DNA of 64,000 bases from Pontibacter roseus DSM 17521 (GTDB lineage: Bacteria > Bacteroidota > Bacteroidia > Cytophagales > Hymenobacteraceae): assembly GCF_000373265.1 (NCBI RefSeq), contig NZ_KB890761.1:545389-609388 (forward strand). The letters run 5' to 3'. A program made the translations under genes and the position numbers. Positions 1-64,000 of this stretch are shown here, piece after piece. Below the pieces are notes generated by a model. The model was not told the DNA's origin. It was given only the letters and a program-made list of their open reading frames with translations, and did not search any database. Position 1 is the stretch's first letter; every line of letters starts with the position of its first letter.

Positions 1-89
1 GCACCGTGTACCGAGTGGTAGTGCTCATTTAGTTCGGGCACGTACAGGGTATTGGAGCCGTCTTTGGTCTGCCTGATTTCGAGATGCAT
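1..89 (-). CDS. mnmD: MnmD-like tRNA methyltransferase, N-terminal fragment at window edge
   Basis: Only the first 29 codons are in the window, starting at the ATG at 89 and running off the left edge. The readable protein begins MHLEIRQTKDG and continues NTLYVPELNEHYHSVHGA. This matches the N-terminus of the Bacteroidota stand-alone MnmD family, in which 'TLYVPELxExYHSxHGA' is typical. These SAM-dependent enzymes complete the 5-methylaminomethyl-2-thiouridine modification of wobble U34. The SAM-binding part lies outside the window, so the call rests on the N-terminal signature alone. Confidence 0.6.
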   Translation of the reverse strand, partial: MHLEIRQTKDGSNTLYVPELNEHYHSVHG

Positions 90-229
90 TTTAAATTGTT
101 TACTTTACAAATGTAAGCAATGCTTTGTGCTGTCTGCAATACAAAATGCAGGGATTTTGCAAAAAACAAAGCTCTCTTGACTGATTTTCAACGACGGGTG
201 GCTTCGGCTATACCTTCACGCTCCATTCC

Positions 230-658
230 ATGGCCCGAATAAAAGTAGCTATACCTGCGCACGTCGCCTTTGTGGCGACCATCCCCATCCGCATCACCGA
301 CTTGAACTACGGCGCCCACCTCGGCAACGATGCCCTGCTTTCTATCCTGCACGAGGCGCGCCTGCAGCTGCTGCGCCACTTCGGCTATACCGAGCTGGAC
401 CTGGGCGGCGCCAGCCTCATCATGGCCGATGTCGCCATCGAGTACAAAGGCGAAGGCTTCTACGGCGATGTGCTGACGCTGAAGCTGGCCTTTGATGATG
501 TGCACCGGTATGGCTTCGACATCACCTACCACGTGCTGAACCAGCAGGGCAAGGAAGTGGCGCGCGCCAAGACGGGCATGCTGTGCTTCAATTATCAGGA
601 GCGGAAATTAATGGCGCTCCCCAACGAAGTAAAGTCCCGGATTGAAACTAAAGCCTGA
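230..658 (+). CDS. Acyl-CoA thioesterase, hotdog fold (YbgC/FadM-like)
   Basis: This 142-aa protein has the length and layout of single-domain hotdog thioesterases that hydrolyse acyl-CoA in the cytosol. The N-terminal half carries RITDLNYGAHLGN followed by LHEARLQLLRHFGY, corresponding to the family's D-x-N-x-G-H-V-N-N catalytic Asp and helix-cap region. A conserved beta segment, YKGEGFYGDVLTL, follows. Substrate cannot be deduced. It lies 21 bp upstream of rlmN on the same strand, although rlmN seems to have its own -7 box. Two TATACCT words lie at about 208 and 249, one just before the start and one inside the first codons. Confidence 0.85.
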   Translation: MARIKVAIPAHVAFVATIPIRITDLNYGAHLGNDALLSILHEARLQLLRHFGYTELDLGGASLIMADVAIEYKGEGFYGDVLTLKLAFDDVHRYGFDITYHVLNQQGKEVARAKTGMLCFNYQERKLMALPNEVKSRIETKA

Positions 659-667
659 GTATTTTTG

Positions 668-675
668 TAATTTTG
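668..675 (+). promoter_or_regulatory. -7 box TAATTTTG for rlmN
   Basis: TAATTTTG fits the Bacteroidota -7 consensus TAnnTTTG and ends only 4 bp before the rlmN ATG at 680. Transcription would then begin at or next to the start codon, giving a leaderless message. A -33 TTG at 644-646 is present with a longer than usual spacer. Confidence 0.4.
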
Positions 676-679
676 TGGT

Positions 680-1753
680 ATGAATTTGATTGCAGATATA
701 CCCGTTTTAAATAAAAAGGACATCCGAAAGCTGACGCTGGACGACCTGAAGGCCTGGCTCGTGGAGCAGGGCGAGAAGGCGTTCCGTGCCAAGCAGGTCT
801 ACGAGTGGATTTGGAAGCACTCAGCGCAGTCGTTTGACGAGATGAACAACGTGAGCCTGGCCTTGCGCGAGAAGCTGGATCAGCACTTCGCCATCAACGC
901 GGTGCAGGTGGCCACCAAGCAGCTCAGCAACGACGGCACCATCAAATCTGCTTTCCGGCTCTATGACAACAACATTGTAGAGGGCGTGCTCATTCCGCAC
1001 GATGAGCGCAAGACAGCCTGCGTGAGCAGCCAGGTGGGTTGCTCGCTTACCTGCAAGTTCTGCGCCACCGGTTACATGGACCGTGTGCGCAACCTCGACG
1101 CTGCTGAGATATACGACCAGGTGGTGCGCATCAACGAGCAGAGCATGCAGCAGTACGGCCAACCGCTCACCAACATCGTGTACATGGGCATGGGCGAGCC
1201 GATGCTCAACTACGCCAACGTGATGAAGAGCATTGAGCGCATCACGGCGCATGATGGTTTGGGTATGGCCGCGCGCCGCATCACAGTGAGCACGGCAGGT
1301 ATAGCCAAGATGATAAAGAAGATGGCCGACGATGGCGTGAAGGCCAACCTGGCTTTGTCGCTGCACGCCGCCAACGATGAGAAGCGCAATCAAATCATGC
1401 CCATCAACGAGACCAACTCGCTGGAGGCCCTGACGGAGGCGCTGAAGCATTTCCATGAGGTGACGGGACGCAAGGTAACCTATGAGTACATCGTGTTCGA
1501 TAACTTCAACGACTCGCTGCAGGATGCGGAGGAGCTGCTGCGCTTCACCAAAATCATCCCCTGCAAGGTGAACCTTATTGAATACAACCCGATTGAGAAC
1601 GCCAACTTCGTGAACACCAACGAGGACCGCCTGGAGAAGTTCATCTATTACCTGGCAGACCGTGGGGTGCAGGTGAACGTACGCCGCAGCCGTGGCAAGG
1701 ACATCGACGCCGCCTGCGGACAGCTGGCCGTGAAAGAGAAGCAACCGGCGTAA
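680..1753 (+). CDS. rlmN: 23S rRNA (adenine-2503-C2)-methyltransferase RlmN, radical SAM
   Basis: This 357-aa protein is the normal length for RlmN, which methylates C2 of A2503 in 23S rRNA and of A37 in some tRNAs. The radical-SAM cluster motif CxxxCxxC is at residues 121-128 (CSLTCKFC). The SAM-binding stretch NIVYMGMGEPMLNY follows. A C-terminal Cys in DAACGQLA fits the resolving/methyl-accepting cysteine. The N-terminal helical domain (DLKAWLVEQGEKAFRAKQ) is typical. The start ATG at 680 is chosen because the -7 box lies just before it. An AGGTATAG word lies inside the gene at about 1308. Confidence 0.97.
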   Translation: MNLIADIPVLNKKDIRKLTLDDLKAWLVEQGEKAFRAKQVYEWIWKHSAQSFDEMNNVSLALREKLDQHFAINAVQVATKQLSNDGTIKSAFRLYDNNIVEGVLIPHDERKTACVSSQVGCSLTCKFCATGYMDRVRNLDAAEIYDQVVRINEQSMQQYGQPLTNIVYMGMGEPMLNYANVMKSIERITAHDGLGMAARRITVSTAGIAKMIKKMADDGVKANLALSLHAANDEKRNQIMPINETNSLEALTEALKHFHEVTGRKVTYEYIVFDNFNDSLQDAEELLRFTKIIPCKVNLIEYNPIENANFVNTNEDRLEKFIYYLADRGVQVNVRRSRGKDIDAACGQLAVKEKQPA

Positions 1754-1773
1754 GCCGAACAGCTATACCTATA

Positions 1774-1818
1774 AAAATCGAGCGCCTCTGCTATACCTTA
1801 GCAGAGGCGCTCGATTTT
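1774..1818. terminator. Bidirectional terminator with TATACCT loop
   Basis: A perfect 18-bp stem (1774-1791 with 1801-1818) encloses the 9-nt loop TATACCTTA. A runs on one side and T runs on the other let it serve both rlmN (+) and the BrkB gene (-), which converge here. The loop is a copy of the iterated genomic word. Confidence 0.85.
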
Positions 1819-1838
1819 ACTTTTCAAGAAGTCCGTTG

Positions 1839-2828
1839 TCAGCTCGCCTTATTGAACCGTCCTTCCGGTTTGGGCCTGCCGCTGGCGATGTCCTGCGGGA
1901 AGTTGGTGACCTCCTGCTCCCGGAACAGCACGGCGTGCTCTTTCGGGCGAATCTCCTGCCCAAACGCGCTAGCGTACTGCTGCGTGAGCTCCGCCCCGAA
2001 CAGCACAATCAGCGAGGAATAGTATATCCAGACGAGTATCACAATCATGGAGCCGGCCGCGCCATAGGCGGAGCCCGGGTCGCTGGTGCTGATGTACCAG
2101 CTGATGAGGAACTTACCGATGGTGAAGAGCGCCGCGGTGATGAAAGCCCCTATCCAAACGTCCTTCCAGCGGATGAAGGCATCGGGCAGGTACTTGAAAA
2201 TGAGGGAGAACAGCGCCGTGATGATACCGATGGACAGGATGAAGTCGACTGCCTTGATGAGGAAATAGAGCACATCCGGGGAGATGAACTGCAGGTACTC
2301 GTCAAACAGCGCCCGCAGGTAACCGCTCAAGATGGAGATGACCGCACTGAGCAGCAGTGAGACCAGCATGAGCAGCGCGATGCTCAGTACGATGCCGAAG
2401 GAAAACATACGCACCTTGAGCATCTTCACGATGCCGTTGGTTGGCTTGGGCTTCACGTTCCATACCCGGTTCAGCGACTCCTGCAGGGTAGCAAAGAAAG
2501 TGGTGGAGGCGAAAATCAATGTGCCGATGCCTATCCAGAAGGCCAAACCGCCGCTTTCGCTCATGGCCGCGTTCTGGATGATGGTCTCTATCGTATCGGC
2601 GGCGCTGGGCCCTATAGCGGCCGAAATCTGCTTGGAGAGCTCCCCCGAGACCGCCTCTTCCCCGAAGAAGAACCCGGCCGCCTGGATGATGATGACCAGC
2701 AGCGGCGGTATGGAGAAGATGGCGTTGAAAGCCAGGGCGGCCGCCATCATCAAGGAGCCGTTGTCCGTAAAGCCGGCAAACGTGGATTTGAGCAGAGGCC
2801 CAATTTTACTTATAGTAGAGCTAGCCAT
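1839..2828 (-). CDS. YihY/BrkB family inner-membrane protein
   Basis: The protein is about 329 aa from the preferred start (MASSTISKIGPLLKS); an in-frame ATG 48 bp upstream would add 16 residues. It shows the BrkB/YihY pattern: AAALAFNAIFSIPPLLVIII near the N-terminus, then about six hydrophobic segments, with SLNRVWNVKPKP and SDPGSAYGAAGSMIVILVWI in the family positions. The C-terminal tail is hydrophilic (EIRPKEHAVLFREQE). The family was once called RNase BN, which is not supported; its members are membrane proteins of uncertain, possibly transport, role. It is transcribed alone and ends at the shared terminator at 1774-1818. Confidence 0.88.
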   Translation of the reverse strand: MASSTISKIGPLLKSTFAGFTDNGSLMMAAALAFNAIFSIPPLLVIIIQAAGFFFGEEAVSGELSKQISAAIGPSAADTIETIIQNAAMSESGGLAFWIGIGTLIFASTTFFATLQESLNRVWNVKPKPTNGIVKMLKVRMFSFGIVLSIALLMLVSLLLSAVISILSGYLRALFDEYLQFISPDVLYFLIKAVDFILSIGIITALFSLIFKYLPDAFIRWKDVWIGAFITAALFTIGKFLISWYISTSDPGSAYGAAGSMIVILVWIYYSSLIVLFGAELTQQYASAFGQEIRPKEHAVLFREQEVTNFPQDIASGRPKPEGRFNKAS

Positions 2829-2978
2829 AAAGTCTGTTTTCTGTGTCTGAATAGCTTTTTGATACGGCCGCCGCAAATCATTGGTTAGATTTTGGAGGCT
2901 TCAGCCCGAAAACCGAAGCGCAGGAACGGCGGCCGACGCAAGATTACGTATAGGGATTATCCTAATTCAAACTCGCCT

Positions 2979-3740
2979 ATGAGCCAGAAGCTATACCTCC
3001 AAACCATGCTGCTATTGGCAGCCCTACTGGTGACTTGCCATACCGTTGCGCTCGCAAGCCTGCCGCAATCTGACGACAAGGCGAAAGCCCTGGCCCAGCA
3101 GGTGCTGCAGAACATGGGGGGGCAGAAAGGCTGGGACGATACCCGCTTCCTAGCCTGGACCTTCAACGACCAGTACCAGGTATGGGACAAGCACGAGAAC
3201 CGGTTCCGGTGGGAGCAGGACAGCCTGGTGGTCATCATCGACACTGACTCCAAGGAAGGCAAGGTATACGTGGACGGGCGCGAGTTGCAGGACCAGGAGC
3301 AGGCCCGGAAGCTGCGGGAGCAGACCTATGCCCGCTGGATAAACAACTCGTACTGGCTGGTGATGCCCTTCAAGCTGCAGGATCCCGGCGTGACGCTAAA
3401 GTATGTGGGCGAAGGCAAAACAGAGGAAGGCGCACCCGCTGACATCCTGGAGATGACCTTTGAGAACGTGGGCCTTACGCCGCAGAACAAATACCACCTG
3501 TGGGTGGATAAGGAGCAGGGACTGGTGACGCAGTGGGCGTTCTTCCGCAACTACGCCGACGCCAAGCCCACCTTCACCCGGCGCTGGTCCGACTACCAAA
3601 CCTACGGCAAGATAAAACTGGCCAGCGACCGCAGCAACCCGCAGAGCGACTTCAAGCTGACGCACCTGGCCGCGCCGGCTTCCGTGCCCGACAAGACCTT
3701 CAGCAGTCCAACGGCTATTGACAAGGCCAGCCTGAAGTAA
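2979..3740 (+). CDS. Exported protein of unknown function (DUF6503-like)
   Basis: The start MSQKLYLQTMLLLAALL is preferred because it begins a clear signal peptide ending near VALA; the longer open frame from 2892 would put 29 charged residues in front of it. The mature part (about 230 aa) begins with ALAQQVLQNMGGQKGWDDTRF and is rich in aromatic and charged residues, with beta-rich segments such as FRWEQDSLVVIID. This 'MGGxxxWdxTR' opening recalls the Bacteroidota DUF6503 family, but the assignment is from memory. A periplasmic or outer-membrane-facing lipid- or protein-binding role is possible. It converges with the DUF4403 gene, only 3 bp away. Confidence 0.75.
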   Translation: MSQKLYLQTMLLLAALLVTCHTVALASLPQSDDKAKALAQQVLQNMGGQKGWDDTRFLAWTFNDQYQVWDKHENRFRWEQDSLVVIIDTDSKEGKVYVDGRELQDQEQARKLREQTYARWINNSYWLVMPFKLQDPGVTLKYVGEGKTEEGAPADILEMTFENVGLTPQNKYHLWVDKEQGLVTQWAFFRNYADAKPTFTRRWSDYQTYGKIKLASDRSNPQSDFKLTHLAAPASVPDKTFSSPTAIDKASLK

Positions 3741-3743
3741 AGG

Positions 3744-5198
3744 CTAAAGTTTCTGCACCGTGGCCGTGAGGTTGCCGCGGGCATTCACAACAGCTTTTAT
3801 ACCAGTAGGGGTGAGGTAGATGTTGTCCAGCACCAGGTCATTGACCGCGCCACGCAACAGCACCGCCTCATGCACGCGGCCGGATTGGTTCAGCGTGTGC
3901 TGCAGCAGGTTCCGAATATCCGCCAGTTGCGACTGCACAGGTATGTTCACCGCTCCCTGAATCATCTCCTTGAACTTATTTTTGGCAAGCCAACTGGCCG
4001 TGTTCAGCAGCATGTCCTGCGTGTCCAGGTCATAATCCACATCGCGCAGCTTAATGGAGGCAGTGGCAGCATCGTAGTAGGGGGTGCCGCGCAGGTATAC
4101 CTTGCCCACCAGTTTTTTGGTGAACAGGCCCGCCTTGGTCTTGCCGTCCACATCCAGCATCAGTACAAGCTGCTCTCCGTGTGGGGTGATGGCCGCATCC
4201 TTCACCGTCACCTGGCTCTTGCCGTCGTCAAAGGTATAGGTCTGGTCAGCGACTTGCGCCTGCATCAGGGTGCTGGCGTGGCTATAGGGTACAGTAGCCG
4301 TTAGGCCAATCTGGATGTCGTCGCTCATGCGGTTATCGATGATGAGCTTAGGCAGGTTCCGGTTCACCTGCGTCTGGGGCTTGCCGTCGGTGGTGACCTG
4401 TATGTAGGAGGTGATGCCCAAGCGCGTCTGGAGGCTGCCGTTGTGGGCGTATAGCGGCGCTATACGCACTTCCTGCGGCACCACGCTGAGCCAGGCATTG
4501 AGTTTTTCGTCTAGCTTCACCGGCTGCTGCATCAGGGCCCAGGTGTCGGCTACGTATTGGCGGATGTTGAGGCGGTTCTGAATCTCCTTGTCCAGTTGGC
4601 GCGCTATCAGGTTCATCTGCTGCTTCATGGCCGGCTCCACGAAGCGGGCGAGGCCAATCTTGAGCGGGCCCAGCTGGATGTAGGGCTTGGTGTTGCCCCA
4701 CTCAAAATCACCCGTTGTGATGGTGTTGATTTTGTAGTCTTCGGACAGGCCAAAGCGGCTTTCCGTGTTCACGACCATGTCGAAGGAGGTGTCTTCCGTT
4801 TTGTTGATGGAGGGGCATACCTTGCAGGCTTCCCATTGCCAGCGACCTTTGGCGTATACCTGCAGCGGCACACTGAAGTAGATTTTGTCTTTCTCGGCCC
4901 GGATGGTCATGCGCCCCTTCTTAACGACCGTGACCGCTACGTTGTCGCCTTCCAGGTTATCGTCTTTGTAGAGCGTGCCCTGCAGCTCCTGGTTCAGTTT
5001 GTCCTCAATGGTAGTCAAAGGTATGGACACCGGTATGCTGATGGAGGAGAGCCGAGGCTGGTAAGCCGGAGCAGTCGAGGCCATAGCTGCGGGTGCGGGT
5101 GGTGCCAGCAGCGAGGTGCTGGAGCAGGCCTGGAACGTGAGCACGCTGCCAATGACGAAGAAAATGAAAACCAGCTGAAGGGGAGTGAGTCGGAACAC
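3744..5198 (-). CDS. DUF4403 family lipoprotein
   Basis: A 484-aa protein with a hydrophobic N-terminus and lipobox (VLTFQAC, Cys25), so it is probably a lipid-anchored envelope protein. It contains ISIPVSIPLTTIEDKLNQEL, WGNTKPYIQLGPLKIG and the two-half, beta-rich repeat structure I associate with DUF4403, a family of unknown function in Bacteroidota and Proteobacteria. A short CKVCPS motif at about residue 124 may be a metal or disulfide site. It lies downstream of the thioredoxin-like gene with a 74-bp gap, so the two may be co-transcribed. Several iterated words, including the palindrome AGGTATACCT at 4093, lie inside. Confidence 0.85.
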   Translation of the reverse strand: MFRLTPLQLVFIFFVIGSVLTFQACSSTSLLAPPAPAAMASTAPAYQPRLSSISIPVSIPLTTIEDKLNQELQGTLYKDDNLEGDNVAVTVVKKGRMTIRAEKDKIYFSVPLQVYAKGRWQWEACKVCPSINKTEDTSFDMVVNTESRFGLSEDYKINTITTGDFEWGNTKPYIQLGPLKIGLARFVEPAMKQQMNLIARQLDKEIQNRLNIRQYVADTWALMQQPVKLDEKLNAWLSVVPQEVRIAPLYAHNGSLQTRLGITSYIQVTTDGKPQTQVNRNLPKLIIDNRMSDDIQIGLTATVPYSHASTLMQAQVADQTYTFDDGKSQVTVKDAAITPHGEQLVLMLDVDGKTKAGLFTKKLVGKVYLRGTPYYDAATASIKLRDVDYDLDTQDMLLNTASWLAKNKFKEMIQGAVNIPVQSQLADIRNLLQHTLNQSGRVHEAVLLRGAVNDLVLDNIYLTPTGIKAVVNARGNLTATVQKL

Positions 5199-5272
5199 GC
5201 AGTATAGCCTTTAGTTTTGTAGCAAGGTAAGCATTTCCGAACCTTTTCAGCACGCGAGTCGTGAGCCGGTTC

Positions 5273-5605
5273 CTACTGGGCGACAGGCTGCAGGAGCTGC
5301 TGGAGCATGGCGCGGATGCCTTCCTCCGAGGCAACAACGCCGCACTCCTGAATCGTTCCTTTGCGGTAGGTGGCGAAGAAGGGGGTGCCCGTCATTTTCA
5401 CCTCCTGGCTCGACACCGGGTTCTCAGCGGCGCTCATACGCACAAACGTGACGTCCTGGTACTGTGGCTCCGTAGAGAGCCTGCGAAACGAGGGGGAGAG
5501 CTCTTTGCAGACGGGGCAGCCTGCATCCGTGAACTTCACAATCACCCGTTCTTTGTCGAATATCAGCTGCCTGAGCTGGTTGTCTGTTATGTCTGCTACG
5601 GTCAT
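5273..5605 (-). CDS. Thioredoxin-family protein with CPVC active site
   Basis: A 110-aa single-domain thioredoxin fold with no signal peptide. The redox motif is C30-P-V-C33 (FTDAGCPVCKEL) and the cis-proline loop is present as MTGTPFFATY. CPVC is unlike the CGPC of true thioredoxins, suggesting a specialised reductase or monothiol role. The start ATG gives MTVADITDNQLRQL, the usual strand-helix beginning. It probably precedes the DUF4403 lipoprotein gene in one transcript. The substrate is unknown. Confidence 0.85.
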   Translation of the reverse strand: MTVADITDNQLRQLIFDKERVIVKFTDAGCPVCKELSPSFRRLSTEPQYQDVTFVRMSAAENPVSSQEVKMTGTPFFATYRKGTIQECGVVASEEGIRAMLQQLLQPVAQ

Positions 5606-5913
5606 GGGTCGTCTCGTCTATTTATACCTTGCCAAGCCACCTGATGGTTTGTCATAGCTCGGTAAGGTATAGACGTGCCGCTGGAAATATAGGTTAACCG
5701 CTGTAAAGCAGAAACAGCCGCTGGCTAGTGGCAACAACTGGTCTGTGGGGTAGCTTGTAACAGGGTCGCGTACTAGCAGGCAGAACCTGCTATACCTGCC
5801 CCCATACCTAGGCCATAGGAATTCCGGTTCAGCAACAACACCGCCAAAGGGCATAAAAAAACGGGTGATGCTGCCGCACCACCCGTTTTTGCATTCATCA
5901 AGCAACGCTATAT
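5606..5913. other. Intergenic gap
   Basis: These 308 bp lie between two minus-strand genes. They hold the terminator of the threonine dehydrogenase gene (5856-5890) and three copies or near copies of the iterated word (about 5621, 5665, 5791). A 95-codon open frame on the minus strand runs through the terminator and has no recognisable protein features, so I do not call it. Confidence 0.6.
5856..5890 (-). terminator. Terminator downstream of threonine dehydrogenase
   Basis: An 11-bp stem (AAAAACGGGTG with CACCCGTTTTT) and a 13-nt loop, with a T run on the minus strand, 24 bp after the stop codon of the gene at 5914. Confidence 0.75.
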
Positions 5914-6891
5914 CTAGGCCAGCGTCTGCTCTTCCTTCATCTTCTTCAGGTTGAGGAGCATGTCGGCGGTCATGGCGTCCAGGTCGTAGGCAGGCTTCCA
6001 GCCCCAGTCTTGCTGGGCGGCGCTGTCATCGATGCTCTGCGGCCACGAGTCGGCAATCTGCTGGCGGGAGTCGGGCTTGTACGTGATTTTGAAATCCGGA
6101 AGGTGCTTTTGGATGGAAGCCGTGATTTCCTCGGGTGAGAAACTCATGGCGCTCAGGTTGTAGGAGTCACGCACCTTCACCTGCTCGGCTGGGGCGTGCA
6201 TCAAATCCAGCGTGGCCTTTATGGCGTCTGGCATGTACATCATGGGCAGGTAGGTGTTCCCGCTCAGGAAGCACTCAAAAGTCTCGCCCTCCAGGGCTTT
6301 GTGGTAGATGTCCACGGCGTAGTCGGTCGTACCGCCACCGGGCAGGGCCTTGTAGCCAATCAAACCAGGGTAACGGAGGCTGCGCACATCCAGCCCGTAC
6401 TTCTGGAAGTAGTACTCGCACCAGCGCTCACCAGCCTGCTTGCTGATGCCGTACACGGTGTTGGGGTCCATGATGGTGTGCTGCGGCGTGTTCTGGCGCG
6501 GCGTGCTTGGGCCGAAAACGGCGATGGAGCTTGGCCAGTATACCTTCTCTACCTTCTGCTCCAGGGCTAGGTCCAGCACGTTAAAGAGGCCGTCCATGTT
6601 CAGCTTCCAGGCAAACTTCGGGTTCTTCTCGCCTGTGGCCGAGAGCACGGCCGCCAGGTGGTATATCTGCTTGAATTTATATTTAGCGGCTAAATCGGCC
6701 AGTACCTTCGTGTCCAGCACATCCACCTTCTCAAACGGGCCCGAATCGCGCAGGTCGGCCTGCTTGGGCGCCGAGATATCGGCTGCCACCACATTCGACC
6801 CGCCATACAGGTTGCGTAGCTCCAGGGTGAGTTCAGAGCCAAGTTGTCCGCAGGCGCCAATCACCAATACCGTGTCACTTGTGTTTGCCAT
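5914..6891 (-). CDS. SDR-type L-threonine 3-dehydrogenase
   Basis: This 325-aa extended short-chain dehydrogenase oxidises L-threonine to 2-amino-3-ketobutyrate with NAD+ (family knowledge). The NAD site is GACGQLG at residues 12-18, and the catalytic YxxxK is in TVYGISKQAG. HLAAVLSATGEKNP is a hallmark of this threonine dehydrogenase clade rather than sugar epimerases. The start MANTSDTVLVIG is chosen because upstream residues do not fit the fold. kbl, the next enzyme of the pathway, is 1.7 kb away on the other strand, supporting the assignment. The 5' leader carries a terminator-like hairpin. Confidence 0.9.
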   Translation of the reverse strand: MANTSDTVLVIGACGQLGSELTLELRNLYGGSNVVAADISAPKQADLRDSGPFEKVDVLDTKVLADLAAKYKFKQIYHLAAVLSATGEKNPKFAWKLNMDGLFNVLDLALEQKVEKVYWPSSIAVFGPSTPRQNTPQHTIMDPNTVYGISKQAGERWCEYYFQKYGLDVRSLRYPGLIGYKALPGGGTTDYAVDIYHKALEGETFECFLSGNTYLPMMYMPDAIKATLDLMHAPAEQVKVRDSYNLSAMSFSPEEITASIQKHLPDFKITYKPDSRQQIADSWPQSIDDSAAQQDWGWKPAYDLDAMTADMLLNLKKMKEEQTLA

Positions 6892-7009
6892 AGTCAGATT
6901 AATTTTTGCACAAAGTAACCGATTTCGGTGCAATAGTGAAAGCGTAAGACCAAGAATCCCAACGCTTCGGAGTATAAGCCAACGCACACCTGAACTACCT
7001 CTAAAAAGA

Positions 7010-7035
7010 AAGCGCCTGCCAGAGGGCAGGCGCTT
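7010..7035 (-). terminator. Terminator-like hairpin in the leader of threonine dehydrogenase
   Basis: AAGCGCCTGCC pairs perfectly with GGCAGGCGCTT over an AGAG loop, and on the minus strand it is followed by TCTTTTTAG. It lies upstream of the gene rather than after any minus-strand gene, so it may act as an attenuator or a 5' stabilising structure. Confidence 0.5.
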
Positions 7036-7039
7036 ACAG

Positions 7040-7047
7040 CAAAACTA
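7040..7047 (-). promoter_or_regulatory. -7 box TAGTTTTG, threonine dehydrogenase
   Basis: A perfect TAnnTTTG match on the minus strand. The expected start of transcription, about 5-7 bp downstream, falls at the base of the hairpin at 7010-7035. The -33 element is weak. Confidence 0.4.
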
Positions 7048-7187
7048 ATCGTAACCTATTTCTTTACCACGTCCCAAAGGTATGTCAGCAAGACGAGCAC
7101 TGAAACAGTGTCAGACAGATTTAACGATTATGTAATGCAATGGTAAAATAGAAATAATGCCTGCCTGTTTCAGGTGTGCGATTTTCT

Positions 7188-7195
7188 TATATTTG
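7188..7195 (+). promoter_or_regulatory. -7 box TATATTTG, repeat-protein gene
   Basis: A perfect TAnnTTTG match about 115 bp before the ATG at 7311, with a poor -33 (TGTTT near 7166). The leader it would produce contains the inverted pair at 7270-7289. Confidence 0.4.
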
Positions 7196-7269
7196 TAGAG
7201 CCAGCGGCGGCTGTTTTGTATACCTCCGACTGGCTTGTAAGGATATAAACAGGATATTTGTGCCTCCCG

Positions 7270-7289
7270 CTATACCTGCACAGGTATAG
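7270..7289. repeat. Inverted pair of the iterated word
   Basis: CTATACCTG and CAGGTATAG face each other across 2 bp, forming a 20-bp near-palindrome in the leader of the repeat-protein gene. It could fold as RNA or be a paired DNA site. Confidence 0.7.
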
Positions 7290-7310
7290 GAAAGCGGTGG
7301 GACTTGCGAT

Positions 7311-8501
7311 ATGACGTTTGAAGAGTACCTGGTAAAGAAGCGAATCGACAAGGCGGCCTTTGCGGCAGAGGACCCGGCCCGTTACAAGGCCTGGGAGGAG
7401 ATGTATGCCCAGATGCACCCCAACAGCTTCTATGTGGCCGTGAAAATGGTGCTCAACAACGTGCGGCTGCGCTTCCACCTGCGGGAGGAGGACGTGCCGA
7501 AGCCAGCTGTTGCGGCCGCTCCACGCCCAGCCGCCCGCCGCCCGGCAGCGCCTGCCATCCAAGCTCAGGCAGATGCCCCCGTTGCCATACCTGAGACGCC
7601 TGGTGTTCCACAGGAAACATCTGAGGAAAAGCCGGTTGCGCCTGCCGCTGCGCCTAAACCAAGGCCAGTTGTGCGCCGTCCCGCAGCCTTGCAGCCACCC
7701 CCAGCAGCAAGTGAAGGCACGCAGGAAAAACCCGCTGAAGAGGCAGCGCCAGCCGCACCACGTGCCCGGCCTGTCATCAAGCGGCCCATTATACCTCAAG
7801 CTGCCCCTGCTGCTCCTTCCGAAGCCCAGGATGCGCCTGCCGCACAGGAGCCAGGTTCAGAAGCCCCAGCGGAAGCAGCCAAGCCAGCTCGTCCACGCCC
7901 AGTCATTAAGCGGCCCGCTGCACTTCAGAAGCCAGAACAGGAGGCAGCAGATGCTGTTCCTTCTGCACAGGCGCCCGCTGTAGAGGCTCCCGCTGTAGAG
8001 GCTCCCGCTGCTGCCACTGCACCAGAGGCTCCTAAACCCACGCGCCCACGCCCCGTTATCAAGCGGCCAACTGCGCTGCAGAAGCCGCCGCAGGAAGAGG
8101 AACCGGTGGCTCCGTCAGCGGAGAGCCAACCTGCGGCTCCGGCAGCGGAAGACATGCCTAAACCCCTGAGGCCTAAGCCCGTCATTAAGCGTCCTGCTGC
8201 TCTGGCCAAGCCTGCTGCGCCTGCCCAAGAGACAGAAGCCAAGCCTGCAGCGGAAGCGCCAGCGCCTGAAGTACCCGAGGCAGAATCAGCGCAGCCAGCT
8301 CCCGCTAAGCCACTCCGGCCGCGCCCTATCATCAGGCGCCCAACGGCTCCTTCTGCTGCACCGGAGGCTGTGCAGCAGAAGGAGCCGGAAACTGATGCGG
8401 CCCAACCGAGTATACCCGATGAGCCAACTCAGCAAGAAAAGCCCAAGCCGCCACGACCTCGGCCAATCATTCGTCGTCCGCCTCCCAAAGCAGATGAGTA
8501 G
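7311..8501 (+). CDS. Pro/Ala-rich repeat protein with conserved N-terminal helix domain
   Basis: A 396-aa protein. Residues 1-60 (MTFEEYLVKKRIDKAAFAAE...YAQMHPNSFYVAVKM) look like a small folded helical domain; I recall similar N-termini in Cytophagales proteins but no named function. The rest is low complexity, dominated by Ala, Pro, Glu and Arg. Seven copies of a unit like PRPVIKRPAALQKP are spaced by Ala/Glu/Pro linkers of 20-45 residues. There is no signal peptide or membrane segment, so it is probably cytosolic. Alternating basic RPxIKRP blocks and acidic linkers suggest a disordered, possibly nucleic-acid or scaffold binding tail (inference). It lies between two threonine-catabolism genes and directly before kbl (54 bp). 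Confidence 0.85.
   Translation: MTFEEYLVKKRIDKAAFAAEDPARYKAWEEMYAQMHPNSFYVAVKMVLNNVRLRFHLREEDVPKPAVAAAPRPAARRPAAPAIQAQADAPVAIPETPGVPQETSEEKPVAPAAAPKPRPVVRRPAALQPPPAASEGTQEKPAEEAAPAAPRARPVIKRPIIPQAAPAAPSEAQDAPAAQEPGSEAPAEAAKPARPRPVIKRPAALQKPEQEAADAVPSAQAPAVEAPAVEAPAAATAPEAPKPTRPRPVIKRPTALQKPPQEEEPVAPSAESQPAAPAAEDMPKPLRPKPVIKRPAALAKPAAPAQETEAKPAAEAPAPEVPEAESAQPAPAKPLRPRPIIRRPTAPSAAPEAVQQKEPETDAAQPSIPDEPTQQEKPKPPRPRPIIRRPPPKADE
7653..8498 (+). repeat. In-frame repeats encoding RPxIKRP units
   Basis: Seven degenerate in-frame repeats encode the core R-P-(V/I)-(I/V)-(K/R)-R-P, mostly followed by AALQKP or a variant. The nucleotide copies differ at many third positions, so the repeat is old or under protein-level selection rather than a recent slippage product. 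Confidence 0.75.
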
Positions 8502-8555
8502 TTGCCACAGCGCTACGTATACCCATAAACCGAAGAACGATTAAGTAAATAACTC

Positions 8556-9752
8556 ATGTACGAAACATTAAAACCAGACCTAGAGCAGCAACTTGCCGAG
8601 ATAAAGGAAGCCGGATTGTATAAGCAGGAGCGCATCATCACCACCCCGCAGGGTGCTGATATCGACACCACCCAGATGGAGCATGTGCTCAACTTCTGCG
8701 CCAACAACTACCTGGGCTTGTCGGCGCACCCCAAGGTGATTGAGGCGGCCAAGCAAGCCATCGACTCGCACGGCTACGGCATGAGCTCGGTGCGCTTCAT
8801 CTGCGGCACGCAGGACATCCACAAAGAGCTGGAGCGCAAGCTGTCTGAGTTCCTGGGTACAGAAGATACTATTCTGTATGCGGCAGCCTTTGACGCCAAT
8901 GGCGGCGTGTTTGAACCGCTGTTCGATGCCGAATCGGCTATCATCTCCGATGCGCTCAACCACGCGTCCATCATCGATGGCATCCGCCTGTGCAAGGCGC
9001 AGCGCTTCCGCTACGAGCACAACAACCTCGAGGACCTGGAGGCCAAGCTGCAGGAGGCCGTGAATGCCGGCACCAAGCACCGCGTCATCGTGACGGATGG
9101 GGCTTTCTCCATGGATGGTACCGTGGCGCAGCTGGACAAGATTGCTGACCTGGCCGATAAGTATAACGCCGTACTGTTGGTGGATGACTCTCACTCTACT
9201 GGCTTCATGGGCAAGACCGGCCGCGGCACGCACGAGTATCACAACGTGATGGGCCGTGTGGACATCATCACTGGCACGCTGGGCAAAGCATTGGGTGGTG
9301 CCATGGGTGGCTTCACGTCTGGCAAAAAAGAAATCATCGACATGCTGCGTCAGCGTTCGCGCCCTTACCTGTTCTCCAACTCCCTGGCGCCATCCATTGT
9401 GGGTGCCTCCATCGCGGTGCTGGATTTGCTGAGCTCCACTACTGAACTGCGCGACAAGCTGGAGTGGAACACCAAGTATTTCCGGGAGCAAATCACAGCC
9501 GCCGGTTTCGACATCAAGCTGGGCGACCACCCCATTGTGCCGGTGATGCTCTACGATGCGCCGCTGGCCCAGGAGTTCGCTGCCCGCATGCTCGACAGAG
9601 GCATTTATGTGATTGGTTTCTACTACCCGGTGGTGCCGAAAGGCCAGGCCCGCATCCGGGTGCAACTCTCTGCCGTGCACGACAGAGTGCACATCGATAA
9701 ATGTATTGCGGCCTTTACGGAAGTAGGCAAAGAGCTGGGTGTAATCAAGTAA
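8556..9752 (+). CDS. kbl: Glycine C-acetyltransferase (2-amino-3-ketobutyrate CoA ligase)
   Basis: A 398-aa PLP enzyme of the alpha-oxoamine synthase family, at the normal length. It cleaves 2-amino-3-ketobutyrate with CoA to glycine and acetyl-CoA. The PLP lysine is K244 in [26 protein letters not shown] supplies the cofactor-ring Asp/His, and [10 protein letters not shown] is the family's substrate-loop signature. [13 protein letters not shown] is the expected start. Together with the dehydrogenase at 5914-6891 it completes threonine degradation. It ends at a strong terminator (9777-9813). Confidence 0.96.
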
Positions 9753-9776
9753 TTCCAGGTATAGCACCAGGTAATG

Positions 9777-9813
9777 AAACAGCCGCTCCGGTTATGGGAG
9801 CGGCTGTTTTTTT
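9777..9813 (+). terminator. Terminator downstream of kbl
   Basis: A 13-bp stem (AAACAGCCGCTCC with GGAGCGGCTGTTT), a 7-nt loop and a T7 tract, 25 bp after the kbl stop. Confidence 0.85.
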
Positions 9814-9846
9814 CATATCTTGCTATGAATAGTCTTAGCTATACCT

Positions 9847-10140
9847 ATGAACAACGTCAAGATAAAGGCGGGTCAGTTGCTGCTCGGCACGGTGCTCTCG
9901 TGGCTGGTCATTTCGTTTCTGGCCTATGCTACGGCCGGTGTGCGGGGCGAAATCAACATCGCGGAGACGCTGTTGCAGATAACCTTTTACTTCTCGCTGC
10001 TGCTATCGGTGGAGGCATACCTGAGCATGCTGCTCAACCCACAGTGGACTCGCATCAACCTGGGCATGGTGCTGTTGTTCTGTGCGCCTGCGCTGGCCTA
10101 CCTGACCTGGTTCCTGAGCCGCATGCTGCCAGCGTGGTAA
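9847..10140 (+). CDS. Small three-helix membrane protein, unknown
   Basis: A 97-aa protein with three hydrophobic segments (about residues 9-30, 41-62 and 71-92) separated by short polar loops (GVRGEIN, NPQWTRIN). It has no recognised family. The iterated word CTATACCT directly abuts the start codon. It lies 29 bp before another tiny membrane protein gene, probably in the same transcript. It could be an integral subunit or a stress-induced membrane peptide; nothing in the sequence decides. Confidence 0.7.
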   Translation: MNNVKIKAGQLLLGTVLSWLVISFLAYATAGVRGEINIAETLLQITFYFSLLLSVEAYLSMLLNPQWTRINLGMVLLFCAPALAYLTWFLSRMLPAW

Positions 10141-10169
10141 ACCTGACTTCCTGACTCTATACCTCACCT

Positions 10170-10370
10170 ATGGACTTAGCCGCAGTAAACTCAGCCATAT
10201 TCATACTGGTCACGCTCTACTACATTGGGGTGGCGCTTTCTATCGTTCATCTCATCTTCAAAACGGATTATAACCTGACGGAGCGCCTGCTCTGGATGGT
10301 GCTGCTGTGGGTGGTGCCACTGCTGGGGCTGCCTGCCTACTGGGTGTTCTGGAAGAGAAGGCAAGCCTGA
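10170..10370 (+). CDS. PLDc_N-like two-helix membrane protein
   Basis: A 66-aa protein with two transmembrane segments, ending WVVPLLGLPAYWVFWKRRQA. The WxxVPLLGxxxYWxF pattern resembles the phospholipase D N-terminal membrane domain (PLDc_N) that also occurs as stand-alone short proteins. No catalytic domain follows. It shares its leader region with the 97-aa membrane protein just upstream and ends 49 bp before a terminator. Confidence 0.75.
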   Translation: MDLAAVNSAIFILVTLYYIGVALSIVHLIFKTDYNLTERLLWMVLLWVVPLLGLPAYWVFWKRRQA

Positions 10371-10419
10371 GCGCCGCAGCCATACCTGAAATAGCCCCCC
10401 AAAGGGCCGAAAATCAAAA

Positions 10420-10445
10420 AGCCCTCGCATAACGAGGGCTCTTTC
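10420..10445. terminator. Bidirectional terminator
   Basis: AGCCCTCG pairs with CGAGGGCT, with A5 before and CTTTCG after. It lies between the convergent genes ending at 10370 (+) and 10473 (-). Confidence 0.7.
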
Positions 10446-10472
10446 GTAATTCTAAGTATAGTTTTCTGTTTT

Positions 10473-10817
10473 CTACTCCTCTTTAGAGGCGTCTTTTCCT
10501 GTTTCGTCAAGGGTGATGGTGCCGGTTTGGCCTTCTTTGTTTGTCAGGCTGATTTCGTAAACCACCTTTTTGTCGGCAGCGCCTTCAGCTGGCTTCACCT
10601 TGTAGATGTCACCTACTGTCCAATCTTTGTAAGACTCGTGGTCCAGTACGGCCTTCACAGGTGCTGGGAGCTGGTCCTTTGTTACTTTCTCTTTGTTGTC
10701 TGTCTGCGCCTGCTCCGTGGCTGGCTTGGCAGTTTGCGTTTGGGTGTTTTGTGTCTGGGCGTTGGCTGTGAATCCAAGAAGTGCGAAGGCGGCTGCTATA
10801 AACGTTACTTTTTTCAT
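10473..10817 (-). CDS. Small exported PepSY-like protein
   Basis: The start MKKVTFIAAAFALLGFTANAQ gives a textbook signal peptide, so the longer upstream frame is ignored. The mature part is 94 aa. It opens with a Gln/Thr-rich linker (TQNTQTQTAKPATEQAQ), followed by LPAPVKAVLDHESYKDWTVG and VYEISLTNKEGQTGTITLDE. The 'LPxxVxxxLxxxxYxxW...YEI.L.' pattern resembles the PepSY-like domains common in Bacteroidota periplasmic proteins. It is probably periplasmic, with binding partner unknown. It is monocistronic, with 343 bp of non-coding DNA upstream. Confidence 0.75.
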   Translation of the reverse strand: MKKVTFIAAAFALLGFTANAQTQNTQTQTAKPATEQAQTDNKEKVTKDQLPAPVKAVLDHESYKDWTVGDIYKVKPAEGAADKKVVYEISLTNKEGQTGTITLDETGKDASKEE

Positions 10818-11160
10818 GTTCGAATCTAAATTGATTAAAGATTGATTTCGAAAGGGCAGTATGGCAGAACCGTGCCAGAAAAGATTGAAGGCTACAGGTT
10901 GTTGATAGACAGCAAGTTGTGGAATATAGCGGATTTTCCCTGACTGGGGAATCCGAAGCAAGGGTGTGGAGGCTATTCCACACATTGGGGTGTATTGCCC
11001 CAACGCGAAGCGAATAGCTTGACTTTTTAGTCGCGGCGTCCGCTGTGGAGCAGTGGGCAGAAAGGCTATGCCTTGCCGGGGAGGATGGGAGCACCGGAAA
11101 GCACAGGAGCCGGCACGGCTGTGCTGGCTCCTGGCAAATGCTTTTGTTTAGGGACAGTAA
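10818..11160. other. Intergenic gap
   Basis: These 343 bp lie between cdaA and the PepSY-like gene, both minus strand. They hold a 13-bp hairpin (11104-11133) after cdaA and a small TTGGGG/CCCCAA hairpin near 10985-11003. No open frame or clear TAnnTTTG box is visible, and no copy of the iterated word, unlike most gaps. Confidence 0.55.
11104..11133 (-). terminator. Hairpin downstream of cdaA
   Basis: CAGGAGCCGGCAC and GTGCTGGCTCCTG pair with one wobble over a GGCT loop. It lies 28 bp after the cdaA stop, with only a short T tract, so it is a weak or Rho-assisted terminator. Confidence 0.5.
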
Positions 11161-12009
11161 TTAAGCGGCGGTAACCGATTTCTCCGATGTCGCTGGCGCG
11201 GTGGTAGGGCGTTGGTCGGTGTCGAACAGGAACTGGTTCAGTTTCACGCGCAGGTCAGCCGACGATAGGTTGCGGTATACCTCGGCATTGCGCACGAGCG
11301 CAATCTGGCCCGTCTCCTCCGATACCACGAGCACCACGCTGTCCGTCACCTCCGAGAGGCCAATGGCGGCGCGGTGGCGCAGGCCCATGGAGGCCGGAAT
11401 CTCGTTGTTCTCCGTCACGGGCAGGATGCAGCGGGCCGCTTTGATGCGGTTGCCGGATATAATCACGGCACCATCGTGCAGCGGACTCGTTTTGTTGAAG
11501 ATGGACATGAGCAGGCGCTTGGATATCACGGCGTCAATCAGGTCACCAGACTCGGCATAGTACTTCAGTTCAGAACTCTTGGCGAACACAATGAGCGCAC
11601 CCGTGTTCTTGGCGGCCAAAGATTTGGCGGCCTCAATGAAGGGCGTCAGGCTCAGCTTGTCCACCTGCTCACGGCGCCAGGGGAAACCGCGGAAGAAGCG
11701 GTCGTTGTTGAAGGCGGTTGTCTTGCCGATGAGCAGCAGGAAGCGCCTGATTTCGGGTTGGAACACGATGATGGCCGCCAGCACCCCCACGCCCATGAAC
11801 TGGCCGAGGATGATGCTGAGCAATTCCATGCCCGCCGCGCGCACCACCAGGTATAGCAGGTAGACCGAGAGCAGCCCCAGGAAAATCTTCAGCGCCACAC
11901 TGCCGGTCAGGAGCTTGTACAATTGGTACAGCAGCACCGTAACGAGCAGAATGTCGATGATGTCGAGCAGCTCAATCTCCAGAAAACCTAGTGTGAATAA
12001 AGGAATCAA
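11161..12009 (-). CDS. cdaA: Diadenylate cyclase CdaA
   Basis: A 282-aa membrane-anchored diadenylate cyclase that makes c-di-AMP from two ATP. Three N-terminal membrane helices (LLDIIDILLVTVLLYQLYKL and following) precede the DAC domain. The active-site motifs are LHDGAVI (DGA) and GLRHRAAIGL (RHR). The length and architecture are those of CdaA/DacA. Its ATG overlaps the folP stop (12006-12009), so it is translationally coupled to dihydropteroate synthase, an arrangement common in Bacteroidota. No CdaR-like regulator gene is adjacent. Confidence 0.95.
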   Translation of the reverse strand: MIPLFTLGFLEIELLDIIDILLVTVLLYQLYKLLTGSVALKIFLGLLSVYLLYLVVRAAGMELLSIILGQFMGVGVLAAIIVFQPEIRRFLLLIGKTTAFNNDRFFRGFPWRREQVDKLSLTPFIEAAKSLAAKNTGALIVFAKSSELKYYAESGDLIDAVISKRLLMSIFNKTSPLHDGAVIISGNRIKAARCILPVTENNEIPASMGLRHRAAIGLSEVTDSVVLVVSEETGQIALVRNAEVYRNLSSADLRVKLNQFLFDTDQRPTTAPATSEKSVTAA

Positions 12010-12881
12010 TGCGTCGCTTTCGTGTATAGTTGGATAGTCTGTTTAGTTTCTTTTACGTCGTGGACCCGCAAAATGTCGGCTCCCTTTCCCAACGCAATCG
12101 TGTTGAGGGCTATTGTACCCGCCAGTGCTTCTGATTGGTCTATGCCCAGGAATTTGTAGGTCATGGATTTGCGTGACACTCCTACCAGTAACGGCAGTTC
12201 CAATATACGAAGTTCCTCCAGCCGGCGCATCAATTCGAAGTTCTGCTCCACAGTCTTAGCAAATCCGAAGCCAGGATCGAGGATGATGTCGTGCACTCCC
12301 AGCTTTTTCAGCCCCGCCACCTTGGCCTGCAACTCATCTATAATCTCTAGCACCAGGTCCTCGTAATCGGTCAGCGAGTTCATCGTTTGCGGCGTGCCGC
12401 GCATGTGCATCAGGATGTAGGGCACTTGCAGGCGGGCCACCGTCTCGAACATGGCTTCATCCAGGGTACCGCCCCCTATGTCGTTGATGATATGAGCACC
12501 GGCCGCTATAGACGCTTCGGTCACCTTGGCCCGGAACGTATCCACGGATAGGATGGCTTCTGGGAAGGCCTGCACAATGGCCTCGATGGCAGGTATAAGC
12601 CGGTCAAGTTCCTCGTCAGGCGATATGTCAGTAGCGCCGGGGCGGGAGGAATAGCCGCCTATGTCCAGGATGTCGGCGCCCTCGCGCAGCATGATTTCCG
12701 CCCGTTGCAGCACCTCGTTAATTGAGGCCAAACGGCTGTTGGCGTAAAAGGAATCGGGGGTGACGTTGAGGATGCCCATGACCAGGGGCGTGTCCAGCGA
12801 GAGGATTTTTCCGCGGCAGTTAAGTGTGCTTTTCCTCTGAAAAAACTTATCTTTCGATTCCAATGTTGGCGTATCTGTCAA
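12006..12881 (-). CDS. folP: Dihydropteroate synthase
   Basis: A 291-aa TIM-barrel enzyme that joins p-aminobenzoate to dihydropterin pyrophosphate in folate synthesis. Motifs are MGILNVTPDSFYANSR, ADILDIGGYSSRPGA and DPGFGFAKTVEQNFEL. The first usable start is TTG at 12881; no ATG occurs in frame until MGILNV, which would remove the first strand. It overlaps cdaA by 4 bp. Its start lies only 25 bp from the divergent DUF1599 gene, which also seems to start with TTG. Confidence 0.95.
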   Translation of the reverse strand: MTDTPTLESKDKFFQRKSTLNCRGKILSLDTPLVMGILNVTPDSFYANSRLASINEVLQRAEIMLREGADILDIGGYSSRPGATDISPDEELDRLIPAIEAIVQAFPEAILSVDTFRAKVTEASIAAGAHIINDIGGGTLDEAMFETVARLQVPYILMHMRGTPQTMNSLTDYEDLVLEIIDELQAKVAGLKKLGVHDIILDPGFGFAKTVEQNFELMRRLEELRILELPLLVGVSRKSMTYKFLGIDQSEALAGTIALNTIALGKGADILRVHDVKETKQTIQLYTKATH

Positions 12882-12906
12882 TCGTTTTAAAATTAAAGCT
12901 AAAAAG

Positions 12907-13461
12907 TTGATTAGTCAAACACACCAGGAATATAATCAGGTAGTAAACCGCTGCAAAGACACCTTCGTCAAGAAGACCCTGGATTACGGAACGGCCTGGC
13001 GAATCCTGCGGCTTCCGTCCATCACCGACCAGATTTTCATCAAGGCCCAACGCATCCGCTCCATCCAGGAAAAGGGCGTGCAACTGGTGGAGGACGACAT
13101 CCGGGACGAGTTCGTGGGCATCATCAACTACTGCGTGATTGCGCTGATGCAGCTCAGCTTGCAGGACAGCACCGAACTGACGCTGTCGGCCGAGGAGGTG
13201 GAGCGCATGTACTCCGAGCAGATAGAGGAGAACCTGCAGCTGCTCAACGCCAAGAACCACGACTACGGTGAGGCCTGGCGCGACATGCGTGTGAGCTCCA
13301 TCACTGACATCATCCTGATGAAGCTATACCGTACCAAGCAGATAGAGGACAACCAGGGGCAGACGCTCATCTCAGAAGGCGTGGAAGCCAACTACCGCGA
13401 CATGATTAACTATGCCGTCTTCGCCCTAATCAAGCTGGACTTCTCCGAGACGGTGAAGTAA
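12907..13461 (+). CDS. Tandem DUF1599 protein
   Basis: A 184-aa protein built of two copies of one module. Copy 1 is KTLDYGTAWRILRLPSITD...KAQRIRSIQ (about residues 20-55). Copy 2 is KNHDYGEAWRDMRVSSITD...KLYRTKQIED (about 117-150). Each is followed by an acidic helix and NYxVxAL. DUF1599 is related to nucleotide-modification-associated domains; its function is unproven. The start must be TTG (12907), as no ATG lies in frame nearby. It precedes the BT_3928-like and aroK genes, an order I recall in other Bacteroidota. Confidence 0.88.
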   Translation: MISQTHQEYNQVVNRCKDTFVKKTLDYGTAWRILRLPSITDQIFIKAQRIRSIQEKGVQLVEDDIRDEFVGIINYCVIALMQLSLQDSTELTLSAEEVERMYSEQIEENLQLLNAKNHDYGEAWRDMRVSSITDIILMKLYRTKQIEDNQGQTLISEGVEANYRDMINYAVFALIKLDFSETVK

Positions 13462-13479
13462 GGTATAAGGTATAAGTTT

Positions 13480-13591
13480 AGAAGTTAGAGAGTTTGTATG
13501 TCAACAGGCTAGAGGAGATGATACGCTAAGCTTCGTTTCTGTAGCTCCTCCAAAGTACTGACCTGTTTGACTCTTCAACATTCTAACTTCT
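13480..13591. repeat. Imperfect inverted repeat with CTAACT words
   Basis: AGAAGTTAGA at 13480-13489 is repeated inverted at 13582-13591. Further matching blocks lie inside (GTCAACAGG against GTCAAACAGG, AGGAG against CTCCT). The right flank carries several direct CTAACT/CTCTAAC words. It fills the gap before the BT_3928-like gene and looks like a small mobile or REP-like palindrome. Confidence 0.5.
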
Positions 13592-13632
13592 CACTCTCTA
13601 ACTTTCTAACTCAAGATAACTCTCTAACTCAA

Positions 13633-14724
13633 ATGAGATACATCAGTAAGTTTTTCTGGCTCTTCGTGGGGGTGCTCTTCATATTCTCGGGGCTTATCAA
13701 AATCAACGATCCTGTAGGCACGGCCATCAAGTTAGATGAGTACTTTGAGGTGTTTGCCGAGGACATCTCGCCGCTGTTCCTGTCGCTCAAGCCGGCGGCT
13801 CTGTTCCTGTCCATCTTCCTGAGTGCGGCCGAGATTGTGCTGGGCGTGGCGCTGCTCATCCGCTGGATGCTCAAAGAGGTGCTGGTGGCGCTGCTGGTGA
13901 TGATTGTGTTCTTCACCTTCCTCACGTTCTACTCGGCCTACTTCAACAAAGTGACGGACTGCGGCTGCTTCGGTGATGCCATCAAGCTTACGCCGTGGGA
14001 GTCGTTTACCAAAGACATCGTGCTGCTGGTGATGATTGTGGTGCTGCTCTTCACGCGCCGCTACCTGCAGCCGCTCGTGAAGCCGACTGTAGGGGCCACC
14101 GTAACAGCGCTCACTGCTATCTTGTCGGTAGGTATAGGCTGGTACGCCTACGAGCACCTGCCGTACATCGACTTCCGCGCCTACAAAGTGGGCAACAACA
14201 TCCCGACGCTGATGAAGCCTTCGGCTCCGCTCCGCTACAAGTACATCATGGTGAAGAACGGCGAGGAGCAGGAGTTTGAGGAGTACCCGATGGGCGACGA
14301 ATACAAGTTCAAGGAGATGGTGGCCGTCAATCCGGAAGACGGCCCTAAGATAACCGACTTCAATGTGTGGAACGACCAGGGCGACTTCACGCAGGAGATA
14401 CTCTCTGGCACCAAGCTGCTGGTGGTGGTGCACAACATCGAGAAGGTCAACCGCGACAACTTCGACAGAATCAATAAGCTGGTGCAGGACGCGGAGGCAC
14501 AAGGTATAGCACCCGTCGTCATCACGTCGGCCGGTGCCCGTGAGTTTGAGGCCTTCCGCCATGAGGTGGGGCTGGCAGCGCCTTATTTCTTCGGGGACGG
14601 TACCGTGCTCAAGACCATGATGCGGTCCAACCCGGGCACCATGCTGCTGCAGGACGGTACTGTAAAGGGCATGTGGCACCACAACGACACGCCCGAGATA
14701 AACGAGGTGAAGGGGCTGCTGTAA
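13633..14724 (+). CDS. BT_3928-like DoxX/MauE-type membrane protein with redoxin-like C-terminus
   Basis: A 363-aa protein; the ATG at 13633 (MRYISKFFWLFVGVLFIFSG) is preferred over an upstream frame translated from repeat DNA. The N-terminal half has four membrane helices with FSGLIKINDPVG, and a TDCGCFGDAIKLTPWESF stretch typical of MauE/DoxX-like proteins that pass electrons to periplasmic thiols. The C-terminal half (about residue 185 on) looks like a degraded thioredoxin-like domain (LLVVVHNIEKVNRDN, PVVITSAG, NPGTMLLQDG) lacking a CxxC. It may support periplasmic disulfide chemistry or heme/quinone biology (inference). Confidence 0.88.
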   Translation: MRYISKFFWLFVGVLFIFSGLIKINDPVGTAIKLDEYFEVFAEDISPLFLSLKPAALFLSIFLSAAEIVLGVALLIRWMLKEVLVALLVMIVFFTFLTFYSAYFNKVTDCGCFGDAIKLTPWESFTKDIVLLVMIVVLLFTRRYLQPLVKPTVGATVTALTAILSVGIGWYAYEHLPYIDFRAYKVGNNIPTLMKPSAPLRYKYIMVKNGEEQEFEEYPMGDEYKFKEMVAVNPEDGPKITDFNVWNDQGDFTQEILSGTKLLVVVHNIEKVNRDNFDRINKLVQDAEAQGIAPVVITSAGAREFEAFRHEVGLAAPYFFGDGTVLKTMMRSNPGTMLLQDGTVKGMWHHNDTPEINEVKGLL

Positions 14725-14804
14725 CAGCGGTTCCCTGATACTGCCTATACCTGTTTTGAAGAAAGCCATACCTTCAAGCACCATCCAGTCTTCCTGATTT
14801 CGGT

Positions 14805-15323
14805 TTGAATAAAGAACGCATCTTTCTGCTAGGTATGATGGGGGCCGGCAAGACCACACTGGGCCGCCAACTGGCTTCCCAGCTAGGCTATACCTTCGTG
14901 GATTTGGACGCATACCTGGAAGCGCGAGAGGGGCGCAGCATCGCGCAGCTGTTTGAGCAGGAAGGGCAGGAGCGTTTCCGGCAGAAGGAGCGGCAGGCCC
15001 TGGAGGCGGTGGTGCTGCAGCACGCGCAGGCAGTCATCGCCACAGGAGGCGGCACGCCTTGCTTCTTCGACAACATGTCCTTCATCAACCAGCATGGCAT
15101 CAGCATCTTTCTGGACGTGCCGGCAGAGGAGATAGCCGAAAGGCTAATGGCCACCAACCTACAGGAGCGCCCGCTCCTGGCCGGAAAATCGGTGGAGGAA
15201 CTCAAGGATTTCATAGCCAAAACATTAGCTGAAAGGAGAGGCTACTACCAACAGGCGAACTTCACGCTGACCGGAAAAAGCAATAACATTGAGCAATTAG
15301 TATCGTTACTAAACCATATCTAA
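14805..15323 (+). CDS. aroK: Shikimate kinase
   Basis: A 172-aa P-loop kinase that phosphorylates shikimate for chorismate synthesis. The Walker A is GMMGAGKTT at residues 10-18. Shikimate-binding and lid motifs are DLDAYLEAREG, ATGGGTPCF and RPLL. The start is TTG at 14805 (NKERIFLLG); no ATG occurs between the stop of the preceding gene and the P-loop except within the motif. It lies 80 bp after the BT_3928-like gene on the same strand. Confidence 0.96.
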   Translation: MNKERIFLLGMMGAGKTTLGRQLASQLGYTFVDLDAYLEAREGRSIAQLFEQEGQERFRQKERQALEAVVLQHAQAVIATGGGTPCFFDNMSFINQHGISIFLDVPAEEIAERLMATNLQERPLLAGKSVEELKDFIAKTLAERRGYYQQANFTLTGKSNNIEQLVSLLNHI

Positions 15324-15386
15324 CACACATCGTTTACCCTATACACAGCATCGGGTATAATGCATACGCTCGTTTGAATTTTTGAC

Positions 15387-15394
15387 TAGTTTTG
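15387..15394 (+). promoter_or_regulatory. -7 box TAGTTTTG, fatty acid hydroxylase gene
   Basis: A perfect TAnnTTTG box 32 bp before the ATG at 15427. No good -33 element is seen. Confidence 0.4.
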
Positions 15395-15426
15395 CAGCTG
15401 ATAACTGTATATAGCAAAATCTAACT

Positions 15427-16041
15427 ATGAAACCCAATCACAAAGGACGCGCTCAGATTTTCCAGAACCCTGTTTTGGAGAGGCTGACAAGGACACACAT
15501 TGCCCTTCCCATCTCTATCTTCCTAGTCATTGCCGTCGGGCTCATTCTCTACGGTGTCACGTATGGCTTCATCAACGTAGCCGAGGCCATTGGATTCTTC
15601 CTGCTGGGGTGGCTCATCTTCTCGCTTATTGAGTACTGTGCCCACCGGTTCGTGTTCCATATGGAGACAGACACGCCCACCAAGGCACGCATCCAATATA
15701 CCTTCCACGGCAACCACCACGAATACCCAAAGGACAAGGAGCGTCTGGCCATGCCGCCTATCGTGAGCCTGTTCATCGCCTCTTTCTTCTTCTTCGTGTT
15801 TAAGCTGATATTCGGGCAGTTTGTGTTCGGTGTGGTAGCCGGTATGCTCTTTGGTTACGCCATGTACCTGTTTGTGCACTATGCCGTACACGCTTATGCG
15901 CCGCCCAAGAACTTCCTGAAACAGCTCTGGATTCACCACAGCATACACCACTACAAAGACCCGAACGTGGCCTATGGCGTGTCCTCGCCGCTCTGGGACT
16001 ACATATTGGGCACCATGCCGAAGCGCACCAACGCCAAATAG
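15427..16041 (+). CDS. Fatty acid hydroxylase / sterol desaturase superfamily
   Basis: A 204-aa integral membrane di-iron enzyme. Four membrane helices alternate with His clusters: HRFVFH, HGNHHEYP, HYAVH and HHSIHHYKD, the full set of iron ligands of the family. The C-terminus (VAYGVSSPLWDYILGTMP) is typical of the Scs7/FAH branch that 2-hydroxylates fatty acyl groups of sphingolipids. Because Cytophagales often make sphingolipids or hydroxylated lipids, alpha-hydroxylation of an acyl chain is the likely role (inference). It is monocistronic with its own -7 box and terminator. Confidence 0.92.
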   Translation: MKPNHKGRAQIFQNPVLERLTRTHIALPISIFLVIAVGLILYGVTYGFINVAEAIGFFLLGWLIFSLIEYCAHRFVFHMETDTPTKARIQYTFHGNHHEYPKDKERLAMPPIVSLFIASFFFFVFKLIFGQFVFGVVAGMLFGYAMYLFVHYAVHAYAPPKNFLKQLWIHHSIHHYKDPNVAYGVSSPLWDYILGTMPKRTNAK

Positions 16042-16051
16042 CAGAAATAGC

Positions 16052-16079
16052 AAAGGGAGCCACAAAGCTCCCTTTTTGT
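16052..16079 (+). terminator. Terminator after fatty acid hydroxylase
   Basis: AAAGGGAGC pairs with GCTCCCTTT over a 6-nt loop, followed by T tracts; 11 bp after the stop. Confidence 0.85.
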
Positions 16080-16106
16080 TTGTACGCCTTTGCAGGTGTC
16101 TAAGAA

Positions 16107-16132
16107 AAAAGGAGCCGTAGAAGGCTCCTTTT
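16107..16132 (-). terminator. Terminator of the small lipoprotein gene
   Basis: AAAAGGAGCC and GGCTCCTTTT form a 10-bp stem over GTAGAA, with a T run on the minus strand, 10 bp after the stop at 16142. Confidence 0.75.
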
Positions 16133-16141
16133 CAGTAGGGT

Positions 16142-16312
16142 CTAGCGTCTCAGTTTCCGGAATATCCAGCCGACAATCAGCACAATCAGCACGATGATGA
16201 TGACGGCCGTCCACATGCCGGCCTCGAAGATGTCTCCAATCACTTCGCAACTGCTCAGCGTGAACGCCAGCAGCACGAACACCACGGATAAATAGGCTCT
16301 TATATTCTTCAT
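16142..16312 (-). CDS. Small lipoprotein with C-terminal membrane helix (56 aa)
   Basis: A 56-codon gene supported by its start context (CCAAAACT before ATG), a signal/lipobox and its own terminator. The protein begins MKNIRAYLSVVFVLLAFTLS, then SCEVIGDIFEAGMW (lipobox Cys22), then a second helix AVIIIVLIVLIVGWI and FRKLRR. Short proteins with 'SCEVIGGIFEAGxW' plus one helix are widespread in Bacteroidota. They are sometimes mislabelled phosphatidate cytidylyltransferase, and their function is unknown. Here it is transcribed alone. Confidence 0.8.
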   Translation of the reverse strand: MKNIRAYLSVVFVLLAFTLSSCEVIGDIFEAGMWTAVIIIVLIVLIVGWIFRKLRR

Positions 16313-16492
16313 AGTTTTGGTTTTTAGGTTGCAGCAGATAAAGGCAATGTCACTTGCCCCTGTCAGACAGGTATGGCTATCCGCTAATATGATAATATTG
16401 CCATGTATATGAGATACTTGGTTTAGCTTGAAAAGGTTGAGCCGGGCGGATGCGGAGCTAAAACGGGTAGCGGTCAGGAAGGTATAAAAACA

Positions 16493-16520
16493 AAAAAGCC
16501 ACTCGTCTGAGTGGCTTTTT
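16493..16520 (-). terminator. Terminator of tRNA-Asn
   Basis: AAAAAGCCACTC pairs with GAGTGGCTTTTT over GTCT, with a poly-T on the minus strand, 3 bp after the tRNA 3' end. Confidence 0.85.
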
Positions 16521-16523
16521 CAG

Positions 16524-16597
16524 CTCTCCCTCCTGGGCTCGAACCAGGGACCCTCTGATTAACAGTCAGATGCTCTAACCGACTGAGCTAAGGAAGA
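16524..16597 (-). tRNA. tRNA-Asn (GTT)
   Basis: A 74-nt cloverleaf on the minus strand. The acceptor is TCTTCCT with AGGGAGA (one G-U pair), discriminator G. The D arm is GCTCAGTCGGTTAGAGC, the anticodon loop CTGTTAATC gives GTT, and the T arm has GGTTCGAGCC. CCA is not encoded. Confidence 0.95.
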
Positions 16598-16732
16598 GTG
16601 TTTCGGTTATTTCGCGGGCAGTGTGCCGTTGAATTATGATGCAATATTACGCCTCTTTTTGAGATTATGCAAGCCCTGCTCCAAAAAAATCTTTACCTGA
16701 AACGTAAAATTCTGGGAATCAAACTAAAAAAA

Positions 16733-17242
16733 TTAATTTGATATGTAGAGCAGGGAGCCGTCCAGCGCGGTTCGGTATTGCCTAAGTCCATAAACCGCCG
16801 GGCCGGTCATCACGCCGCCCTGAAAGTTGAACTGGGAGCCGCAGCAGCTGTCGATGAGGAACAGGTTGGACGGGTCCACCTCCACGCGGCCACAGGGTAG
16901 TTCATGAGTTGGGTCATAGGTGCAGGCCTGCTCAAAGGCCAGGTATAGGTTGGCGTTCTGGCGCACCACCAGGATGCCTTTGTAGCCGCTCTGCAGATAG
17001 GCGTAGCCGCCGTCCTGGCGCAGCTTCGGGTACTGCAGACTGTTCACGTTTATCTGCTCACTCACCGGCACATTGGGTATACCCGGGCTCTGGTCGCTGT
17101 CTTTGCAGGAGGCAAACAACAGGAGCGCCAGCAGGCAGAAGAGCCTACTCGTAGGTATAAAAGCCTTTGCCAGACTTGCGGCCGTGGTGGCCGGCGTCCA
17201 CTTTCTGCTGCTGTATGCGGCTCGGTCTGAATTTCGGGTCAT
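16733..17242 (-). CDS. Rieske-fold lipoprotein lacking both cluster histidines
   Basis: The C-terminal 120 aa follow a Rieske domain: YKGILVVRQNANLYLAFEQA, CTYDPTHELPCG, then SCCGSQFNFQGGVMTGPA and LRQYRTALDG. In canonical domains the ligands are C-x-H and C-x-x-H, the second within CxCHGSxF. Here the first His is Tyr (CTY) and the second is Cys (CCGS). A [2Fe-2S] cluster of Rieske type is therefore unlikely. An apparent signal and lipobox (LLALLLFASCK) sits in the middle of the frame. The real start is uncertain: the only nearby ATG (17242) overlaps the end of hbd by 98 bp, and a non-ATG start near 17155 would fit the signal peptide better. Confidence 0.7.
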   Translation of the reverse strand: MTRNSDRAAYSSRKWTPATTAASLAKAFIPTSRLFCLLALLLFASCKDSDQSPGIPNVPVSEQINVNSLQYPKLRQDGGYAYLQSGYKGILVVRQNANLYLAFEQACTYDPTHELPCGRVEVDPSNLFLIDSCCGSQFNFQGGVMTGPAVYGLRQYRTALDGSLLYISN

Positions 17243-18002
17243 AATGGAAAGCCTCAAACATGGAGGAGGTAACAGAGTAATTCGTGTCTACGCCAATCAG
17301 GTCCATCAGTTCGAAGGGTCCCATCTTGAAACCGCTGGCCTGCATGAGCCGGTCGATGCCTTTGGCATCGGCCACGCCTTCTTCGAGCAGCTTGAGCCCC
17401 TCCACATAGAAATGGCGAGCCACCCTGTTCACTATGAAGCCCGGCGAGTCTTGGGCCATTACCGGCGTCTTGTCCAGCTTAAGGGCCAGCTGCCGGATAG
17501 TGTCGGCCACTTCCGGAGAGGTGGCGGCACCCGAGATGACCTCTACCAGCTTCATAATGTGCGCCGGGTTGAAAAAGTGCATACCCACTACGCGCTCCGG
17601 GTGTGGTATACCTGCCGCGATGCGCGTAATAGGTATAGACGATGTGTTGGAGGCAAAAATGGTATCGGGTGTGTTCACGGCATCCAAATCCTTGAAGATG
17701 CTCTGCTTCACCTCCAACCGCTCGACCACAGCCTCAATAATAACGTCGCAACTCAGCTGCAGCGTATCCCCGGTGTAAGTCAGGTTTGCCAGTGCTGCCT
17801 GTTTCTCGGCCTCCGTGAGTTTGCCGCGCTCTATACCTTTGTAGAGGTTCTTGACCGTGGTGGCCTCCGCCTTTTGCAGTACCTGCGCATTGATATCGAA
17901 CAGGATGGTCTTATACCCCGCCTGCGCACAAATCTGGGCCATGCCCTGCCCCATGGTGCCGGCACCCACTATACCTATCGTCTTGATATCCTCGAACTTC
18001 AT
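17145..18002 (-). CDS. 3-hydroxybutyryl-CoA dehydrogenase
   Basis: A 285-aa stand-alone 3-hydroxyacyl-CoA dehydrogenase. The NAD site is GIVGAGTMGQGMAQ at residues 9-22. The catalytic His is in GMHFFNPAHIMKLVE, with the partner Glu in that stretch, and the C-terminal domain has SPGFIVNRVARHF. Length and lack of a fused enoyl-CoA hydratase point to the short-chain Hbd/PaaH type, acting in fatty or phenylacetyl acid breakdown or hydroxybutyrate metabolism. The Rieske-like lipoprotein follows with overlap; pheS is 86 bp upstream on the same strand. Confidence 0.94.
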   Translation of the reverse strand: MKFEDIKTIGIVGAGTMGQGMAQICAQAGYKTILFDINAQVLQKAEATTVKNLYKGIERGKLTEAEKQAALANLTYTGDTLQLSCDVIIEAVVERLEVKQSIFKDLDAVNTPDTIFASNTSSIPITRIAAGIPHPERVVGMHFFNPAHIMKLVEVISGAATSPEVADTIRQLALKLDKTPVMAQDSPGFIVNRVARHFYVEGLKLLEEGVADAKGIDRLMQASGFKMGPFELMDLIGVDTNYSVTSSMFEAFHYDPKFRPSRIQQQKVDAGHHGRKSGKGFYTYE

Positions 18003-18088
18003 AGCGTATGTATATCTTGTAAAGAAGATGAGTGAATGCTCTGCGAAAATTGTACGGCAGAACGTTCACTCATGCACTCACTGATAAT

Positions 18089-19117
18089 TTAAATCACTCC
18101 CTTGAACTGGCGCAGGAAGCGAACGTCGTTCTCGGTGAACAGGCGCAGGTCGCGAATCTGGTAGCGGAGCATGGTAATGCGCTCAATGCCCATACCGAAG
18201 GCGAAACCAGAATATATCGTTGGGTCAATGCCGCAGCTCTCGAGCACGTTGGGGTCCACCATGCCGGAGCCGCCAATCTCTACCCAACCCGACTGCTTGC
18301 AGATGTTGCAGCCTTCGCCTTTGCAGATGAGGCAGGAAATGTCAATCTCGGCGCTCGGCTCCGTGAACGGGAAGAACGACGGACGGAAACGCACTTTGGT
18401 GTCCTGGCCGAACATCTCTTTGGCAAAGTAATAGACCGTTTCCTTCAGGTCTTTGAAGCTCACGCCTTTGTTCACGTACAGGCCCTCCACCTGCTGGAAC
18501 ACCATGTGCGCGCGGGCCGAGATGGCCTCGTTGCGGTACACGCGGCCAGGCATGATGCTGCGGAGCGGCGGCTTCTGGTGCTGCATCAGGCGCACCTGCA
18601 CGTTAGAGGTATGGGTGCGCAGCAGTTTGTCGCGGTCTTCGCTCAGAAAGAACGTGTCCTGCATCTCGCGGGCCGGGTGGTTCTCCGGGAAGTTCAGGGC
18701 GGTGAAGTTGTGCCAGTCGTCCTCAATCTCGGGGCCATCGGCCACGTTGAAGCCGATGCGCTCAAAAATGCGCACAATCTCGGCGCGCACCAGCGAGAGC
18801 GGGTGGCGGGTACCGAGCGTGTTAGGTATAGGAGGCAGCGTGAAGTCGAAGGCAGCCTCTGATTCGGAGCCGGCAGCGGCGTTGGTCAGCTGCTCCTGCG
18901 CCTCGTCAAAGCGGGCCTGGGCGCGGTTCTTGAGCTGGTTCAGCTCTTGGCCCACCTGCCGGCGCTGCTCCGGAGCCACCTGCTTCAGGTCATCGAAAAG
19001 CGAGGCAATTACCCCTTTGCGGCCAATGTAGGCGATGCGGAACTGCTCCACTTCGGCGGCGCTCCCCAGCTGCGCGGCCTCTATCTCTTGTGCTACTCTC
19101 TGTATTTTCTCCACCAT
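18089..19117 (-). CDS. pheS: Phenylalanyl-tRNA synthetase alpha subunit
   Basis: A 342-aa class II synthetase alpha chain. The start MVEKIQRVAQEIEAAQ is chosen because a perfect -7 box lies 6 bp upstream. The N-terminal coiled coil (residues 1-90) is followed by motif 2 (MPGRVYRNEAISARAHM) and motif 3 near the C-terminus (YSGFAFGMGIERITML). RHPLSLVRAEIVRIF is a family signature. A CxxC-x-x-C cluster (CLICKGEGCNICKQSGW) fits the inserted zinc-like loop seen in many PheS. pheT is not adjacent, so the two subunits are unlinked here. Confidence 0.97.
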   Translation of the reverse strand: MVEKIQRVAQEIEAAQLGSAAEVEQFRIAYIGRKGVIASLFDDLKQVAPEQRRQVGQELNQLKNRAQARFDEAQEQLTNAAAGSESEAAFDFTLPPIPNTLGTRHPLSLVRAEIVRIFERIGFNVADGPEIEDDWHNFTALNFPENHPAREMQDTFFLSEDRDKLLRTHTSNVQVRLMQHQKPPLRSIMPGRVYRNEAISARAHMVFQQVEGLYVNKGVSFKDLKETVYYFAKEMFGQDTKVRFRPSFFPFTEPSAEIDISCLICKGEGCNICKQSGWVEIGGSGMVDPNVLESCGIDPTIYSGFAFGMGIERITMLRYQIRDLRLFTENDVRFLRQFKGVI

Positions 19118-19123
19118 AGTATG

Positions 19124-19157
19124 CAAAGATAATAATTTGCGAAATCTTAGCGGCAAA
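19124..19157 (-). promoter_or_regulatory. pheS promoter
   Basis: The -7 box TATCTTTG (19124-19131) and -33 TTTG (19154-19157) are separated by 22 bp on the minus strand, a good Bacteroidota promoter. The -7 box ends 6 bp before the ATG, so the leader is very short. Confidence 0.55.
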
Positions 19158-19265
19158 ATAAGGCCGTTTGCTATACCTTGCCCTTCGGTGAATAAAAACG
19201 ATAGTTGGTTTACCGACGCCAACCCGGCATTTACCGACTTGCTCCCTGTATCAGCCTAATCGTCC

Positions 19266-19296
19266 TTGTGCCAGGTAGGTGCCAGCTATACCTTTG
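19266..19296 (+). promoter_or_regulatory. Promoter of the LiaF-LytS-LytR operon
   Basis: -33 TTG (19266-19268), 20 bp, then a perfect -7 TACCTTTG (19289-19296), 33 bp before the ATG. The -7 box is the tail of a CTATACCT iterated word followed by TTG. Confidence 0.55.
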
Positions 19297-19328
19297 GTAC
19301 AGAGATTAAAACTAAACGAACTAAAACC

Positions 19329-20183
19329 ATGAAAAATCAAGACTACAATAAGAGAGGCAAGTCCGGTAAAATGGCCGGCCTGTTCCTGTTGCTGCTGGGC
19401 GTCCTGCTGCTCACGTCCAAAATGGGTGTTTTCTTCCTGCCGGGATGGGTGTTCTCCTGGCCCATGTTCCTGATTGCGCTGGGCCTTTTCCTGGGTTTCA
19501 AGCACTCTTTCCAGAAACCGGGCTGGCTGGTGCTGGTGGTCATCGGCGGCGTGTTCCTGCTCGACAACCACTTCCTGTTCGATATCAACCTGAAGCGCTA
19601 CTTCTGGCCCATCCTGATTATCGGTCTGGGTATGTGGCTCATCCTGAAGCCTAAGAAACGAAACCCTTGGGAGCAGCAACTGAACAGCGGCCATACCCCC
19701 CCAACGGTAGACGAGACAACCGGCTACTACACCGACCCCACAACCGGCGCCTATGCCGGCGGCTACACCGACTATACCGGAGAGCAGGCCTACACAGCCG
19801 GTGGCTACACCGCCGCACCCGACCAGATGGCTTACGGGCCTGAAGACCACATCGATAGCACTGCCCTGTTTGGGGGCATCAAGAAGAACATCGTGTCCAA
19901 GAACTTCAAGGGAGGCGAAGTGGTGAGTGTGTTCGGAGGCACCGAGCTCAACCTGATGCAGGCCGATATCCAGCACCCGGTCGTGCTAGAGGCGACCCAA
20001 ATCTTTGGCGGGACCACTCTCATCGTGCCGCCGCACTGGCAGATAAAGTCAGATGAGATGGTGGCTATCATGGGCGGTATAGACGACAAGCGCCCGGCCT
20101 ACCAGCAAGGCTACGACCCCAGCAAAGTGCTCATCCTGAAAGGTACTACGCTGTTTGGAGGCCTCAACATCAAGAGCTACTAA
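19329..20183 (+). CDS. LiaF-like membrane protein
   Basis: A 284-aa protein. Four short membrane helices (MAGLFLLLLGVLLLTSK, WPMFLIALGLFLGF, WLVLVVIGGVFLL, FWPILIIGLGMWLIL) match the LiaF N-terminal/DUF5668 type. A Gly/Tyr/Thr-rich linker with repeated GGYT/GYYTD motifs follows (residues 125-175). The C-terminal LiaF beta domain has SVFGGTELNLMQADI, IFGGTTLIVPPHW and LKGTTLFGGLNI. LiaF proteins modulate envelope-stress signalling. The next two genes, 9 bp on, encode a LytS-type kinase and LytTR regulator, so it probably restrains or tunes that pair. Confidence 0.88.
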   Translation: MKNQDYNKRGKSGKMAGLFLLLLGVLLLTSKMGVFFLPGWVFSWPMFLIALGLFLGFKHSFQKPGWLVLVVIGGVFLLDNHFLFDINLKRYFWPILIIGLGMWLILKPKKRNPWEQQLNSGHTPPTVDETTGYYTDPTTGAYAGGYTDYTGEQAYTAGGYTAAPDQMAYGPEDHIDSTALFGGIKKNIVSKNFKGGEVVSVFGGTELNLMQADIQHPVVLEATQIFGGTTLIVPPHWQIKSDEMVAIMGGIDDKRPAYQQGYDPSKVLILKGTTLFGGLNIKSY

Positions 20184-20192
20184 CCCGCAGGT

Positions 20193-21242
20193 ATGGCATC
20201 GCAAGTCCGCTTAATCGTGCTATACCTGGTGTGGGCCGGACTGTGGGCGCTGGTGCAGGCGCTCGTGCTCTGGCCCACGGGCTTTGGCACGAAGCTGATT
20301 GCCGCAGACGCGCTGCTCAGCAACCTGCTCCTGGCACTGGGAGGCTATGCCGTAGGAACCGGGTTGCGCTACTACCAGCCAAGCATCCGGCAGGGCACTT
20401 TTCTGCTGGGTTGGAGCCTGGGCCTGGCCGCTATCAGCACCACGGTCTTCTACTGGAGCACCAACACCATGTTCTCAGACCAGGCTGCCTATCTGGCTTT
20501 TGTAGACGATACCCTGGCGGTGCGGGTGGCCTTCAACTGGCTGATGCTGCTCCTGATGCTGCTCCTGAGCTGGCTGTGGTTCTATACCCGGGAGCTGCAG
20601 GAGGCCGAGCACCGGAAAGCCGCCACCGAGAAACTGGCCCGTGAGGCGGAGCTCTTCAACCTGCGGCAGCAGCTGCAACCCCACTTCCTGTTCAACAGCC
20701 TCAACTCCATCAGCGCGCTGGCGGTGAGCCGTCCGGAGCAGGCGCGTACCATGGTGCAGCAGCTCTCGGATTTCCTGCGGGGCACGCTGCGGCAGGGCAA
20801 TAACCAGCAGGTGGCGCTGGAGGAGGAACTGCGGCAACTGCAGCTATACCTGGAGATTGAGAAAGTGCGTTTCGGGCACCGGCTGCAGGTAGAGGTGGAG
20901 GCGACTGAGGAAAGTCAAAACATGAGACTTCCCGCCCTGCTGCTGCAGCCCGTGGTAGAGAACGCCATCAAGTTCGGGCTATATGACACCATTGGCGAGA
21001 CATGTATCAAAGTGAAAGCAACAGCTACGGACGGGCAACTGGTCATCACCACCCAAAACCCGTACGACCCCGCCACGCAGCAGCCTCGCAAAGGCACCGG
21101 CTTCGGGCTGGACTCAGTGCGCCGGCGGCTATACCTGCTCTACGCCCGGCAGGACCTTCTCCACACCACACAGCAAGACCATACCTTCACCACCACCATC
21201 CAGATACCCCAACACTATGAGAAAATGCCTGATAATAGATGA
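20193..21242 (+). CDS. LytS-type sensor histidine kinase
   Basis: A 349-aa kinase of the HPK7/His_kinase (LytS/YehU) group. Four membrane helices span residues 5-130 without a sizeable extracellular sensor, so it is an 'intramembrane-sensing' kind. The phosphoacceptor is H164 in LQPHFLFNSLN. The ATPase domain has LPALLLQPVVENAIKFGL and GTGFGLDSVRRRL. It overlaps the response regulator gene by 26 bp. With the LiaF-like protein it forms a three-gene module resembling liaF-liaS-liaR in role but with LytTR output (inference). Confidence 0.93.
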   Translation: MASQVRLIVLYLVWAGLWALVQALVLWPTGFGTKLIAADALLSNLLLALGGYAVGTGLRYYQPSIRQGTFLLGWSLGLAAISTTVFYWSTNTMFSDQAAYLAFVDDTLAVRVAFNWLMLLLMLLLSWLWFYTRELQEAEHRKAATEKLAREAELFNLRQQLQPHFLFNSLNSISALAVSRPEQARTMVQQLSDFLRGTLRQGNNQQVALEEELRQLQLYLEIEKVRFGHRLQVEVEATEESQNMRLPALLLQPVVENAIKFGLYDTIGETCIKVKATATDGQLVITTQNPYDPATQQPRKGTGFGLDSVRRRLYLLYARQDLLHTTQQDHTFTTTIQIPQHYEKMPDNR

Positions 21243-21957
21243 CGAACCCCTGGCCCGGAGCATTGTAGCCGAGTACCTGCAGGGCCACCCCGAACTGGAA
21301 GTGGTGCAGGAGTGTGGCGATGGCTTCGAAGGCCTGAAGGCCATCCTGCAGCACCACCCCGACCTGATTTTCCTCGACATCCAGATGCCCAAGATAAACG
21401 GGTTCGAGATGCTGGAGCTGGTGGAGCAGGCGCCTGGCGTCATCTTCACCACCGCCTTCGACGAGTACGCCATCAAAGCCTTCGAGGCCAACGCCGTGGA
21501 CTACCTGCTCAAGCCCTTCAGTAAGGAGCGTTTCGATGCGGCCATCAGAAAATGGATGCAGAGCCAGGCGGTATCGGCTATACCTGCTGCGCCTCCCCTG
21601 GACGAGGTGGCGGGCAAACAGCCTGAGGAGCAGCTGCGCATCGTGGTGCGGGCGGGTAACAACATCCGCATCATTCCGGTGGCCGATGTGCTGTACCTGG
21701 AGGCATACGATGACTATGTGAAAATCCATACCCGCGACGGCGTGTTCCTTAAGAAGAAGACCATGGGCTACTACGAAAAGGCGCTCAACCAGGGGCAGTT
21801 CGTGCGGGTGCACCGGTCCTACATCATCGCTTTGTCGCAGCTCACCCGCATCGAGCCCTTTGAGAAGGACAGCCACATCGCCCTGCTCAAAAGCGGCGAA
21901 CGCATCCCCTTGAGCAAGAGCGGGTATGGCCGGCTGCGGACTGTGCTGGGAATCTGA
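21217..21957 (+). CDS. LytTR-family response regulator
   Basis: A 246-aa regulator. The receiver domain has DDE at 8-10, the phosphoacceptor D54 in IFLDIQMP, and K in VDYLLKPF. The C-terminal LytTR DNA-binding domain (about residues 140-246) shows VLYLEAYDDYVKIHT, FVRVHRSYIIAL and IPLSKSGY. It is the output partner of the overlapping kinase. Its targets are unknown; no clear paired direct repeats for LytTR binding were noticed upstream of the operon. Confidence 0.95.
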   Translation: MRKCLIIDDEPLARSIVAEYLQGHPELEVVQECGDGFEGLKAILQHHPDLIFLDIQMPKINGFEMLELVEQAPGVIFTTAFDEYAIKAFEANAVDYLLKPFSKERFDAAIRKWMQSQAVSAIPAAPPLDEVAGKQPEEQLRIVVRAGNNIRIIPVADVLYLEAYDDYVKIHTRDGVFLKKKTMGYYEKALNQGQFVRVHRSYIIALSQLTRIEPFEKDSHIALLKSGERIPLSKSGYGRLRTVLGI

Positions 21958-22141
21958 AACCGGTATACCTTGTGTTCCTGCTGTTGGGCTATACAATCCG
22001 ACAGTTGGAATCAGAAACCCGGCGGTTGGTCTAAAACCGCTTTACCCAATCAATCCAAAACCCCACCTTTGTCCTGTTGCACGATGTTTTTAGGCATTCA
22101 CCCAGCCTGCTTAAACCATTGCTAAAGATTCTTGTTATTCC

Positions 22142-22183
22142 ACTATGGAAACTTTCGTGATTGAAAACGTTTCCATAGTTTTG
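22142..22183 (+). promoter_or_regulatory. Efflux operon promoter with 11-bp inverted-repeat operator
   Basis: ACTATGGAAAC (22142-22152) and its perfect complement GTTTCCATAGT (22169-22179) are separated by 16 bp. The right arm overlaps the -7 box TAGTTTTG (22176-22183). TTTC at 22153-22156 is a -33-like element 19 bp upstream. A dimer-of-dimers or looped TetR-family repressor here would block the promoter, so this is the likely autoregulatory site of the downstream TetR gene. Confidence 0.65.
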
Positions 22184-22199
22184 TTCCAGATTTCAGAAT

Positions 22200-22835
22200 A
22201 TGGAGACTACAGAGCAAACAGCAGCGGTAAAAGAAAAGATTGTGGCAGAAGCCTTTAGCTTATTCTGCCAGAGCGGCATCAAGAGCGTGTCCATGGACGA
22301 CATCGCCCAGCACCTGTCCATGTCCAAGAAGACCATCTACAAGTGGTTCAGCAACAAAGACGAGGTGGTATACCTGGGCGTGAGCAATTACCTGCAGAAC
22401 ATACAGTGCGATTCCGAAGATATTCTGAGCGGCTCTGCCAACGCCGTTGATGAGCTCTTCAACATCATGGGCACCACCCGTGAGATTTTCTCCAGGATTC
22501 ACCCGTCCATCTTCCACGACCTGCAGAAGTACCACGCCAGCGCCTGGCAGCTGTGGCAGGATTACAAGAACCAGTACATATTCAGCAAGGTGAAGAAGAA
22601 CCTGGAGCGCGGCATAGCGGAGGGCCTTTACCGGAAAGACTTGGATGTGGAGGTGATTGCCCGCGTCAGGCTCGTGCTGATAGAGTTGCCCTTTAACGAG
22701 CGCATCTTCCCCAAGCACCAGTTTGAGCTGATGCGGGTGCAGCTGGCCAGCCTGGAGCACTACATGCTAGGTATTGCCACCCTCAAAGGACACAAGCTGA
22801 TAAACGAGTACAAGCACATCACCGAAGAAGAATAA
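22200..22835 (+). CDS. TetR/AcrR-family repressor of the efflux operon
   Basis: A 211-aa regulator. The N-terminal TetR helix-turn-helix is SVSMDDIAQHLSMSKKTIYK followed by WFSNKDEVV (residues about 28-56). The ligand-binding C-terminal half resembles regulators found with RND pumps in Bacteroidota. It is the first gene of the operon, 23 bp before the TolC gene. The palindromic operator over the promoter suggests that it represses itself and the pump until a ligand binds. The inducer is unknown. Confidence 0.93.
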   Translation: METTEQTAAVKEKIVAEAFSLFCQSGIKSVSMDDIAQHLSMSKKTIYKWFSNKDEVVYLGVSNYLQNIQCDSEDILSGSANAVDELFNIMGTTREIFSRIHPSIFHDLQKYHASAWQLWQDYKNQYIFSKVKKNLERGIAEGLYRKDLDVEVIARVRLVLIELPFNERIFPKHQFELMRVQLASLEHYMLGIATLKGHKLINEYKHITEEE

Positions 22836-22858
22836 CCTACTACCTATACCTTAAAATT

Positions 22859-24229
22859 ATGAAAAAACAGTTTAGCCTGATTCTGATTCTGTTGGCCCTG
22901 CTGGGGCACCGGCAGGCCAGCGCGCAGGGTTCTCCCCAGGCCTTCAGCCTGCAGCAGAGCATAGACTACGCCCTGCAGAACCGCCACAGCCTGAAGATGG
23001 CCCGCAACGAACAGGAAATCGCTAAAGCGAAGGTGGGCGAAATCAGGTCTATGGGGCTGCCCCAAATCAACGCGGCCGCTGACCTCGGCAAGAACGTCAT
23101 CCAGCAGAAGAGCTTCCTGCCAGCTGAGTTCTTCCAGGACCCCGACAACCCCAACTCACCTGAGCCGGGCACCTTCGTACCAGTGGTGTTCACACCCCTG
23201 TATAACGGCAATGTGGCGCTTACAGGCAGCCAGCTGCTGTTCGATGGGTCCTACCTGATTGGTCTGAAGGCGGCCAAGACCTATACCGAACTCTCGCAGA
23301 AAACCACTGTGCAGAATGAGATTGACGTGGTGGAGCAGGTGACCAAGGCCTACTACAGCGTGTTGGTGAGTCGCGAGCGCATGGAGCTGCTCAACCAAAA
23401 CCTGGCTCGCCTCGACACCCTGCTGAAGCAGACGCAGGTGATGTTTGACAACGGGGTGGCCGAGAAGCTGGACGTGGACCGCCTGCGGGTGTCGTTCAAC
23501 AACCTGAACGTGGAGAAACAGAAGACAGAGCGCCTGCTGCTCCTGAGCGAGGACTTGCTCAAGTTCCAGATGGGGATGGACCAGAAAGAGCAACTTATCC
23601 TGACTGACCGCCTGAGCGAGGTGCAGGTAGACATGGCCAAAGCCAACCGAGAGAGCTTCAACTATGGCAACCGGATTGAATACTCCGTGCTGGAAACGCA
23701 GCGCGACCTGGCCACGCTGGACCTGCGCAACAACCGCTCCGGCTACCTGCCCAAGCTATACCTGAACGGCCGCTATGGCTACGTGGCCGCCAACAACGAG
23801 TTCCGTGAGATGACCCGCAGCGGCAACTGGCTAGACTTTGCCTACGTGGGCTTGGGGCTGCAGGTGCCTATTTTCGATGGCCTGCGCAAGCACTATGTGA
23901 TACAGCAATCTAAGCTGACGCTGGAGAACACCAAGCTCGGCTTTGAGAGTCTGAAGCAAGGTATAGACCTGGAGCTGAACCAAGCCTCCGCCGACCTGAC
24001 CAACTCCCTGGATGTGCTGGCCTCGCAGCGCGAGAACCTGGAGCTGGCAGAGGAGATAGCCAATGTGGCCAAAATCAAGTTCCAGGAGGGCGTAGGCTCT
24101 AACCTGGAGGTGGTGACTGCCGAGACGGACCTGCGCCAGGCACAGACAAACTACTACGCCGCCATGTACGACGCGCTCATCGCCAAAGTGAACCTCGACA
24201 AAGCCACCGGCACCTTACTCACAAAATAA
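22859..24229 (+). CDS. TolC-family outer membrane efflux protein
   Basis: A 456-aa protein with signal peptide MKKQFSLILILLALLG...ASAQ. Two outer-membrane-efflux repeats are visible as long amphipathic helices with SLQQSIDYALQNRHSLKMAR at the N-terminus and IDLELNQASADLTNSLDVLA and LEVVTAETDLRQAQTNYYAA in the second half. It would form the trimeric outer-membrane channel of the tripartite pump encoded here. It lies 17 bp before the adaptor gene. Confidence 0.95.
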   Translation: MKKQFSLILILLALLGHRQASAQGSPQAFSLQQSIDYALQNRHSLKMARNEQEIAKAKVGEIRSMGLPQINAAADLGKNVIQQKSFLPAEFFQDPDNPNSPEPGTFVPVVFTPLYNGNVALTGSQLLFDGSYLIGLKAAKTYTELSQKTTVQNEIDVVEQVTKAYYSVLVSRERMELLNQNLARLDTLLKQTQVMFDNGVAEKLDVDRLRVSFNNLNVEKQKTERLLLLSEDLLKFQMGMDQKEQLILTDRLSEVQVDMAKANRESFNYGNRIEYSVLETQRDLATLDLRNNRSGYLPKLYLNGRYGYVAANNEFREMTRSGNWLDFAYVGLGLQVPIFDGLRKHYVIQQSKLTLENTKLGFESLKQGIDLELNQASADLTNSLDVLASQRENLELAEEIANVAKIKFQEGVGSNLEVVTAETDLRQAQTNYYAAMYDALIAKVNLDKATGTLLTK

Positions 24230-24246
24230 GACTAACCGAAAAGAAG

Positions 24247-25413
24247 ATGAACCGACCTATCCTTATGAAAAAGATATTTGGAATTTCCACACTGGCCTTA
24301 CTGCTAGGTATGGCAGCCTGCGGCGGCGGCAACGACAAAGAGGCGCAGTTGGCTGAACTGAAGCAGCAGCAGACGGAAATCCAGGAGCAGATTGCCGCTC
24401 TCGAAGCCGAACTGAAAGCCGAGGGCAAAGGCGCTCCAGTAGAGAAGAAAACCGTGCCGGTGACGGTGGCCCAGGTACAACCCGACACATTCCGCCACTA
24501 CCTGGAGGTGCAGGGCAACGTGGATTTCGACCAGAACGTGCTGGTGAGCGCCAAGGTGCCAGGCGTGCTGACGAGCGTGCGCGTGAAGCGCGGCGACAAG
24601 GTATCCAAAGGACAGACCATGGCCACCATTGACGCACAGGTGCTGGAGCAGAACCTTGCAGAGGTACGCACCCGCCTCGACCTGGCCCGCATCGCTTTTG
24701 AAAAGCAGGAAAACCTCTGGAATCAGAAGATAGGAACCGAGATGCAGTACCTGACGGCCAAGAACAACAAGGAGGCCTTGGAGCGCAGCCTGGCGACGTT
24801 GCAGCAGCAGCGCGACCAGTACAACATCAAAGCCCCAGTGTCCGGCGTGGTGGACGACGTGCGCCCAAATGCAGGGGAGGCTGTAGCACCGGGTGTGGGC
24901 ATCATCCGGGTGGTGAATACCAGCGGCTCCAAGATTGTGGCGGAGGTGTCGGAGGCATACCTGACCAAAATCAACAAGGGCGATGAGGCGCTGGTGCGCT
25001 TCCCAGACCTGAACCAGGAGATAACAGCCACCGTGGATGTGGTGAGCCGCTTCATCGACCCAAGCAGTCGCACCTTCACCATCGAGCTGCGGCCGAAGAA
25101 CGTAGAATTTGAGCTGCGGCCCAACCTGGTGGCCGTGGTGCGCATACAGGATTACAAGAACGAAGGGGCAATCACGGTGCCGGTGAACCTGGTGCAGCGC
25201 GATGAAAAGTCGCAGTACGTGTACGTGGCCCAGAAGCAGGGCGAGCGCTTTGTGGCTACCCGCAAGGAAGTGGAGACAGGTATGAACTACCAGGGGCAGG
25301 TGGAAGTGCTCAAAGGGCTTTCCGCCAATGACCAAATCATCACAGCAGGGTACCAGAGTGTGAACGAGGGACAGCCGGTTGTTTTCAACCAGGTGAGCAG
25401 CTTGCAGCAGTAA
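24247..25413 (+). CDS. RND periplasmic adaptor (membrane fusion) lipoprotein
   Basis: A 388-aa HlyD/AcrA-type adaptor. MKKIFGISTLALLLGMAACGGG gives a lipobox; the start may be the ATG at 24247 or the one six codons on at 24265. A coiled coil (residues 31-58, AQLAELKQQQTEIQEQIAAL) precedes the lipoyl half-motifs VLVSAKVPGVLTSVRVKRGD and YNIKAPVSGVVDDVRPNAGE. The beta-barrel and membrane-proximal domains follow (SRTFTIELRPKN, VPVNLVQRDEKSQYVYVA). It links the inner-membrane pump to the TolC protein; 18 bp separate it from the pump gene. Confidence 0.95.
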   Translation: MNRPILMKKIFGISTLALLLGMAACGGGNDKEAQLAELKQQQTEIQEQIAALEAELKAEGKGAPVEKKTVPVTVAQVQPDTFRHYLEVQGNVDFDQNVLVSAKVPGVLTSVRVKRGDKVSKGQTMATIDAQVLEQNLAEVRTRLDLARIAFEKQENLWNQKIGTEMQYLTAKNNKEALERSLATLQQQRDQYNIKAPVSGVVDDVRPNAGEAVAPGVGIIRVVNTSGSKIVAEVSEAYLTKINKGDEALVRFPDLNQEITATVDVVSRFIDPSSRTFTIELRPKNVEFELRPNLVAVVRIQDYKNEGAITVPVNLVQRDEKSQYVYVAQKQGERFVATRKEVETGMNYQGQVEVLKGLSANDQIITAGYQSVNEGQPVVFNQVSSLQQ

Positions 25414-25431
25414 ACCTTTAAGCCGAAAACT

Positions 25432-28400
25432 ATGAAACAGTTCAAGCCGACCAGTTGGTCTATTGACAATAGAACGAGTATCTACATCATCACCATCATC
25501 ATCACGCTGGCGGGTATATACTCGTACATTAAGCTCCAGAAAGAGAACTTCCCTGACATTGTGATTCCGACGGTGTTCGTGGGCACCATCTATCCGGGCA
25601 CATCTCCGGCCGACATCGAGAACCTGGTGACGCGCCCTATTGAAAAGCAGCTGAAAGCCATTTCAGGAGTCAAAAAGGTGACTTCCAATTCCATTCAGGA
25701 CTTCTCCATGATTACGGTGGAGTTCAACACCGATGTGGATGTGGTAGAGGCCAAGCAGCTGGTGAAAGATGCCGTGGACAAAGCCCGCACAGACTTGCCC
25801 ACCGACCTAGACCAGGACCCGAACGTGCAGGAGGTCAACTTCTCCGAGTTCCCCATCATGTACCTCAACGTGTCAGGCAACTACAGCCTGGACCGCCTGA
25901 AGAAGTACGCCGAAGACCTACAGGACCGCATCGAGGCCCAGCCCGAAATCACACGCGTGGACATGGTAGGCGCCCTGGACAAGGAGGTGCAGGTGAACGT
26001 GGACCTGTACAAGATGCAGGTGGCGCAGGTGACCTTTGCTGACATCAACCGGGCCATCGCCTCTGAGAACGTGACGGTGTCGGGTGGCAACATATCCGTA
26101 GGCGAGATGAAGCGCTCGGTGCGCGTGGTGGGGCAGTACACTGACCCAAACCGGATTGGCGACATCGTGGTGAAATCCTTGTCGGGCGCCAACATCCAGC
26201 TGAAGGAGATTGCCGAGGTGAAAGAGGGCTTCGAGGAGCAGGAAAGCTTCGCCCGCCTCGACAACGCGCCCGTCATCACCCTCAATGTCATCAAGCGCAG
26301 TGGCGAGAACCTTATAGAGGCCTCGGACAAAATACACGCCCTGGTGGAGGACATGGAAGGCAGCGTGCTGCCCGACGACCTGAAAATCACCATCACTGGC
26401 GACCAGTCCACGCAGACGCGCCATACCCTGAATGACCTGATTAACACCATCATCATCGGCTTTGTGCTGGTGACGATTATCCTGATGTTCTTCATGGGAG
26501 TGACCAATGCAGTCTTTGTGGGTTTGTCGGTGCCGTTGTCCATGTTCATCGCTTTCATCCTGATGCCGGTGATGGGCTTCTCACTCAACATGATTGTGCT
26601 CTTCTCGTTCCTGCTAGCCTTGGGCATCGTGGTGGACGATGCCATTGTGGTGATTGAGAACACGCACCGCATCCTGCACCAGTCCAACCTGAGTGTGGTC
26701 AGGTCGGCAAAGGTGGCGGCAGGAGAGGTGTTCGTGCCCGTTTTGGCCGGTACGCTCACCACGGTGGCGCCGTTTCTGCCGCTAGCCTTCTGGCCAGGTA
26801 TAGTGGGTAAATTCATGTTCTTCCTGCCCATAACGCTGATAGTGACCCTAATGTCCTCGCTGCTGGTGGCCTTCATCATCAACCCGGTTTTCGCGGTCTC
26901 ATTCATGAAGAAGGAGCATGAACTGGACCAAGACATTTCCCCACGCGCCCGCAGAACCTTCTGGCTGTTGGTGGGCGCGGCCTTCTTGGTAGCCGTTGTG
27001 GCCTACTTGGCTGGCTGGTATGGCACAGCCAACCTGGTGATGCTGGGTCTGGTGCTGGTGCTGCTCAACCGCTTCCTGTTCCGGCGCATGATACATGGCT
27101 TTCAGAATAAGACGCTGCCCCGCTTCATGCGCGGGTATGAGCGTCTGCTGCGCTGGATGCTGGTGGGTATGCGCCCGGTATGGATGTTTCTGAGCGTCAT
27201 CGGACTGCTTTTCTTCTCCTTATTTTTGACAGCCGTGCGTCCGCCAAAAGTTGTGTTTTTCCCGGAGTCGGACCCGAACTTCGTCTATACCTATATCAGC
27301 ATGCCGATAGGCACGGACCAGGCTGTGACTGACTCAGTTACCCGTGCGGTGGAGCGGCGCATCAACCAGGTGGTGGGTGCCGAGAATCCTGATGTGGAAT
27401 CGGTCATTTCCAATGTGGCCATCGGGGCAGGCGACCAAAACGACCGCAGCACGACGGCACAATCTCACTTAGGGAAGGTTACCGTAGCCTTTGTGGAGTA
27501 TCAATACAGAACCGGAGAGCGGAGCAGCCGCGAGTATATGGATGAGATTCGAGATGCGGTGCGTGGTATACCGGGCGCCAACATCACCGTGGACCAGGAG
27601 CAGAACGGTCCGCCGGTAGGCAAGCCTGTCAGCATCGAAATCGCCGGAGAGGACTTTGAAGGACTGATTGCCCTTTCCAAGCAGGTGGAGCAGTACATCG
27701 ACCAGCAGCAGATAGGAGGTATAGAGGAGCTGCGCAGCGATTTGGAGGACAGCAAGCCGGAAATCGTCATCAACATTGACCGCGAGCGTGCCAACCGCGA
27801 GGGAATCAGCACCGGGCAGGTAGGTATGGAGTTGCGCACGGCGATTTTCGGGGAGGAGGCCTCCAAATTCAAACTGGACGAGGAGGAGTACCCGATTCAA
27901 GTGCGCTATGCTGAGCCTTACCGAGAGAACATAGACGCGCTGCTGGACATGCGCATCACCTACCGCGACATGAACAGCGGGTTGGTGCGCCAAATCCCGC
28001 TTTCATCGCTGGCCACGATTGAGTACAGCAACTCCTATGGCGGCATCAAACGCAAGAACCTGAAACGCGTGGTGACGCTGGAGTCGAACGTGCTGGGCGG
28101 TTACAATGCCAACGAGGTGGTGATGAACATCGAGAGCGCGCTGCGCGACTTTGAGACGCCGGAAGGCTATGAGGTGAAGATGGGCGGACAGCAGGAGGAG
28201 CAGGAGGAAACGGCCAACTTCCTGATGGTGGCCCTGGTGGCGGCTTTCTGCATCATCTTCCTGATTCTGGTGACGCAGTTCAACTCGGTGTCAAAACCGT
28301 TCATCATCCTGTCGGAGGTACTGTTCAGCATCATCGGCGTGCTGCTGGGCTTTTCTATCTTCGGGATGGATGCCTCCATTGTGATGACAGGGGTGGGCAT

Positions 28401-28863
28401 TGTGGCGCTGGCCGGCATAGTGGTGAAGAACGGTATCCTGATTGTGGAGTTTACGGACCTGCTGCTGGAAGAGGGCAAGGAGTTGAAGGAGGCCATTGTG
28501 GAGGCGGGCAAGACGCGCCTGAACCCGGTGCTGCTCACAGCCACGGCCACTATACTAGGCCTGATACCGCTGGCGTTAGGTATAAACCTGAACTTCTATA
28601 CCTTGTTCACGGAGTTCAAACCGAACTTCTTCATGGGTGGTGACAGTGCCGCTTTCTGGGGACCGCTAGCCTGGACGATTATTTTTGGCCTGGGCTTTGC
28701 TACGGTCGTAACGCTGCTGATCGTGCCGGTGATGTACCTGCTCAACGAGCGCCTAAAGAGAAAGATAAAAGGTGACAAGAAGCCTGCCGGAGCCGTGAAA
28801 CTTCCAGACGGCCAGCAGGTAGAAGCGCCTGTAAATGGGAAAGTTAGAGAATACACCGTATAA
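25432..28863 (+). CDS. RND efflux transporter permease
   Basis: A 1143-aa proton-driven pump of the AcrB superfamily, slightly longer than the usual 1030-1070. The first helix (TSIYIITIIITLAGIYSYIK) is followed by FVGTIYPGTSPADIENLVTR. The proton-relay Asp pair is in LALGIVVDDAIVVIENTHR, and the second half has GIVALAGIVVKNGILIVEF. An extra hydrophobic segment near residues 505-540 (VGAAFLVAVVAYLAGWYG) explains part of the added length. Substrates cannot be told; the operon lacks drug-specific genes. The acyl carrier gene begins 2 bp after its stop. Confidence 0.96.
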   Translation: MKQFKPTSWSIDNRTSIYIITIIITLAGIYSYIKLQKENFPDIVIPTVFVGTIYPGTSPADIENLVTRPIEKQLKAISGVKKVTSNSIQDFSMITVEFNTDVDVVEAKQLVKDAVDKARTDLPTDLDQDPNVQEVNFSEFPIMYLNVSGNYSLDRLKKYAEDLQDRIEAQPEITRVDMVGALDKEVQVNVDLYKMQVAQVTFADINRAIASENVTVSGGNISVGEMKRSVRVVGQYTDPNRIGDIVVKSLSGANIQLKEIAEVKEGFEEQESFARLDNAPVITLNVIKRSGENLIEASDKIHALVEDMEGSVLPDDLKITITGDQSTQTRHTLNDLINTIIIGFVLVTIILMFFMGVTNAVFVGLSVPLSMFIAFILMPVMGFSLNMIVLFSFLLALGIVVDDAIVVIENTHRILHQSNLSVVRSAKVAAGEVFVPVLAGTLTTVAPFLPLAFWPGIVGKFMFFLPITLIVTLMSSLLVAFIINPVFAVSFMKKEHELDQDISPRARRTFWLLVGAAFLVAVVAYLAGWYGTANLVMLGLVLVLLNRFLFRRMIHGFQNKTLPRFMRGYERLLRWMLVGMRPVWMFLSVIGLLFFSLFLTAVRPPKVVFFPESDPNFVYTYISMPIGTDQAVTDSVTRAVERRINQVVGAENPDVESVISNVAIGAGDQNDRSTTAQSHLGKVTVAFVEYQYRTGERSSREYMDEIRDAVRGIPGANITVDQEQNGPPVGKPVSIEIAGEDFEGLIALSKQVEQYIDQQQIGGIEELRSDLEDSKPEIVINIDRERANREGISTGQVGMELRTAIFGEEASKFKLDEEEYPIQVRYAEPYRENIDALLDMRITYRDMNSGLVRQIPLSSLATIEYSNSYGGIKRKNLKRVVTLESNVLGGYNANEVVMNIESALRDFETPEGYEVKMGGQQEEQEETANFLMVALVAAFCIIFLILVTQFNSVSKPFIILSEVLFSIIGVLLGFSIFGMDASIVMTGVGIVALAGIVVKNGILIVEFTDLLLEEGKELKEAIVEAGKTRLNPVLLTATATILGLIPLALGINLNFYTLFTEFKPNFFMGGDSAAFWGPLAWTIIFGLGFATVVTLLIVPVMYLLNERLKRKIKGDKKPAGAVKLPDGQQVEAPVNGKVREYTV

Positions 28864-28865
28864 AT

Positions 28866-29126
28866 ATGCTTACAACAACTGACAAAGCTATTGAGCGTGA
28901 GGTTATCCGTATCATTAGCAAAACCAAGGAGATAAGACCTGCGCGCCTGCAAACGAAAGCACGCCTGTTCCAGGATTTTGGCTTCGATACTGTGGATTTG
29001 GTGGACATCATCCTGGAGCTGGAAAAGAATTTCGACATCGTGATTCCGGATGAGGTGCCTATCAACACAGTGGGTGATTTTGTGGACTATGTGGCATCGC
29101 AGCATACCTTGCGTGAGGCAAGCTAA
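28866..29126 (+). CDS. Acyl carrier-like protein with Thr in place of the prosthetic Ser
   Basis: An 86-aa four-helix acyl carrier fold. Helix 2 reads FQDFGFDTVDLVDIILELE. When aligned with the usual GADSLDTVELV, the phosphopantetheine serine of D-S-L is Thr42 in D-T-V. The acidic helix and the IPDEVPINTVGDFVDYV segment are otherwise normal. It begins 2 bp after the RND pump and ends at a terminator, so it belongs to the efflux operon. It may be an inactive, apo-only carrier that regulates a partner, or Thr may be modified (unproven). No acyltransferase gene is adjacent. Confidence 0.85.
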   Translation: MLTTTDKAIEREVIRIISKTKEIRPARLQTKARLFQDFGFDTVDLVDIILELEKNFDIVIPDEVPINTVGDFVDYVASQHTLREAS

Positions 29127-29146
29127 GGATAGCCATACCTATACCT

Positions 29147-29194
29147 GTACAAACAGAAAGGCCGGGAGCTTGCTCCCGGCCTTTCTGTTTGTAC
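29147..29194. terminator. Perfect 23-bp-stem bidirectional terminator
   Basis: A 48-bp perfect palindromic hairpin with a 2-nt spacer, placed between the convergent acyl carrier and YgjP-type genes. The GC-rich core (GGCCGGGAGC) is flanked by A/T runs on both sides. A CCATACCTATACCTG pair of iterated words touches its left edge. Confidence 0.85.
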
Positions 29195-29304
29195 AAAGTT
29201 CTTGTCAGTAGAAGGTATAGGCGTCAGTGCCGCAGCCCCTACGGTTTTGTTTTCAGCAGGTAAAGTGTTACAGTGTAGTAAGCGTCTATTCGATAGGGTA
29301 GGTT

Positions 29305-30045
29305 TTAGTAGATGGAGATACGGTAAGCCTTCAGTTTCTGGTCCAGCGCCTTGGAGTTCACGCATACCTGGTCGAGCAGTGACCAGAAGCCGGGGCCATG
29401 GTTTTTCTCTACGGTGTGCGCCAGCTCATGCAGAATCACGTAGTCGCAGAGGGAATCAGGCAGGCGCATCAGGTGCAGGTTCAGGTTGATGTTGTTGGTG
29501 TGCGAGCAGCTTCCCCAGCGCGACTTGGCGTTCTTGATGAACACGTTCTGGTATTCGAACCCAAACTTCTTGGCGAAGTAATCGACCCGCTCCGGCAGGT
29601 ACTGTTTCGCCTCCTTGCGGTAGGCCTCCTCTATCGACTTGCGGATGAACTTCTGCACCTCGTTGTCGCGTACATCCTTATAGGCCGGGTAGAACACGTT
29701 GATGTAGCCATTCTCGATGACGCAGCGCATGGTATACTGGGCATGGGTGAGCAGACGAAGCGAGTGCGACCGGGTCCTGAACTCGGTATTGCCGTCATAC
29801 ATAGTCACCCGCGCCTCATGCTGTTGCATGCGGGCCTGGTGCTCCTTTATCCAGTCGCTCTTGGTATAGATGAGCTGCTCCGCTTTCTCAAAACTGATGT
29901 GAGGCGGCACGGCTACCCGTATACCTTTGATGGGCCGGACGCTGATGGTAAGACGTTTGGCTTTGTCACTCCGCTCGATGAGAACCTTCCCGATTCCGTC
30001 GATGTGGAGATTAACGGATGTTAGTCGTAGAAATGATGAAGACAC
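29305..30045 (-). CDS. YgjP-type (DUF45/M48-like) metallopeptidase
   Basis: A 246-aa protein. The zinc motif is HELAHTVEKNHGPGFW (HExxH plus a third His), with the preceding NAKSRWGSC...NNINLNLHLMRLPD typical of the YgjP/DUF45 family. The N-terminal half (VLIERSDKAKRLTISVRP) is the usual beta-rich module. No signal peptide is seen, so it is cytosolic. The substrate is unknown; some family members sit near restriction-modification systems, but not here. A perfect -7 box lies 35 bp upstream. Confidence 0.9.
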   Translation of the reverse strand: MSSSFLRLTSVNLHIDGIGKVLIERSDKAKRLTISVRPIKGIRVAVPPHISFEKAEQLIYTKSDWIKEHQARMQQHEARVTMYDGNTEFRTRSHSLRLLTHAQYTMRCVIENGYINVFYPAYKDVRDNEVQKFIRKSIEEAYRKEAKQYLPERVDYFAKKFGFEYQNVFIKNAKSRWGSCSHTNNINLNLHLMRLPDSLCDYVILHELAHTVEKNHGPGFWSLLDQVCVNSKALDQKLKAYRISIY

Positions 30046-30079
30046 TTTGGCTAAAAGTTAAAATACAAAATCATCAGTC

Positions 30080-30087
30080 CAAATATA
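30080..30087 (-). promoter_or_regulatory. -7 box TATATTTG, YgjP-type gene
   Basis: A perfect TAnnTTTG match on the minus strand in an AT-rich stretch, 34 bp before the start; the -33 element is weak. Confidence 0.4.
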
Positions 30088-30255
30088 AAAAAATAATTCC
30101 TTATAAAACTATAGCTGCCACTGCTTTTGTGTGTTTTTATATGAATTTTTGTATTTGAATAGTGCTATATTGTGTCATTTGCATAAATTATTTTGAGTGT
30201 TTTCCACGCCCCTTCCGGATGGGGGTATGTGCAGGCTGAGAGAGTGTTAGATGCA

Positions 30256-30280
30256 AAAAGGCTGCCCTAGGCAGCCTTTT
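30256..30280 (-). terminator. Terminator of the 68-aa hydrophilic protein gene
   Basis: AAAAGGCTGCC and GGCAGCCTTTT form an 11-bp stem over a 3-nt loop, 24 bp after the stop codon at 30304. Confidence 0.75.
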
Positions 30281-30303
30281 GATATTAAATGTATTGGGTC
30301 TGT

Positions 30304-30510
30304 CTAGCGGATGTTGCCGCCGGTCGGCATGTCGTCGTGCGGGTTCTTGGCCACACGGCTGCTGTCGGTGGTGGCGGAACGCAGCGTTGGCTCCTTGCTG
30401 TTGGTGGCAGAGCCCTCTGCGTCTGTAGAGTGTCCTTGGGAGGTATGGCCCTTGATTGTCTTGTTGCCTGCCTCGGGTTTTTTGTCCTGCTTCTTCTCGT
30501 CTTGTTTCAT
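30304..30510 (-). CDS. Small hydrophilic protein, unknown (68 aa)
   Basis: A 68-aa protein without hydrophobic segments, rich in Lys, Asp, Ser, Thr and Gly (MKQDEKKQDKKPEAGNKT...NPHDDMPTGGNIR). The composition resembles disordered, stress-related small proteins of Bacteroidota. It lies 19 bp after the DUF1232 gene on the same strand and before a terminator, so it is probably the last gene of a two-gene operon. Function is unknown. Confidence 0.65.
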   Translation of the reverse strand: MKQDEKKQDKKPEAGNKTIKGHTSQGHSTDAEGSATNSKEPTLRSATTDSSRVAKNPHDDMPTGGNIR

Positions 30511-30529
30511 AGGTGTCGTGTTTGTATGG

Positions 30530-31090
30530 TTAAATGTTCTCGCCTTGCCCTATGTGTACGTGCCCCTCAGACTGGTTGCTGTACTTGGGCGTCCCGAAAG
30601 AGGTGTCAGCATCATGCGGCGCCTGCGCATGCACCACCACCTCCTGTCGCGCTTTGCGGCTGGCATCCCACTCCTTGAAGTGGTCCAGCTCCGACTTGAT
30701 GCCGGTCATGAACCAGGCCAGCAGCGCCGCATCGTCCAGCAGGCCTACCACCGGTATGAAATCCGGAATCAGGTCCAGGGGCATGATGAAGTAGATGAGG
30801 ATGGCCACGCCTCCCACCAGTGTGGTGTTCGGTATACCTTTGTACTCCCCGCCAACGGCGGCTTTTATCATACGGGACAACAGCTGCAGATTCTCCCACA
30901 CCTCCCCGGCCAGTGCACCGATGCTCTTTTTGGCCGCGGCTTTCTTGAAGGTGTCATTCAGCAGCTTGGTCACCTGCATAGGGTGCTCGAGGTACTTTTC
31001 CGCCTTCTTGAGGATGCTCTGGAAAAGGGGGCTCTGCGATACAGTCTTGCCGTCTGGGCGTTGTGTCTCTTTATTGTTTTCGTTCTCCAT
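30530..31090 (-). CDS. YkvA-like DUF1232 membrane protein
   Basis: A 186-aa protein. The DUF1232 core is GVAILIYFIMPLDLIPDFIP followed by VVGLLDDAALLAWF (about residues 94-128), with YxxxPxDLIPDxxPxxGxxDD as the family hallmark. Charged segments flank it, and the C-terminal tail is hydrophilic with many His and Asn. The family is of unknown function, often near stress or cation genes. It seems co-transcribed with the small hydrophilic gene downstream. Confidence 0.88.
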   Translation of the reverse strand: MENENNKETQRPDGKTVSQSPLFQSILKKAEKYLEHPMQVTKLLNDTFKKAAAKKSIGALAGEVWENLQLLSRMIKAAVGGEYKGIPNTTLVGGVAILIYFIMPLDLIPDFIPVVGLLDDAALLAWFMTGIKSELDHFKEWDASRKARQEVVVHAQAPHDADTSFGTPKYSNQSEGHVHIGQGENI

Positions 31091-31317
31091 TTTTTACGGG
31101 CTAATGCTGATTATGTCTGTTGAGTCGTGCCGATGCCTTCCTTGGAACCTAGCTTGCTGGCCGTGGTGGTGCGGGGGCAAATGTGGGCGCAAGTTGCTCA
31201 ACTGCCGACATCCTTCCTATACCTTGCGCCAAGTAATTTTGTTCTGGCATGCAAACAGAAAACGGGCCACAGTATACCTGCAAGCCCGCTCAAGTAAGGG
31301 TGCTATAAGGGAGGGTT

Positions 31318-31941
31318 CTAGTTCACGCGCCCGGCGGCGTAGTAGTAGTTGCGGTAGTAAGGCTCCTGGAGCGAGCTTATCATCACGCCGCCGCTTGTGG
31401 CCGAGTGTACGAACTTGCCGTCTTTGAGGTAGATGCCCACATGGAAGATGGGTTGCCTGGGGCTGCGGCGAAAAAAGACGAGGTCACCGGTACGGACCTG
31501 GGCTTTCTTGATGCGGGTCACGTCGTCGAACATGGAACGGGAACTGCGGCTGAGGTCGATGCCGTATACCTCGCGGTAAATGCTGGTGACGAAGCCGGAG
31601 CAGTCGGTCCCTTTTTTAGACTCTTTGCCATAGCTGTACGGGGTGCCCAGCCAGCTGGTGACGGTCTTGAGCAGGTCCTTGTCCTCTTTGTAGTCCAGCT
31701 TGAGGCCCAACTTGCGGGAGTAGCGCTCATAGAAAGTAGAGTCCACCGGTTCTGCCTCCTCCTCTGGCATGGGGATTTCCAGTTCCAAAGCACGGGCGAT
31801 GTCCTCACCGGAATGCACGGTGTGAAGCGCGAGGGCGGGGGTGTCCTCGGTATGCTGTGACTCAGGCGCCTTTACCTCGTAAAAGAAGGAGAGAAAGAGC
31901 GAAACAACAGCGAGTACGCTCAGTATGATGGTTCTGGTCAT
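31318..31941 (-). CDS. NlpC/P60 cell-wall hydrolase
   Basis: A 207-aa protein from MTRTIILSVLAVVSLFLSFF; an ATG four codons upstream is an alternative. One N-terminal membrane anchor or uncleaved signal is followed by an acidic linker (residues 30-70) and the NlpC/P60 domain. The catalytic Cys114 is in KGTDCSGFVTSIYREVYG, His167 in IFHVGIYL, and the third polar residue near FVHSAT. These enzymes cut D-Glu-DAP type bonds in peptidoglycan peptides. It is probably periplasmic and is monocistronic. Confidence 0.92.
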   Translation of the reverse strand: MTRTIILSVLAVVSLFLSFFYEVKAPESQHTEDTPALALHTVHSGEDIARALELEIPMPEEEAEPVDSTFYERYSRKLGLKLDYKEDKDLLKTVTSWLGTPYSYGKESKKGTDCSGFVTSIYREVYGIDLSRSSRSMFDDVTRIKKAQVRTGDLVFFRRSPRQPIFHVGIYLKDGKFVHSATSGGVMISSLQEPYYRNYYYAAGRVN

Positions 31942-32230
31942 AGGGTTTAGCATGTTTTGAAACCACCGCAGTGGCAAACAGTTGTCACCTTATGGTTGGA
32001 GAGCGGTGTCGGTGAAATTGGATTTCTACTCTGCAACCTGTATGCTGATGCCGCTGCATCTAAACAGTGCGTAAAAATAGATACAATTTTTATAACGGCC
32101 AAAGCTTTCGGATATTGTCGCTCGCCCCTGGTTTTCACCTGCTCGCCGCTCGGTAAGCTGCGCTCGCGGGCGAACCAGTGCTGGTATAGTGCAGTTGCGA
32201 TGCTTTTGGCTTCAATAAAGGATGCAAACG

Positions 32231-32608
32231 ATGGAGTATAAAATTGTTGAGAAATCACTTTTTGCGCGTATAGCCCGCATGGTGCTGAAGAGCCGGAACG
32301 TGGCCATGGTGCTCGGGAAGACAATCCATTTGAGCGGTGTGAAGCGCGATGCCTTTTTGCAGGACAGCGGCTGGCTGGCGCATGAACTGTGCCACATCCG
32401 GCAGTTTCAGGAGCACGGTTACCTGCGGTTTTTGTGGCTATACCTGAAGGAGTCGATGCGGGTGGGCTACTACAACAACAAGTATGAGGTGGAGGCCCGC
32501 ATTGCCGGCCTGAAGGGCGAGCAGCACCTGCTTGCCAGCCAAAAAGCAGACAGCACCGTGAATCCTACAGAACTGCCGCTGCCCTCCGATGTGCGCAAGG
32601 AGAGTTGA
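32231..32608 (+). CDS. Small HExxH protein, DUF4157-like
   Basis: A 125-aa protein starting MEYKIVEKSLFARIARMVLK. The only motif is WLAHELCHIRQFQEHG, an HExxH-xxQ pattern like the DUF4157 peptidase-like domain, followed by aromatic helix YLRFLWLYLKESMRVGYYNN. There is no signal peptide. The short length leaves room for little beyond the metal site, so proteolysis is uncertain. An iterated word encodes LYL at about 32440. Confidence 0.75.
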   Translation: MEYKIVEKSLFARIARMVLKSRNVAMVLGKTIHLSGVKRDAFLQDSGWLAHELCHIRQFQEHGYLRFLWLYLKESMRVGYYNNKYEVEARIAGLKGEQHLLASQKADSTVNPTELPLPSDVRKES

Positions 32609-32731
32609 GTGAAGTTAGAAAGGTAAATAATGTGGGGAAACAGGCAGGTATACCTTCAGTCCAGCTTCTGCTGCTACTCTGGAAGGGTAAGCCAGTTGGC
32701 AGAACGCAAGAAGCACATTTACTAAAAAAGG

Positions 32732-32766
32732 AAAGAGGGTATGGCGCACTTGCCATACCCTCTTTT
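32732..32766. terminator. Bidirectional terminator, stem tip GGTATGG
   Basis: A 14-bp stem AAAGAGGGTATGGC with GCCATACCCTCTTT over GCACTT. It lies between the convergent genes ending at 32608 and 32793. A variant of the iterated word forms the upper stem. Confidence 0.8.
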
Positions 32767-32792
32767 TAGAATCTTACTATTGTTTGTTGCGG

Positions 32793-33422
32793 CTATGCCT
32801 CACGCCATTTAATGGTGCAGCCAATTGCCTTCGTGTTGGGCTGGCTTACCGCCTTGCCTGCCACCAGTTCGTCCAGGGCAGCTTCGGCGTATTTCTTCTG
32901 CACTTTCTCCGGCTCGCGCGAGCTGTCATCTATCGTGCCGATGTAGGCTACCTTATACTGACCGTCTGGCTGCTTCTGCACCACGTACAGGTGTGGTGTG
33001 CGGGTGGCGCCATAGGCTTTCGTTATTTCCTGGGTCTCATCGAGCAGGTATGGGAACGGGAATTTCTTCTCCTTGGCCCGCTGCTGCATGTGCCCGAATG
33101 AATCCTCCGGCGATGCCTGCACGTCATTCGGGTTGATGGCGATAACCGGATATCCCTGCGGCGCATATTTGTTGTGCAGCGCAATAATGCGGTCTTCGTA
33201 AGCCACAGAGTAGGGGCAGGTGTTGCAGGTGAAGGTCACGATGAATCCCTTGGCATCTTGGAAATCGCTCATCGATACCATCTTGCCATCCACGTTCTTC
33301 AGCTTGAAGTCACGGGCCGCATCGCCCACCTGGTAACCTGGGTCAGCGGGAACGGCAGCCAGCAACACGCCCATCAGCAGGAAGCAGGCCAGGTAAAGGA
33401 ACGGAGTCTTTCTTTTCTTCAT
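32793..33422 (-). CDS. Exported peroxiredoxin/redoxin-like protein
   Basis: A 209-aa protein with an N-terminal signal anchor (FLYLACFLLMGVLLAAVPA). A redoxin domain of the AhpC/TSA type follows: DAARDFKLKNVDGKMVSMSD, then FIVTFTCNTCPYSVAYE with a CxxC (CNTC), and the cis-Pro region YGATRTPHLYVV. It is probably a periplasmic thiol oxidoreductase. It lies 12 bp after the TlpA-like gene, in the same transcript, so the pair acts in envelope redox homeostasis. Confidence 0.9.
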   Translation of the reverse strand: MKKRKTPFLYLACFLLMGVLLAAVPADPGYQVGDAARDFKLKNVDGKMVSMSDFQDAKGFIVTFTCNTCPYSVAYEDRIIALHNKYAPQGYPVIAINPNDVQASPEDSFGHMQQRAKEKKFPFPYLLDETQEITKAYGATRTPHLYVVQKQPDGQYKVAYIGTIDDSSREPEKVQKKYAEAALDELVAGKAVSQPNTKAIGCTIKWREA

Positions 33423-33434
33423 GTAGGTGGAAGG

Positions 33435-33947
33435 TTATGGTTTATATTGTTGAATGAGTTTTTCTAGTTCCTCCTGCGTGAGCTCGCGCTCCACGAATTC
33501 GTACTGCTTGCGCTTGTTGTTGAAGAGCATGGTGGCAGGTATGGCCCCTGACCATTTCGGTTCTATCTTGTCTATCCAGGTGTTGCCGTCCGGCTCGTCG
33601 AGCAGCAGCAGCCGCGATTTCAGATTGCGTTTCTGAACGAAAGGCACCACGCGCTTCTCCAGGTCCTGCACGGCATCCATGCTCACCAGAATCACCCGCA
33701 CCGGCTGGTCTTTGTACTGCTGGTTGGCCGCCTCAAAGTAGGGCATCTCCTTGATGCAGGGCTTGCACCAGGTGGCCCAGAAGTTCACCACATACAGCGT
33801 GTCGTGCGGCGATTGGCGTATCTCTTGCAGCTGCTCAAACTTGATGGTCTGCACTGGCTGCTGCGCCAGGGCTGTGGCGGCAGGCCAGAGGATGAGGGCA
33901 GCAACCAGACCCATTAGCTGGTTCCTAAGTTTTCCTGTCATAGTCAT
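33435..33947 (-). CDS. TlpA-like thiol-disulfide oxidoreductase
   Basis: A 170-aa thioredoxin-fold protein. The start MTMTGKLRNQLMGLVAALIL is preferred over the ATG three codons upstream. The signal peptide ends near ALAQQ. The redox centre is VVNFWATWCKPCIKEMPYF (WCxPC), with the cis-Pro motif GAIPATMLFN. It is probably periplasmic, reducing disulfides of envelope or cytochrome proteins. A 7-bp hairpin (33961-33978) lies in its leader. It is first in a two-gene operon with the redoxin. Confidence 0.93.
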   Translation of the reverse strand: MTMTGKLRNQLMGLVAALILWPAATALAQQPVQTIKFEQLQEIRQSPHDTLYVVNFWATWCKPCIKEMPYFEAANQQYKDQPVRVILVSMDAVQDLEKRVVPFVQKRNLKSRLLLLDEPDGNTWIDKIEPKWSGAIPATMLFNNKRKQYEFVERELTQEELEKLIQQYKP

Positions 33948-34056
33948 GTAACGCATACGGGCGGCAATGTATTGCCGCTGCTAATTTCTAACAATTTAGT
34001 TCTTAAATCGTTTCCAAAGAACACATGTATGTTAAACCAACAAAACAAACTTGACA

Positions 34057-34611
34057 ATGGCGAATAAACTAGATGGAAAGAAAGTGGCGATACTGGTGAC
34101 GGACGGGTTTGAGCAGGTAGAGCTGACGGAGCCAAAGAAGGCATTGGAAGAGGCAGGCGCCCAGACGCACATCATAGCGCCCAAAGGCGGAGAGGTGAAA
34201 GGCTGGAACCACACCGACTGGGGCGACACCCTTAAAGTGGATAAGCAGCTGAACAGCGTGAACGCCGATGAATACCATGCGCTGCTGCTGCCCGGCGGCG
34301 TGATGAACCCCGACAAGCTGCGCGGCGATAAGGACGTAGTGGCCTTCGTGAGCAAGTTCATGGAGGCAGGCAAGCCAGTAGCGGCCATCTGCCACGGCCC
34401 CTGGACGCTCATTGAGACTGGCAAAGTGAAGGGTAAGAAGATGACCAGCTACCATACCTTGAAGACTGACCTCAAAAACGCCGGCGCTGACTGGGTAGAT
34501 GAAGAAGTGGTAGTGGACAACGGCCTGGTGACGAGCCGCAACCCGGACGACATACCTGCCTTCAACAAGAAGATGATAGAAGAGATAGCCGAAGGCCGTC
34601 ACGACAGATAA
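34057..34611 (+). CDS. DJ-1/PfpI-family protein (YhbO-like)
   Basis: A 184-aa protein starting at the ATG at 34057. The nucleophile is C112 with H113 in VAAICHGPWTLIE, and E19 in FEQVELTEP completes the site. This family (YhbO/PfpI) includes reported deglycases, proteases and general stress proteins. The long insertion GGEVKGWNHTDWGDTLKVD is typical of the YhbO clade. It ends 12 bp before a strong terminator and is monocistronic. Confidence 0.93.
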   Translation: MANKLDGKKVAILVTDGFEQVELTEPKKALEEAGAQTHIIAPKGGEVKGWNHTDWGDTLKVDKQLNSVNADEYHALLLPGGVMNPDKLRGDKDVVAFVSKFMEAGKPVAAICHGPWTLIETGKVKGKKMTSYHTLKTDLKNAGADWVDEEVVVDNGLVTSRNPDDIPAFNKKMIEEIAEGRHDR

Positions 34612-34623
34612 CCAACAAGACAC

Positions 34624-34664
34624 AAAAGCGGCGGCTCCATACCAGGTATGGAGCCGCCGCTTTT
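34624..34664. terminator. Perfect 20-bp-stem terminator tipped by CATACC/GGTATG
   Basis: AAAAGCGGCGGCTCCATACC pairs with its exact complement across a single A, giving a CC-A-GG turn, and T6 follows. The tip is an inverted pair of the iterated word's core. It lies between a + gene and a convergent - gene. Confidence 0.85.
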
Positions 34665-34699
34665 TTATGCCTATGCTATACCTACAGCTATACCTATAC

Positions 34700-35245
34700 C
34701 TAGGGCTGCAGCAGTGCCAGCAGCTGCTCGGCTGGTTGCTCCAGCAGGTAGACCAGCACCACATCGAGCACCAGCAGGAACAGGCCCTGCAGCACGACCG
34801 ATTGGCCCCAGCCCAGTTGCTGCTCTGTCTTCGGGGAGTTCTTGGCCAGCTCTTTCAGGTAGGCACCCAAGAGCAGGAACGCCACATCCATCCCAATGCT
34901 CAGGTAGAACACCTTGATGTACCCGTAGTGGAAGCGCACGCTTTCGCTCAGAGTGCGCGTGGCGGCGTCATACGACAATATATAATACAGAGCCGCACCG
35001 GCGATAAGGACATTGACGATGTTCCAGTAGATGTTCATCTGGTGGAAGTAGCGCTTGTTTCGGGACGACTTAGTGAGTTTGAAGCTGCCCACCACAATGT
35101 TGAGGAGCGCCCACATACCTAGCACCAGCATACCAATCTTCAGGGTCTCTGCCTGCCGCAGGTTAAACGAAGCAAGGGCATCGCTCTGCGCATTGGCTGC
35201 CAGCGAGAGCAGCAAAAGGGGGAGCAGGCAAAGGTATTTTCTCAT
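34700..35245 (-). CDS. Four-helix membrane protein with signal peptide, unknown
   Basis: A 181-aa protein. MRKYLCLLPLLLLSLAANAQ is a signal peptide. Four membrane helices follow: GMLVLGMWALLNIVVG, YWNIVNVLIAGAALYYIL, FYLSIGMDVAFLLLGAYL and GLFLLVLDVVLVYLL. Conserved-looking loops are RNKRYFHQMNIYWN and FHYGYIK. I recognise similar proteins in Bacteroidota but no function. It is monocistronic. Confidence 0.75.
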   Translation of the reverse strand: MRKYLCLLPLLLLSLAANAQSDALASFNLRQAETLKIGMLVLGMWALLNIVVGSFKLTKSSRNKRYFHQMNIYWNIVNVLIAGAALYYILSYDAATRTLSESVRFHYGYIKVFYLSIGMDVAFLLLGAYLKELAKNSPKTEQQLGWGQSVVLQGLFLLVLDVVLVYLLEQPAEQLLALLQP

Positions 35246-35373
35246 AATATGTCCTTAAATGGTTTGTGTAGGAACGTATTACGGGTGACTTTAGCGTATG
35301 GGGTGCCTGTAATTTGACAGGAGTAGTGCAATTGCTGTAACGGGAAAAGTAGGGCAGGTGTTTGATTTACAGC

Positions 35374-36099
35374 TTATTGCTTGGTGGCCACTAGGTCTAA
35401 TCCAATATTGACGGCCGGGTGAATCGTCTTATTTCCAAGTGATTCGTCAGCGCCGTAGGTCAGGTCCCAGTTGGTGCGGTCGATGTTGAAGTTGGCCTGC
35501 GCCCGCAGCACAGAGTCCTCCACAACGACCCTGGCCGGGAAGCTGACGCTTTTGGTGACGTCCTTGATGGTCAGGTTGCCCGTGACGCGGTGCGTGGGGT
35601 TCTTGATGCGATGCTCCTTCGAGTGGTTGGTGCCGTAAACCGGCTCCTGGCGGGAGGTGCTGTCATAAGGCGCAACAGAGGTGATTTCGAACAGGGCGGT
35701 TGGGTGCTGCTCCACATCAAAGAACTCTACTGACCGCAGGTGCCCCGTCAGTTTCTTATTGGCAGCCTCGCCAATGCGTTTGTCTTCTGAGCGCACGGAT
35801 TGCATGTCAAAAACCGTTCTGCCGCTGCTCGCCATCCCATTGTGCAGGTTGATGTGCCCTTCCTGAATCTTGATGATGCCGTTGTGCCTGCCTGTCACTT
35901 TGGCCCCGACCCAAGTCAATGTGCTGTTGGCTGTGTCAATCCGGAAAGTCTCGTCGAAGCTACCGGAGTGAAGGCTTCTGACGGCGGCTCCTACCTCTGC
36001 CACATCCGTTTGCACGGTTGTGTCGCAGCAGCACAGGAGTGCCACCAGTAAGCTTGCCCATACAGCTGTAATGCCGCTATGTCGGTGTCTGCTCATCAT
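35374..36099 (-). CDS. YceI-family lipoprotein
   Basis: A 241-aa protein with lipobox LLVALLCCCD. The YceI lipocalin-like domain covers about residues 50-240: FRIDTANSTLTWVGAKVTG, then TGHLRSVEFFDVEQHPTALF, VTGNLTIKDVTKSVSFPARV and FNIDRTNWDLTYG. YceI proteins bind isoprenoids or amphiphiles in the periplasm. A charged insert, GTNHSKEHRIKNPTHR, replaces the usual short loop. It is monocistronic. Confidence 0.93.
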   Translation of the reverse strand: MMSRHRHSGITAVWASLLVALLCCCDTTVQTDVAEVGAAVRSLHSGSFDETFRIDTANSTLTWVGAKVTGRHNGIIKIQEGHINLHNGMASSGRTVFDMQSVRSEDKRIGEAANKKLTGHLRSVEFFDVEQHPTALFEITSVAPYDSTSRQEPVYGTNHSKEHRIKNPTHRVTGNLTIKDVTKSVSFPARVVVEDSVLRAQANFNIDRTNWDLTYGADESLGNKTIHPAVNIGLDLVATKQ

Positions 36100-36227
36100 A
36101 CCAGGTGCTTGCCGATGCCGAATCCACCCGACGCCGGTTCTTTTAAATACGCAAAGAGGTGGCTAAGCGGTTAGGCTGAGCTAATCGAGTGGAGGGGAAA
36201 GCACCTACAGGCAGCCAGGATACGCGG

Positions 36228-36863
36228 TTAGAAGCCTACTCCCAGGTATACCTGAAATACCCCGTGCTTGATGTCCTGATTGATTTTCTGCCCCAGGTCG
36301 TTCTGCTTGCGCAGGTCGGCAAAGCCCAGGTTGTAGCGCGCACCCAACCTGAAGCGGCTGACACGAGCCTCGCCACCGGCGGCTATACCATAGTCGAAGG
36401 TGTTGAAAGGCTCCAGGTCAATCTCCTTATCCTCTTCCTTCGACGCTAACATCAACCCCACTTGCGGACCGAAGTGGACGCTCACGTTCTCTGTGATGTT
36501 AAACACGGCCAGCACAGGCACTTCCAGATAGTCGTAGCGGAAGGTGGAGTCGTTGCGTTCCATGCCCTTGCGGGAGTAGAGTGCCTCGGGCTGTATGGAG
36601 AAGAAGCCGCCGCCGATAGCAAATTGCGTAAACACTCCAGCATGGAAGCTGGTGAGCCCACTGATGCTGCCCAACAAATCTTTGTCGCTGCCCTCCAGGC
36701 TGGCGAAGTTTACGCCGCCCTTTATGCCGAAGCCAGAGTTATTGCCAGGAGAACTAGACAGGTTGTGGTTCTGCCGTCCCGCCGAGGGGCCATAGGATTC
36801 GTCTTGGGCGTAGGTGCAGAGTGAAAACAGGAATGTTATCGCAAACAGTATGGGCTTCTTCAT
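36228..36863 (-). CDS. PorT-like outer-membrane beta-barrel
   Basis: A 211-aa protein starting MKKPILFAITFLFSLCTYAQ, a clear signal peptide. FGIKGGVNFASLEG, FHAGVFTQFAIGGGFFSIQP, YSRKGMERND and YLEVPVLAVF follow, the strand signatures of the PorT/outer-membrane-protein-beta-barrel-2 family. The C-terminus ends in an aromatic beta strand (GVFQVYLGVGF), as barrels need for BAM. It probably forms an 8-strand barrel of unknown role. The longer upstream frame is non-coding. Confidence 0.88.
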   Translation of the reverse strand: MKKPILFAITFLFSLCTYAQDESYGPSAGRQNHNLSSSPGNNSGFGIKGGVNFASLEGSDKDLLGSISGLTSFHAGVFTQFAIGGGFFSIQPEALYSRKGMERNDSTFRYDYLEVPVLAVFNITENVSVHFGPQVGLMLASKEEDKEIDLEPFNTFDYGIAAGGEARVSRFRLGARYNLGFADLRKQNDLGQKINQDIKHGVFQVYLGVGF

Positions 36864-37246
36864 GTTGTGGGTTGTTGGGTGTGGTTCAAGGTATAGGTGG
36901 GTATGCACTGGGGCGCTTATGGTCCTGCTAATATATCGAATTTGAGATATAAAGGTTGCGCTTGGGTCCGAAGGTATAGCAGTGTTGGAGTTCGGGTTTT
37001 CAATGCTATAGGAATCCATGCTCTAGCACATGAGCTGCCGCACCTCACGCTTTGCATATCTACTGTGCAATTTGCACTGGCCTGGCTAATCATGTAGGGG
37101 AAAAAAGGCAAATAAAAGGTAAATCAGGTGTACAACAACTGGGTGCCGGTAGCTTTACATAGCGTTGACTTTTTTGCACGTTGAGATGGCGTGTTGTGAA
37201 ATTGTGAAGAAATAGACCTGAAATTAACAGGGTGTTAACAGTAAAC

Positions 37247-37347
37247 GGTGGATAATTCACACAAATCAACATAGTTATCCACATTTATCCACAGGCAAAA
37301 GCCGCTTTGTAGGCACAATTCTATATAGTTTGCGGCACTTATTCACC
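37247..37347. other. DnaA-box cluster, putative oriC
   Basis: Two perfect TTATCCACA boxes lie at 37275-37283 and 37285-37293, 10 bp apart in phase. One-mismatch boxes lie at 37247-37255 (minus), 37253-37261 (TAATTCACA) and 37339-37347 (TTATTCACC). The neighbouring left side is AT-rich. No dnaA gene is in the window and I cannot see a clear gene-orientation switch, so it may instead be a DnaA titration or regulatory site. Confidence 0.5.
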
Positions 37348-37468
37348 GATGTGCATTTCTGCCAGGCCTTGCCTCTGTGCGTAGTAAATTGCACTGTATC
37401 AGAGGAGGTATAGGAGGAAAGGTTATTTTAATTTGATGCACCGCAAACCAGTGCCGCCCCGGATTTGT

Positions 37469-37476
37469 TAAATTTG
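37469..37476 (+). promoter_or_regulatory. -7 box TAAATTTG, deacetylase gene
   Basis: A perfect TAnnTTTG box ending 4 bp before the ATG at 37481; a leaderless message is expected. No good -33 is seen. Confidence 0.4.
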
Positions 37477-37480
37477 CGCT

Positions 37481-38383
37481 ATGTTGAAAATCGCCTGGTC
37501 TGAGAAATTCGCCCACTCCCTGCCGGAAGGCCACCGCTTCCCGATGGCCAAATATGACTTGTTGCCGGAGCAGTTGCTCTACGAAGGCACTATCACAGAG
37601 GCGAATCTGTTTGCGCCGCAGCCACTCGAGGAGCAGTATATCCTGGACACGCACGACGGTTCCTATTGGCAGCGCTTGCGCAACCTGGAGCTCAGCCCAT
37701 CTGAGATACGCAAGACAGGGTTTCCGCTTTCAGCGGAGCTGGTGCAGCGGGAAATCGTCATCATGAACGGTACGCTGCAGGCGGCGCTTTTCGCGCTGGA
37801 GTATGGCATCGGCATGAACATAGCGGGCGGCACGCACCATGCTTTCACGGACAGGGGGGAGGGTTTTTGCCTGCTCAACGACATCGCCATAGCAGCCAAC
37901 CACCTGCTCAGGTATAAGAGTATCAGCAAGGTGCTGGTAGTGGATTTGGATGTGCACCAGGGCAACGGAACAGCTCAGATTTTCCAGGACGAGCCGCGCG
38001 TGTTCACCTTCAGCATGCACGGCGGCCACAATTACCCTTTCCATAAAGAGAAATCTAACTTGGATATACCGCTGGCGGAGGGCACTGATGACAAAACCTA
38101 CCTGAAACTACTGCGCGAGCACCTGCCGAAACTGCTGGAGGAGCAGGAGCCGGAATTCGTGTTCTTCCAGTCTGGGGTGGATGTGCTGGCAACTGACAAA
38201 TTGGGTAAGCTGGGCTTGAGCATAGAGGGCTGCCGCGAACGCGACAGGCTGGTGCTGGAAGCCTGCGCCAAAAACAAACTCCCCGTCACGGTGAGTATGG
38301 GCGGCGGCTACTCCAAGCAGATTGCCCACATCGTGGAGGCGCACGCCAACACGTTCCGGCTGGCGCAGCATCTCTTCTTCTAG
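37481..38383 (+). CDS. Histone deacetylase-family hydrolase (AcuC-like)
   Basis: A 300-aa zinc hydrolase of the arginase/deacetylase fold. Catalytic His pair: GGTHHAFTDRGEGFC. Metal ligands: VVDLDVHQGNGTA. Further family motifs are FSMHGGHNYPF and SMGGGYSK. In bacteria this class deacetylates acetyl-lysine (AcuC) or small acetylated amines. The length and the N-terminal MLKIAWSEKFAHSLPEGHRF are those of the class IV-like group common in Bacteroidota. It lies next to the putative origin, reading away from it, and is followed convergently by a small membrane protein gene. Confidence 0.93.
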   Translation: MLKIAWSEKFAHSLPEGHRFPMAKYDLLPEQLLYEGTITEANLFAPQPLEEQYILDTHDGSYWQRLRNLELSPSEIRKTGFPLSAELVQREIVIMNGTLQAALFALEYGIGMNIAGGTHHAFTDRGEGFCLLNDIAIAANHLLRYKSISKVLVVDLDVHQGNGTAQIFQDEPRVFTFSMHGGHNYPFHKEKSNLDIPLAEGTDDKTYLKLLREHLPKLLEEQEPEFVFFQSGVDVLATDKLGKLGLSIEGCRERDRLVLEACAKNKLPVTVSMGGGYSKQIAHIVEAHANTFRLAQHLFF

Positions 38384-38385
38384 GG

Positions 38386-38604
38386 CTAGTACCTGGTCTT
38401 GAGCTTGTCGCCTTCGTCTTTCTGCTCCCCCTTGGTACCCGGCATGACCTGCTTGAGCACAATGTAGATGATTGGGGCCAGAACGAGCACCAGGATGATG
38501 AACAGCGCCGCCTTCAGCACCTTCACGAAAATAGAGATGACCAGAACAGACAGGATGAGGGAGACTGTGAAGAGAATCCAGAAGTTGATTGTGCTTTTGC
38601 TCAT
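38386..38604 (-). CDS. Small two-helix membrane protein (72 aa)
   Basis: A 72-aa protein starting MSKSTINFWILFTVSLILSV. Two hydrophobic helices (about residues 8-28 and 31-52) are followed by a charged tail, KGEQKDEGDKLKTRY. No family is recognised. Its stop lies 2 bp from the stop of the convergent deacetylase gene. Function is unknown. Confidence 0.65.
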   Translation of the reverse strand: MSKSTINFWILFTVSLILSVLVISIFVKVLKAALFIILVLVLAPIIYIVLKQVMPGTKGEQKDEGDKLKTRY

Positions 38605-38727
38605 GTTTTTTTGTTTGGTTGCGGCCTGGCAGCTTCGTCCTGTCACTGTGTGTTAAAGCCGCACAAGGTATAGCAGGAGGATGAAAGCTTCGTATGCCAA
38701 AGGCTGTGTTTCACTAAGATACTAATT

Positions 38728-39429
38728 TTAAGGCTTTTCCAAAAGCAACTGCCACCGGAAGGCCCACATCCACTGCAGGCTATACCTGTCTACACCCGCT
38801 TCGTGCAGCAGCCGCTCCAGCTCCTCGCGGCTAAAGGCCCGCCGCACAGAGAGCGGCGCATCGTTCTTCACCAGGTAAGAAGTCGGGAAAATGCGGGTCA
38901 GCCACTTGATGGAATAATACGCCAGCCAGTGGCGGTGCAAATCGTTGATGATGACAGCTATAAGCACTTGCCGGTGCAATTGGCGGAACATAGCAACGAG
39001 CTGCTCGTTGGTGAAGTGGTGGCAGAACAAGCTGCAAACGATGATGTCATATTGCTGTTGCTGGAACTGACCAGAAAGGACATCCTGCTGTTCTATTGCT
39101 ATTTCAGGGAAGCCGCCGCAGCGCTGCCGGGCGTACTGCACCATGAAATCATTAGCGTCTATACCTGTCAGCTGCAGCTTGATGTTTTTGCGGCGTGCCC
39201 ACTTAGCAATGCTGCGCAGGGTGTCGCCGCCGCCGCAGCCAATGTCCGCTATGTGCAGGGGAGGGCCCGAGTAGCCAGCCAGCAGTTTTTCCAGGGCATT
39301 CAGCACCACTTTGTACCCGCCCAGCCAGGTGTTGATGACCTCCAGTTCCTCCAGGTTTCGGCGCAGCTCGTCCCCCGACAGGTTGAGGTCATCCATCAAC
39401 TCAGGCTCATACGACCGTTGCTTCAGCAT
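38728..39429 (-). CDS. SAM-dependent methyltransferase of the type III PKS cluster
   Basis: A 233-aa class I methyltransferase. Motif I is LHIADIGCGGGDTLR (about residues 58-72); GIDANDFMVQYA is the acidic loop; YDIIVCSLFCHHF is motif IV. The C-terminal region SYLVKNDAPLSVRRAFSREEL resembles UbiE/phenol O- or C-methyltransferases in Bacteroidota polyketide loci. Its start overlaps the end of the polyketide synthase gene by 23 bp, so it is translationally coupled and probably methylates the synthase product (inference). Confidence 0.9.
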   Translation of the reverse strand: MLKQRSYEPELMDDLNLSGDELRRNLEELEVINTWLGGYKVVLNALEKLLAGYSGPPLHIADIGCGGGDTLRSIAKWARRKNIKLQLTGIDANDFMVQYARQRCGGFPEIAIEQQDVLSGQFQQQQYDIIVCSLFCHHFTNEQLVAMFRQLHRQVLIAVIINDLHRHWLAYYSIKWLTRIFPTSYLVKNDAPLSVRRAFSREELERLLHEAGVDRYSLQWMWAFRWQLLLEKP

Positions 39430-40531
39430 AGTGCACCTTTAACAACATAGATTCTAAGGTAAGGCCCGGGCCGAAGGCGAAACTCAGCACCGGCTCGTCC
39501 CGCTCTTTCAGGGTCAGGCTCTCCATCAGCTCCTTGAGCACAAACAGCACGGTGGCCGATGACATGTTCCCGAACTTGTGCAGCACCTGGTAGGCAAAGC
39601 GGTTGTCGTCGCGACTCATGCCCAACTCCTGCTCAATCACCTCCAGAATGCGCCTTCCGCCAGGGTGTATGGCAAAGAGCTTGATTTCAGGAAAGCTCGT
39701 TTTGAGCCCCTGCAGCAGCCGCTCCGTCAGCTGCCGGATGCCGCTTTTGATGAGGTCCGGCACGTAGGAGGAAAGCGTCATCTCAAAGCCGGTGTCGCCA
39801 ATGTGCCAGGCCATCTCGCGCTTGCCGGCAGGAGCCAGGTCGCAGTGGAAAGACTGTAATTCAAGGCTCACCTCCTGGCAGGGCTGCCCCTGCATGAGCA
39901 CGGCCGCGGCCCCGTCACCGAACAGCGCATTCGATACGATGTGGTCCTGCTCCGCATGCTTTTGGAAATGGATGGTACAGATTTCGGTGCACACCAGCAT
40001 CACCTTGGCCGAAGAGTCGGCTTTGCAGATGGCGTCAGCCAGCTTGATAGCATTGAAGGCGGCATAGCAGCCCATGAAATTGACAGCCGTGCGCTGCACG
40101 CAGGAGTTCAGCTCCAGCCGCTCCACCAACTCAATGTCCAGCCCGGGGGCATACATGCCTGTGCAACTCACGGTAATGAGGTGCGTCAGGTCCTGCATGG
40201 ATATGCCGCTGAGCTGCTGCAGGCAGTTTCGCACTGCCTCCTCCGACAAATCCACGGCATGCTTACGGTATACCTCCATCCGTTGCTGTACCGTGGGGAA
40301 AGGCTCTAGGTCAAGCGTGTTGGGATAGAAGGTATAGTCGCCGTTCTGGCGGGTATAGTCCTCGAGTACGCTGTAGCGCTGGCCAATGCCCGACACCCGG
40401 TAGAGGGCCTTCAACTTACGGCTTCCCTGCTCATCCAGCCGAAGGGCGGCGGCCATGAAGTCAGCGACTTGCATCTGTGGAATTTTGTGTGGCGGGTTAG
40501 CTGTGCCGATGCCGCATATGTAGCTTTTCAT
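39407..40531 (-). CDS. Type III polyketide synthase (chalcone/stilbene synthase family)
   Basis: A 374-aa thiolase-fold enzyme starting MKSYICGIGTANPPH. The catalytic triad is C155 (NFMGCYAAFNAIKLAD), H289 (LFAIHPGGRRIL) and N322 (HKFGNMSSATVLF). ALFGDGAAAVLMQG and the C-terminal SFAFGPGLTLESMLL are family signatures. It condenses an acyl-CoA or acyl-ACP with malonyl units to pyrones, phloroglucinols or resorcinols; the product is unknown. It precedes and overlaps the methyltransferase gene; the FAD oxidoreductase gene lies 227 bp upstream on the same strand. Confidence 0.95.
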   Translation of the reverse strand: MKSYICGIGTANPPHKIPQMQVADFMAAALRLDEQGSRKLKALYRVSGIGQRYSVLEDYTRQNGDYTFYPNTLDLEPFPTVQQRMEVYRKHAVDLSEEAVRNCLQQLSGISMQDLTHLITVSCTGMYAPGLDIELVERLELNSCVQRTAVNFMGCYAAFNAIKLADAICKADSSAKVMLVCTEICTIHFQKHAEQDHIVSNALFGDGAAAVLMQGQPCQEVSLELQSFHCDLAPAGKREMAWHIGDTGFEMTLSSYVPDLIKSGIRQLTERLLQGLKTSFPEIKLFAIHPGGRRILEVIEQELGMSRDDNRFAYQVLHKFGNMSSATVLFVLKELMESLTLKERDEPVLSFAFGPGLTLESMLLKVHYAEATVV

Positions 40532-40758
40532 GTGTCGTGGTGTCGTGTTAGATGCTTGCTGCCGGGTGCGCATGACCAGCAGGTATACCTGTCGCTCCGC
40601 ACCGCTTTACTGTTGAGCAAAAGCAGCGCGATGCATCACAGCAGGAACAGGCAGCAGGCCGATAGGTTTGGCAAATTCCTGCAGAAAGCGCGCATCAGCT
40701 AAAGTATGCTCTAAGTACGGAAGCTGCAGCTGTTAAGATGTTGGCAGGATAAAATGGA

Positions 40759-41871
40759 TTAAAAGGGCAGGCCGTGCGTCTGGCGCATGATGAGCCGGAC
40801 GGCAGCAGGACTGTATTTCAAAGCACCTACGGTCAACTCAGAAAGCAGAGGACTGCCGAAAAGATGCTGCACAGCACGTCCCACCTGCAGCCTGCGTTCA
40901 AACTGGTTCTTCCAGGCGCGGCTATACCCGGCCTCCAGTTGCTGCCGGTTGCGGCCTCCGGCAAAGTACTGCACCACTTGTTCCGCCGCCAGTTTGCCAG
41001 CATGTATGGCCATGGCCATGCCGTTGCCGCAGAGGGGCGTTATCATGCCGGCCGCGTCGCCGCACATGAGCATGTGGTTCTCCACACAGGTTTTGGTGGC
41101 GAAGGATATCTCGTTGATGACTTCCGGCTGCTCATACAGGAACTCCGCTTCCCGGAAGATGCGGCGCAGGTGCGGGTTCTGGTGCAGGACGGCCTGCTCC
41201 ATGGCAGGTATGGAACCGTGCCGGCGCAGGTTCTCACGCGTGGTGAGGTAGCAGAAACAGTGGCGGCCATCCTCTATGGCCGATATGCCGGCGTACCCAT
41301 CCTGGAAGTTATGCAGCGCAATCAAATCGGTGGGCATGTCGAGGCGCAGGTGGTACTTCACCCCAATATAAGGAGACCGGGCACGGAAGAAGGCGCGGCC
41401 CAGTTGCCGGTCCAGGGAACTGCGCTTGCCGTAGGCCCCCACTACCACGGCCGCCTCCAACGTGTCGCCGCCCGACAGGCGGAGCACGAATCTGTCATTT
41501 GCAAATTGTACTTCCTGAACCGTGGTACGCAGCCTAGCTTCTACTCCATGTGCCAGCGCGTGTTGGTACAGGAAGTTATCCAAGGTATAGCGGCTGATGC
41601 CAAAACCCCCTAAGTCCAGGGGTGTCTCCAGCGTTTTGCCGGCAGGAGAAGAGAGCAGGAACCGGCTGATATTGGCAGGGTGGAGCGGGCTTGGGTCGGC
41701 GCCAATAGAATGCAGGTATGGCAAAACTTCGTTGGAAACATACTCGCCGCACACCCGGTGAAAGGGGTAGGACTTTTTCTCTATCAAGACTACAGAAAGT
41801 CCCTGAGCAGCCATTGCAATGGCGCTGGTGAGCCCTGCGAGTCCTCCTCCTATGACGGCTACGTGTATCAA
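40759..41871 (-). CDS. FAD-dependent oxidoreductase (geranylgeranyl-reductase-like), PKS cluster
   Basis: A 370-aa flavoprotein. The ADP-binding GxGxxG is IGGGLAGLTSAIAMAAQG at residues 8-25, with LIEKKSYPFHRVCGEYVS typical of the geranylgeranyl reductase/tryptophan halogenase-like branch. The second FAD motif is LMCGDAAGMITPLCGNGMAMA. The start is TTG at 41871. The gene lies upstream of the type III PKS and methyltransferase genes on the same strand, so it probably oxidises or hydroxylates the polyketide (inference). Confidence 0.9.
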   Translation of the reverse strand: MIHVAVIGGGLAGLTSAIAMAAQGLSVVLIEKKSYPFHRVCGEYVSNEVLPYLHSIGADPSPLHPANISRFLLSSPAGKTLETPLDLGGFGISRYTLDNFLYQHALAHGVEARLRTTVQEVQFANDRFVLRLSGGDTLEAAVVVGAYGKRSSLDRQLGRAFFRARSPYIGVKYHLRLDMPTDLIALHNFQDGYAGISAIEDGRHCFCYLTTRENLRRHGSIPAMEQAVLHQNPHLRRIFREAEFLYEQPEVINEISFATKTCVENHMLMCGDAAGMITPLCGNGMAMAIHAGKLAAEQVVQYFAGGRNRQQLEAGYSRAWKNQFERRLQVGRAVQHLFGSPLLSELTVGALKYSPAAVRLIMRQTHGLPF

Positions 41872-42029
41872 GTATAAGCTATATTTGCAAAGTCCAAAAA
41901 ATAAGAGAGAAATTTAGTGAAACCACCTGTTTTGTAGGGTATAACACAAGAACAAAATACGAGCTTGAACGTTTAGAATATGGAACAACTTTTGCATTAC
42001 ATTACGCAAACAAGACTTAAATTTCCTAT

Positions 42030-42404
42030 ATGAAACAAATTATACTTACTGTCTTTATCTGTTTCGCCTTTGTTACGGCGCAGGCCCAGGTGCGTGGCCC
42101 TGTTTCTAGCCAGAGCGAGGCCAAGGGGAAACCACAACTGGTGGAGCAGCAGGATAAAGAAGTGTCTATTTACCCCAACCCGAACAACGGGATTTTCACG
42201 ATTTCCTTCAATAATCTGAATGCCCAACAAGTGGACTTACGGATTATCAACGTCATCGGCAATGAAATATACCATGAGGTGCTGAGCTATGCTGATTTGC
42301 AGTCTACGAAGACTATCGACCTGAATCGGTTTGCCAAAGGATTGTACTACGTGAAGGTAGAGACGGACAACTACAGCTCTGTGAGACGGGTCGTAGTGAA
42401 ATAA
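42030..42404 (+). CDS. Minimal type IX secretion CTD protein (124 aa)
   Basis: A 124-aa protein: signal peptide (MKQIILTVFICFAFVTAQAQ), a polar linker of about 25 residues, then a type A sorting domain from residue 46 (VSIYPNPNNGIFTISFNNLN, then NVIGNEIYHEVL, FAKGLYYVKVET, and a VRRVVVK end). No cargo domain is present; nearly the whole mature protein is the CTD. Either the CTD has an own role or this is a remnant of a longer cargo. Strong terminator and clean start context suggest it is expressed. It diverges from the PKS cluster. Confidence 0.85.
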   Translation: MKQIILTVFICFAFVTAQAQVRGPVSSQSEAKGKPQLVEQQDKEVSIYPNPNNGIFTISFNNLNAQQVDLRIINVIGNEIYHEVLSYADLQSTKTIDLNRFAKGLYYVKVETDNYSSVRRVVVK

Positions 42405-42423
42405 AATTGGCAGGATACGCCAG

Positions 42424-42467
42424 AACCAGAAGGGCCGCCCGGTATCAATCGGGCGGCCCTTCTGGTT
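42424..42467. terminator. 18-bp-stem terminator with GGTATCAAT loop
   Basis: AACCAGAAGGGCCGCCCG pairs perfectly with its complement over GTATCAAT, then TTTA. It lies between the CTD gene (+) and the convergent lipoprotein gene. The loop again carries GGTAT. Confidence 0.85.
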
Positions 42468-42487
42468 TTATCGCTTGTCCTACATGT

Positions 42488-42835
42488 TTACTCCGGCAGA
42501 ATTGCTTTGGAGACGAAGCCGGTATACGCCGCAGTGTCTCGTTGGATGCGGGCTTTCACGAACACCTCATCCACCGTGTCCAGCACCTGGATAACCTGGG
42601 TCGTGTCGAAGTGCACCAGGCTTATGCCCTGAAAACTTGCTGTTTTGTATACCTCGCCGCTGATGAGGGGCTTGGTGGCATAGATAACGTCGGCAGGATA
42701 GGCAATGGCGGCCCCGGTCTCACTGGCCACGGTGGTCTCTGATTCGTCTCTCACCAGGTTTCCCCGCTCGCCATCTCGGCAGGAAGAGAGCAAGGAGCAG
42801 GCAGCGAGGGTTAAGGTTAGTAAAGTTGTTTTCAT
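42488..42835 (-). CDS. Small lipoprotein, SH3-like, unknown
   Basis: A 115-aa protein starting MKTTLLTLTLAACSLLSSC (lipobox SLLSSC). The mature part has ATKPLISGEVYKTASFQG and VHFDTTQVIQVLDTVDEVFV, and ends YTGFVSKAILPE, a spacing resembling a bacterial SH3 domain. It is probably lipid-anchored in the envelope. Its function is unknown. The upstream frame to 42949 is non-coding. Confidence 0.7.
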   Translation of the reverse strand: MKTTLLTLTLAACSLLSSCRDGERGNLVRDESETTVASETGAAIAYPADVIYATKPLISGEVYKTASFQGISLVHFDTTQVIQVLDTVDEVFVKARIQRDTAAYTGFVSKAILPE

Positions 42836-42951
42836 GTGGGTGGAAGGGAGTGTTGCTGCTGCTTCAATATAAGAAACAAATATAGATTTTGAAAACATAC
42901 TCCCGCTTCTTTTGAAATCGCCCTGGCTCAGGCACACCCTCTGATTCAAAA

Positions 42952-42975
42952 AAAGCCTGAGGCAGCCCAGGCTTT
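42952..42975 (-). terminator. Terminator of tRNA-Arg
   Basis: AAAGCCTG with CAGGCTTT over an 8-nt loop, followed on the minus strand by a T run; 17 bp after the tRNA. Confidence 0.65.
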
Positions 42976-42992
42976 CTGTGGTTGTACCGGTG

Positions 42993-43064
42993 TGGCCCCG
43001 AGCAGAATCGAACTGCTATCTAAAGTTTAGGAAACTCCTATTCTATCCGTTGAACTACAGGGCC
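42993..43064 (-). tRNA. tRNA-Arg (CCT)
   Basis: A 72-nt cloverleaf on the minus strand. The acceptor is GGCCCTG with CGGGGCC (one U-G pair), discriminator A. The anticodon loop TTCCTAA gives CCT, and the T arm is GCAGTTCGATTCTGC. CCA is not encoded. It reads rare AGG arginine codons. Confidence 0.93.
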
Positions 43065-43168
43065 GGAATGCTGCTCGGCGCGCACGAAATGTGCTATGAA
43101 CTGCATATGCAGCACAAATCTAATGCAAATTCTGACTATATACAATGTTAAGATGAAAGCCAGGCGGC

Positions 43169-44359
43169 CTAGTAATACGCAATGGATATGCCAAAGGCTA
43201 TCACGGTCAGCACCAGCCCCACCATAAAGATGGTATAGGAGATGCGCAGGATTTTGTACTTGCGGCTCAACACATCACCCAGGTAGTAAATGTCGGTAAT
43301 CATGTTGTTGTACAGCGATTTTTTGTCGCGCATGATTTCGTGCATGCCGTGTTGGAAATCCTCCAGCGGTATGTTGGTGAAGTTGCCGAAGAAAAGCAGG
43401 TTCACCTTGCGGCTGTTGAGCTTTTTCTTGTTCAGTGAGAAGCTCGTTACCTCTGGCTGCGCCGAGATGATGGCGAACACGACAGAGCCTAGGGTGGTGA
43501 GAAGCAGCATGCCCACAGGTATAAGCAGGGAGCGGTGCTGGGCAAACTCAGCACCGGTGACAGAGCTCTTGGTGCTCAGGTAGGTGATGATGACCGACAT
43601 AATGATGGCGTTGAGGCTGATCATCATGTTGGCTTTGTTGTCGGCTATGGCGCTCAGGTTGAGGTGTGTACGGTAGGTGTTCCGAAACATGGTCTCAATG
43701 CCTCGCTTGGGCTGTGCCAGCGTCTCCTGATACTTCTTCTCTTCCTTCTTCAGCTTCTTGGCCTCCTTGAGCACCATGTTGCGCTGCTGCTGTATGTTCA
43801 GCCCCAACTGCTCGGCATACTTGCGCTGCGCCTGGTCGGTGTGGAAGCTGGTAGACAGCAGGAAATCCATCTGGAACTGGGCCCACTCCTGGTCTGTGAA
43901 GAACTGGTCCTTGAAGATTTCCCACTCCACGCGCAGCAGTTCCGCCGTCGAGAAGAAAGACGCTTTGCCGATGTTGGACATGTCGGCGTCCACTATGATT
44001 TCCTGTAGCAGACTGGTGGGCTGGGTGCCATGCTTGGTGGCCTGGATGCACTCGGCGATGCGGGCGATGCGATCCTGCGGGTACCCCTGTTCCTGCAGCC
44101 AGGCGGTGGCATACTGTACGCTCTCTTCCTCATGCCCGTCATATACCTTCACGTAGCCGGTATCATGGAACCAGGCGGCCAGTTCCAGGTCCTGCAGTTC
44201 CTCAGGGCTCAGGCTGTGCATCTCACCCAACTGACGGGCTTCGTTAGCAGTTTCAAATGTATGTTTATAGTTATGGTATACAAGCTTTTTTGACAGTTGC
44301 TCCTTGAATAGCCTGAACACATACTCACTGGCTTGTTTCACTATATTCTGTTCTTCCAT
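43169..44359 (-). CDS. HD phosphohydrolase fused to a PycTM-like membrane domain
   Basis: A 396-aa protein with two parts. Residues 1-200 are an HD domain: H29 and H33 (YHNYKHTFETANEA), the HD pair H65-D66 (AAWFHDTGYV), H76, and an Asp near 124-126 (IIVDADMSN). After a basic coiled coil (195-215), residues 230-396 match the Pycsar effector membrane domain: LSAIADNKANMMISLNAIIM, two central helices, then a soluble loop and a last helix (RISYTIFMVGLVLTVIAFGI). Such fusions occur in Bacteroidota. Here no cyclase gene is adjacent, so defence is not implied. It may sense or cut a cyclic or other nucleotide at the membrane. Confidence 0.88.
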   Translation of the reverse strand: MEEQNIVKQASEYVFRLFKEQLSKKLVYHNYKHTFETANEARQLGEMHSLSPEELQDLELAAWFHDTGYVKVYDGHEEESVQYATAWLQEQGYPQDRIARIAECIQATKHGTQPTSLLQEIIVDADMSNIGKASFFSTAELLRVEWEIFKDQFFTDQEWAQFQMDFLLSTSFHTDQAQRKYAEQLGLNIQQQRNMVLKEAKKLKKEEKKYQETLAQPKRGIETMFRNTYRTHLNLSAIADNKANMMISLNAIIMSVIITYLSTKSSVTGAEFAQHRSLLIPVGMLLLTTLGSVVFAIISAQPEVTSFSLNKKKLNSRKVNLLFFGNFTNIPLEDFQHGMHEIMRDKKSLYNNMITDIYYLGDVLSRKYKILRISYTIFMVGLVLTVIAFGISIAYY

Positions 44360-44769
44360 AATGGTTGCTGCCCCTGGTTGGCTGGAGGCCGTGCAGCTGT
44401 TGCACGGGTGCCGGTGGCTGTTGAAGTGGTGCTGTTTTCAATTTGGCGTTACGGTGAAAACAGCTTTTTGTTGAAAGCGGCTCCAAACAGGGCTTTGTAG
44501 CGTTCAGAGCAATGCTAGGCAGCTATGGTGACCCGGTGCAGCGTAATAACTAATTGCCGCCTCTCTACGTTTAGAACCTCAGTCCGGCCGCTCCCGCGGC
44601 GCCTCCTGCCGGCACGGCAGGAAACGCGGATGAGCAGCTACAGAACCACTATGCGGTACACAGTACTTTCATGCCTACATGTCGCAGTCGCAGCCAGGGT
44701 CATGCAACTGCACGCACACCGTGCGCCTGCCTGCTGTTTCCCCAGCAGCACGACAAGCCTACCACCATT
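44360..44769. other. Intergenic gap
   Basis: These 410 bp separate divergent genes. A 7-bp hairpin CCTGCCG/CGGCAGG lies at 44605-44621. No clear TAnnTTTG box or open frame with protein-like content is seen. The longest frame into the next gene (from 44671) would add 33 residues before a good lipoprotein signal and is rejected as start. Confidence 0.5.
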
Positions 44770-47700
44770 ATGAGAAACGGAAACCAGCTGATGTCATCTA
44801 TACTTCGCCCTTTGGCAGTAGGCCTATGCCTGCTGTTGCTCCAAGCCTGCTCTACCTATAAGCCTTACTACAGCCGCTCCGTGTTGGACTGGAAAGAAAA
44901 GCAACCCACCCCGGACAACAAACTCCAGTATACCGTCTTTCTGATAGGGGACGTGGGCGCCCCAGACCTGAAACAGCAGGAGCCTTCCCTGAAGCTCATG
45001 CGAAAGCAGATGCTGGAAGCCGGCTCGCAGAGCACTACCGTGTTTCTGGGTGACAACGTGTACCACAACGGCCTGCCTGAGCCGGGCCGCTATGACCGGG
45101 AGGTGTCGGAGCAACGGCTCAATGCGCAGCTCGATGTGCTCAAAGGCTACCCCGGCGAGAAGTACATGATACCCGGAAACCACGACTGGAACCACAGCGG
45201 TCGGGGCGGTATAGAGTTCGTGGTGCGGCAGCAGAACTACGTGAACGAATACCTCACCGAGGAAGGGATTGTGACAGGGGGCGATTTCTACGTGCCCGGT
45301 GATGGATGCCCAGGGCCCTACGAGGTGAAGATAAGCGATGACCTGGTGCTCATCGCCATTGACTCGGAATGGTGGCTGCACCCTTTCGACAGGCCCTATG
45401 GCTCTGGCAGCAACTGCTGGGCCTCCACCGAGGTGGACTTCCTGCTGAAGCTGGAAGACATCATCGAGAAGAACCAGGGAACCAACATCATGGTGGTAGC
45501 GCACCACCCGCTGTTCACGCGGGGCAACCATGGCGGCTTCTTCACCCTCACAGACCATGTGTTCCCGCTCACCATGCTGCGCGACTGGATATACCTGCCG
45601 CTGCCCGTCATCGGCTCCATCTACCCCTTCGCCCGGAAGTACGGCGGCATCTTGCAGGATATGCCGCACCCCCGCTACCAGGCCTACATTGAGGGCTTGC
45701 TCAACATCTTCGACAAGTATGACAACATTGTGTATGCCGCAGGGCATGAGCACTCGCTGCAGCACTTCAAGCACAACAAGCTCTCGCACATTGTGAGCGG
45801 CTCCGGCTGCAAGACGCAACATGTAAGGCCGGGAGGCAACGCCATGTATACCCACGAGGTGAAGGGTTTCTCCAAAGTGCTCTACTATGAAAACGGAGAG
45901 GTATGGGTGGAATTCTGGATGCCGGAGGGAGACGGCTCGGAGGGCACGCTTACCTTCCGGACACCGCTTTACGCCAAGGAGCCGCGTCGTAGAAGAGAGA
46001 CTGTGGTAGACAAGACCAACTATGCCGACAGCACCATAACAGTGGCTGCCAATGACAACTACCGAACAAAGGGCCTGCGCCGCACGCTGCTAGGGGAGCA
46101 CTACCGGCAGGAGTGGGCTGTGCCGGTGGAGGTGCCACTGCTGGACATGCGCCAGGAGATGGGAGGCCTGACACCCTACCAGAAGGGCGGCGGCAAGCAG
46201 ACGGCCTCCCTCAAGGTCCGGAACCCGGAGGCGCGGGAGTATACCCTACGCGCCGTAGACAAAGACCCCACCATGGCGCTGCCCGAGTACCTGCGACAGA
46301 CCGCGGCACAGGCACTGCTCCAGGACCAGGTATCGGCGCAGCACCCGTATGGTGCCTTGGTCATACCTAGGTTGGCGGACGCAGCAGGCGTATTCCACAC
46401 CAACCCTAAGCTGGTGTACATACCCCAGACGCCATACCTGCGGCAGTACATGGATGAGTTCAGTAACACGCTGGCCTTTCTGGAGGAAGACGCCGACGAG
46501 AACCACGAAGATGTAGCCAGCCTGGGCTTCGCTGAGAACCTGGTAGGCACAGACAAGGTGCTGCGGGAACTACGGCAGGACAACGACAACAAGGTGGACC
46601 AGCAGGCCTTCGTGCGGGCGCGCCTCTTCGACATGCTCGTGGGCGACTGGGATCGGCACGAAGGGCAGTGGCGTTGGAAAGAGGAGAAAACCGACAGTGG
46701 CAAGGTATACACCCCGATACCAAGGGACCGCGACCAAGTGTTCTTCAAAGCGGATGGGGTACTGCCCTGGCTGGCCACCCGCAAATGGGGCCTGCGCAAT
46801 GTGCAGAACTTCGGGTACGACTACGGCGACATTGTCGGCCTCAACCTGAGCGCCTTGACCCTTGACCGTACCTTCACACCGCGCGTGACACGGGAAGATT
46901 GGCTGAGGCAGGCCGAGGAGATAAAGGCCAGCGTGACCGACCAGGTAATTGAGGAGGCTGTGGGCCAGTGGCCGGAAGAAGTACGCGCCCTCTCGGGGCA
47001 GGAGATTATAGCCAAGCTGAAGTCGCGGCGCGACAAACTGCCACAGGCCGCTGAGGAATACTATGAGCACCTATCCACCATGGTGGATGTGGCGGGCAGC
47101 GACAAGCACGAGCGCTTCATCGTCAATAGGCTGAACGACCAGCAGACGCAACTCACGGTCTATAAAATCAACAAGGAGGGTGAGCTGCGTGACACGCTCT
47201 TCCAACGAACGTTTTACACCGATGAGACGAAGGAGCTGCGGTTGTACGGGCAGCGGGGACTGGACCAGTTTGAGGTGGCCGGCAACGTGGACAAAGGTAT
47301 ACTGGTGCGCATCATTGGCGGCAACGACGAAGACATCATCACAGACAACTCCAGTGTAGCGGGCATCAAGAAGCACACCATCGTGTATGACACTGAAGAG
47401 GGAAATAAGTTTGCCTTAGGCCCTGAAACGAAAGACCGCACGGCTATTTCGCCCGACGTCAACTTCTATGACCGCGACAACTACAAACTGCCTTACTGGG
47501 GCCCGCGGCTGTCGTTTGAGTACAACGTGGATGATGGCTTGTTTGTAGGGGCAGGCGTGCTGTGGCGTACGCACAAGTTCCGCAAAAACCCCTACGCCTC
47601 GGAGCAGCTGCTGGAGGCCAACTACGCCTTCTATACCAATTCTTTCAACGTGCGCTACAACGGAGACATCCGGCAGGTGCTGGGGAAATGGAACCTGGGG

Positions 47701-48579
47701 CTGCAGGGGGCTATACAGGGGCCGCAGTACCAGCGCAATTTCTATGGCTATGGCAACAACACCCGGCAGCAGGACAGCTTCGATGACTCCTACTACCGGG
47801 TTCGGTTCAAGCGCATCAGCGTGGGGGCCAACCTGAACAACAACCTGGCACCTTTCTTCAAAATCGGCATCGGCCCGACCTACGACCGCTTCAGGGTGGT
47901 GGATTCCGAGAACGAGACCTTCCTGGTAGATGAAGCGCGGAACGGACGCATGGAGGCCGGTACCTATGATTTTGAAGAAAACAAATTCGAATCGCAGCAC
48001 TATGTGGGACTGCGGGCATTCGCCGACCTGGACATACTGGGGGAGGGCAACCAAAAGAACCCCCGCATCGGTATGCGCCTTCATAACCTCATTAGCTACA
48101 ACAGGCAGACCGATGGGGAGCGACTCGATTATACGCACATGAGCACCGCATTCAGCTTCTACCTCAGCCCGGCCTTTCCGTTCCAGCTCACTTGGGCGGG
48201 GCGACTGGGAGCGGCGCATAACTTCGGGGATTTCCGCTTTTACCAGGCCAACACCCTGGGAGGTATGGACAACCTGCGCGGCTACCGGCGTACGCGCTTC
48301 GCGGGTCGCAGCTACGTATTCGCCAATGCCGAGGCCCGTCTGCAGCTGTTCGACTTCAATCTATTCCTGACCCCGGCTAAGCTGGGTGTGCTGGGCCTGT
48401 ACGATGCCGGGCGCGTGTACTACGACGGCGACGACAGGGAGGGCTTTTTCCGGAACCTGCACACCGGTGTGGGCGGCGGTGTATGGGCCGACATCATGAA
48501 CAAGAACGTGATTGTATTGACTTACGCCAAAGGAGATGTAGACAAGCTCTGGACATTAAGCTTTGGCTTTTTATTCTAA
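44770..48579 (+). CDS. Metallophosphoesterase / kinase-like / Omp85 fusion lipoprotein
   Basis: A 1269-aa lipoprotein (lipobox LLLLQAC). Residues about 50-390 are a calcineurin-type metallophosphoesterase: D61 (LIGDVG), D95-N96 (LGDNVYHN), N137-H138-D139 (GNHDW), AHHPLF, and AGHEHSLQHF. Residues about 470-700 contain GGGKQTASLKVRN, YTLRAVDKD, then D626-W-D628-R-H (VGDWDRHEGQWRW) and PIPRDRDQVF (D653, D655). This order resembles the loop, lysine, catalytic DRH and DxD elements of HipA/Fam20-type atypical kinases (inference). From about 895 on lies an Omp85/BamA-like barrel ending TLSFGFLF, with GGMDNLRGYRRTRF. The barrel would place the enzymatic part at the outer membrane. It is followed by another barrel gene. 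Confidence 0.9.
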   Translation: MRNGNQLMSSILRPLAVGLCLLLLQACSTYKPYYSRSVLDWKEKQPTPDNKLQYTVFLIGDVGAPDLKQQEPSLKLMRKQMLEAGSQSTTVFLGDNVYHNGLPEPGRYDREVSEQRLNAQLDVLKGYPGEKYMIPGNHDWNHSGRGGIEFVVRQQNYVNEYLTEEGIVTGGDFYVPGDGCPGPYEVKISDDLVLIAIDSEWWLHPFDRPYGSGSNCWASTEVDFLLKLEDIIEKNQGTNIMVVAHHPLFTRGNHGGFFTLTDHVFPLTMLRDWIYLPLPVIGSIYPFARKYGGILQDMPHPRYQAYIEGLLNIFDKYDNIVYAAGHEHSLQHFKHNKLSHIVSGSGCKTQHVRPGGNAMYTHEVKGFSKVLYYENGEVWVEFWMPEGDGSEGTLTFRTPLYAKEPRRRRETVVDKTNYADSTITVAANDNYRTKGLRRTLLGEHYRQEWAVPVEVPLLDMRQEMGGLTPYQKGGGKQTASLKVRNPEAREYTLRAVDKDPTMALPEYLRQTAAQALLQDQVSAQHPYGALVIPRLADAAGVFHTNPKLVYIPQTPYLRQYMDEFSNTLAFLEEDADENHEDVASLGFAENLVGTDKVLRELRQDNDNKVDQQAFVRARLFDMLVGDWDRHEGQWRWKEEKTDSGKVYTPIPRDRDQVFFKADGVLPWLATRKWGLRNVQNFGYDYGDIVGLNLSALTLDRTFTPRVTREDWLRQAEEIKASVTDQVIEEAVGQWPEEVRALSGQEIIAKLKSRRDKLPQAAEEYYEHLSTMVDVAGSDKHERFIVNRLNDQQTQLTVYKINKEGELRDTLFQRTFYTDETKELRLYGQRGLDQFEVAGNVDKGILVRIIGGNDEDIITDNSSVAGIKKHTIVYDTEEGNKFALGPETKDRTAISPDVNFYDRDNYKLPYWGPRLSFEYNVDDGLFVGAGVLWRTHKFRKNPYASEQLLEANYAFYTNSFNVRYNGDIRQVLGKWNLGLQGAIQGPQYQRNFYGYGNNTRQQDSFDDSYYRVRFKRISVGANLNNNLAPFFKIGIGPTYDRFRVVDSENETFLVDEARNGRMEAGTYDFEENKFESQHYVGLRAFADLDILGEGNQKNPRIGMRLHNLISYNRQTDGERLDYTHMSTAFSFYLSPAFPFQLTWAGRLGAAHNFGDFRFYQANTLGGMDNLRGYRRTRFAGRSYVFANAEARLQLFDFNLFLTPAKLGVLGLYDAGRVYYDGDDREGFFRNLHTGVGGGVWADIMNKNVIVLTYAKGDVDKLWTLSFGFLF

Positions 48580-48659
48580 ATACGACCAGGAACGTATAGT
48601 AAGTGCCGCAACCAGCGGCACTTTTAGTTTGATTTGCCGCCTAACACTGACACAAAACT

Positions 48660-49709
48660 ATGAAGTTAACATTACCGAAACTGCTTGTACTGCCCCTGCT
48701 ACTCTGGGGGCAACAGGCTGCAGCGCAGGAAACCGCCAAGGAACTGGCCGACATTCAAAAGCAGTCCATTGAGTATGCCAGCCCCGGCGTGCGGGGTATG
48801 GGTAAGAGCCGGGGTATCGTCATCGGGTATGAGCGGTTGCCTCAGTTCGACTTCGAATCAGAGTCTGACGACCCGGAGGTGGGCAACGGCAGGGCCCGCG
48901 TGAGGCGCCATAACAAGTTCTCGGTGCGGGCGCTGGCACCCGTCATGAACAAGCCCAAGACCAAGCTGATTCTAGGTATAGACCACAGCTTTGAGGAGTT
49001 CAACTTCGAGAACGTGACGCCGGTATCCTACAGCCTCTACAACAACCTGGAGGACAAAAACCTAAAGAGCCTGGGGCTGCAGCTAGCGTTTCTGCATTCT
49101 CCCAACGAAGTGAACTTTTACCTGGTGCGGGCCAAGGCCGAGCTGAACGGCGACTATACCCGGGACAACATCAGTATTTCGGATTACCTCAAGACGACGA
49201 TTGATGTGGCCTATGGCTGGAAGAGGAGCCCTGGCTTTGCGTGGGGCGTTGGGTTCCAGTTGGGCTATACCTTCGGCAGGCGGCGTCTGTACCCGGGCAT
49301 CCTCTACAACCGCACTTTCAACGACAAATGGGGGGTGGAGTCCATCTTCCCGGCCAATGCGCGCCTGCGCTACAACGTGTCTGAGAAGACCCTGCTCTAC
49401 ACAGGGTATAGGATAGAAGGAGCCAGCTACAACATGTTTGCCGGCGACCCGCCTCTCTCGCAGTTCAACGACATAGAGTTGCGCCGCACTGACATAAAAG
49501 GGCTGCTGCGACTGGAGCAGGAGATTTATGATTTCCTGTGGTTCGCAGTCGAGGGCGGCTTCCGGCAATACTACCGCCACAGGGTCTTTGATGAGGTGGG
49601 CTCACGGGATTGGCTAATCAAAAACTCACTGGCTGGAGCGGGCTACATAGGTGTGGAGCTATACGCCGTGCCGCCGCGCAAGCTTCTGGAGCGAAGCCAG
49701 AACAGGTAG
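48660..49709 (+). CDS. Outer-membrane barrel protein (DUF6268-like)
   Basis: A 349-aa protein with signal peptide (MKLTLPKLLVLPLLLWGQQAAAQ). The mature part alternates beta strands such as FSVRALAPVMNKPKTKLILG, LQLAFLHSPNEVNFYLVRAK and WGVGFQLGYTFGRRRLYPG. The layout matches the DUF6268 family of Bacteroidota (from memory). Many aromatic strand ends fit a 12-16 strand barrel. It follows the fusion lipoprotein gene by 80 bp and may be expressed with it. It ends at a terminator with the iterated word in its loop. Confidence 0.82.
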   Translation: MKLTLPKLLVLPLLLWGQQAAAQETAKELADIQKQSIEYASPGVRGMGKSRGIVIGYERLPQFDFESESDDPEVGNGRARVRRHNKFSVRALAPVMNKPKTKLILGIDHSFEEFNFENVTPVSYSLYNNLEDKNLKSLGLQLAFLHSPNEVNFYLVRAKAELNGDYTRDNISISDYLKTTIDVAYGWKRSPGFAWGVGFQLGYTFGRRRLYPGILYNRTFNDKWGVESIFPANARLRYNVSEKTLLYTGYRIEGASYNMFAGDPPLSQFNDIELRRTDIKGLLRLEQEIYDFLWFAVEGGFRQYYRHRVFDEVGSRDWLIKNSLAGAGYIGVELYAVPPRKLLERSQNR

Positions 49710-49726
49710 AGCGCCAGCGTAACAGC

Positions 49727-49765
49727 AAAAAGCCCGGACTGCAGGTATAGCGGTCCGGGCTTTTT
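49727..49765. terminator. Terminator with CAGGTATAG loop
   Basis: AAAAAGCCCGGAC and GTCCGGGCTTTTT form a 13-bp stem over TGCAGGTATAGCG, which contains the full iterated word AGGTATAG. It lies between the convergent barrel and ppk1 genes. Confidence 0.85.
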
Positions 49766-49784
49766 ACGTTTTAAGGAAGGTCAC

Positions 49785-51881
49785 TTACTTAGACTCTTTG
49801 GCAGGGTTCATGCCCTCGGGTACAAGCTGGCGCAGGTATTCGTAAGTGGCGTACTGGGAGCGGGTATGGGTGGCGGCCGCATGCTCCACATAGGTGTTGT
49901 CGAAGTCGCGTGCCTTGGTGTCGTCTGCCAGCTGGAAGTCGATGATGGTCCGTACCTGCTCCACCAGGTCAGGCTGCAGGAGCGGGAAAGCCACCTCCAC
50001 GCGGCGGTTCAGGTTGCGCGTCATCCAATCAGCGGAGGCGACATAGTACTGCTCCTCGCCGTTGTTGTGGAAGATGTACACCCGGGCGTGCTCCAGGTAG
50101 CGGTCCACGATGCTGCGCAGGGTGATGTTCTCACTCAAGCCTGCCACGCCCGGCACCAGACAGCAGATGCCCCGCACAATCAGCTGTATCTTCACGCCAG
50201 CCTGGCTGGCGGCGTAGAGCTTTCGAATCATGCGCTCATCCTGCAGGGCGTTCATTTTGAGTATCATCGAGGCCGGCTTTCCTTGCTTGGCGTGCTTCAT
50301 CTCACGGTTGATGAGCTCCACGAAACGGTCCCGCATGTTGATGGGCGCCATCAGCAGCTTTTTGAATTTCTTGTCCGGCTGGCGGTCTATAAAGAAGTTG
50401 AACACCTGCTCCACATCCTGCGCAATGCTTTTGTTGCACGTGAACAGGGCGTGGTCGCAGTAGATTTTGGAGGTGTCCTCGTTGTAGTTGCCAGTGCTCA
50501 GGTAGGTATAGTTCACCAGCTTGCCGTTCTCATTGCGCGTGATGAGGCCCAGTTTGGAGTGCACCTTGAGGTCAGGCACGCCCAAGATGACGTTCGCTCC
50601 GGCTTTCTGCAGTTTACCCGCCCAGAAAATGTTCGACTCCTCATCGAAACGAGCTTTCAGTTCTACCACCACGGTCACCAGCTTCCCGTTCTTAGCGGCC
50701 TTCACCAGGGCTTTGGCCACGGCTGAGTCTTCGGCCACACGGTAAAGCGTGGCACTGATGGCGGTCACTTTGGGGTCGCGGGCAGCTTCGTTGAAGAGGC
50801 GCAGCACGTAGTCAAAGGACTGGTACGGGTAGTGCACCAGGTAATCCTTTTTCTTCATAGCCTCAATCAGGCTCTTTTCCTGTTCCAGCTCTGGGTGCAC
50901 CAAGTTGGGCTGCGGGGAGTACTTGAGGTCTGGCAGGTTGAAATCCGGGAAGCCGAAAAAATCGCGGAAGTTGTGGTACTTGCTGCCTTCCACCAGTTCC
51001 TCCTCCGATATACCTGTGTGGGCCATAATGGCCTCCAGCAGTACTTGAGGCGCCTCGGGGTCATACAAGAGGCGGGCCGGGTAGCCCGTCTCCCGCTTCT
51101 GCAGGCTCTTCTTGATTTTGGCCATCAGGTTGCCCGATACCTCCTCCTCTATGTCCAGCTCGGCATCACGCGACACCTTCACGGCATGCGCCTCAAACTT
51201 GCCATACTGCGGGAACAGCTCCGGCAGGCAGAAACGGATGAGGTCGTCGAGAAACATGACGTAGCGCTGGTCATCCACGGTGGGAAGTTTCACGAAGCGG
51301 CTGCCGTGCTTTTTGGTGGGTATCTCCAGCATAGAGAAGCGGTGCGGCTTCAGGTCTTTCTCTTTCGGCTCGAACAGGTGTACGCCCAGGTATACCGTCT
51401 GGTCTTTGAGAAAGAAGTGCGTCTCCGTCTCATCGAGGAGCAATGGCAGTATCAGGGGCTGGATGTGCTCTGCGAAGTACTCGCGCACAAACTTCTGCTG
51501 TTCCGGGCTCAGGTCGTTTTCAGTGAGGAGGAGGATGTTGTTTGCCCGCAGGTCTGCCAGTATGCCGTCGCGGAACACCTTGCCGAATTCTTCTTGCTGG
51601 CGCTTCACCTCCAGCATTACTTGGTCAAAGGTAGCGGAAGGGTCCTCGGCCAGCTTGTCCCTGGTTTTCTTCTTGAGCTTGATAAGGCGCTTGAGTGTGG
51701 CCACCCGTACTTTAAAATACTCATCGAGGTTGGATGAGAAGATGGCCATGAACTTCACCCGCTCCAGTAGCGGAACCGTTTTGTCTTTTGCTTCCTGCAG
51801 TACGCGGTAGTTGAAGGCGAGCCAACTCAACTCGCGGTCAACCAGGAGTGGGGTGCTTGTTTTGTTCTTTTGTATATCCAT
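49785..51881 (-). CDS. ppk1: Polyphosphate kinase 1
   Basis: A 698-aa PPK1 from MDIQKNKTSTPLLVDRELSW; an upstream in-frame ATG (51947) would add 22 residues with no homology. DRELSWLAFNYRVLQEA and FSSNLDEYFKVRVA are N-terminal signatures. The phospho-His loop is KIYCDHALFTCN; HNNGEEQYYVASADWMTRN is the second active-site element. It makes polyphosphate from ATP. sixA lies 108 bp upstream on the same strand, a pairing that suggests shared phosphate or polyphosphate control. Confidence 0.97.
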   Translation of the reverse strand: MDIQKNKTSTPLLVDRELSWLAFNYRVLQEAKDKTVPLLERVKFMAIFSSNLDEYFKVRVATLKRLIKLKKKTRDKLAEDPSATFDQVMLEVKRQQEEFGKVFRDGILADLRANNILLLTENDLSPEQQKFVREYFAEHIQPLILPLLLDETETHFFLKDQTVYLGVHLFEPKEKDLKPHRFSMLEIPTKKHGSRFVKLPTVDDQRYVMFLDDLIRFCLPELFPQYGKFEAHAVKVSRDAELDIEEEVSGNLMAKIKKSLQKRETGYPARLLYDPEAPQVLLEAIMAHTGISEEELVEGSKYHNFRDFFGFPDFNLPDLKYSPQPNLVHPELEQEKSLIEAMKKKDYLVHYPYQSFDYVLRLFNEAARDPKVTAISATLYRVAEDSAVAKALVKAAKNGKLVTVVVELKARFDEESNIFWAGKLQKAGANVILGVPDLKVHSKLGLITRNENGKLVNYTYLSTGNYNEDTSKIYCDHALFTCNKSIAQDVEQVFNFFIDRQPDKKFKKLLMAPINMRDRFVELINREMKHAKQGKPASMILKMNALQDERMIRKLYAASQAGVKIQLIVRGICCLVPGVAGLSENITLRSIVDRYLEHARVYIFHNNGEEQYYVASADWMTRNLNRRVEVAFPLLQPDLVEQVRTIIDFQLADDTKARDFDNTYVEHAAATHTRSQYATYEYLRQLVPEGMNPAKESK

Positions 51882-51989
51882 TGTGTTGGTTTCGCCGGGT
51901 GCGGCAGTAATCTGGGTGATGCTGGGTCTATGCTTTTGCTGCGCCATGCAAGGGCGAAGACGCGGCGCATAGACCTTCAGCAGGTTGGT

Positions 51990-52484
51990 TTATTTATGGT
52001 TCTTAGGGGAGTCAGTGAACAGGAGCTCAGCATTGTCTTTCCTGATGTCGTACCAGCTGTCGCAGTTGAAGCTGAGCGCCACCACGCCAGCGGTTGGGAG
52101 CCGGGACACATGCTTAGGCGAGAGCATATTGGCGAAATCAGAGATGGATTCATTGTGGCCCACCAGCATCAGGCTCTCCACATCAGCGGGGGCCTGTTGC
52201 ACCACCTCCAGAAGCTCCTGGGGGCTGGCGCCGTACACGCGCTCATCCACCACGATATCGTCGGCATCGTAATCCAGTTCCTTACTAACAAGTGTGGCGG
52301 TAGTGATAGCCCTGACGGCCGGGCTAGAGATGATGAGCTGCGGCTTGACGTTGTTGCTGGCCAGTTCCTGACCTATGAGGGGGGCGTCGCTGCGGCCCCT
52401 CTTGTTCAGGGGCCTGTCGTGGTCGCTCAGTTCTTCAAACTCCCAGCTAGACTTGGCGTGTCGCAGTATGTACAAGGTTTTCAT
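51990..52484 (-). CDS. sixA: SixA-type phosphohistidine phosphatase
   Basis: A 164-aa histidine phosphatase. The RHG-like core is LYILRHAKSSW (H9), with DRPLNKRG, ISSPAVRAITTA, VYGASPQELLEV and VGHNESISDFAN. The small size and the DHDRPLNKRG stretch are SixA hallmarks. SixA removes phosphate from histidine of phosphotransfer proteins. In many Bacteroidota this protein is encoded near ppk genes, as here, so a role around polyphosphate is possible (inference). Confidence 0.93.
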   Translation of the reverse strand: MKTLYILRHAKSSWEFEELSDHDRPLNKRGRSDAPLIGQELASNNVKPQLIISSPAVRAITTATLVSKELDYDADDIVVDERVYGASPQELLEVVQQAPADVESLMLVGHNESISDFANMLSPKHVSRLPTAGVVALSFNCDSWYDIRKDNAELLFTDSPKNHK

Positions 52485-52615
52485 ATGGGTCTTTCAGAAA
52501 GGGCATAGCCGCAGCGCATCTTGCTGCTGCTATGGTTGGTGTTTACTGCAAGCACACGAAAATAGTTGTGAGGGGCAGGTTAAAGCATGCTGCGAGGGCA
52601 TGTGCGTGTCCTAAA

Positions 52616-52655
52616 ACAGAAGCGGGAAAGCCTGTGTAGACCTTCCCGCTTCTGT
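52616..52655 (-). terminator. Terminator of hflX
   Basis: ACAGAAGCGGGAA and TTCCCGCTTCTGT form a 13-bp stem, with TTTTAGG on the minus strand; 14 bp after the hflX stop. Confidence 0.75.
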
Positions 52656-52669
52656 TTATGATAGTACGT

Positions 52670-53857
52670 TTATACGTTGTTGGGGTACCGCTCAAAGTGT
52701 ATTTCCGCCACGCGCCGTTGCAGTTCCGCACGCATCTCTTCAATGTTGATGCGGTTGGTGGCCGAGATGAACAGGGCAGGCGCATGGATTTTAGCCATGT
52801 AGGTCGCCTTCAGGTCCTCGATGGAAGGCCGCACCTCATGCCCGTCTTCCTGCAGCTCGCGCTCGCGCTGCTCCAGGTACTGGTCGATTTTGTTGAACAC
52901 GAGCAGCACCGGTTTGTCAGCGGAGTTGATGTCGAGCAGGGTGTTGTTCACCACCGCGATTTGGTCCTCAAAGGAGGGGTGCGATACATCTACCACATGC
53001 ACCAGCAGGTCGGCCTCTCGTATCTCGTCCAGCGTGGATTTGAAAGCCTCTATCAGCTTGGTGGGCAGTTTCCGGATGAACCCCACCGTGTCAGACAGCA
53101 GGAAAGGTATGTTGTCGAGCACGACCTTGCGCACGGTGGCATCCACGGTGGCAAACAACTTGTTCTCGGCGAACACATCGGACTTGGAGAGCAGGTTCAT
53201 GAGGGTGGACTTGCCTACGTTGGTATACCCTACCAGCGCCACACGCACCATACCTGCCCGTGATTTGCGCTGCTCAAAGTTCTGTCGCTCAAACTTCTCG
53301 AGGCGGTCGCGCAGCAAGGATATTTTGTCGCGCACGATACGTCGGTCCGTTTCAATCTCCGTCTCACCGGGACCTTTCATACCGATACCACCCTTCTGTT
53401 TGGAAAGGTGGGTCCAGAGGTTGGTCAGGCGGGGCAGCAGGTACTGGTATTGGGCCAACTCCACCTGGGTGTGCGCCTGCGCGGTTTTGGCGCGGAGAGC
53501 GAATATGTCTAGAATCAGCAAGCTGCGGTCCACAATCTTGACTTGCAGTTCACGCTCTATGTTGCGCACCTGTGAGGGGCTCAGGTCATCGTCGAAAATG
53601 ACCATGTCGATGCTATGCTCCGTGACATAGGCTTTTATCTCCTCCAGCTTTCCGCTGCCCACGAAGGTGCGCGTATCTGGCTTGTCCAGCTTCTGCACGA
53701 AGCGTTTCAGTGAAACGGCTCCTGCCGTCTCGGTCAGGAAGGCAAGCTCATCGAGGTACTCGTTGGTCTGCTCGTCGGTTTGTTTATAAGCAGGCACCGC
53801 CACCAGCACAGCCGTTTCCTGTGGTTTGGCGGTATCGTAAAACTGTTTTTTACCCAT
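52670..53857 (-). CDS. hflX: GTPase HflX
   Basis: A 395-aa ribosome-associated GTPase that splits stalled or heat-damaged ribosomes. The N-terminal HflX domain has TRTFVGSGKLEEIKAYV and VIFDDDLSPSQVRNIE; the conserved GGIGMKGPGETEIETDRR linker follows. G motifs: VALVGYTNVGKSTL (G1), DTVGF (G3) and FNKID (G4). The start MGKKQFYDTAKPQE is standard. It is upstream of sixA but separated by a terminator. Confidence 0.97.
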   Translation of the reverse strand: MGKKQFYDTAKPQETAVLVAVPAYKQTDEQTNEYLDELAFLTETAGAVSLKRFVQKLDKPDTRTFVGSGKLEEIKAYVTEHSIDMVIFDDDLSPSQVRNIERELQVKIVDRSLLILDIFALRAKTAQAHTQVELAQYQYLLPRLTNLWTHLSKQKGGIGMKGPGETEIETDRRIVRDKISLLRDRLEKFERQNFEQRKSRAGMVRVALVGYTNVGKSTLMNLLSKSDVFAENKLFATVDATVRKVVLDNIPFLLSDTVGFIRKLPTKLIEAFKSTLDEIREADLLVHVVDVSHPSFEDQIAVVNNTLLDINSADKPVLLVFNKIDQYLEQRERELQEDGHEVRPSIEDLKATYMAKIHAPALFISATNRINIEEMRAELQRRVAEIHFERYPNNV

Positions 53858-54145
53858 TAGTAGTCTTTATGCGTCATGGTATAATTGGCAGGGCTCTGTT
53901 GGCTGCCCGCTGCCTGAAGGTATAGCAGCGCACTCTTGTACGTGATTATGCCGGCTAGGGGGTACACGTGAGCAAACGCAAGTTAGGTTAAAATTTGAGA
54001 TGGTGCGCTAAAATGGCCGCTCCAGCATGGTAGCAACGGAAACAGGTGTATATTTGCTCACGCTCTCAGTGAGGGCGTGGGTATACCCGCTATACCTGGC
54101 GGACCCGCCACACAAGAACGAAACCACAGCACTCAAGACCAAAGG

Positions 54146-54688
54146 ATGGAATCCAAGACCTGCCACATCGAAGGCCTGATTGAATTTACGCCGCGCATTT
54201 TCCGAGACGAGCGGGGCTGGTTTATGGAGACGTACAGCGAGAAGATGTTTGCCCCCTTCGGCATCAACCCGGTGTTTGTGCAGGACAACCAGTCCGTCTC
54301 GAAAAAAGGGGTGCTGCGTGGGCTGCACTTTCAGCGGCCACCTTACGCGCAGGGCAAACTGGTACGGGTATCATCGGGAAGGGCACTGGATGTAGCCTTG
54401 GATTTGCGCAAGGATTCTCCCACTTACGGGCAGCATGTCAGCTGCGTGCTAGATGCGGAACAGCACAACATGCTCTACATACCTGAAGGCTTCGCGCACG
54501 GCTTTGTGGCGCTGGAGGAGAACACGGTTTTCCTGTACAAATGCACCAATGTGTATAACCAGCCATCCGAGGGAGGCATCCTCTGGAACGACCCGGCCTT
54601 GGGTATAGACTGGGGTATATCTGAGCCAATCGTGTCGACGAAGGATGAAGTGCTGCCGCTGCTGCAGGACTTTGACTCGCCGTTTTAG
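54146..54688 (+). CDS. rfbC: dTDP-4-dehydrorhamnose 3,5-epimerase
   Basis: A 180-aa cupin epimerase of dTDP-rhamnose synthesis. The start MESKTCHIEGLIEFTPRIF is preferred. The catalytic His61 is in KGVLRGLHFQRPP, and PEGFAHGFVALEENTVFLYK is the second signature. DERGWFMETYSEKMF fits the dTDP-binding region. Other rfb genes (A, B, D) are not adjacent, which is common in Bacteroidota. It converges with murF across a terminator. Confidence 0.95.
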   Translation: MESKTCHIEGLIEFTPRIFRDERGWFMETYSEKMFAPFGINPVFVQDNQSVSKKGVLRGLHFQRPPYAQGKLVRVSSGRALDVALDLRKDSPTYGQHVSCVLDAEQHNMLYIPEGFAHGFVALEENTVFLYKCTNVYNQPSEGGILWNDPALGIDWGISEPIVSTKDEVLPLLQDFDSPF

Positions 54689-54712
54689 AACAGATGAAGG
54701 TATAGGAACTGA

Positions 54713-54753
54713 AAAGCGAAGGCCAGTGGTATAGTTTACCACTGGCCTTCGCT
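54713..54753. terminator. 18-bp-stem terminator, loop region GGTATAGTTTACC
   Basis: AAGCGAAGGCCAGTGGTA and its complement enclose TAGTT, so GGTATAG forms the stem tip and loop. It serves the convergent rfbC and murF genes. Confidence 0.85.
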
Positions 54754-54775
54754 TCTCATGAAGCATGAAACGAAT

Positions 54776-56062
54776 CTACAGCACCTCCACCAATGTTTCC
54801 AAGCCCATGCCTCTTGACCCTTTCACCAGCACATAGCTCTCCGTAACCGGGTTAGCCTGCAGCCAGGCCTGTAGTTCCGGTTTGGTGGCGAAGTAGTGGA
54901 AACGGCTATCGGCTCCGGCGGCGTGTTGCATCTCCGGGCCGCAGAGCAGCACGGTTTCAAAGCTCTGTTCCGCGATGATTTGGCCAATGGCCTTGTGCTC
55001 AGCGGCACTCTCAGCACCCATCTCCAGCATATCGCCCACAATCACGACCTTGCGTGCCGCATTCATGCCGCCGAAGTTGCGTATAGCGGCGGCCATGGAA
55101 GTCGGGTTGGCGTTGTAAGCATCCAAGATGAGCGTGTTGCTGCCTTTCTGCATCACCTGCGAGCGGTTGTTCACCGGGCTGTAATTAGCAATGGCCTCGT
55201 TGGCTTTCTGGAGCGGCACGCCAAAGAACTTGCCAATGCAGGCGGCTGCGGCCATGTTCTCGTAGTTGTAGCTGCCTACTAATTGGGTGCGCACCGTATT
55301 CCCCTCCTCATCTTTGTACACCACATAAGGCGAGGCCTCCAGCAACTCGCTGTGATAGAAGTCGCCGGGGGCCGGGTAGGTGATTTTGCTGTCGATGCGG
55401 CGGCTCATGCGCATCAGGTGCTCGTTGCCGGTGTTCACGAATACGGTGCCGCCATGCTCCAGCAGGTGCACGTACAGTTCGCTCTTGCCACGGGCCACGC
55501 CCTCCAAGCTGCCGAAGCCTTCCAGGTGCGCCTTGCCGATGTTCGTAATCATGCCGTGGGTAGGCTGGGCGATGCTGCTGAGCAAGGCAATCTCCCCGAT
55601 GTGGTTGGCACCCATCTCGATGATGGCCATTTCGTGCTCTGGCTTGAGGCGCAGCAGCGTGAGCGGCACCCCAATGTGGTTATTGAGGTTACCTTGGGTA
55701 TAGAGGGTGTTGAATTTCTGGCTCAGCACCGCGAAGATAAGCTCCTTGGTCGTGGTTTTACCGTTGCTGCCGGTGATGCCGATGACCGGTATGCTCAGCT
55801 GCCGGCGGTGGTGGCGCGCCAGGTCCTGCAGCGCCTGTAGCGTGTCTTCCACCACCAGCACATTGTCGGCCGCCAGGGCAGGGTCATCCACCACGGCATA
55901 TTTTGCTCCCCTCTCCAGCGCCGGCTGGGCGAATTTGGCGCCTTTGAAGTTGGGGCCGTTCAGGGCAAAAAACATACTCTGGTCCTGAGGTGCGCGGGAG
56001 TCGGTGCTGACGTGGCGGCACTCCAGGTATTTTTGGTAAAGAAAGTCGATGCTGTTCGACAT
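54776..56062 (-). CDS. murF: UDP-MurNAc-tripeptide-D-Ala-D-Ala ligase MurF
   Basis: A 428-aa Mur ligase adding D-Ala-D-Ala to the peptidoglycan precursor. The ATP loop is GITGSNGKTTTKELI. EMGANHIGEI and the central GNLNNHIGVPLTLL follow; the C-terminal domain has VNNRSQV, ILDAYNANPTSM and GDMLEMG, typical of MurF rather than MurC/D/E. The start MSNSIDFLYQKYLECRHVST is standard. It lies alone rather than in a dcw cluster, as usual in this phylum. Confidence 0.97.
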   Translation of the reverse strand: MSNSIDFLYQKYLECRHVSTDSRAPQDQSMFFALNGPNFKGAKFAQPALERGAKYAVVDDPALAADNVLVVEDTLQALQDLARHHRRQLSIPVIGITGSNGKTTTKELIFAVLSQKFNTLYTQGNLNNHIGVPLTLLRLKPEHEMAIIEMGANHIGEIALLSSIAQPTHGMITNIGKAHLEGFGSLEGVARGKSELYVHLLEHGGTVFVNTGNEHLMRMSRRIDSKITYPAPGDFYHSELLEASPYVVYKDEEGNTVRTQLVGSYNYENMAAAACIGKFFGVPLQKANEAIANYSPVNNRSQVMQKGSNTLILDAYNANPTSMAAAIRNFGGMNAARKVVIVGDMLEMGAESAAEHKAIGQIIAEQSFETVLLCGPEMQHAAGADSRFHYFATKPELQAWLQANPVTESYVLVKGSRGMGLETLVEVL

Positions 56063-56217
56063 GGAATGCTTATTTTAGTTGGAAATTTGCCGTTGCGGCC
56101 AAGGGTGCCATACCTGTGCATGGCCGCACCGGCAATATACACCCAAAACCGCAAAAGCGATAGCACACCACTCCCCCGGAACCCCTTTTTAAAACTCCGA
56201 GCACACGCCATACCGCT

Positions 56218-58452
56218 ATGAAACACTTTTTACGCATCGCGCTTTTCTTCCTGCTAGCCACATCCTACGTCGTAGCCCAGGAGCCGCTGCGCTTCAGCCT
56301 GCGCACCGATGTGCCCGTGATCACGCCAACCGGCGCCCTTTCCAACCCATGGAGCGGCGGGCTCAACGCCCCCCAGTTCTCCACCATCGACCTCAACAAA
56401 GACGGGCAAGACGACCTCCTCATCTTCGACAGGATGCTGCGCAAGGCGTTCACTTACCTGGCGGTGCAGGAGGGAGGCAAATGGGGCTACCGATACGCGC
56501 CGGAGTACGAGGCGATGTTCCCGCAGGGGCTGGAGCACTGGGTGCTGCTGCGCGACTACAACTGCGACGGCCTCAAAGACATTTTCACCAGCACCTCATT
56601 GGGCATACAGGTATACCGGCAGGAGGCAACCAACGCCAAGTTTTCCAAGTTCGTGCTCGCCCAGGAGGCCCTCTTCTACAGGAGCCGCAGCGGCACCAGC
56701 AACATCAACATGCAGATGAACAACGCCGACATACCCGCCATCGTGGACATGGACGGCGACGGTGACTTGGACATTCTGATAACGGAGTTCTCCGGCGGCT
56801 ATACCTTGGAGTATTACCAGAACATGCAGGTGGAGGAAGGGCTAGCCTGTGGTTCGCTGGCCTTCACGCTCGGCTCCGACTGGTGGGGACAGATAAGCGA
56901 GTGCCACGGCTGCAACAACTTCGGGTTTGGCGTGCAGTGCCGCATGGCCGGACCGCTGCACTCGGGGCACGATGGCTCGGCCTTGCTGGCCCTCGACCTG
57001 GACGGAGACGGCGACAAAGACCTGCTCATGGGCAACGTGGAGTGCGAGAACCTGGTGAAGATGGAGAATAAGGGCACTAAGGCGCTGGCCCGCATGGAGA
57101 GTCTTGACGCGGCCTTCCCCGCCAGCTCCAAAGCGGCCAGCTTCAAGCTCTTCCCCGCCGCCTATTACGAAGACGTGACGTTTGACGGCATACCCGACCT
57201 GCTGGTAGCCCCGAACAGCAACGAGAACGGCACCGACTTGCACCAGGCCACTATTGAGGCGCAGCGCTCCGTATGGCTCTACCGCAACACCGGGCAGGCC
57301 GATAAGCCTGCTTTTGAATTCTTGCAGGATGATTTTCTGCAGCACCAGACCATTGACATGGGCGAGGGCGCTTTTCCGGCCTTCGCTGATGTGGATGGCG
57401 ACGGGAAACTGGACATGCTGGTGGGCAACAGCCGCTCCAACCGGAACGGGGAGTACATCGCTTCGCTCAGCCTGTACAAAAACACCGGAACCGCCACAGC
57501 GCCTGCGTATACCTTGCAGACGGATGACTACCTGGGGCTGGCGGCGCGGCACATGCTCTCCATCAAGCCTTCCTTCGCTGACATCAACCGCGATGGCAAA
57601 CCTGACCTGGTGCTCTTCTACCAGTCGCATCATGGCGGCGCTCAGATAAGCTATATGGCCAACACCGCCGCAGCCGGGCAGCCCTATGCCTTCGGGGCAG
57701 ACAACCTGCAGCTGCTCCACAACCTGGCGACTGGCGATGCCCCCTTCCTGTTCGATGTGAGCGGTGATGGCCTCCTGGACATGCTGGTCGGGAAGACGAG
57801 CGGCTCCCTGGACTATTACCGTAACACCGGCAACAACACCTTCGCGCTGGAGAAACAGGGATTTGGCGGCCTCGGCTTCGATTTCCTGCGACGCAACCTG
57901 CACCCCGCCGTGGCAGATTTGGATGGCAACGGAAAACCCGACCTGCTGACCGTGGACGATAGTGGAGAACTGCGGGTGTTCCCCGACTTTCAGGACAAAC
58001 TCACAGGCGACTTCACGGCCATTGTCGAGTTGCTAGAAAATGATTTGACAGGAGAGGTACACACCACCCGTTTAGGACGCGGACTGAGCCTGGCCTTGGC
58101 AGAACTTGGCGGGCCTGGCAAGCTATACCTGGCCATCGGGAGCCGGGGCGGCGGGCTATACCTGCTCGAGCAGACCGCGGGCAACAAAGCTATACCTGGC
58201 CAGGAAGAAGACGGGCTGGCGCTTCGGGTATACCCCAACCCATCGACAAGCCAGGAGCCCGTGCAGGTGCGTGCCGCTGAGCCGGTGGCCATCGTGCTGC
58301 ATGATATGATTGGCCGACAGGTGTACGCCGCAGGTGACAGCTTCAACCGGAACCACCGGCTATACCTGAATCACCTGAAGGCGGGCGTATACCTGCTGCG
58401 CGCCACCTCCCGTGACGGGAAACAGGAGACCCGCAAACTGGTGATTCAATGA
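56218..58452 (+). CDS. FG-GAP/VCBS repeat protein with type IX secretion domain
   Basis: A 744-aa secreted protein. After a signal peptide (MKHFLRIALFFLLATSYVVAQ) come eight Asp-rich FG-GAP-like blades, for example DLNKDGQDDLLIFD, DMDGDGDLDILI, DLDGDGDKDLLMG and DVDGDGKLDMLVG. They suggest a calcium-binding seven- or eight-bladed propeller. A short Cys-containing insert ECHGCNNFGFGVQC lies near residue 230. The C-terminus is a type A sorting domain (RVYPNPSTSQEPVQVRAAEP, LNHLKAGVYLLRATS, KLVIQ). It is exported by the type IX system to the cell surface, probably as an adhesin or enzyme-like scaffold. Confidence 0.93.
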   Translation: MKHFLRIALFFLLATSYVVAQEPLRFSLRTDVPVITPTGALSNPWSGGLNAPQFSTIDLNKDGQDDLLIFDRMLRKAFTYLAVQEGGKWGYRYAPEYEAMFPQGLEHWVLLRDYNCDGLKDIFTSTSLGIQVYRQEATNAKFSKFVLAQEALFYRSRSGTSNINMQMNNADIPAIVDMDGDGDLDILITEFSGGYTLEYYQNMQVEEGLACGSLAFTLGSDWWGQISECHGCNNFGFGVQCRMAGPLHSGHDGSALLALDLDGDGDKDLLMGNVECENLVKMENKGTKALARMESLDAAFPASSKAASFKLFPAAYYEDVTFDGIPDLLVAPNSNENGTDLHQATIEAQRSVWLYRNTGQADKPAFEFLQDDFLQHQTIDMGEGAFPAFADVDGDGKLDMLVGNSRSNRNGEYIASLSLYKNTGTATAPAYTLQTDDYLGLAARHMLSIKPSFADINRDGKPDLVLFYQSHHGGAQISYMANTAAAGQPYAFGADNLQLLHNLATGDAPFLFDVSGDGLLDMLVGKTSGSLDYYRNTGNNTFALEKQGFGGLGFDFLRRNLHPAVADLDGNGKPDLLTVDDSGELRVFPDFQDKLTGDFTAIVELLENDLTGEVHTTRLGRGLSLALAELGGPGKLYLAIGSRGGGLYLLEQTAGNKAIPGQEEDGLALRVYPNPSTSQEPVQVRAAEPVAIVLHDMIGRQVYAAGDSFNRNHRLYLNHLKAGVYLLRATSRDGKQETRKLVIQ

Positions 58453-58835
58453 TGCAGGCGCTGCTGTGGATGGACTTATCGGATGAACCAAACTTTGGGC
58501 AGCCGGTGCTGGCATGGGCGCGCCAGCACTTCCCGAATTTAGCTGTTTTTGATTTGGATACACGGTCGGAGGAGATGCTACAGCACTACGCCGTGCGGCT
58601 CCTGCAGGAGACACCGGGAACCATAGTCTGTTTGAAGGCCGGAGAGGGAAACTTGAACCAGTTGATGCCCTTGCTTGAAGAGCTGTTGCAGCCACAGCCG
58701 CAGCGCCACCTCCTGCTGTTAGGCCACCACCCACGCCTGTCGCGCATGCTACATGCCAGGCCAACTATACGGCACAGTGCAGTGGCTGATGAAGAGGAAT
58801 TGAAGCGACTTTTGCTGCAGCTTATCCCAGCGTAA
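58449..58835 (+). CDS. Small protein overlapping the type IX cargo gene, unknown
   Basis: A 128-aa protein whose start overlaps the previous stop (58449-58452), so it is translationally coupled to the surface propeller gene. No signal peptide or membrane segment. Sequence (LVLAWARQHFPNLAVFD-like core, LLQETPGTIVCLKAGEG, RHLLLLGHHPRLSRML) shows an alpha/beta alternation but no motif I recognise. Its stop overlaps the convergent amidase gene by 14 bp. Function is unknown; it may be a cytosolic regulator or chaperone-like partner (speculative). Confidence 0.7.
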   Translation: MMQALLWMDLSDEPNFGQPVLAWARQHFPNLAVFDLDTRSEEMLQHYAVRLLQETPGTIVCLKAGEGNLNQLMPLLEELLQPQPQRHLLLLGHHPRLSRMLHARPTIRHSAVADEEELKRLLLQLIPA

Positions 58836-59598
58836 AGGCATCTGCGTCGAGGTGCGCCGGAAAACTCTCCCGGAAATCGACCAACTCCTGCCTGCTGAGG
58901 GTGATGGTGTGTATGCCTTCCACCTCGGTTGTCTCCAATAGTTTGTAGCCTTTGGGGTGGATGATGGCCGAGTCGCCGGAATAAGGGTGTTTGCTGCCAT
59001 CTGAGCCAACACGGTTCACCCCCACCACATAGGCCAGGTTTTCCACAGCGCGGGCCTGAAGCAGGATGCTCCAGGCGTTGCTGCGAGGCTTGGGCCAGTT
59101 AGCCACGTAAAGCAGCAAGTCATACTCGCTACCCTTATTTCGGCTCCACACCGGGAAACGCAAATCGTAGCACACCAGCGGACAGATGTTCCAGCCCTTC
59201 AGCTCCAACAGGAGCCTTTCCTTGCCTGGGGTATAGGTATGGTGCTCCTTCGCCATCCGGAAGAGGTGCCGCTTGTCATAGTGGGCATGGCTGCCGTCGG
59301 GCCGCACCCAATATAAACGGTTGAAGAACTGTTCGCCGGCTTTCACAATCACACTTCCTGTCAGCACAGCCTGGTGCTTCTCCGCTTCCTGCTGCATCCA
59401 GCGCAGCGTGGGGCCTTCCGCTTCTTCTGCCAGCTGCGCCGCCTCCATGCTGAATCCGGTCGTGAACATCTCGGGCAACACAATCAGGTCTGTGGCCGGA
59501 GCGGCGGCGGCGAGCTTCTCCGAGAACATCTCCCGGTTGGCTTCGGCATCCTGCCAGTGCAGGGCGGTTTGTATGATGGTTACGCGCAGGTCTTGCAT
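58822..59598 (-). CDS. Nitrilase-family omega-amidase (YafV/Nit2-like)
   Basis: A 258-aa carbon-nitrogen hydrolase. The catalytic triad is E43 (VLPEMFTTGFSM), K109 (HYDKRHLFRM) and C143 (PLVCYDLRFPVW). The LFRMAKEHHTYTPG stretch and overall length match the YafV/Nit2 omega-amidase group, which hydrolyses alpha-ketoglutaramate or alpha-ketosuccinamate. A glutamine-type transaminase for methionine lies downstream-adjacent in the region (60242-61390), which supplies exactly this substrate in known pathways. Confidence 0.93.
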   Translation of the reverse strand: MQDLRVTIIQTALHWQDAEANREMFSEKLAAAAPATDLIVLPEMFTTGFSMEAAQLAEEAEGPTLRWMQQEAEKHQAVLTGSVIVKAGEQFFNRLYWVRPDGSHAHYDKRHLFRMAKEHHTYTPGKERLLLELKGWNICPLVCYDLRFPVWSRNKGSEYDLLLYVANWPKPRSNAWSILLQARAVENLAYVVGVNRVGSDGSKHPYSGDSAIIHPKGYKLLETTEVEGIHTITLSRQELVDFRESFPAHLDADAFTLG

Positions 59599-60241
59599 GG
59601 GTAAAGTGATTTCAATAATGATTGGTATACCTCTCTCTTGAGATATTGATTATAAGCTTTATATACTTTTAAATAGCGAATCTTGCTGCTTCATTCTGAC
59701 TTTGTTTCAAAGCCTCACCTGTGCGGCGGGGCCTTGCTTTTCTCCTTGATGAAAAAAGGAGGCAAAAGTATCAAGACGCTCCAAACTCGCTGACCGCTCG
59801 AACAGTGGAGCGCCAAAAGGTGCACCTAGCCCAAGCCGCCGCTCTGTTGCTACTGTTGTAAGTATGCCTTGCTATACCTGCCATACCTGTTCTAGCGCCT
59901 GCGGTTCTTGTACCCTTTCCCATCATTCCCATACACGTTCTGTCATTCCGACGGAAGGAGGAATCTGTTACCATACCCACCGCCGGTGCGAGCGCAGCGG
60001 GAACCGGCGGTGGAATAAGCCAGCCGGTCTGCACCTGTCGTATCTCCTACTTTCTTCGCCAGTGTCCTCAAATAAGCCGCATCTGCGCTGCCGCTGGATG
60101 CTCGCCAGAAGAGTAACAGATTCCTCCTTTCGTCGGAATGACAGATAAGAAAGAAAAAGAATGATTACACGTGCACTCACCTCTGTTGAAATAAGTGCAG
60201 GAGTAGTCCTTTTTAAGGGACAGAGTCATCGTTCCTCCTCC
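59599..60241. other. 643-bp gap with repeat DNA
   Basis: The largest gene-free stretch. It contains the 205-bp MITE-like element (59940-60144). Before it is a stretch (about 59715-59825) with the words CTTTTCTCC...GGAGGCAAAAG and CTCCAAACTCGCTGACCGCTCG, which looks like another genome-wide repeat. Iterated words occur at about 59627 and 59872. No gene is seen. Confidence 0.6.
59940..60144. mobile_element. MITE-like element with 32-bp terminal inverted repeats
   Basis: CTGTCATTCCGACGGAAGGA plus GGAATCTGTTAC (59940-59971) is repeated inverted at 60113-60144 with one mismatch in 32. Inside is an 11-bp inner inverted repeat (CCACCGCCGGT, 59977-59987, with 60003-60013). The termini resemble TGTCATTCCGACGAAAGGAG repeats I recall from many Bacteroidota genomes. 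No transposase is encoded and no target duplication is evident. Confidence 0.75.
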
Positions 60242-61390
60242 TTACAACTTCACCAGCCGCTCAGCCGCTTGGCGCAGTGTGTCCTCGCTTTTGGCGAAGC
60301 AGAAACGGAGGTAATGGTGGTCGGTTTTGTTGTGGTAGAAAGCGGATACCGGCACGGAGGCAACGCCTACCTCCTTTGTGAGGCGGCGGGCGAAGTCCAA
60401 GTCATGTTCCGTGGAGATGGCGTCGTACTTCAGCAGTTGGAAATAGGTGCCTGCCGAAGGCATAAGTTCGAAGCGCGAAGGGCGCACCAAATCGCAGAAC
60501 ATGTCGCGCTTGGCTTGGTAGAAATCCGGCAGCGAACGGTAGTGCTCCTCGTTGTCCATAAAGTCGGCGATGGCCAGTTGCAGCGGCGTGACGGTGCAGA
60601 AGGTAATGAACTGGTGCATCTTCCGCAACTCTGCCGTGAGGGCTGGCGGCGCCACCACGTACCCAATCTTCCAGCCCGTGGTGTGGTAGGTCTTCCCGAA
60701 AGAGGAAATCACGAAGGAGCGCTGCCGCAGCGACTCTACCTGCAGGGCGCTTACGTGCTCCTGTCCGTCAAACACCATGTGCTCGTATACCTCGTCGCTT
60801 ATCACCAGGATGTCGGTTCCATCGGTCAGGTTAGCCAGCTTTTCCATCTCTTCCCGCGACATCACAGCCCCGGTGGGGTTGTGCGGCGTGTTGATGATGA
60901 GGAGTCGCGTGTGGCGCGATATGTTTTTCCGGAGCAGGTCCCAATCAATGCTGAAATTCGGTAGCGCCAGCGGCACGTACACCGGTACACCCCCAGCCAG
61001 GCGTATGGCAGGTGCGTAGCTGTCGTAGCAGGGCTCCAGCACCACTACCTCGTCACCGGGTTTCACCACGGCCGTGATGGCGGCAAAAAGTGCCTCTGTC
61101 GCGCCGGATGTCACCGTTACCTCCTGATCCGCGTCCGGGCGGTAGCCGTATACCTTCTGGGTCTTCTCGCTTATCTTGTGGCGCAGTGCCGCCATACCGG
61201 GCATGGGCGCGTACTGATTGTAGCCCTCCTGCATATACTTGGTGACAAGCTGGATGAGCTCGTCGGGGCAGTTGAAATCCGGGAATCCCTGGGATAGGTT
61301 GATGGCCTGATGCTCGTTGGCCAAGGCTGACATCACCGCGAAGATGCTGGTGCCTACGTCAGGGAGTTTGCTGCTGGGGTAGTTAATCAT
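60242..61390 (-). CDS. Methionine aminotransferase (YbdL/KATIII-like)
   Basis: A 382-aa PLP aminotransferase of class I. The PLP lysine is K233 in SSFGKTYHTTGWKIGY. ATEALFAAI, NTPHNPTGAVMS and ISDEVYEHMVFDG are family motifs; INLSQGFPDFNCPDEL and YNQYAPMPGMAALR mark the YbdL/kynurenine-glutamine transaminase group, which favours methionine and aromatic amino acids. With the omega-amidase at 58822-59598 it forms a methionine salvage/glutamine transaminase pair. The uracil-DNA glycosylase gene lies 60 bp upstream. Confidence 0.95.
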   Translation of the reverse strand: MINYPSSKLPDVGTSIFAVMSALANEHQAINLSQGFPDFNCPDELIQLVTKYMQEGYNQYAPMPGMAALRHKISEKTQKVYGYRPDADQEVTVTSGATEALFAAITAVVKPGDEVVVLEPCYDSYAPAIRLAGGVPVYVPLALPNFSIDWDLLRKNISRHTRLLIINTPHNPTGAVMSREEMEKLANLTDGTDILVISDEVYEHMVFDGQEHVSALQVESLRQRSFVISSFGKTYHTTGWKIGYVVAPPALTAELRKMHQFITFCTVTPLQLAIADFMDNEEHYRSLPDFYQAKRDMFCDLVRPSRFELMPSAGTYFQLLKYDAISTEHDLDFARRLTKEVGVASVPVSAFYHNKTDHHYLRFCFAKSEDTLRQAAERLVKL

Positions 61391-61450
61391 ATCCGGGTGA
61401 AGTATAGACGAACGAAGATATTACTTGCAACGAAGAAACCAAGTGGAAGT

Positions 61451-62032
61451 TTAGCCGAGTGCCTCTGCCACGAGCTGCTGCAGCACTGGCACCGCCTCCT
61501 GTTCAAACCACGGGTGCCTTTTCAGCCAGAACTGGTTGCGCGGCGAAGGGTGGGGCAGGGGCATGTAAGCTGGCAGATAATCGGCCCAGGCTGTCACGGT
61601 TTCGGTGAGGGTAGTCTTTGCTGATTGACCCAAAAAGTAATCCTGCGCATATTTGCCTACCAGAAGCGTCAGTTGGATGTTGGGCAGCAGCGGGAGCAGT
61701 TGCTGGTGCCAGTGCTGGGCGCACTCGGGGCGGGGCGGCAGGTCACCGCTCTTGCCTTTGCCCGGATAGCAGAAGCCTATCGGCACAATCGCCACCTGGC
61801 TCTCATCGTAAAAGACCTCGGGCGAAATCCCCATCCACTGCCGCAGGCGCTTGCCGCTCTGGTCGTCCCAGGGTATGCCGCTGGCATGCACGCGGGTGCC
61901 AGGTGCCTGCCCCACAATCAGCAGCCTGGCCGATGGCGACGCGCGCAGCACAGGACGTGGCCCATGTGGCAGATGCTCGGCACACATGCGGCAGGCGCGC
62001 ACTTGTTGCAGTAAGTTCTCTAGTTGCTCCAT
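61451..62032 (-). CDS. Uracil-DNA glycosylase superfamily protein
   Basis: A 193-aa protein; the start MEQLENLLQQVRACRMC is chosen because it begins the conserved domain. C14-x-x-C17 fits the iron-sulfur-type or structural site of this group, followed by LLIVGQAPGTRVHASGIPWD (motif 1) and the DLPPRPEC region; LLVGKYAQDYFLG and HPSPRN near the C-terminus are the second active-site motif. It matches the Bacteroidota uracil-DNA glycosylase family proteins of about 190 aa. It removes damaged bases or uracil, or acts as a homolog of unknown substrate. Confidence 0.88.
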   Translation of the reverse strand: MEQLENLLQQVRACRMCAEHLPHGPRPVLRASPSARLLIVGQAPGTRVHASGIPWDDQSGKRLRQWMGISPEVFYDESQVAIVPIGFCYPGKGKSGDLPPRPECAQHWHQQLLPLLPNIQLTLLVGKYAQDYFLGQSAKTTLTETVTAWADYLPAYMPLPHPSPRNQFWLKRHPWFEQEAVPVLQQLVAEALG

Positions 62033-62101
62033 GGTAATGCGGATAGGTGCAAAGGTAAAGACTCCTAACAAATTATAGCGGCAAAAGTATAAGCAGGAGA
62101 T

Positions 62102-62686
62102 ATGCAGTGGACAAAACTTCTGGTATGGCTCTGGGTGCTCCTGTTGGTGCCGCCACTGGCACTGGCGCAGGAGGCCCCTATGTGGAAGAACGCATTCACC
62201 GTAAAATTCTTCGGACTGTCGGTGCACTTGCGCGAAACCCCTTACCCGGAGATATTCCGCAACCGCCTCGACGAAAGGGGCATACTGGTGGCCAACTTTG
62301 GAGGCATAATCGGGTATGACCGCTTTGTGGTGCGCGATGTCATCAGCGTGCGGGTGCAGCAGGGCCTGTATTCCGACTGCGCCTCCTCACTGGCGGGCTT
62401 CACCCACCTGGGCTGGCGCGGCCAGATTTTCAAGACGGGCAGGCATTCGCTTAACGGAGGCATAGGCCCCACACTGGTATACCGCCGCGATTGGAACCGA
62501 CTGAAAGGATATGAGGATGATGGTTACTTCAGCCGCAGCCGCGACTGGCAGTACAAATTCTACTGGTATGCGGGGGAGTTGGAGTACAATTACCGGCTTT
62601 CGGAACAGAACGACCTGTCGCTCAACTTGGTGCCGGGTATACCTGAATTGGTCTCTTTTGGAATAGGAATGAGGCGGCGTTTTTAG
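62102..62686 (+). CDS. Exported barrel-like protein, unknown
   Basis: A 194-aa protein with signal peptide (MQWTKLLVWLWVLLLVPPLALAQ). The mature part is beta-rich and aromatic: GILVANFGGIIGYDRFVVRD, SLNGGIGPTLVYRRDW, FYWYAGELEYNYRL and the terminal SFGIGMRRRF. The spacing resembles small outer-membrane barrels with a YxRDW loop. No known family. It is monocistronic, ending at a hairpin. Confidence 0.75.
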   Translation: MQWTKLLVWLWVLLLVPPLALAQEAPMWKNAFTVKFFGLSVHLRETPYPEIFRNRLDERGILVANFGGIIGYDRFVVRDVISVRVQQGLYSDCASSLAGFTHLGWRGQIFKTGRHSLNGGIGPTLVYRRDWNRLKGYEDDGYFSRSRDWQYKFYWYAGELEYNYRLSEQNDLSLNLVPGIPELVSFGIGMRRRF

Positions 62687-62688
62687 CA

Positions 62689-62733
62689 CAGAGCCCCTGC
62701 AGCCCGTTATTGGAAGGGGCTGCAGGGGCTCTG
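62689..62733. terminator. 17-bp-stem hairpin
   Basis: CAGAGCCCCTGCAGCCC pairs with its complement over an 11-nt loop between convergent genes. Little T tract follows, but the position suggests termination. Confidence 0.6.
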
Positions 62734-62754
62734 CGGATGTGCTATACCTTATAC

Positions 62755-63180
62755 CTACCAGCCGCGATTATCCCAGTCTTCGTCGCGCCGGCTCTGGCGG
62801 CGGTGGCGCTGCTCCCGCAGGGGCGGCAGGTTCTCTTGCTGCTGCCAACGATCACGGGCATGCTGGTTCTCCGGCGTGAAGTGGCCGGGGCTATGGCGCC
62901 ACTGGCGTTGCTCCTCCTGCCTGTCCGCGCCGCGGTGGTCATCCGAGAAGCCATGCTGGCGCCTGTTGATTTCCTCCGCCTGGGGTGGCCGGTGCTGCCT
63001 GTGCTCCCACTCCCGCTGCGCGCGGCTCTCTTCATAATCGCGCCGCTCCCGGTCGTGCATAAAAGGCTGGGGCTCCTCCCAACGGTTTCTGAAGGTCTGC
63101 TCCTCGTGCCAGGAGCGCTCATCGCGGTGCTGTGGCCTGTTGTGCCGTTCGTGGTATCGTTCTTCTTCCTCGTGATGCAT
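62755..63180 (-). CDS. His/Arg/Glu-rich low-complexity protein
   Basis: A 141-aa protein starting MHHEEEERYHERHNRPQHRD. About two thirds of the residues are His, Arg, Glu, Gln or Asp, in alternating runs (EEINRRQHGF, RQEEQRQWRH). Trp is frequent (EDWDNRGW at the end). No hydrophobic segment. It resembles the neighbouring gene's product in composition, so the two may be related. Possible roles are metal binding or a disordered stress protector (speculative). The upstream frame to 63543 crosses a terminator and is rejected. Confidence 0.65.
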   Translation of the reverse strand: MHHEEEERYHERHNRPQHRDERSWHEEQTFRNRWEEPQPFMHDRERRDYEESRAQREWEHRQHRPPQAEEINRRQHGFSDDHRGADRQEEQRQWRHSPGHFTPENQHARDRWQQQENLPPLREQRHRRQSRRDEDWDNRGW

Positions 63181-63325
63181 CTTGTTCAGGTTTAACGTTG
63201 AATTCTCCAGTCGAATGCCGTGGCTCAGCAGGCTGTGCGTCTGTAGGAAAGCGGGCACCCGTCTATGTTCTGATGTTTGTTTTACGGGCAGGTATGGCGG
63301 AGGTTCCTGCAATCGAGGGCCAGAT

Positions 63326-63367
63326 AAAAAAGAGAAGCCCGCCTTGTCGGGCGAGCTTCTCTTTTTT
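63326..63367. terminator. Terminator between the two charged-protein genes
   Basis: A-run, AGAGAAGCCCG, loop, CGGGC and TTCTCTTTTTT form an interrupted stem with T runs on both strands. It lies 43 bp downstream of the gene ending at 63410. Confidence 0.65.
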
Positions 63368-63409
63368 ACTAATCTACTACCAATTAACCTAATCAACTTT
63401 GTATACGCA

Positions 63410-64000
63410 TTACCTGCGGTAACGTTGGGTTTGGTCGATGTTTTTGTAGTGATTGTCCTTTCCTGAGTCTGTTTCGTCGGCCCAGCGGGGACCGCCCTCG
63501 TAGCCTTGGTCAAAATTGCGGTCACGATACTGCTCTGAACCATAGCGCTGTCTGCTGCTCAGGTGGTCGGCGCGCTGGTCATACCGCTGCCTGCGCTGGT
63601 AGTCTGTATCGTCTGAGTGCATGATGTCATTCCAGGTGTCGCGCACTTTCGTGAAGAAGCCGCGGTTGTCATCGCTCCTCGGCGCCACGTCAGGCGAATA
63701 GCGGCCTTCGCTGTACCAGTTATGGGAGCCGCTGCCGTAGCGGAAGTCGGTCTCCTTGTAGCGGCTGCGGGTGTCCGGCCCTTCCCGCCACAGGCTGTCC
63801 TGCGAGGTTGGGGGTTCATTGTAGTTGCCTGGCTGTGACCCATCCTGCACATAAGGCGGACGTTGGCCGCTACCATGCGTTCTATCGCCGTGGTTTAGAA
63901 AATGGCTCTCATTCCGGTAGTGGCTTCCCGGCTGGCTGCCGTAGTGGTCGTTCAGGTGAGCGCCCTCGCCTACGCGATACGAGGAGCCGCTGCTGCCTCC
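63410..64000 (-). CDS. SWFGD-like charged low-complexity protein, 5' end beyond window
   Basis: The frame stays open from 63410 to the right edge (197 codons visible), so the GTG at 63850 is not a needed start; the N-terminus lies outside. The visible part reads YRVGEGAHLNDHYGSQ, NESHFLNHGDRTHGSG, then WYSEGRYSPD, FFTKVRDTWNDIMHSDDTDY and a Gly/Arg/Asp/Tyr-rich tail. The repeated GSxxxYR and W/F-G-D-like pieces recall SWFGD-type stress-associated proteins. No membrane segment. It is probably a disordered, stress-induced protein. Confidence 0.7.
   Translation of the reverse strand, partial: GGSSGSSYRVGEGAHLNDHYGSQPGSHYRNESHFLNHGDRTHGSGQRPPYVQDGSQPGNYNEPPTSQDSLWREGPDTRSRYKETDFRYGSGSHNWYSEGRYSPDVAPRSDDNRGFFTKVRDTWNDIMHSDDTDYQRRQRYDQRADHLSSRQRYGSEQYRDRNFDQGYEGGPRWADETDSGKDNHYKNIDQTQRYRR

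Follow-up and report, generated by a model that had tools for sequence, protein, structure and literature searches.

A single seven-base word, AGGTATA/TATACCT, recurs throughout the window analysed here, a stretch of 64,000 nt from the genome of Pontibacter roseus, and raises the question of what could keep one short sequence so frequent in genes and gaps alike. An earlier note, made from the letters of this DNA, had estimated 105-110 copies in the 64 kb, some 13-fold above chance. The exact count is 113 (70 TATACCT and 43 AGGTATA), slightly above that estimate and about 41 times the first-order Markov expectation of 2.8.

Over-representation of the word

The word AGGTATA/TATACCT ranks first among all 7-mers of the window, and CTATACCT/AGGTATAG ranks first among its 8-mers (66 copies against 0.8 expected). 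The suggestion that the word is genome-wide holds: the whole genome contains 3,561 + 3,648 = 7,209 copies of the 7-mer on the two strands, compared with 137 + 159 = 296 for the reversed word used as a control, and about 4,500 copies of the 8-mer (2,196 + 2,304) against 51 + 57 for its control. A short asymmetric word that ranks first (in the window) and has thousands of copies on both strands (in the genome) is what is found in uptake sequences. The over-representation is both extreme and sequence-exact. AGGTATAG was seen 348 times against 13.8 expected (25x), and most substitutions at its positions 2-6 bring the ratio to about 1x, the exceptions being AAGTATAG (2.4x) and AGGTAGAG (3.0x). The 8-mer is asymmetric and occurs 66 times in the window; the palindromic GGTATACC occurs 20 times. 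Past about 10 bases the flanks carry almost no information, indicating that there is no larger repeat unit.

The comparison with codon usage that the note had proposed was run on the window genes. In 300 codon-preserving shuffles of 56 crudely called genes the word appeared 7.2 +/- 2.2 times (maximum 14), against 72 copies observed; the reversed word gave 3 observed versus 3.2 expected. Instead of the several reading frames noticed before, the word was found in every coding frame and on both gene strands (183 sense and 200 antisense among 577 words sampled), with the remaining 194 outside called genes. Because the excess over the codon shuffles and the use of all frames on both gene strands agree, the pressure acts on the DNA and not on the protein, as had been proposed. 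The claim that the word forces a rare Ile codon did not survive: ATA is not very rare in the called window genes, where it makes up 236 of 1,029 Ile codons, 27 of them lying wholly within words.

The spacing is near random, with a mean of 612 bp, a CV of 1.15 and some excess below 20 bp (560 gaps, about 371 kb sampled), in agreement with the one copy per 600 bp or so given earlier for genes and gaps. In the window the intergenic words are denser, 39 in 11.6 kb versus 74 that overlap called genes, which make up 52.4 kb. Neighbouring pairs at 60 bp or less number 19 in the window, 5 in +- order, 3 in -+ order and 11 on the same strand; 4 of them are overlapping dyads (Table 1).

Table 1. Arrangements of the word AGGTATA/TATACCT in the 64,000-nt window
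Feature	Positions	Strand	Source
Array of AGGTATA/TATACCT, 113 copies (43 +, 70 -), one every 570 bp or so	1..64000		exact count, all positions listed
Overlapping dyad AGGTATACCT, two words on opposite strands; further dyads of this form at 32646, 36244 and 40581	4093..4102		position list
Inverted pair TATACCT ... AGGTATA	7271..7288		position list
Head-to-tail word pair AGGTATAAGGTATA	13461..13474	+	position list
Three TATACCT inside 25 bp	34677..34701	-	position list
Cluster of five TATACCT, close to the 3' end of ORF 56218-58452	58124..58394	-	position list and ORF list
Two TATACCT head to tail	62743..62756	-	position list

Word-poor DNA

In three genomes we counted 10, 6 and 12 words in 40 kb of second replicon, whereas the chromosomes gave 56 in 60 kb, 28 in 20 kb and 24 in 20 kb. 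A defence island (L116, the one island) was also word-poor. The word is scarce in recently acquired DNA in this small sample, made up of the second replicons of three genomes and the island L116. One word-poor stretch of genome G029 was not foreign DNA and corresponded to the ribosomal/secY core operon region.

Dialects within the genus

In 39 of 50 Pontibacter genomes a leading word reaches at least 0.4/kb, and at least three dialects exist within this one genus: A (AGGTATA, AGGTATAG) in 12 genomes, B (AAGTATA, AAGTATAA) in 22 and C (AACTATA, AACTATAG) in 5. Among the other 11, one was weak and 10 had none of the three words at 0.2/kb. All dialect words follow the pattern NNNTATA and then mostly A, G or C, rarely T. 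The dialects share this core and follow the phylogeny, with A in one clade and C in one clade of a one-gene tree, and AAGTATA looks like the ancestral word. Mixed genomes were also present: G013, G045 and G015 contain both B and C, and a P. vulgaris locus has B at 2.7/kb together with A at 1.1/kb. Weak variants, NGGTATA and TATATA, appeared in two more species. Within the sampled order the word is restricted to one genus, AAGTATAA staying below 0.4/kb in all of the 371 genomes that represent 128 other genera. As a separate observation, genome size averages 4.59 Mb for the 39 word genomes and 5.71 Mb for the remaining 11 (Mann-Whitney p = 3.6e-6), a test that ignores kinship and that we do not count as evidence.

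The comparison between dialects shows that sites partly switch in place. In 14 B genomes, 86 of 287 AAGTATA sites differed by one base from the window, and 69 of these 86 were exactly AGGTATA there. Starting from the window sites, the switch was found in 69 of 311 cases for the B genomes versus 7 of 139 for six loci in which words are rare or absent. AACTATA sites were changed to AAGTATA in 56 of 1,964 cases in B loci (13 of the 14) and in 0 of 516 in four wordless loci; because all frames of at least 180 aa were used, sites are counted more than once and the contrast alone is informative. Within dialect A, 179 of 307 sites were conserved against 72.5 expected from frame-matched 7-mers. An excess of one-step mutants, expected in genome G021 as a sign of decay, was absent (transitions 1.32x versus 1.38-1.90x in the other B sets).

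Transformation genes

The set formed by comEC, dprA, a comF-like gene and a helix-hairpin-helix (HhH) gene was found in all 50 Pontibacter genomes, the comF-like matches scoring below the NCBI cut-off. Exactly two genomes, G021 and G040, had dprA and the comF-like gene interrupted. The gene comEC was interrupted in three, G021 and G040 (within the family match) and G038, where a frameshift outside the family match leaves a short open frame of 561 aa; for the other genomes the comEC frames outside the match were judged by length alone. In G021 the HhH gene was broken as well. Among the 39 word-bearing genomes, comEC was thus uninterrupted in 36, and dprA and the comF-like gene in 37. Random G021 genes taken as a control were intact in 64 cases and interrupted in one, the comEC of G040 being left out because it fell below the coverage cut-off. 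The interrupted random gene is a homologue of L080:11715, and in G021 a 126-aa gene adjoining dprA contains a single stop close to its beginning. Other apparent interruptions were set aside: that of a 273-aa gene in G040, G035, G029 and G037 is a start-site or spurious-frame artefact, and frames of 172 aa and 202 aa appear to be counter-strand readings.

The relation of these genes to the word is uneven. The enrichment in G021 was the lowest of five B sets (4.8x versus 10.7-13.4x), but G001, with intact genes, has an 8-mer density as low (0.45/kb compared with 0.46/kb in G021). Words are nevertheless frequent in G040 (1.10/kb), where comEC, dprA and the comF-like gene are interrupted, and the highest C count (1.82/kb) belongs to G038, with its frameshifted comEC. 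Both are draft genomes, and the gene loss may therefore be recent or partly sequencing error; the comEC frameshift of G038 leaves the odds of uptake as the explanation unchanged. All four genes were uninterrupted in the family matches of the weak genome and of the 10 wordless ones. The gene set is therefore no predictor of the word, and loss of HhH, DprA or ComF-like as a cause of wordlessness was discarded, all being present in wordless genomes. No full-length match to the pilus/secretion ATPase family PF00437 was found in the 50 genomes, the matches covering 38-66 of 370 positions; in 3 of the 50 such partial matches were marginally above the cut-off.

We also searched for a reader of the word. 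DUF5689, the family of a Riemerella surface protein, was matched in 22 of 50 genomes, including twelve short proteins that are all in word-bearing genomes, but in the window's own genome there were zero matches. Ten of the loci (L146-L155; L156 and L157 were left out) lie mostly beside SusD-like, TonB-receptor-like or glycosidase-like genes. These proteins look like accessories of polysaccharide loci, and we rejected them as readers. The neighbourhoods of comEC and of the HhH gene were alike in word-bearing and wordless genomes and gave no candidate receptor.

Discussion

The reading that we favour is that CTATACCT/AGGTATAG, for which sister species have AAGTATAA or AACTATAG instead, is probably an uptake sequence, marking DNA that a naturally transforming cell would prefer as being of its own kind. 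A putative envelope receptor would bind the word, the DNA would enter without a type IV pilus, ComEC would pass a single strand, and DprA and RecA would recombine it. Biased uptake and recombination would raise the frequency of the word in the genome. New dialects would start when the receptor changes its specificity, and loss of the receptor would let the word decay. To our knowledge, uptake sequences are known from two proteobacterial families only, and as both are thought to use pilus readers, it has been difficult to see which of their features are general. The uptake signal sequence (USS) of Pasteurellaceae is a genome-wide word thought to spread via biased uptake and recombination; its predicted reader is also a pilin, and it has AT-rich flanking motifs. 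The Pontibacter word, here a candidate uptake word, is likewise genome-wide, but no such flanking motifs were seen around it. The DNA uptake sequence (DUS) of Neisseriaceae is read by the pilin ComP and has 10-12 bases with a CTG core, whereas the Pontibacter word has 7-9 bases with a TATA core and belongs to Bacteroidota, where the 50 genomes gave no full-length pilus/secretion ATPase match. The two are alike in several respects: for the DUS, Frye et al. (2013, PMC3630211), who name ComP as its pilin reader, describe a short asymmetric word repeated thousands of times per genome, dialects that are specific to clades but have a common core, one genome carrying two dialects together, overlapping dyads and some wordless relatives.

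A pilus-free uptake model has been proposed for Riemerella, another member of Bacteroidota, and we likewise propose one for Pontibacter. In Riemerella, according to one study (PMC8459023), eight genes are essential; they include those for ComEC, DprA, ComF, RecA and an HhH protein and none for a pilus protein. Another study (PMC7965970) indicates that R. columbina favours its own DNA. ComEC, DprA, ComF and the three-HhH envelope protein have counterparts in Pontibacter, but the DUF5689 surface protein has no clear one. For Riemerella the authors list A/T-rich k-mers alone and no word comparable to that of Pontibacter.

A rather unlikely alternative is a methylation word like the cyanobacterial HIP1. 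A solitary methyltransferase would mark the word, a use in repair or regulation would keep its frequency, and the dialects would track changes of the target domain. Methyltransferase specificities change easily, which would fit the dialects. HIP1 is also a highly iterated word of genes and gaps, and the parts of PMC4390886 dealing with it tie its frequency to methyltransferases, an argument by analogy only. However, HIP1 is palindromic and the same in nearly all the cyanobacteria described in those parts, a few exceptional ones having other HIP sequences, whereas the Pontibacter word is asymmetric and changes inside one genus in many species. Of the two comparisons made in the earlier note, the one with uptake sequences stands as the closest analogue, and the one with HIP1 is weaker because the word is not a palindrome.

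It is quite improbable that the word is bound by a protein that organises the chromosome, or by another DNA-binding protein, and that ordinary purifying selection maintains thousands of such sites. The conservation within dialect A, beyond neutral expectation, would agree with such a site, but about 7,200 single sites at near-random spacing and in all coding frames would not, and neither would the scarcity on second replicons and in the defence island, or the fact that, in a single genus, the word has changed across whole genomes and been lost several times. A Chi-like recombination hot spot or a polar segregation signal (KOPS-like) is very improbable. The word is short, asymmetric and over-represented, as is Chi, a class named in portions of PMC4390886; but in 20 stretches of the single-contig genome G029, judged from GC skew, there was no replication-strand bias (155:162 where the skew is positive, 115:124 in the others), and the 8-mer enrichment of about 25x and the dialects inside a genus also speak against it. 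Finally, there is a negligible probability that the word results from a bias in codons or oligonucleotides or is left over from a small repeat element: zero supporting points were found, the shuffles gave 7.2 copies against 72, and the flanks are nearly uninformative past about 10 bases.

Returning to uptake, we give an even chance to the full scheme, a pilus-free machine in which a putative outer-membrane receptor reads the 8-base word and has switched specificity at least twice in the genus (from AAGTATA to AGGTATA and to AACTATA), each switch rewriting thousands of sites, partly base by base in place. Uptake sequences would then have arisen three times independently, the earlier two cases being Neisseriaceae and Pasteurellaceae, and this case would be the first from Bacteroidota and the first with a reader other than a pilin. 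In the literature found, no uptake or transformation experiment is reported for Pontibacter, and, in line with the earlier note, no such word for this phylum was among the matches listed in the open-licence PMC literature. If true, this would be an uptake tag new for the phylum, read without the pilus motor of the known tag readers. A third case, in a phylum far from the first two and with dialects, genomes of mixed dialect, switches and losses all inside one genus, would make the origin and turnover of such words open to comparative tests. It would also provide a handle on DNA uptake by Bacteroidota and a simple aid to genetic tools for environmental bacteria, by putting the right word on the DNA.

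Abundance and shape of the word

The heptamer AGGTATA/TATACCT belongs to a real DNA word that is genus-wide in Pontibacter and comes in dialects. In the window it is the most over-represented 7-mer, with an exact count of 113 copies in 64 kb (70 TATACCT and 43 AGGTATA), and the leading 8-mer is CTATACCT/AGGTATAG, with 66 copies vs 0.8 expected from dinucleotides. The earlier note would be refuted if codon and dinucleotide usage accounted for this excess, which was not the case in the window: 72 copies were found against a mean of 7.2 in 300 codon-preserving shuffles of the 56 called genes, with 14 as the maximum ever reached. The same note considered the word to be genome-scale. Indeed, the genome of P. 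roseus (4.58 Mb, 12 contigs) carries 3,561 + 3,648 copies of the 7-mer, versus 137 + 159 for the reversed, uncomplemented control.

We analyzed the motif over ~371 kb of this genome, made up of the window and 17 further stretches. One of the stretches shows no readable G or C; such letters are probably withheld in contig L087 (G000:C4, 1289 bp). The core AGGTATA is preceded by C (44%) or A (28%) and followed by G (60%) or C (24%) and then by C (52%). Information is near nil outside about ten bases, indicating that no longer repeat unit surrounds the word. Variants at positions 2-6 were mostly at expectation, the exceptions being AAGTATAG (2.4x) and AGGTAGAG (3.0x), and enrichment at the edges was seen for some variants: changes of the first base (2.0-5.1x), A7G (5.2x), and A (4.9x) or C (7.4x) as the last base. 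No coding frame is free of the word: of 577 copies, 183 are sense, 200 are antisense and 194 lie outside called genes. Its spacing along the genome is near random. An overlapping dyad, AGGTATACCT, appears four times in the window.

Features and loci with coordinates
Feature	Sequence	Coordinates	Observation
RND-type transporter	window	25432-28863	query for relatives; best hit P. aquaedesilientis at 91%
ORF	window	56218-58452
Word cluster	window	58124-58394	271 bp with five words, close to the 3' end of the ORF at 56218-58452
comEC region (L265)	G038, contig C23	49001-54500	frameshift in the C-terminal part of comEC, outside the family match
Defence island (L116)	G029, contig C1	3010001-3030000	AIPR, C5 (cytosine) methylase, PD-(D/E)XK nuclease, PRTase-CE/ORC-CDC6-like pair; also a UmuC-like polymerase

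Dialects across Pontibacter

The nearest relatives of the window transporter were from Pontibacter, and the top 8-mers of their loci were related yet different words in other species of the genus. Whole-genome counts in the 50 available genomes confirmed three dialects, A (AGGTATAG), B (AAGTATAA) and C (AACTATAG). With a cut-off of 0.4/kb for the leading 8-mer, 12 genomes were assigned to A, 22 to B and 5 to C, one was weakly B, and 10 had none of the three words at 0.2/kb. B and C words co-occur in three genomes (G013, G045 and G015). Outside the genus, the A word was at or below ~0.04/kb in 150 genomes of five other Hymenobacteraceae genera (0.5 to ~3.4 times a small control), and the B word stayed under 0.25/kb elsewhere in the order (128 other genera, 371 genomes), where the largest excess noticed over the control was ~2.4x.

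Two genomes may hold a fourth and a fifth dialect, at ~3-9 times expectation in ~100 kb each. G041 has NGGTATA words (GGGTATA 56 vs 12 expected, AGGTATA 57 vs 14, CGGTATA 54 vs 16; loci L138, L139, L211, L212 and the named locus L021), and G035 has ATATATAA (67 vs 7.4) and CTATATAG (24 vs 2.6; L132, L133, L203, L204, L259). P. qinzhouensis, P. beigongshangensis and G008, all wordless, have the strings ATTAGAAT, AGAATAAT and AATTATTC in common, enriched ~9-14x (L029, L045 and, in G008, L122, L123, L213, L214); these may stem from a repeat element or represent another word. Genomes lacking a strong word averaged 5.71 Mb vs 4.59 Mb for those with one, a gap of ~1.1 Mb (p = 3.6e-6, ignoring kinship). 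In several other Bacteroidota loci palindromic 8-mers lead (TACCGGTA in L044, L051, L054 and L055, CGGTACCG in L024), similar in form to HIP1 (HIP sequences are treated in PMC4390886).

Orientation and word-poor regions

A Chi-like or KOPS-like signal is a different explanation for such a word. In the single-contig genome G029, the orientation of the C word showed no link with the direction of replication as given by GC skew (155:162 in positive-skew stretches, 115:124 in the others), which speaks against both roles. In this genome four of 20 stretches were word-poor: the 8-mer occurs 0, 2, 4 and 8 times there, vs 16-51 times in the other sixteen. One is a defence island (L116), with 5 core words inside its 20 kb vs 35 in the preceding 10 kb. 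L118 has domains resembling those of toxins, with weak matches for three of the four, L113 is mixed and L115 is a ribosomal/secY/rpoA region, where coding constraint is the likelier cause of the scarcity. The second contigs of G001 (204 kb), G002 (116 kb) and G020 (74 kb) look like plasmids, without proof that they are. Their B words number 10, 6 and 12 per 40 kb, compared with chromosomal values of 56 per 60 kb, 28 per 20 kb and 24 per 20 kb.

Transformation genes

ComEC, DprA and a ComF-like protein (E ~1e-21 to 1e-31, short of the NCBI cut-off) were found in 50/50 genomes, and so was a ~315-aa protein that has three HhH motifs and is hydrophobic near its N-terminus, resembling the HhH protein of Riemerella (PMC8459023). 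Interruptions fall in the same two genomes, G021 and G040, for comEC (inside its family match), dprA and the comF-like gene (confirmed by alignment). The HhH gene is broken in the first and has a single early stop in the second. G038 has a split comEC and uninterrupted dprA and comF-like genes. Assuming comEC broken in 3/50 genomes, and dprA and the comF-like gene in two apiece, both pairs would fall within the three comEC genomes with a chance of 3/1225 x 1/1225 = ~2e-6 (6.7e-7 if comEC is broken in two). Most neighbouring genes are intact, 27 in G021 and 34 in G040; each genome has four flagged ones, and one of those in G040 is an artefact. Among 65 conserved genes from random stretches of G021, 64 were intact and one was interrupted (L253, a homologue of L080:11715). 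These gene states show that the transformation set is under selection in most of Pontibacter. Taken alone, this does not connect the word with the set.

PF00437, the ATPase family that serves type IV pili as well as type II/IV secretion, gave only short matches in the 50 genomes (38-66 of 370 positions), barely passing the cut-off in three, and a pilus-type uptake motor is therefore unlikely.

The word as a proposed uptake sequence

One comparison is in favour of a link between the word and the gene set: G021, where the set is lost, has the weakest enrichment of five B sets (4.8x vs 10.7, 10.9, 11.9 and 13.4x). Others count against it. G001 has intact genes and an 8-mer density as low as that of G021, G040 and G038 keep 1.10 and 1.82 words per kb despite interrupted genes, G021 shows no surplus of one-step mutant words relative to the other B sets, and the wordless genomes retain the gene set. 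The simplest repair would be to assume that wordless species lost the reader of the word and kept transformation, and that what G040 and G038 lost was lost recently or is in part an error of sequencing.

Eight genes were found essential in Riemerella anatipestifer, ComEC, DprA, ComF, RecA and four without known transformation homologues (PMC8459023). In R. columbina, which favours DNA of its own kind, the authors looked for uptake words and list only A/T-rich k-mers (PMC7965970). Searches of open-licence PMC papers gave no match for Pontibacter with uptake sequence and a sole one, concerning LexA, for Pontibacter with natural transformation; no such word in Bacteroidota was described among the matches listed. 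The pilus feature of the Neisseriaceae DUS (for its dialects see PMC3630211) and the Pasteurellaceae USS was looked for in Pontibacter through PF00437 and not found. Because of this, and since uptake itself, unlike the word counts and gene states, is something we infer here, the word should not be classed as either. Still, it behaves most like an uptake sequence, and we lean, somewhat beyond even chances, towards its being an uptake tag in Pontibacter.
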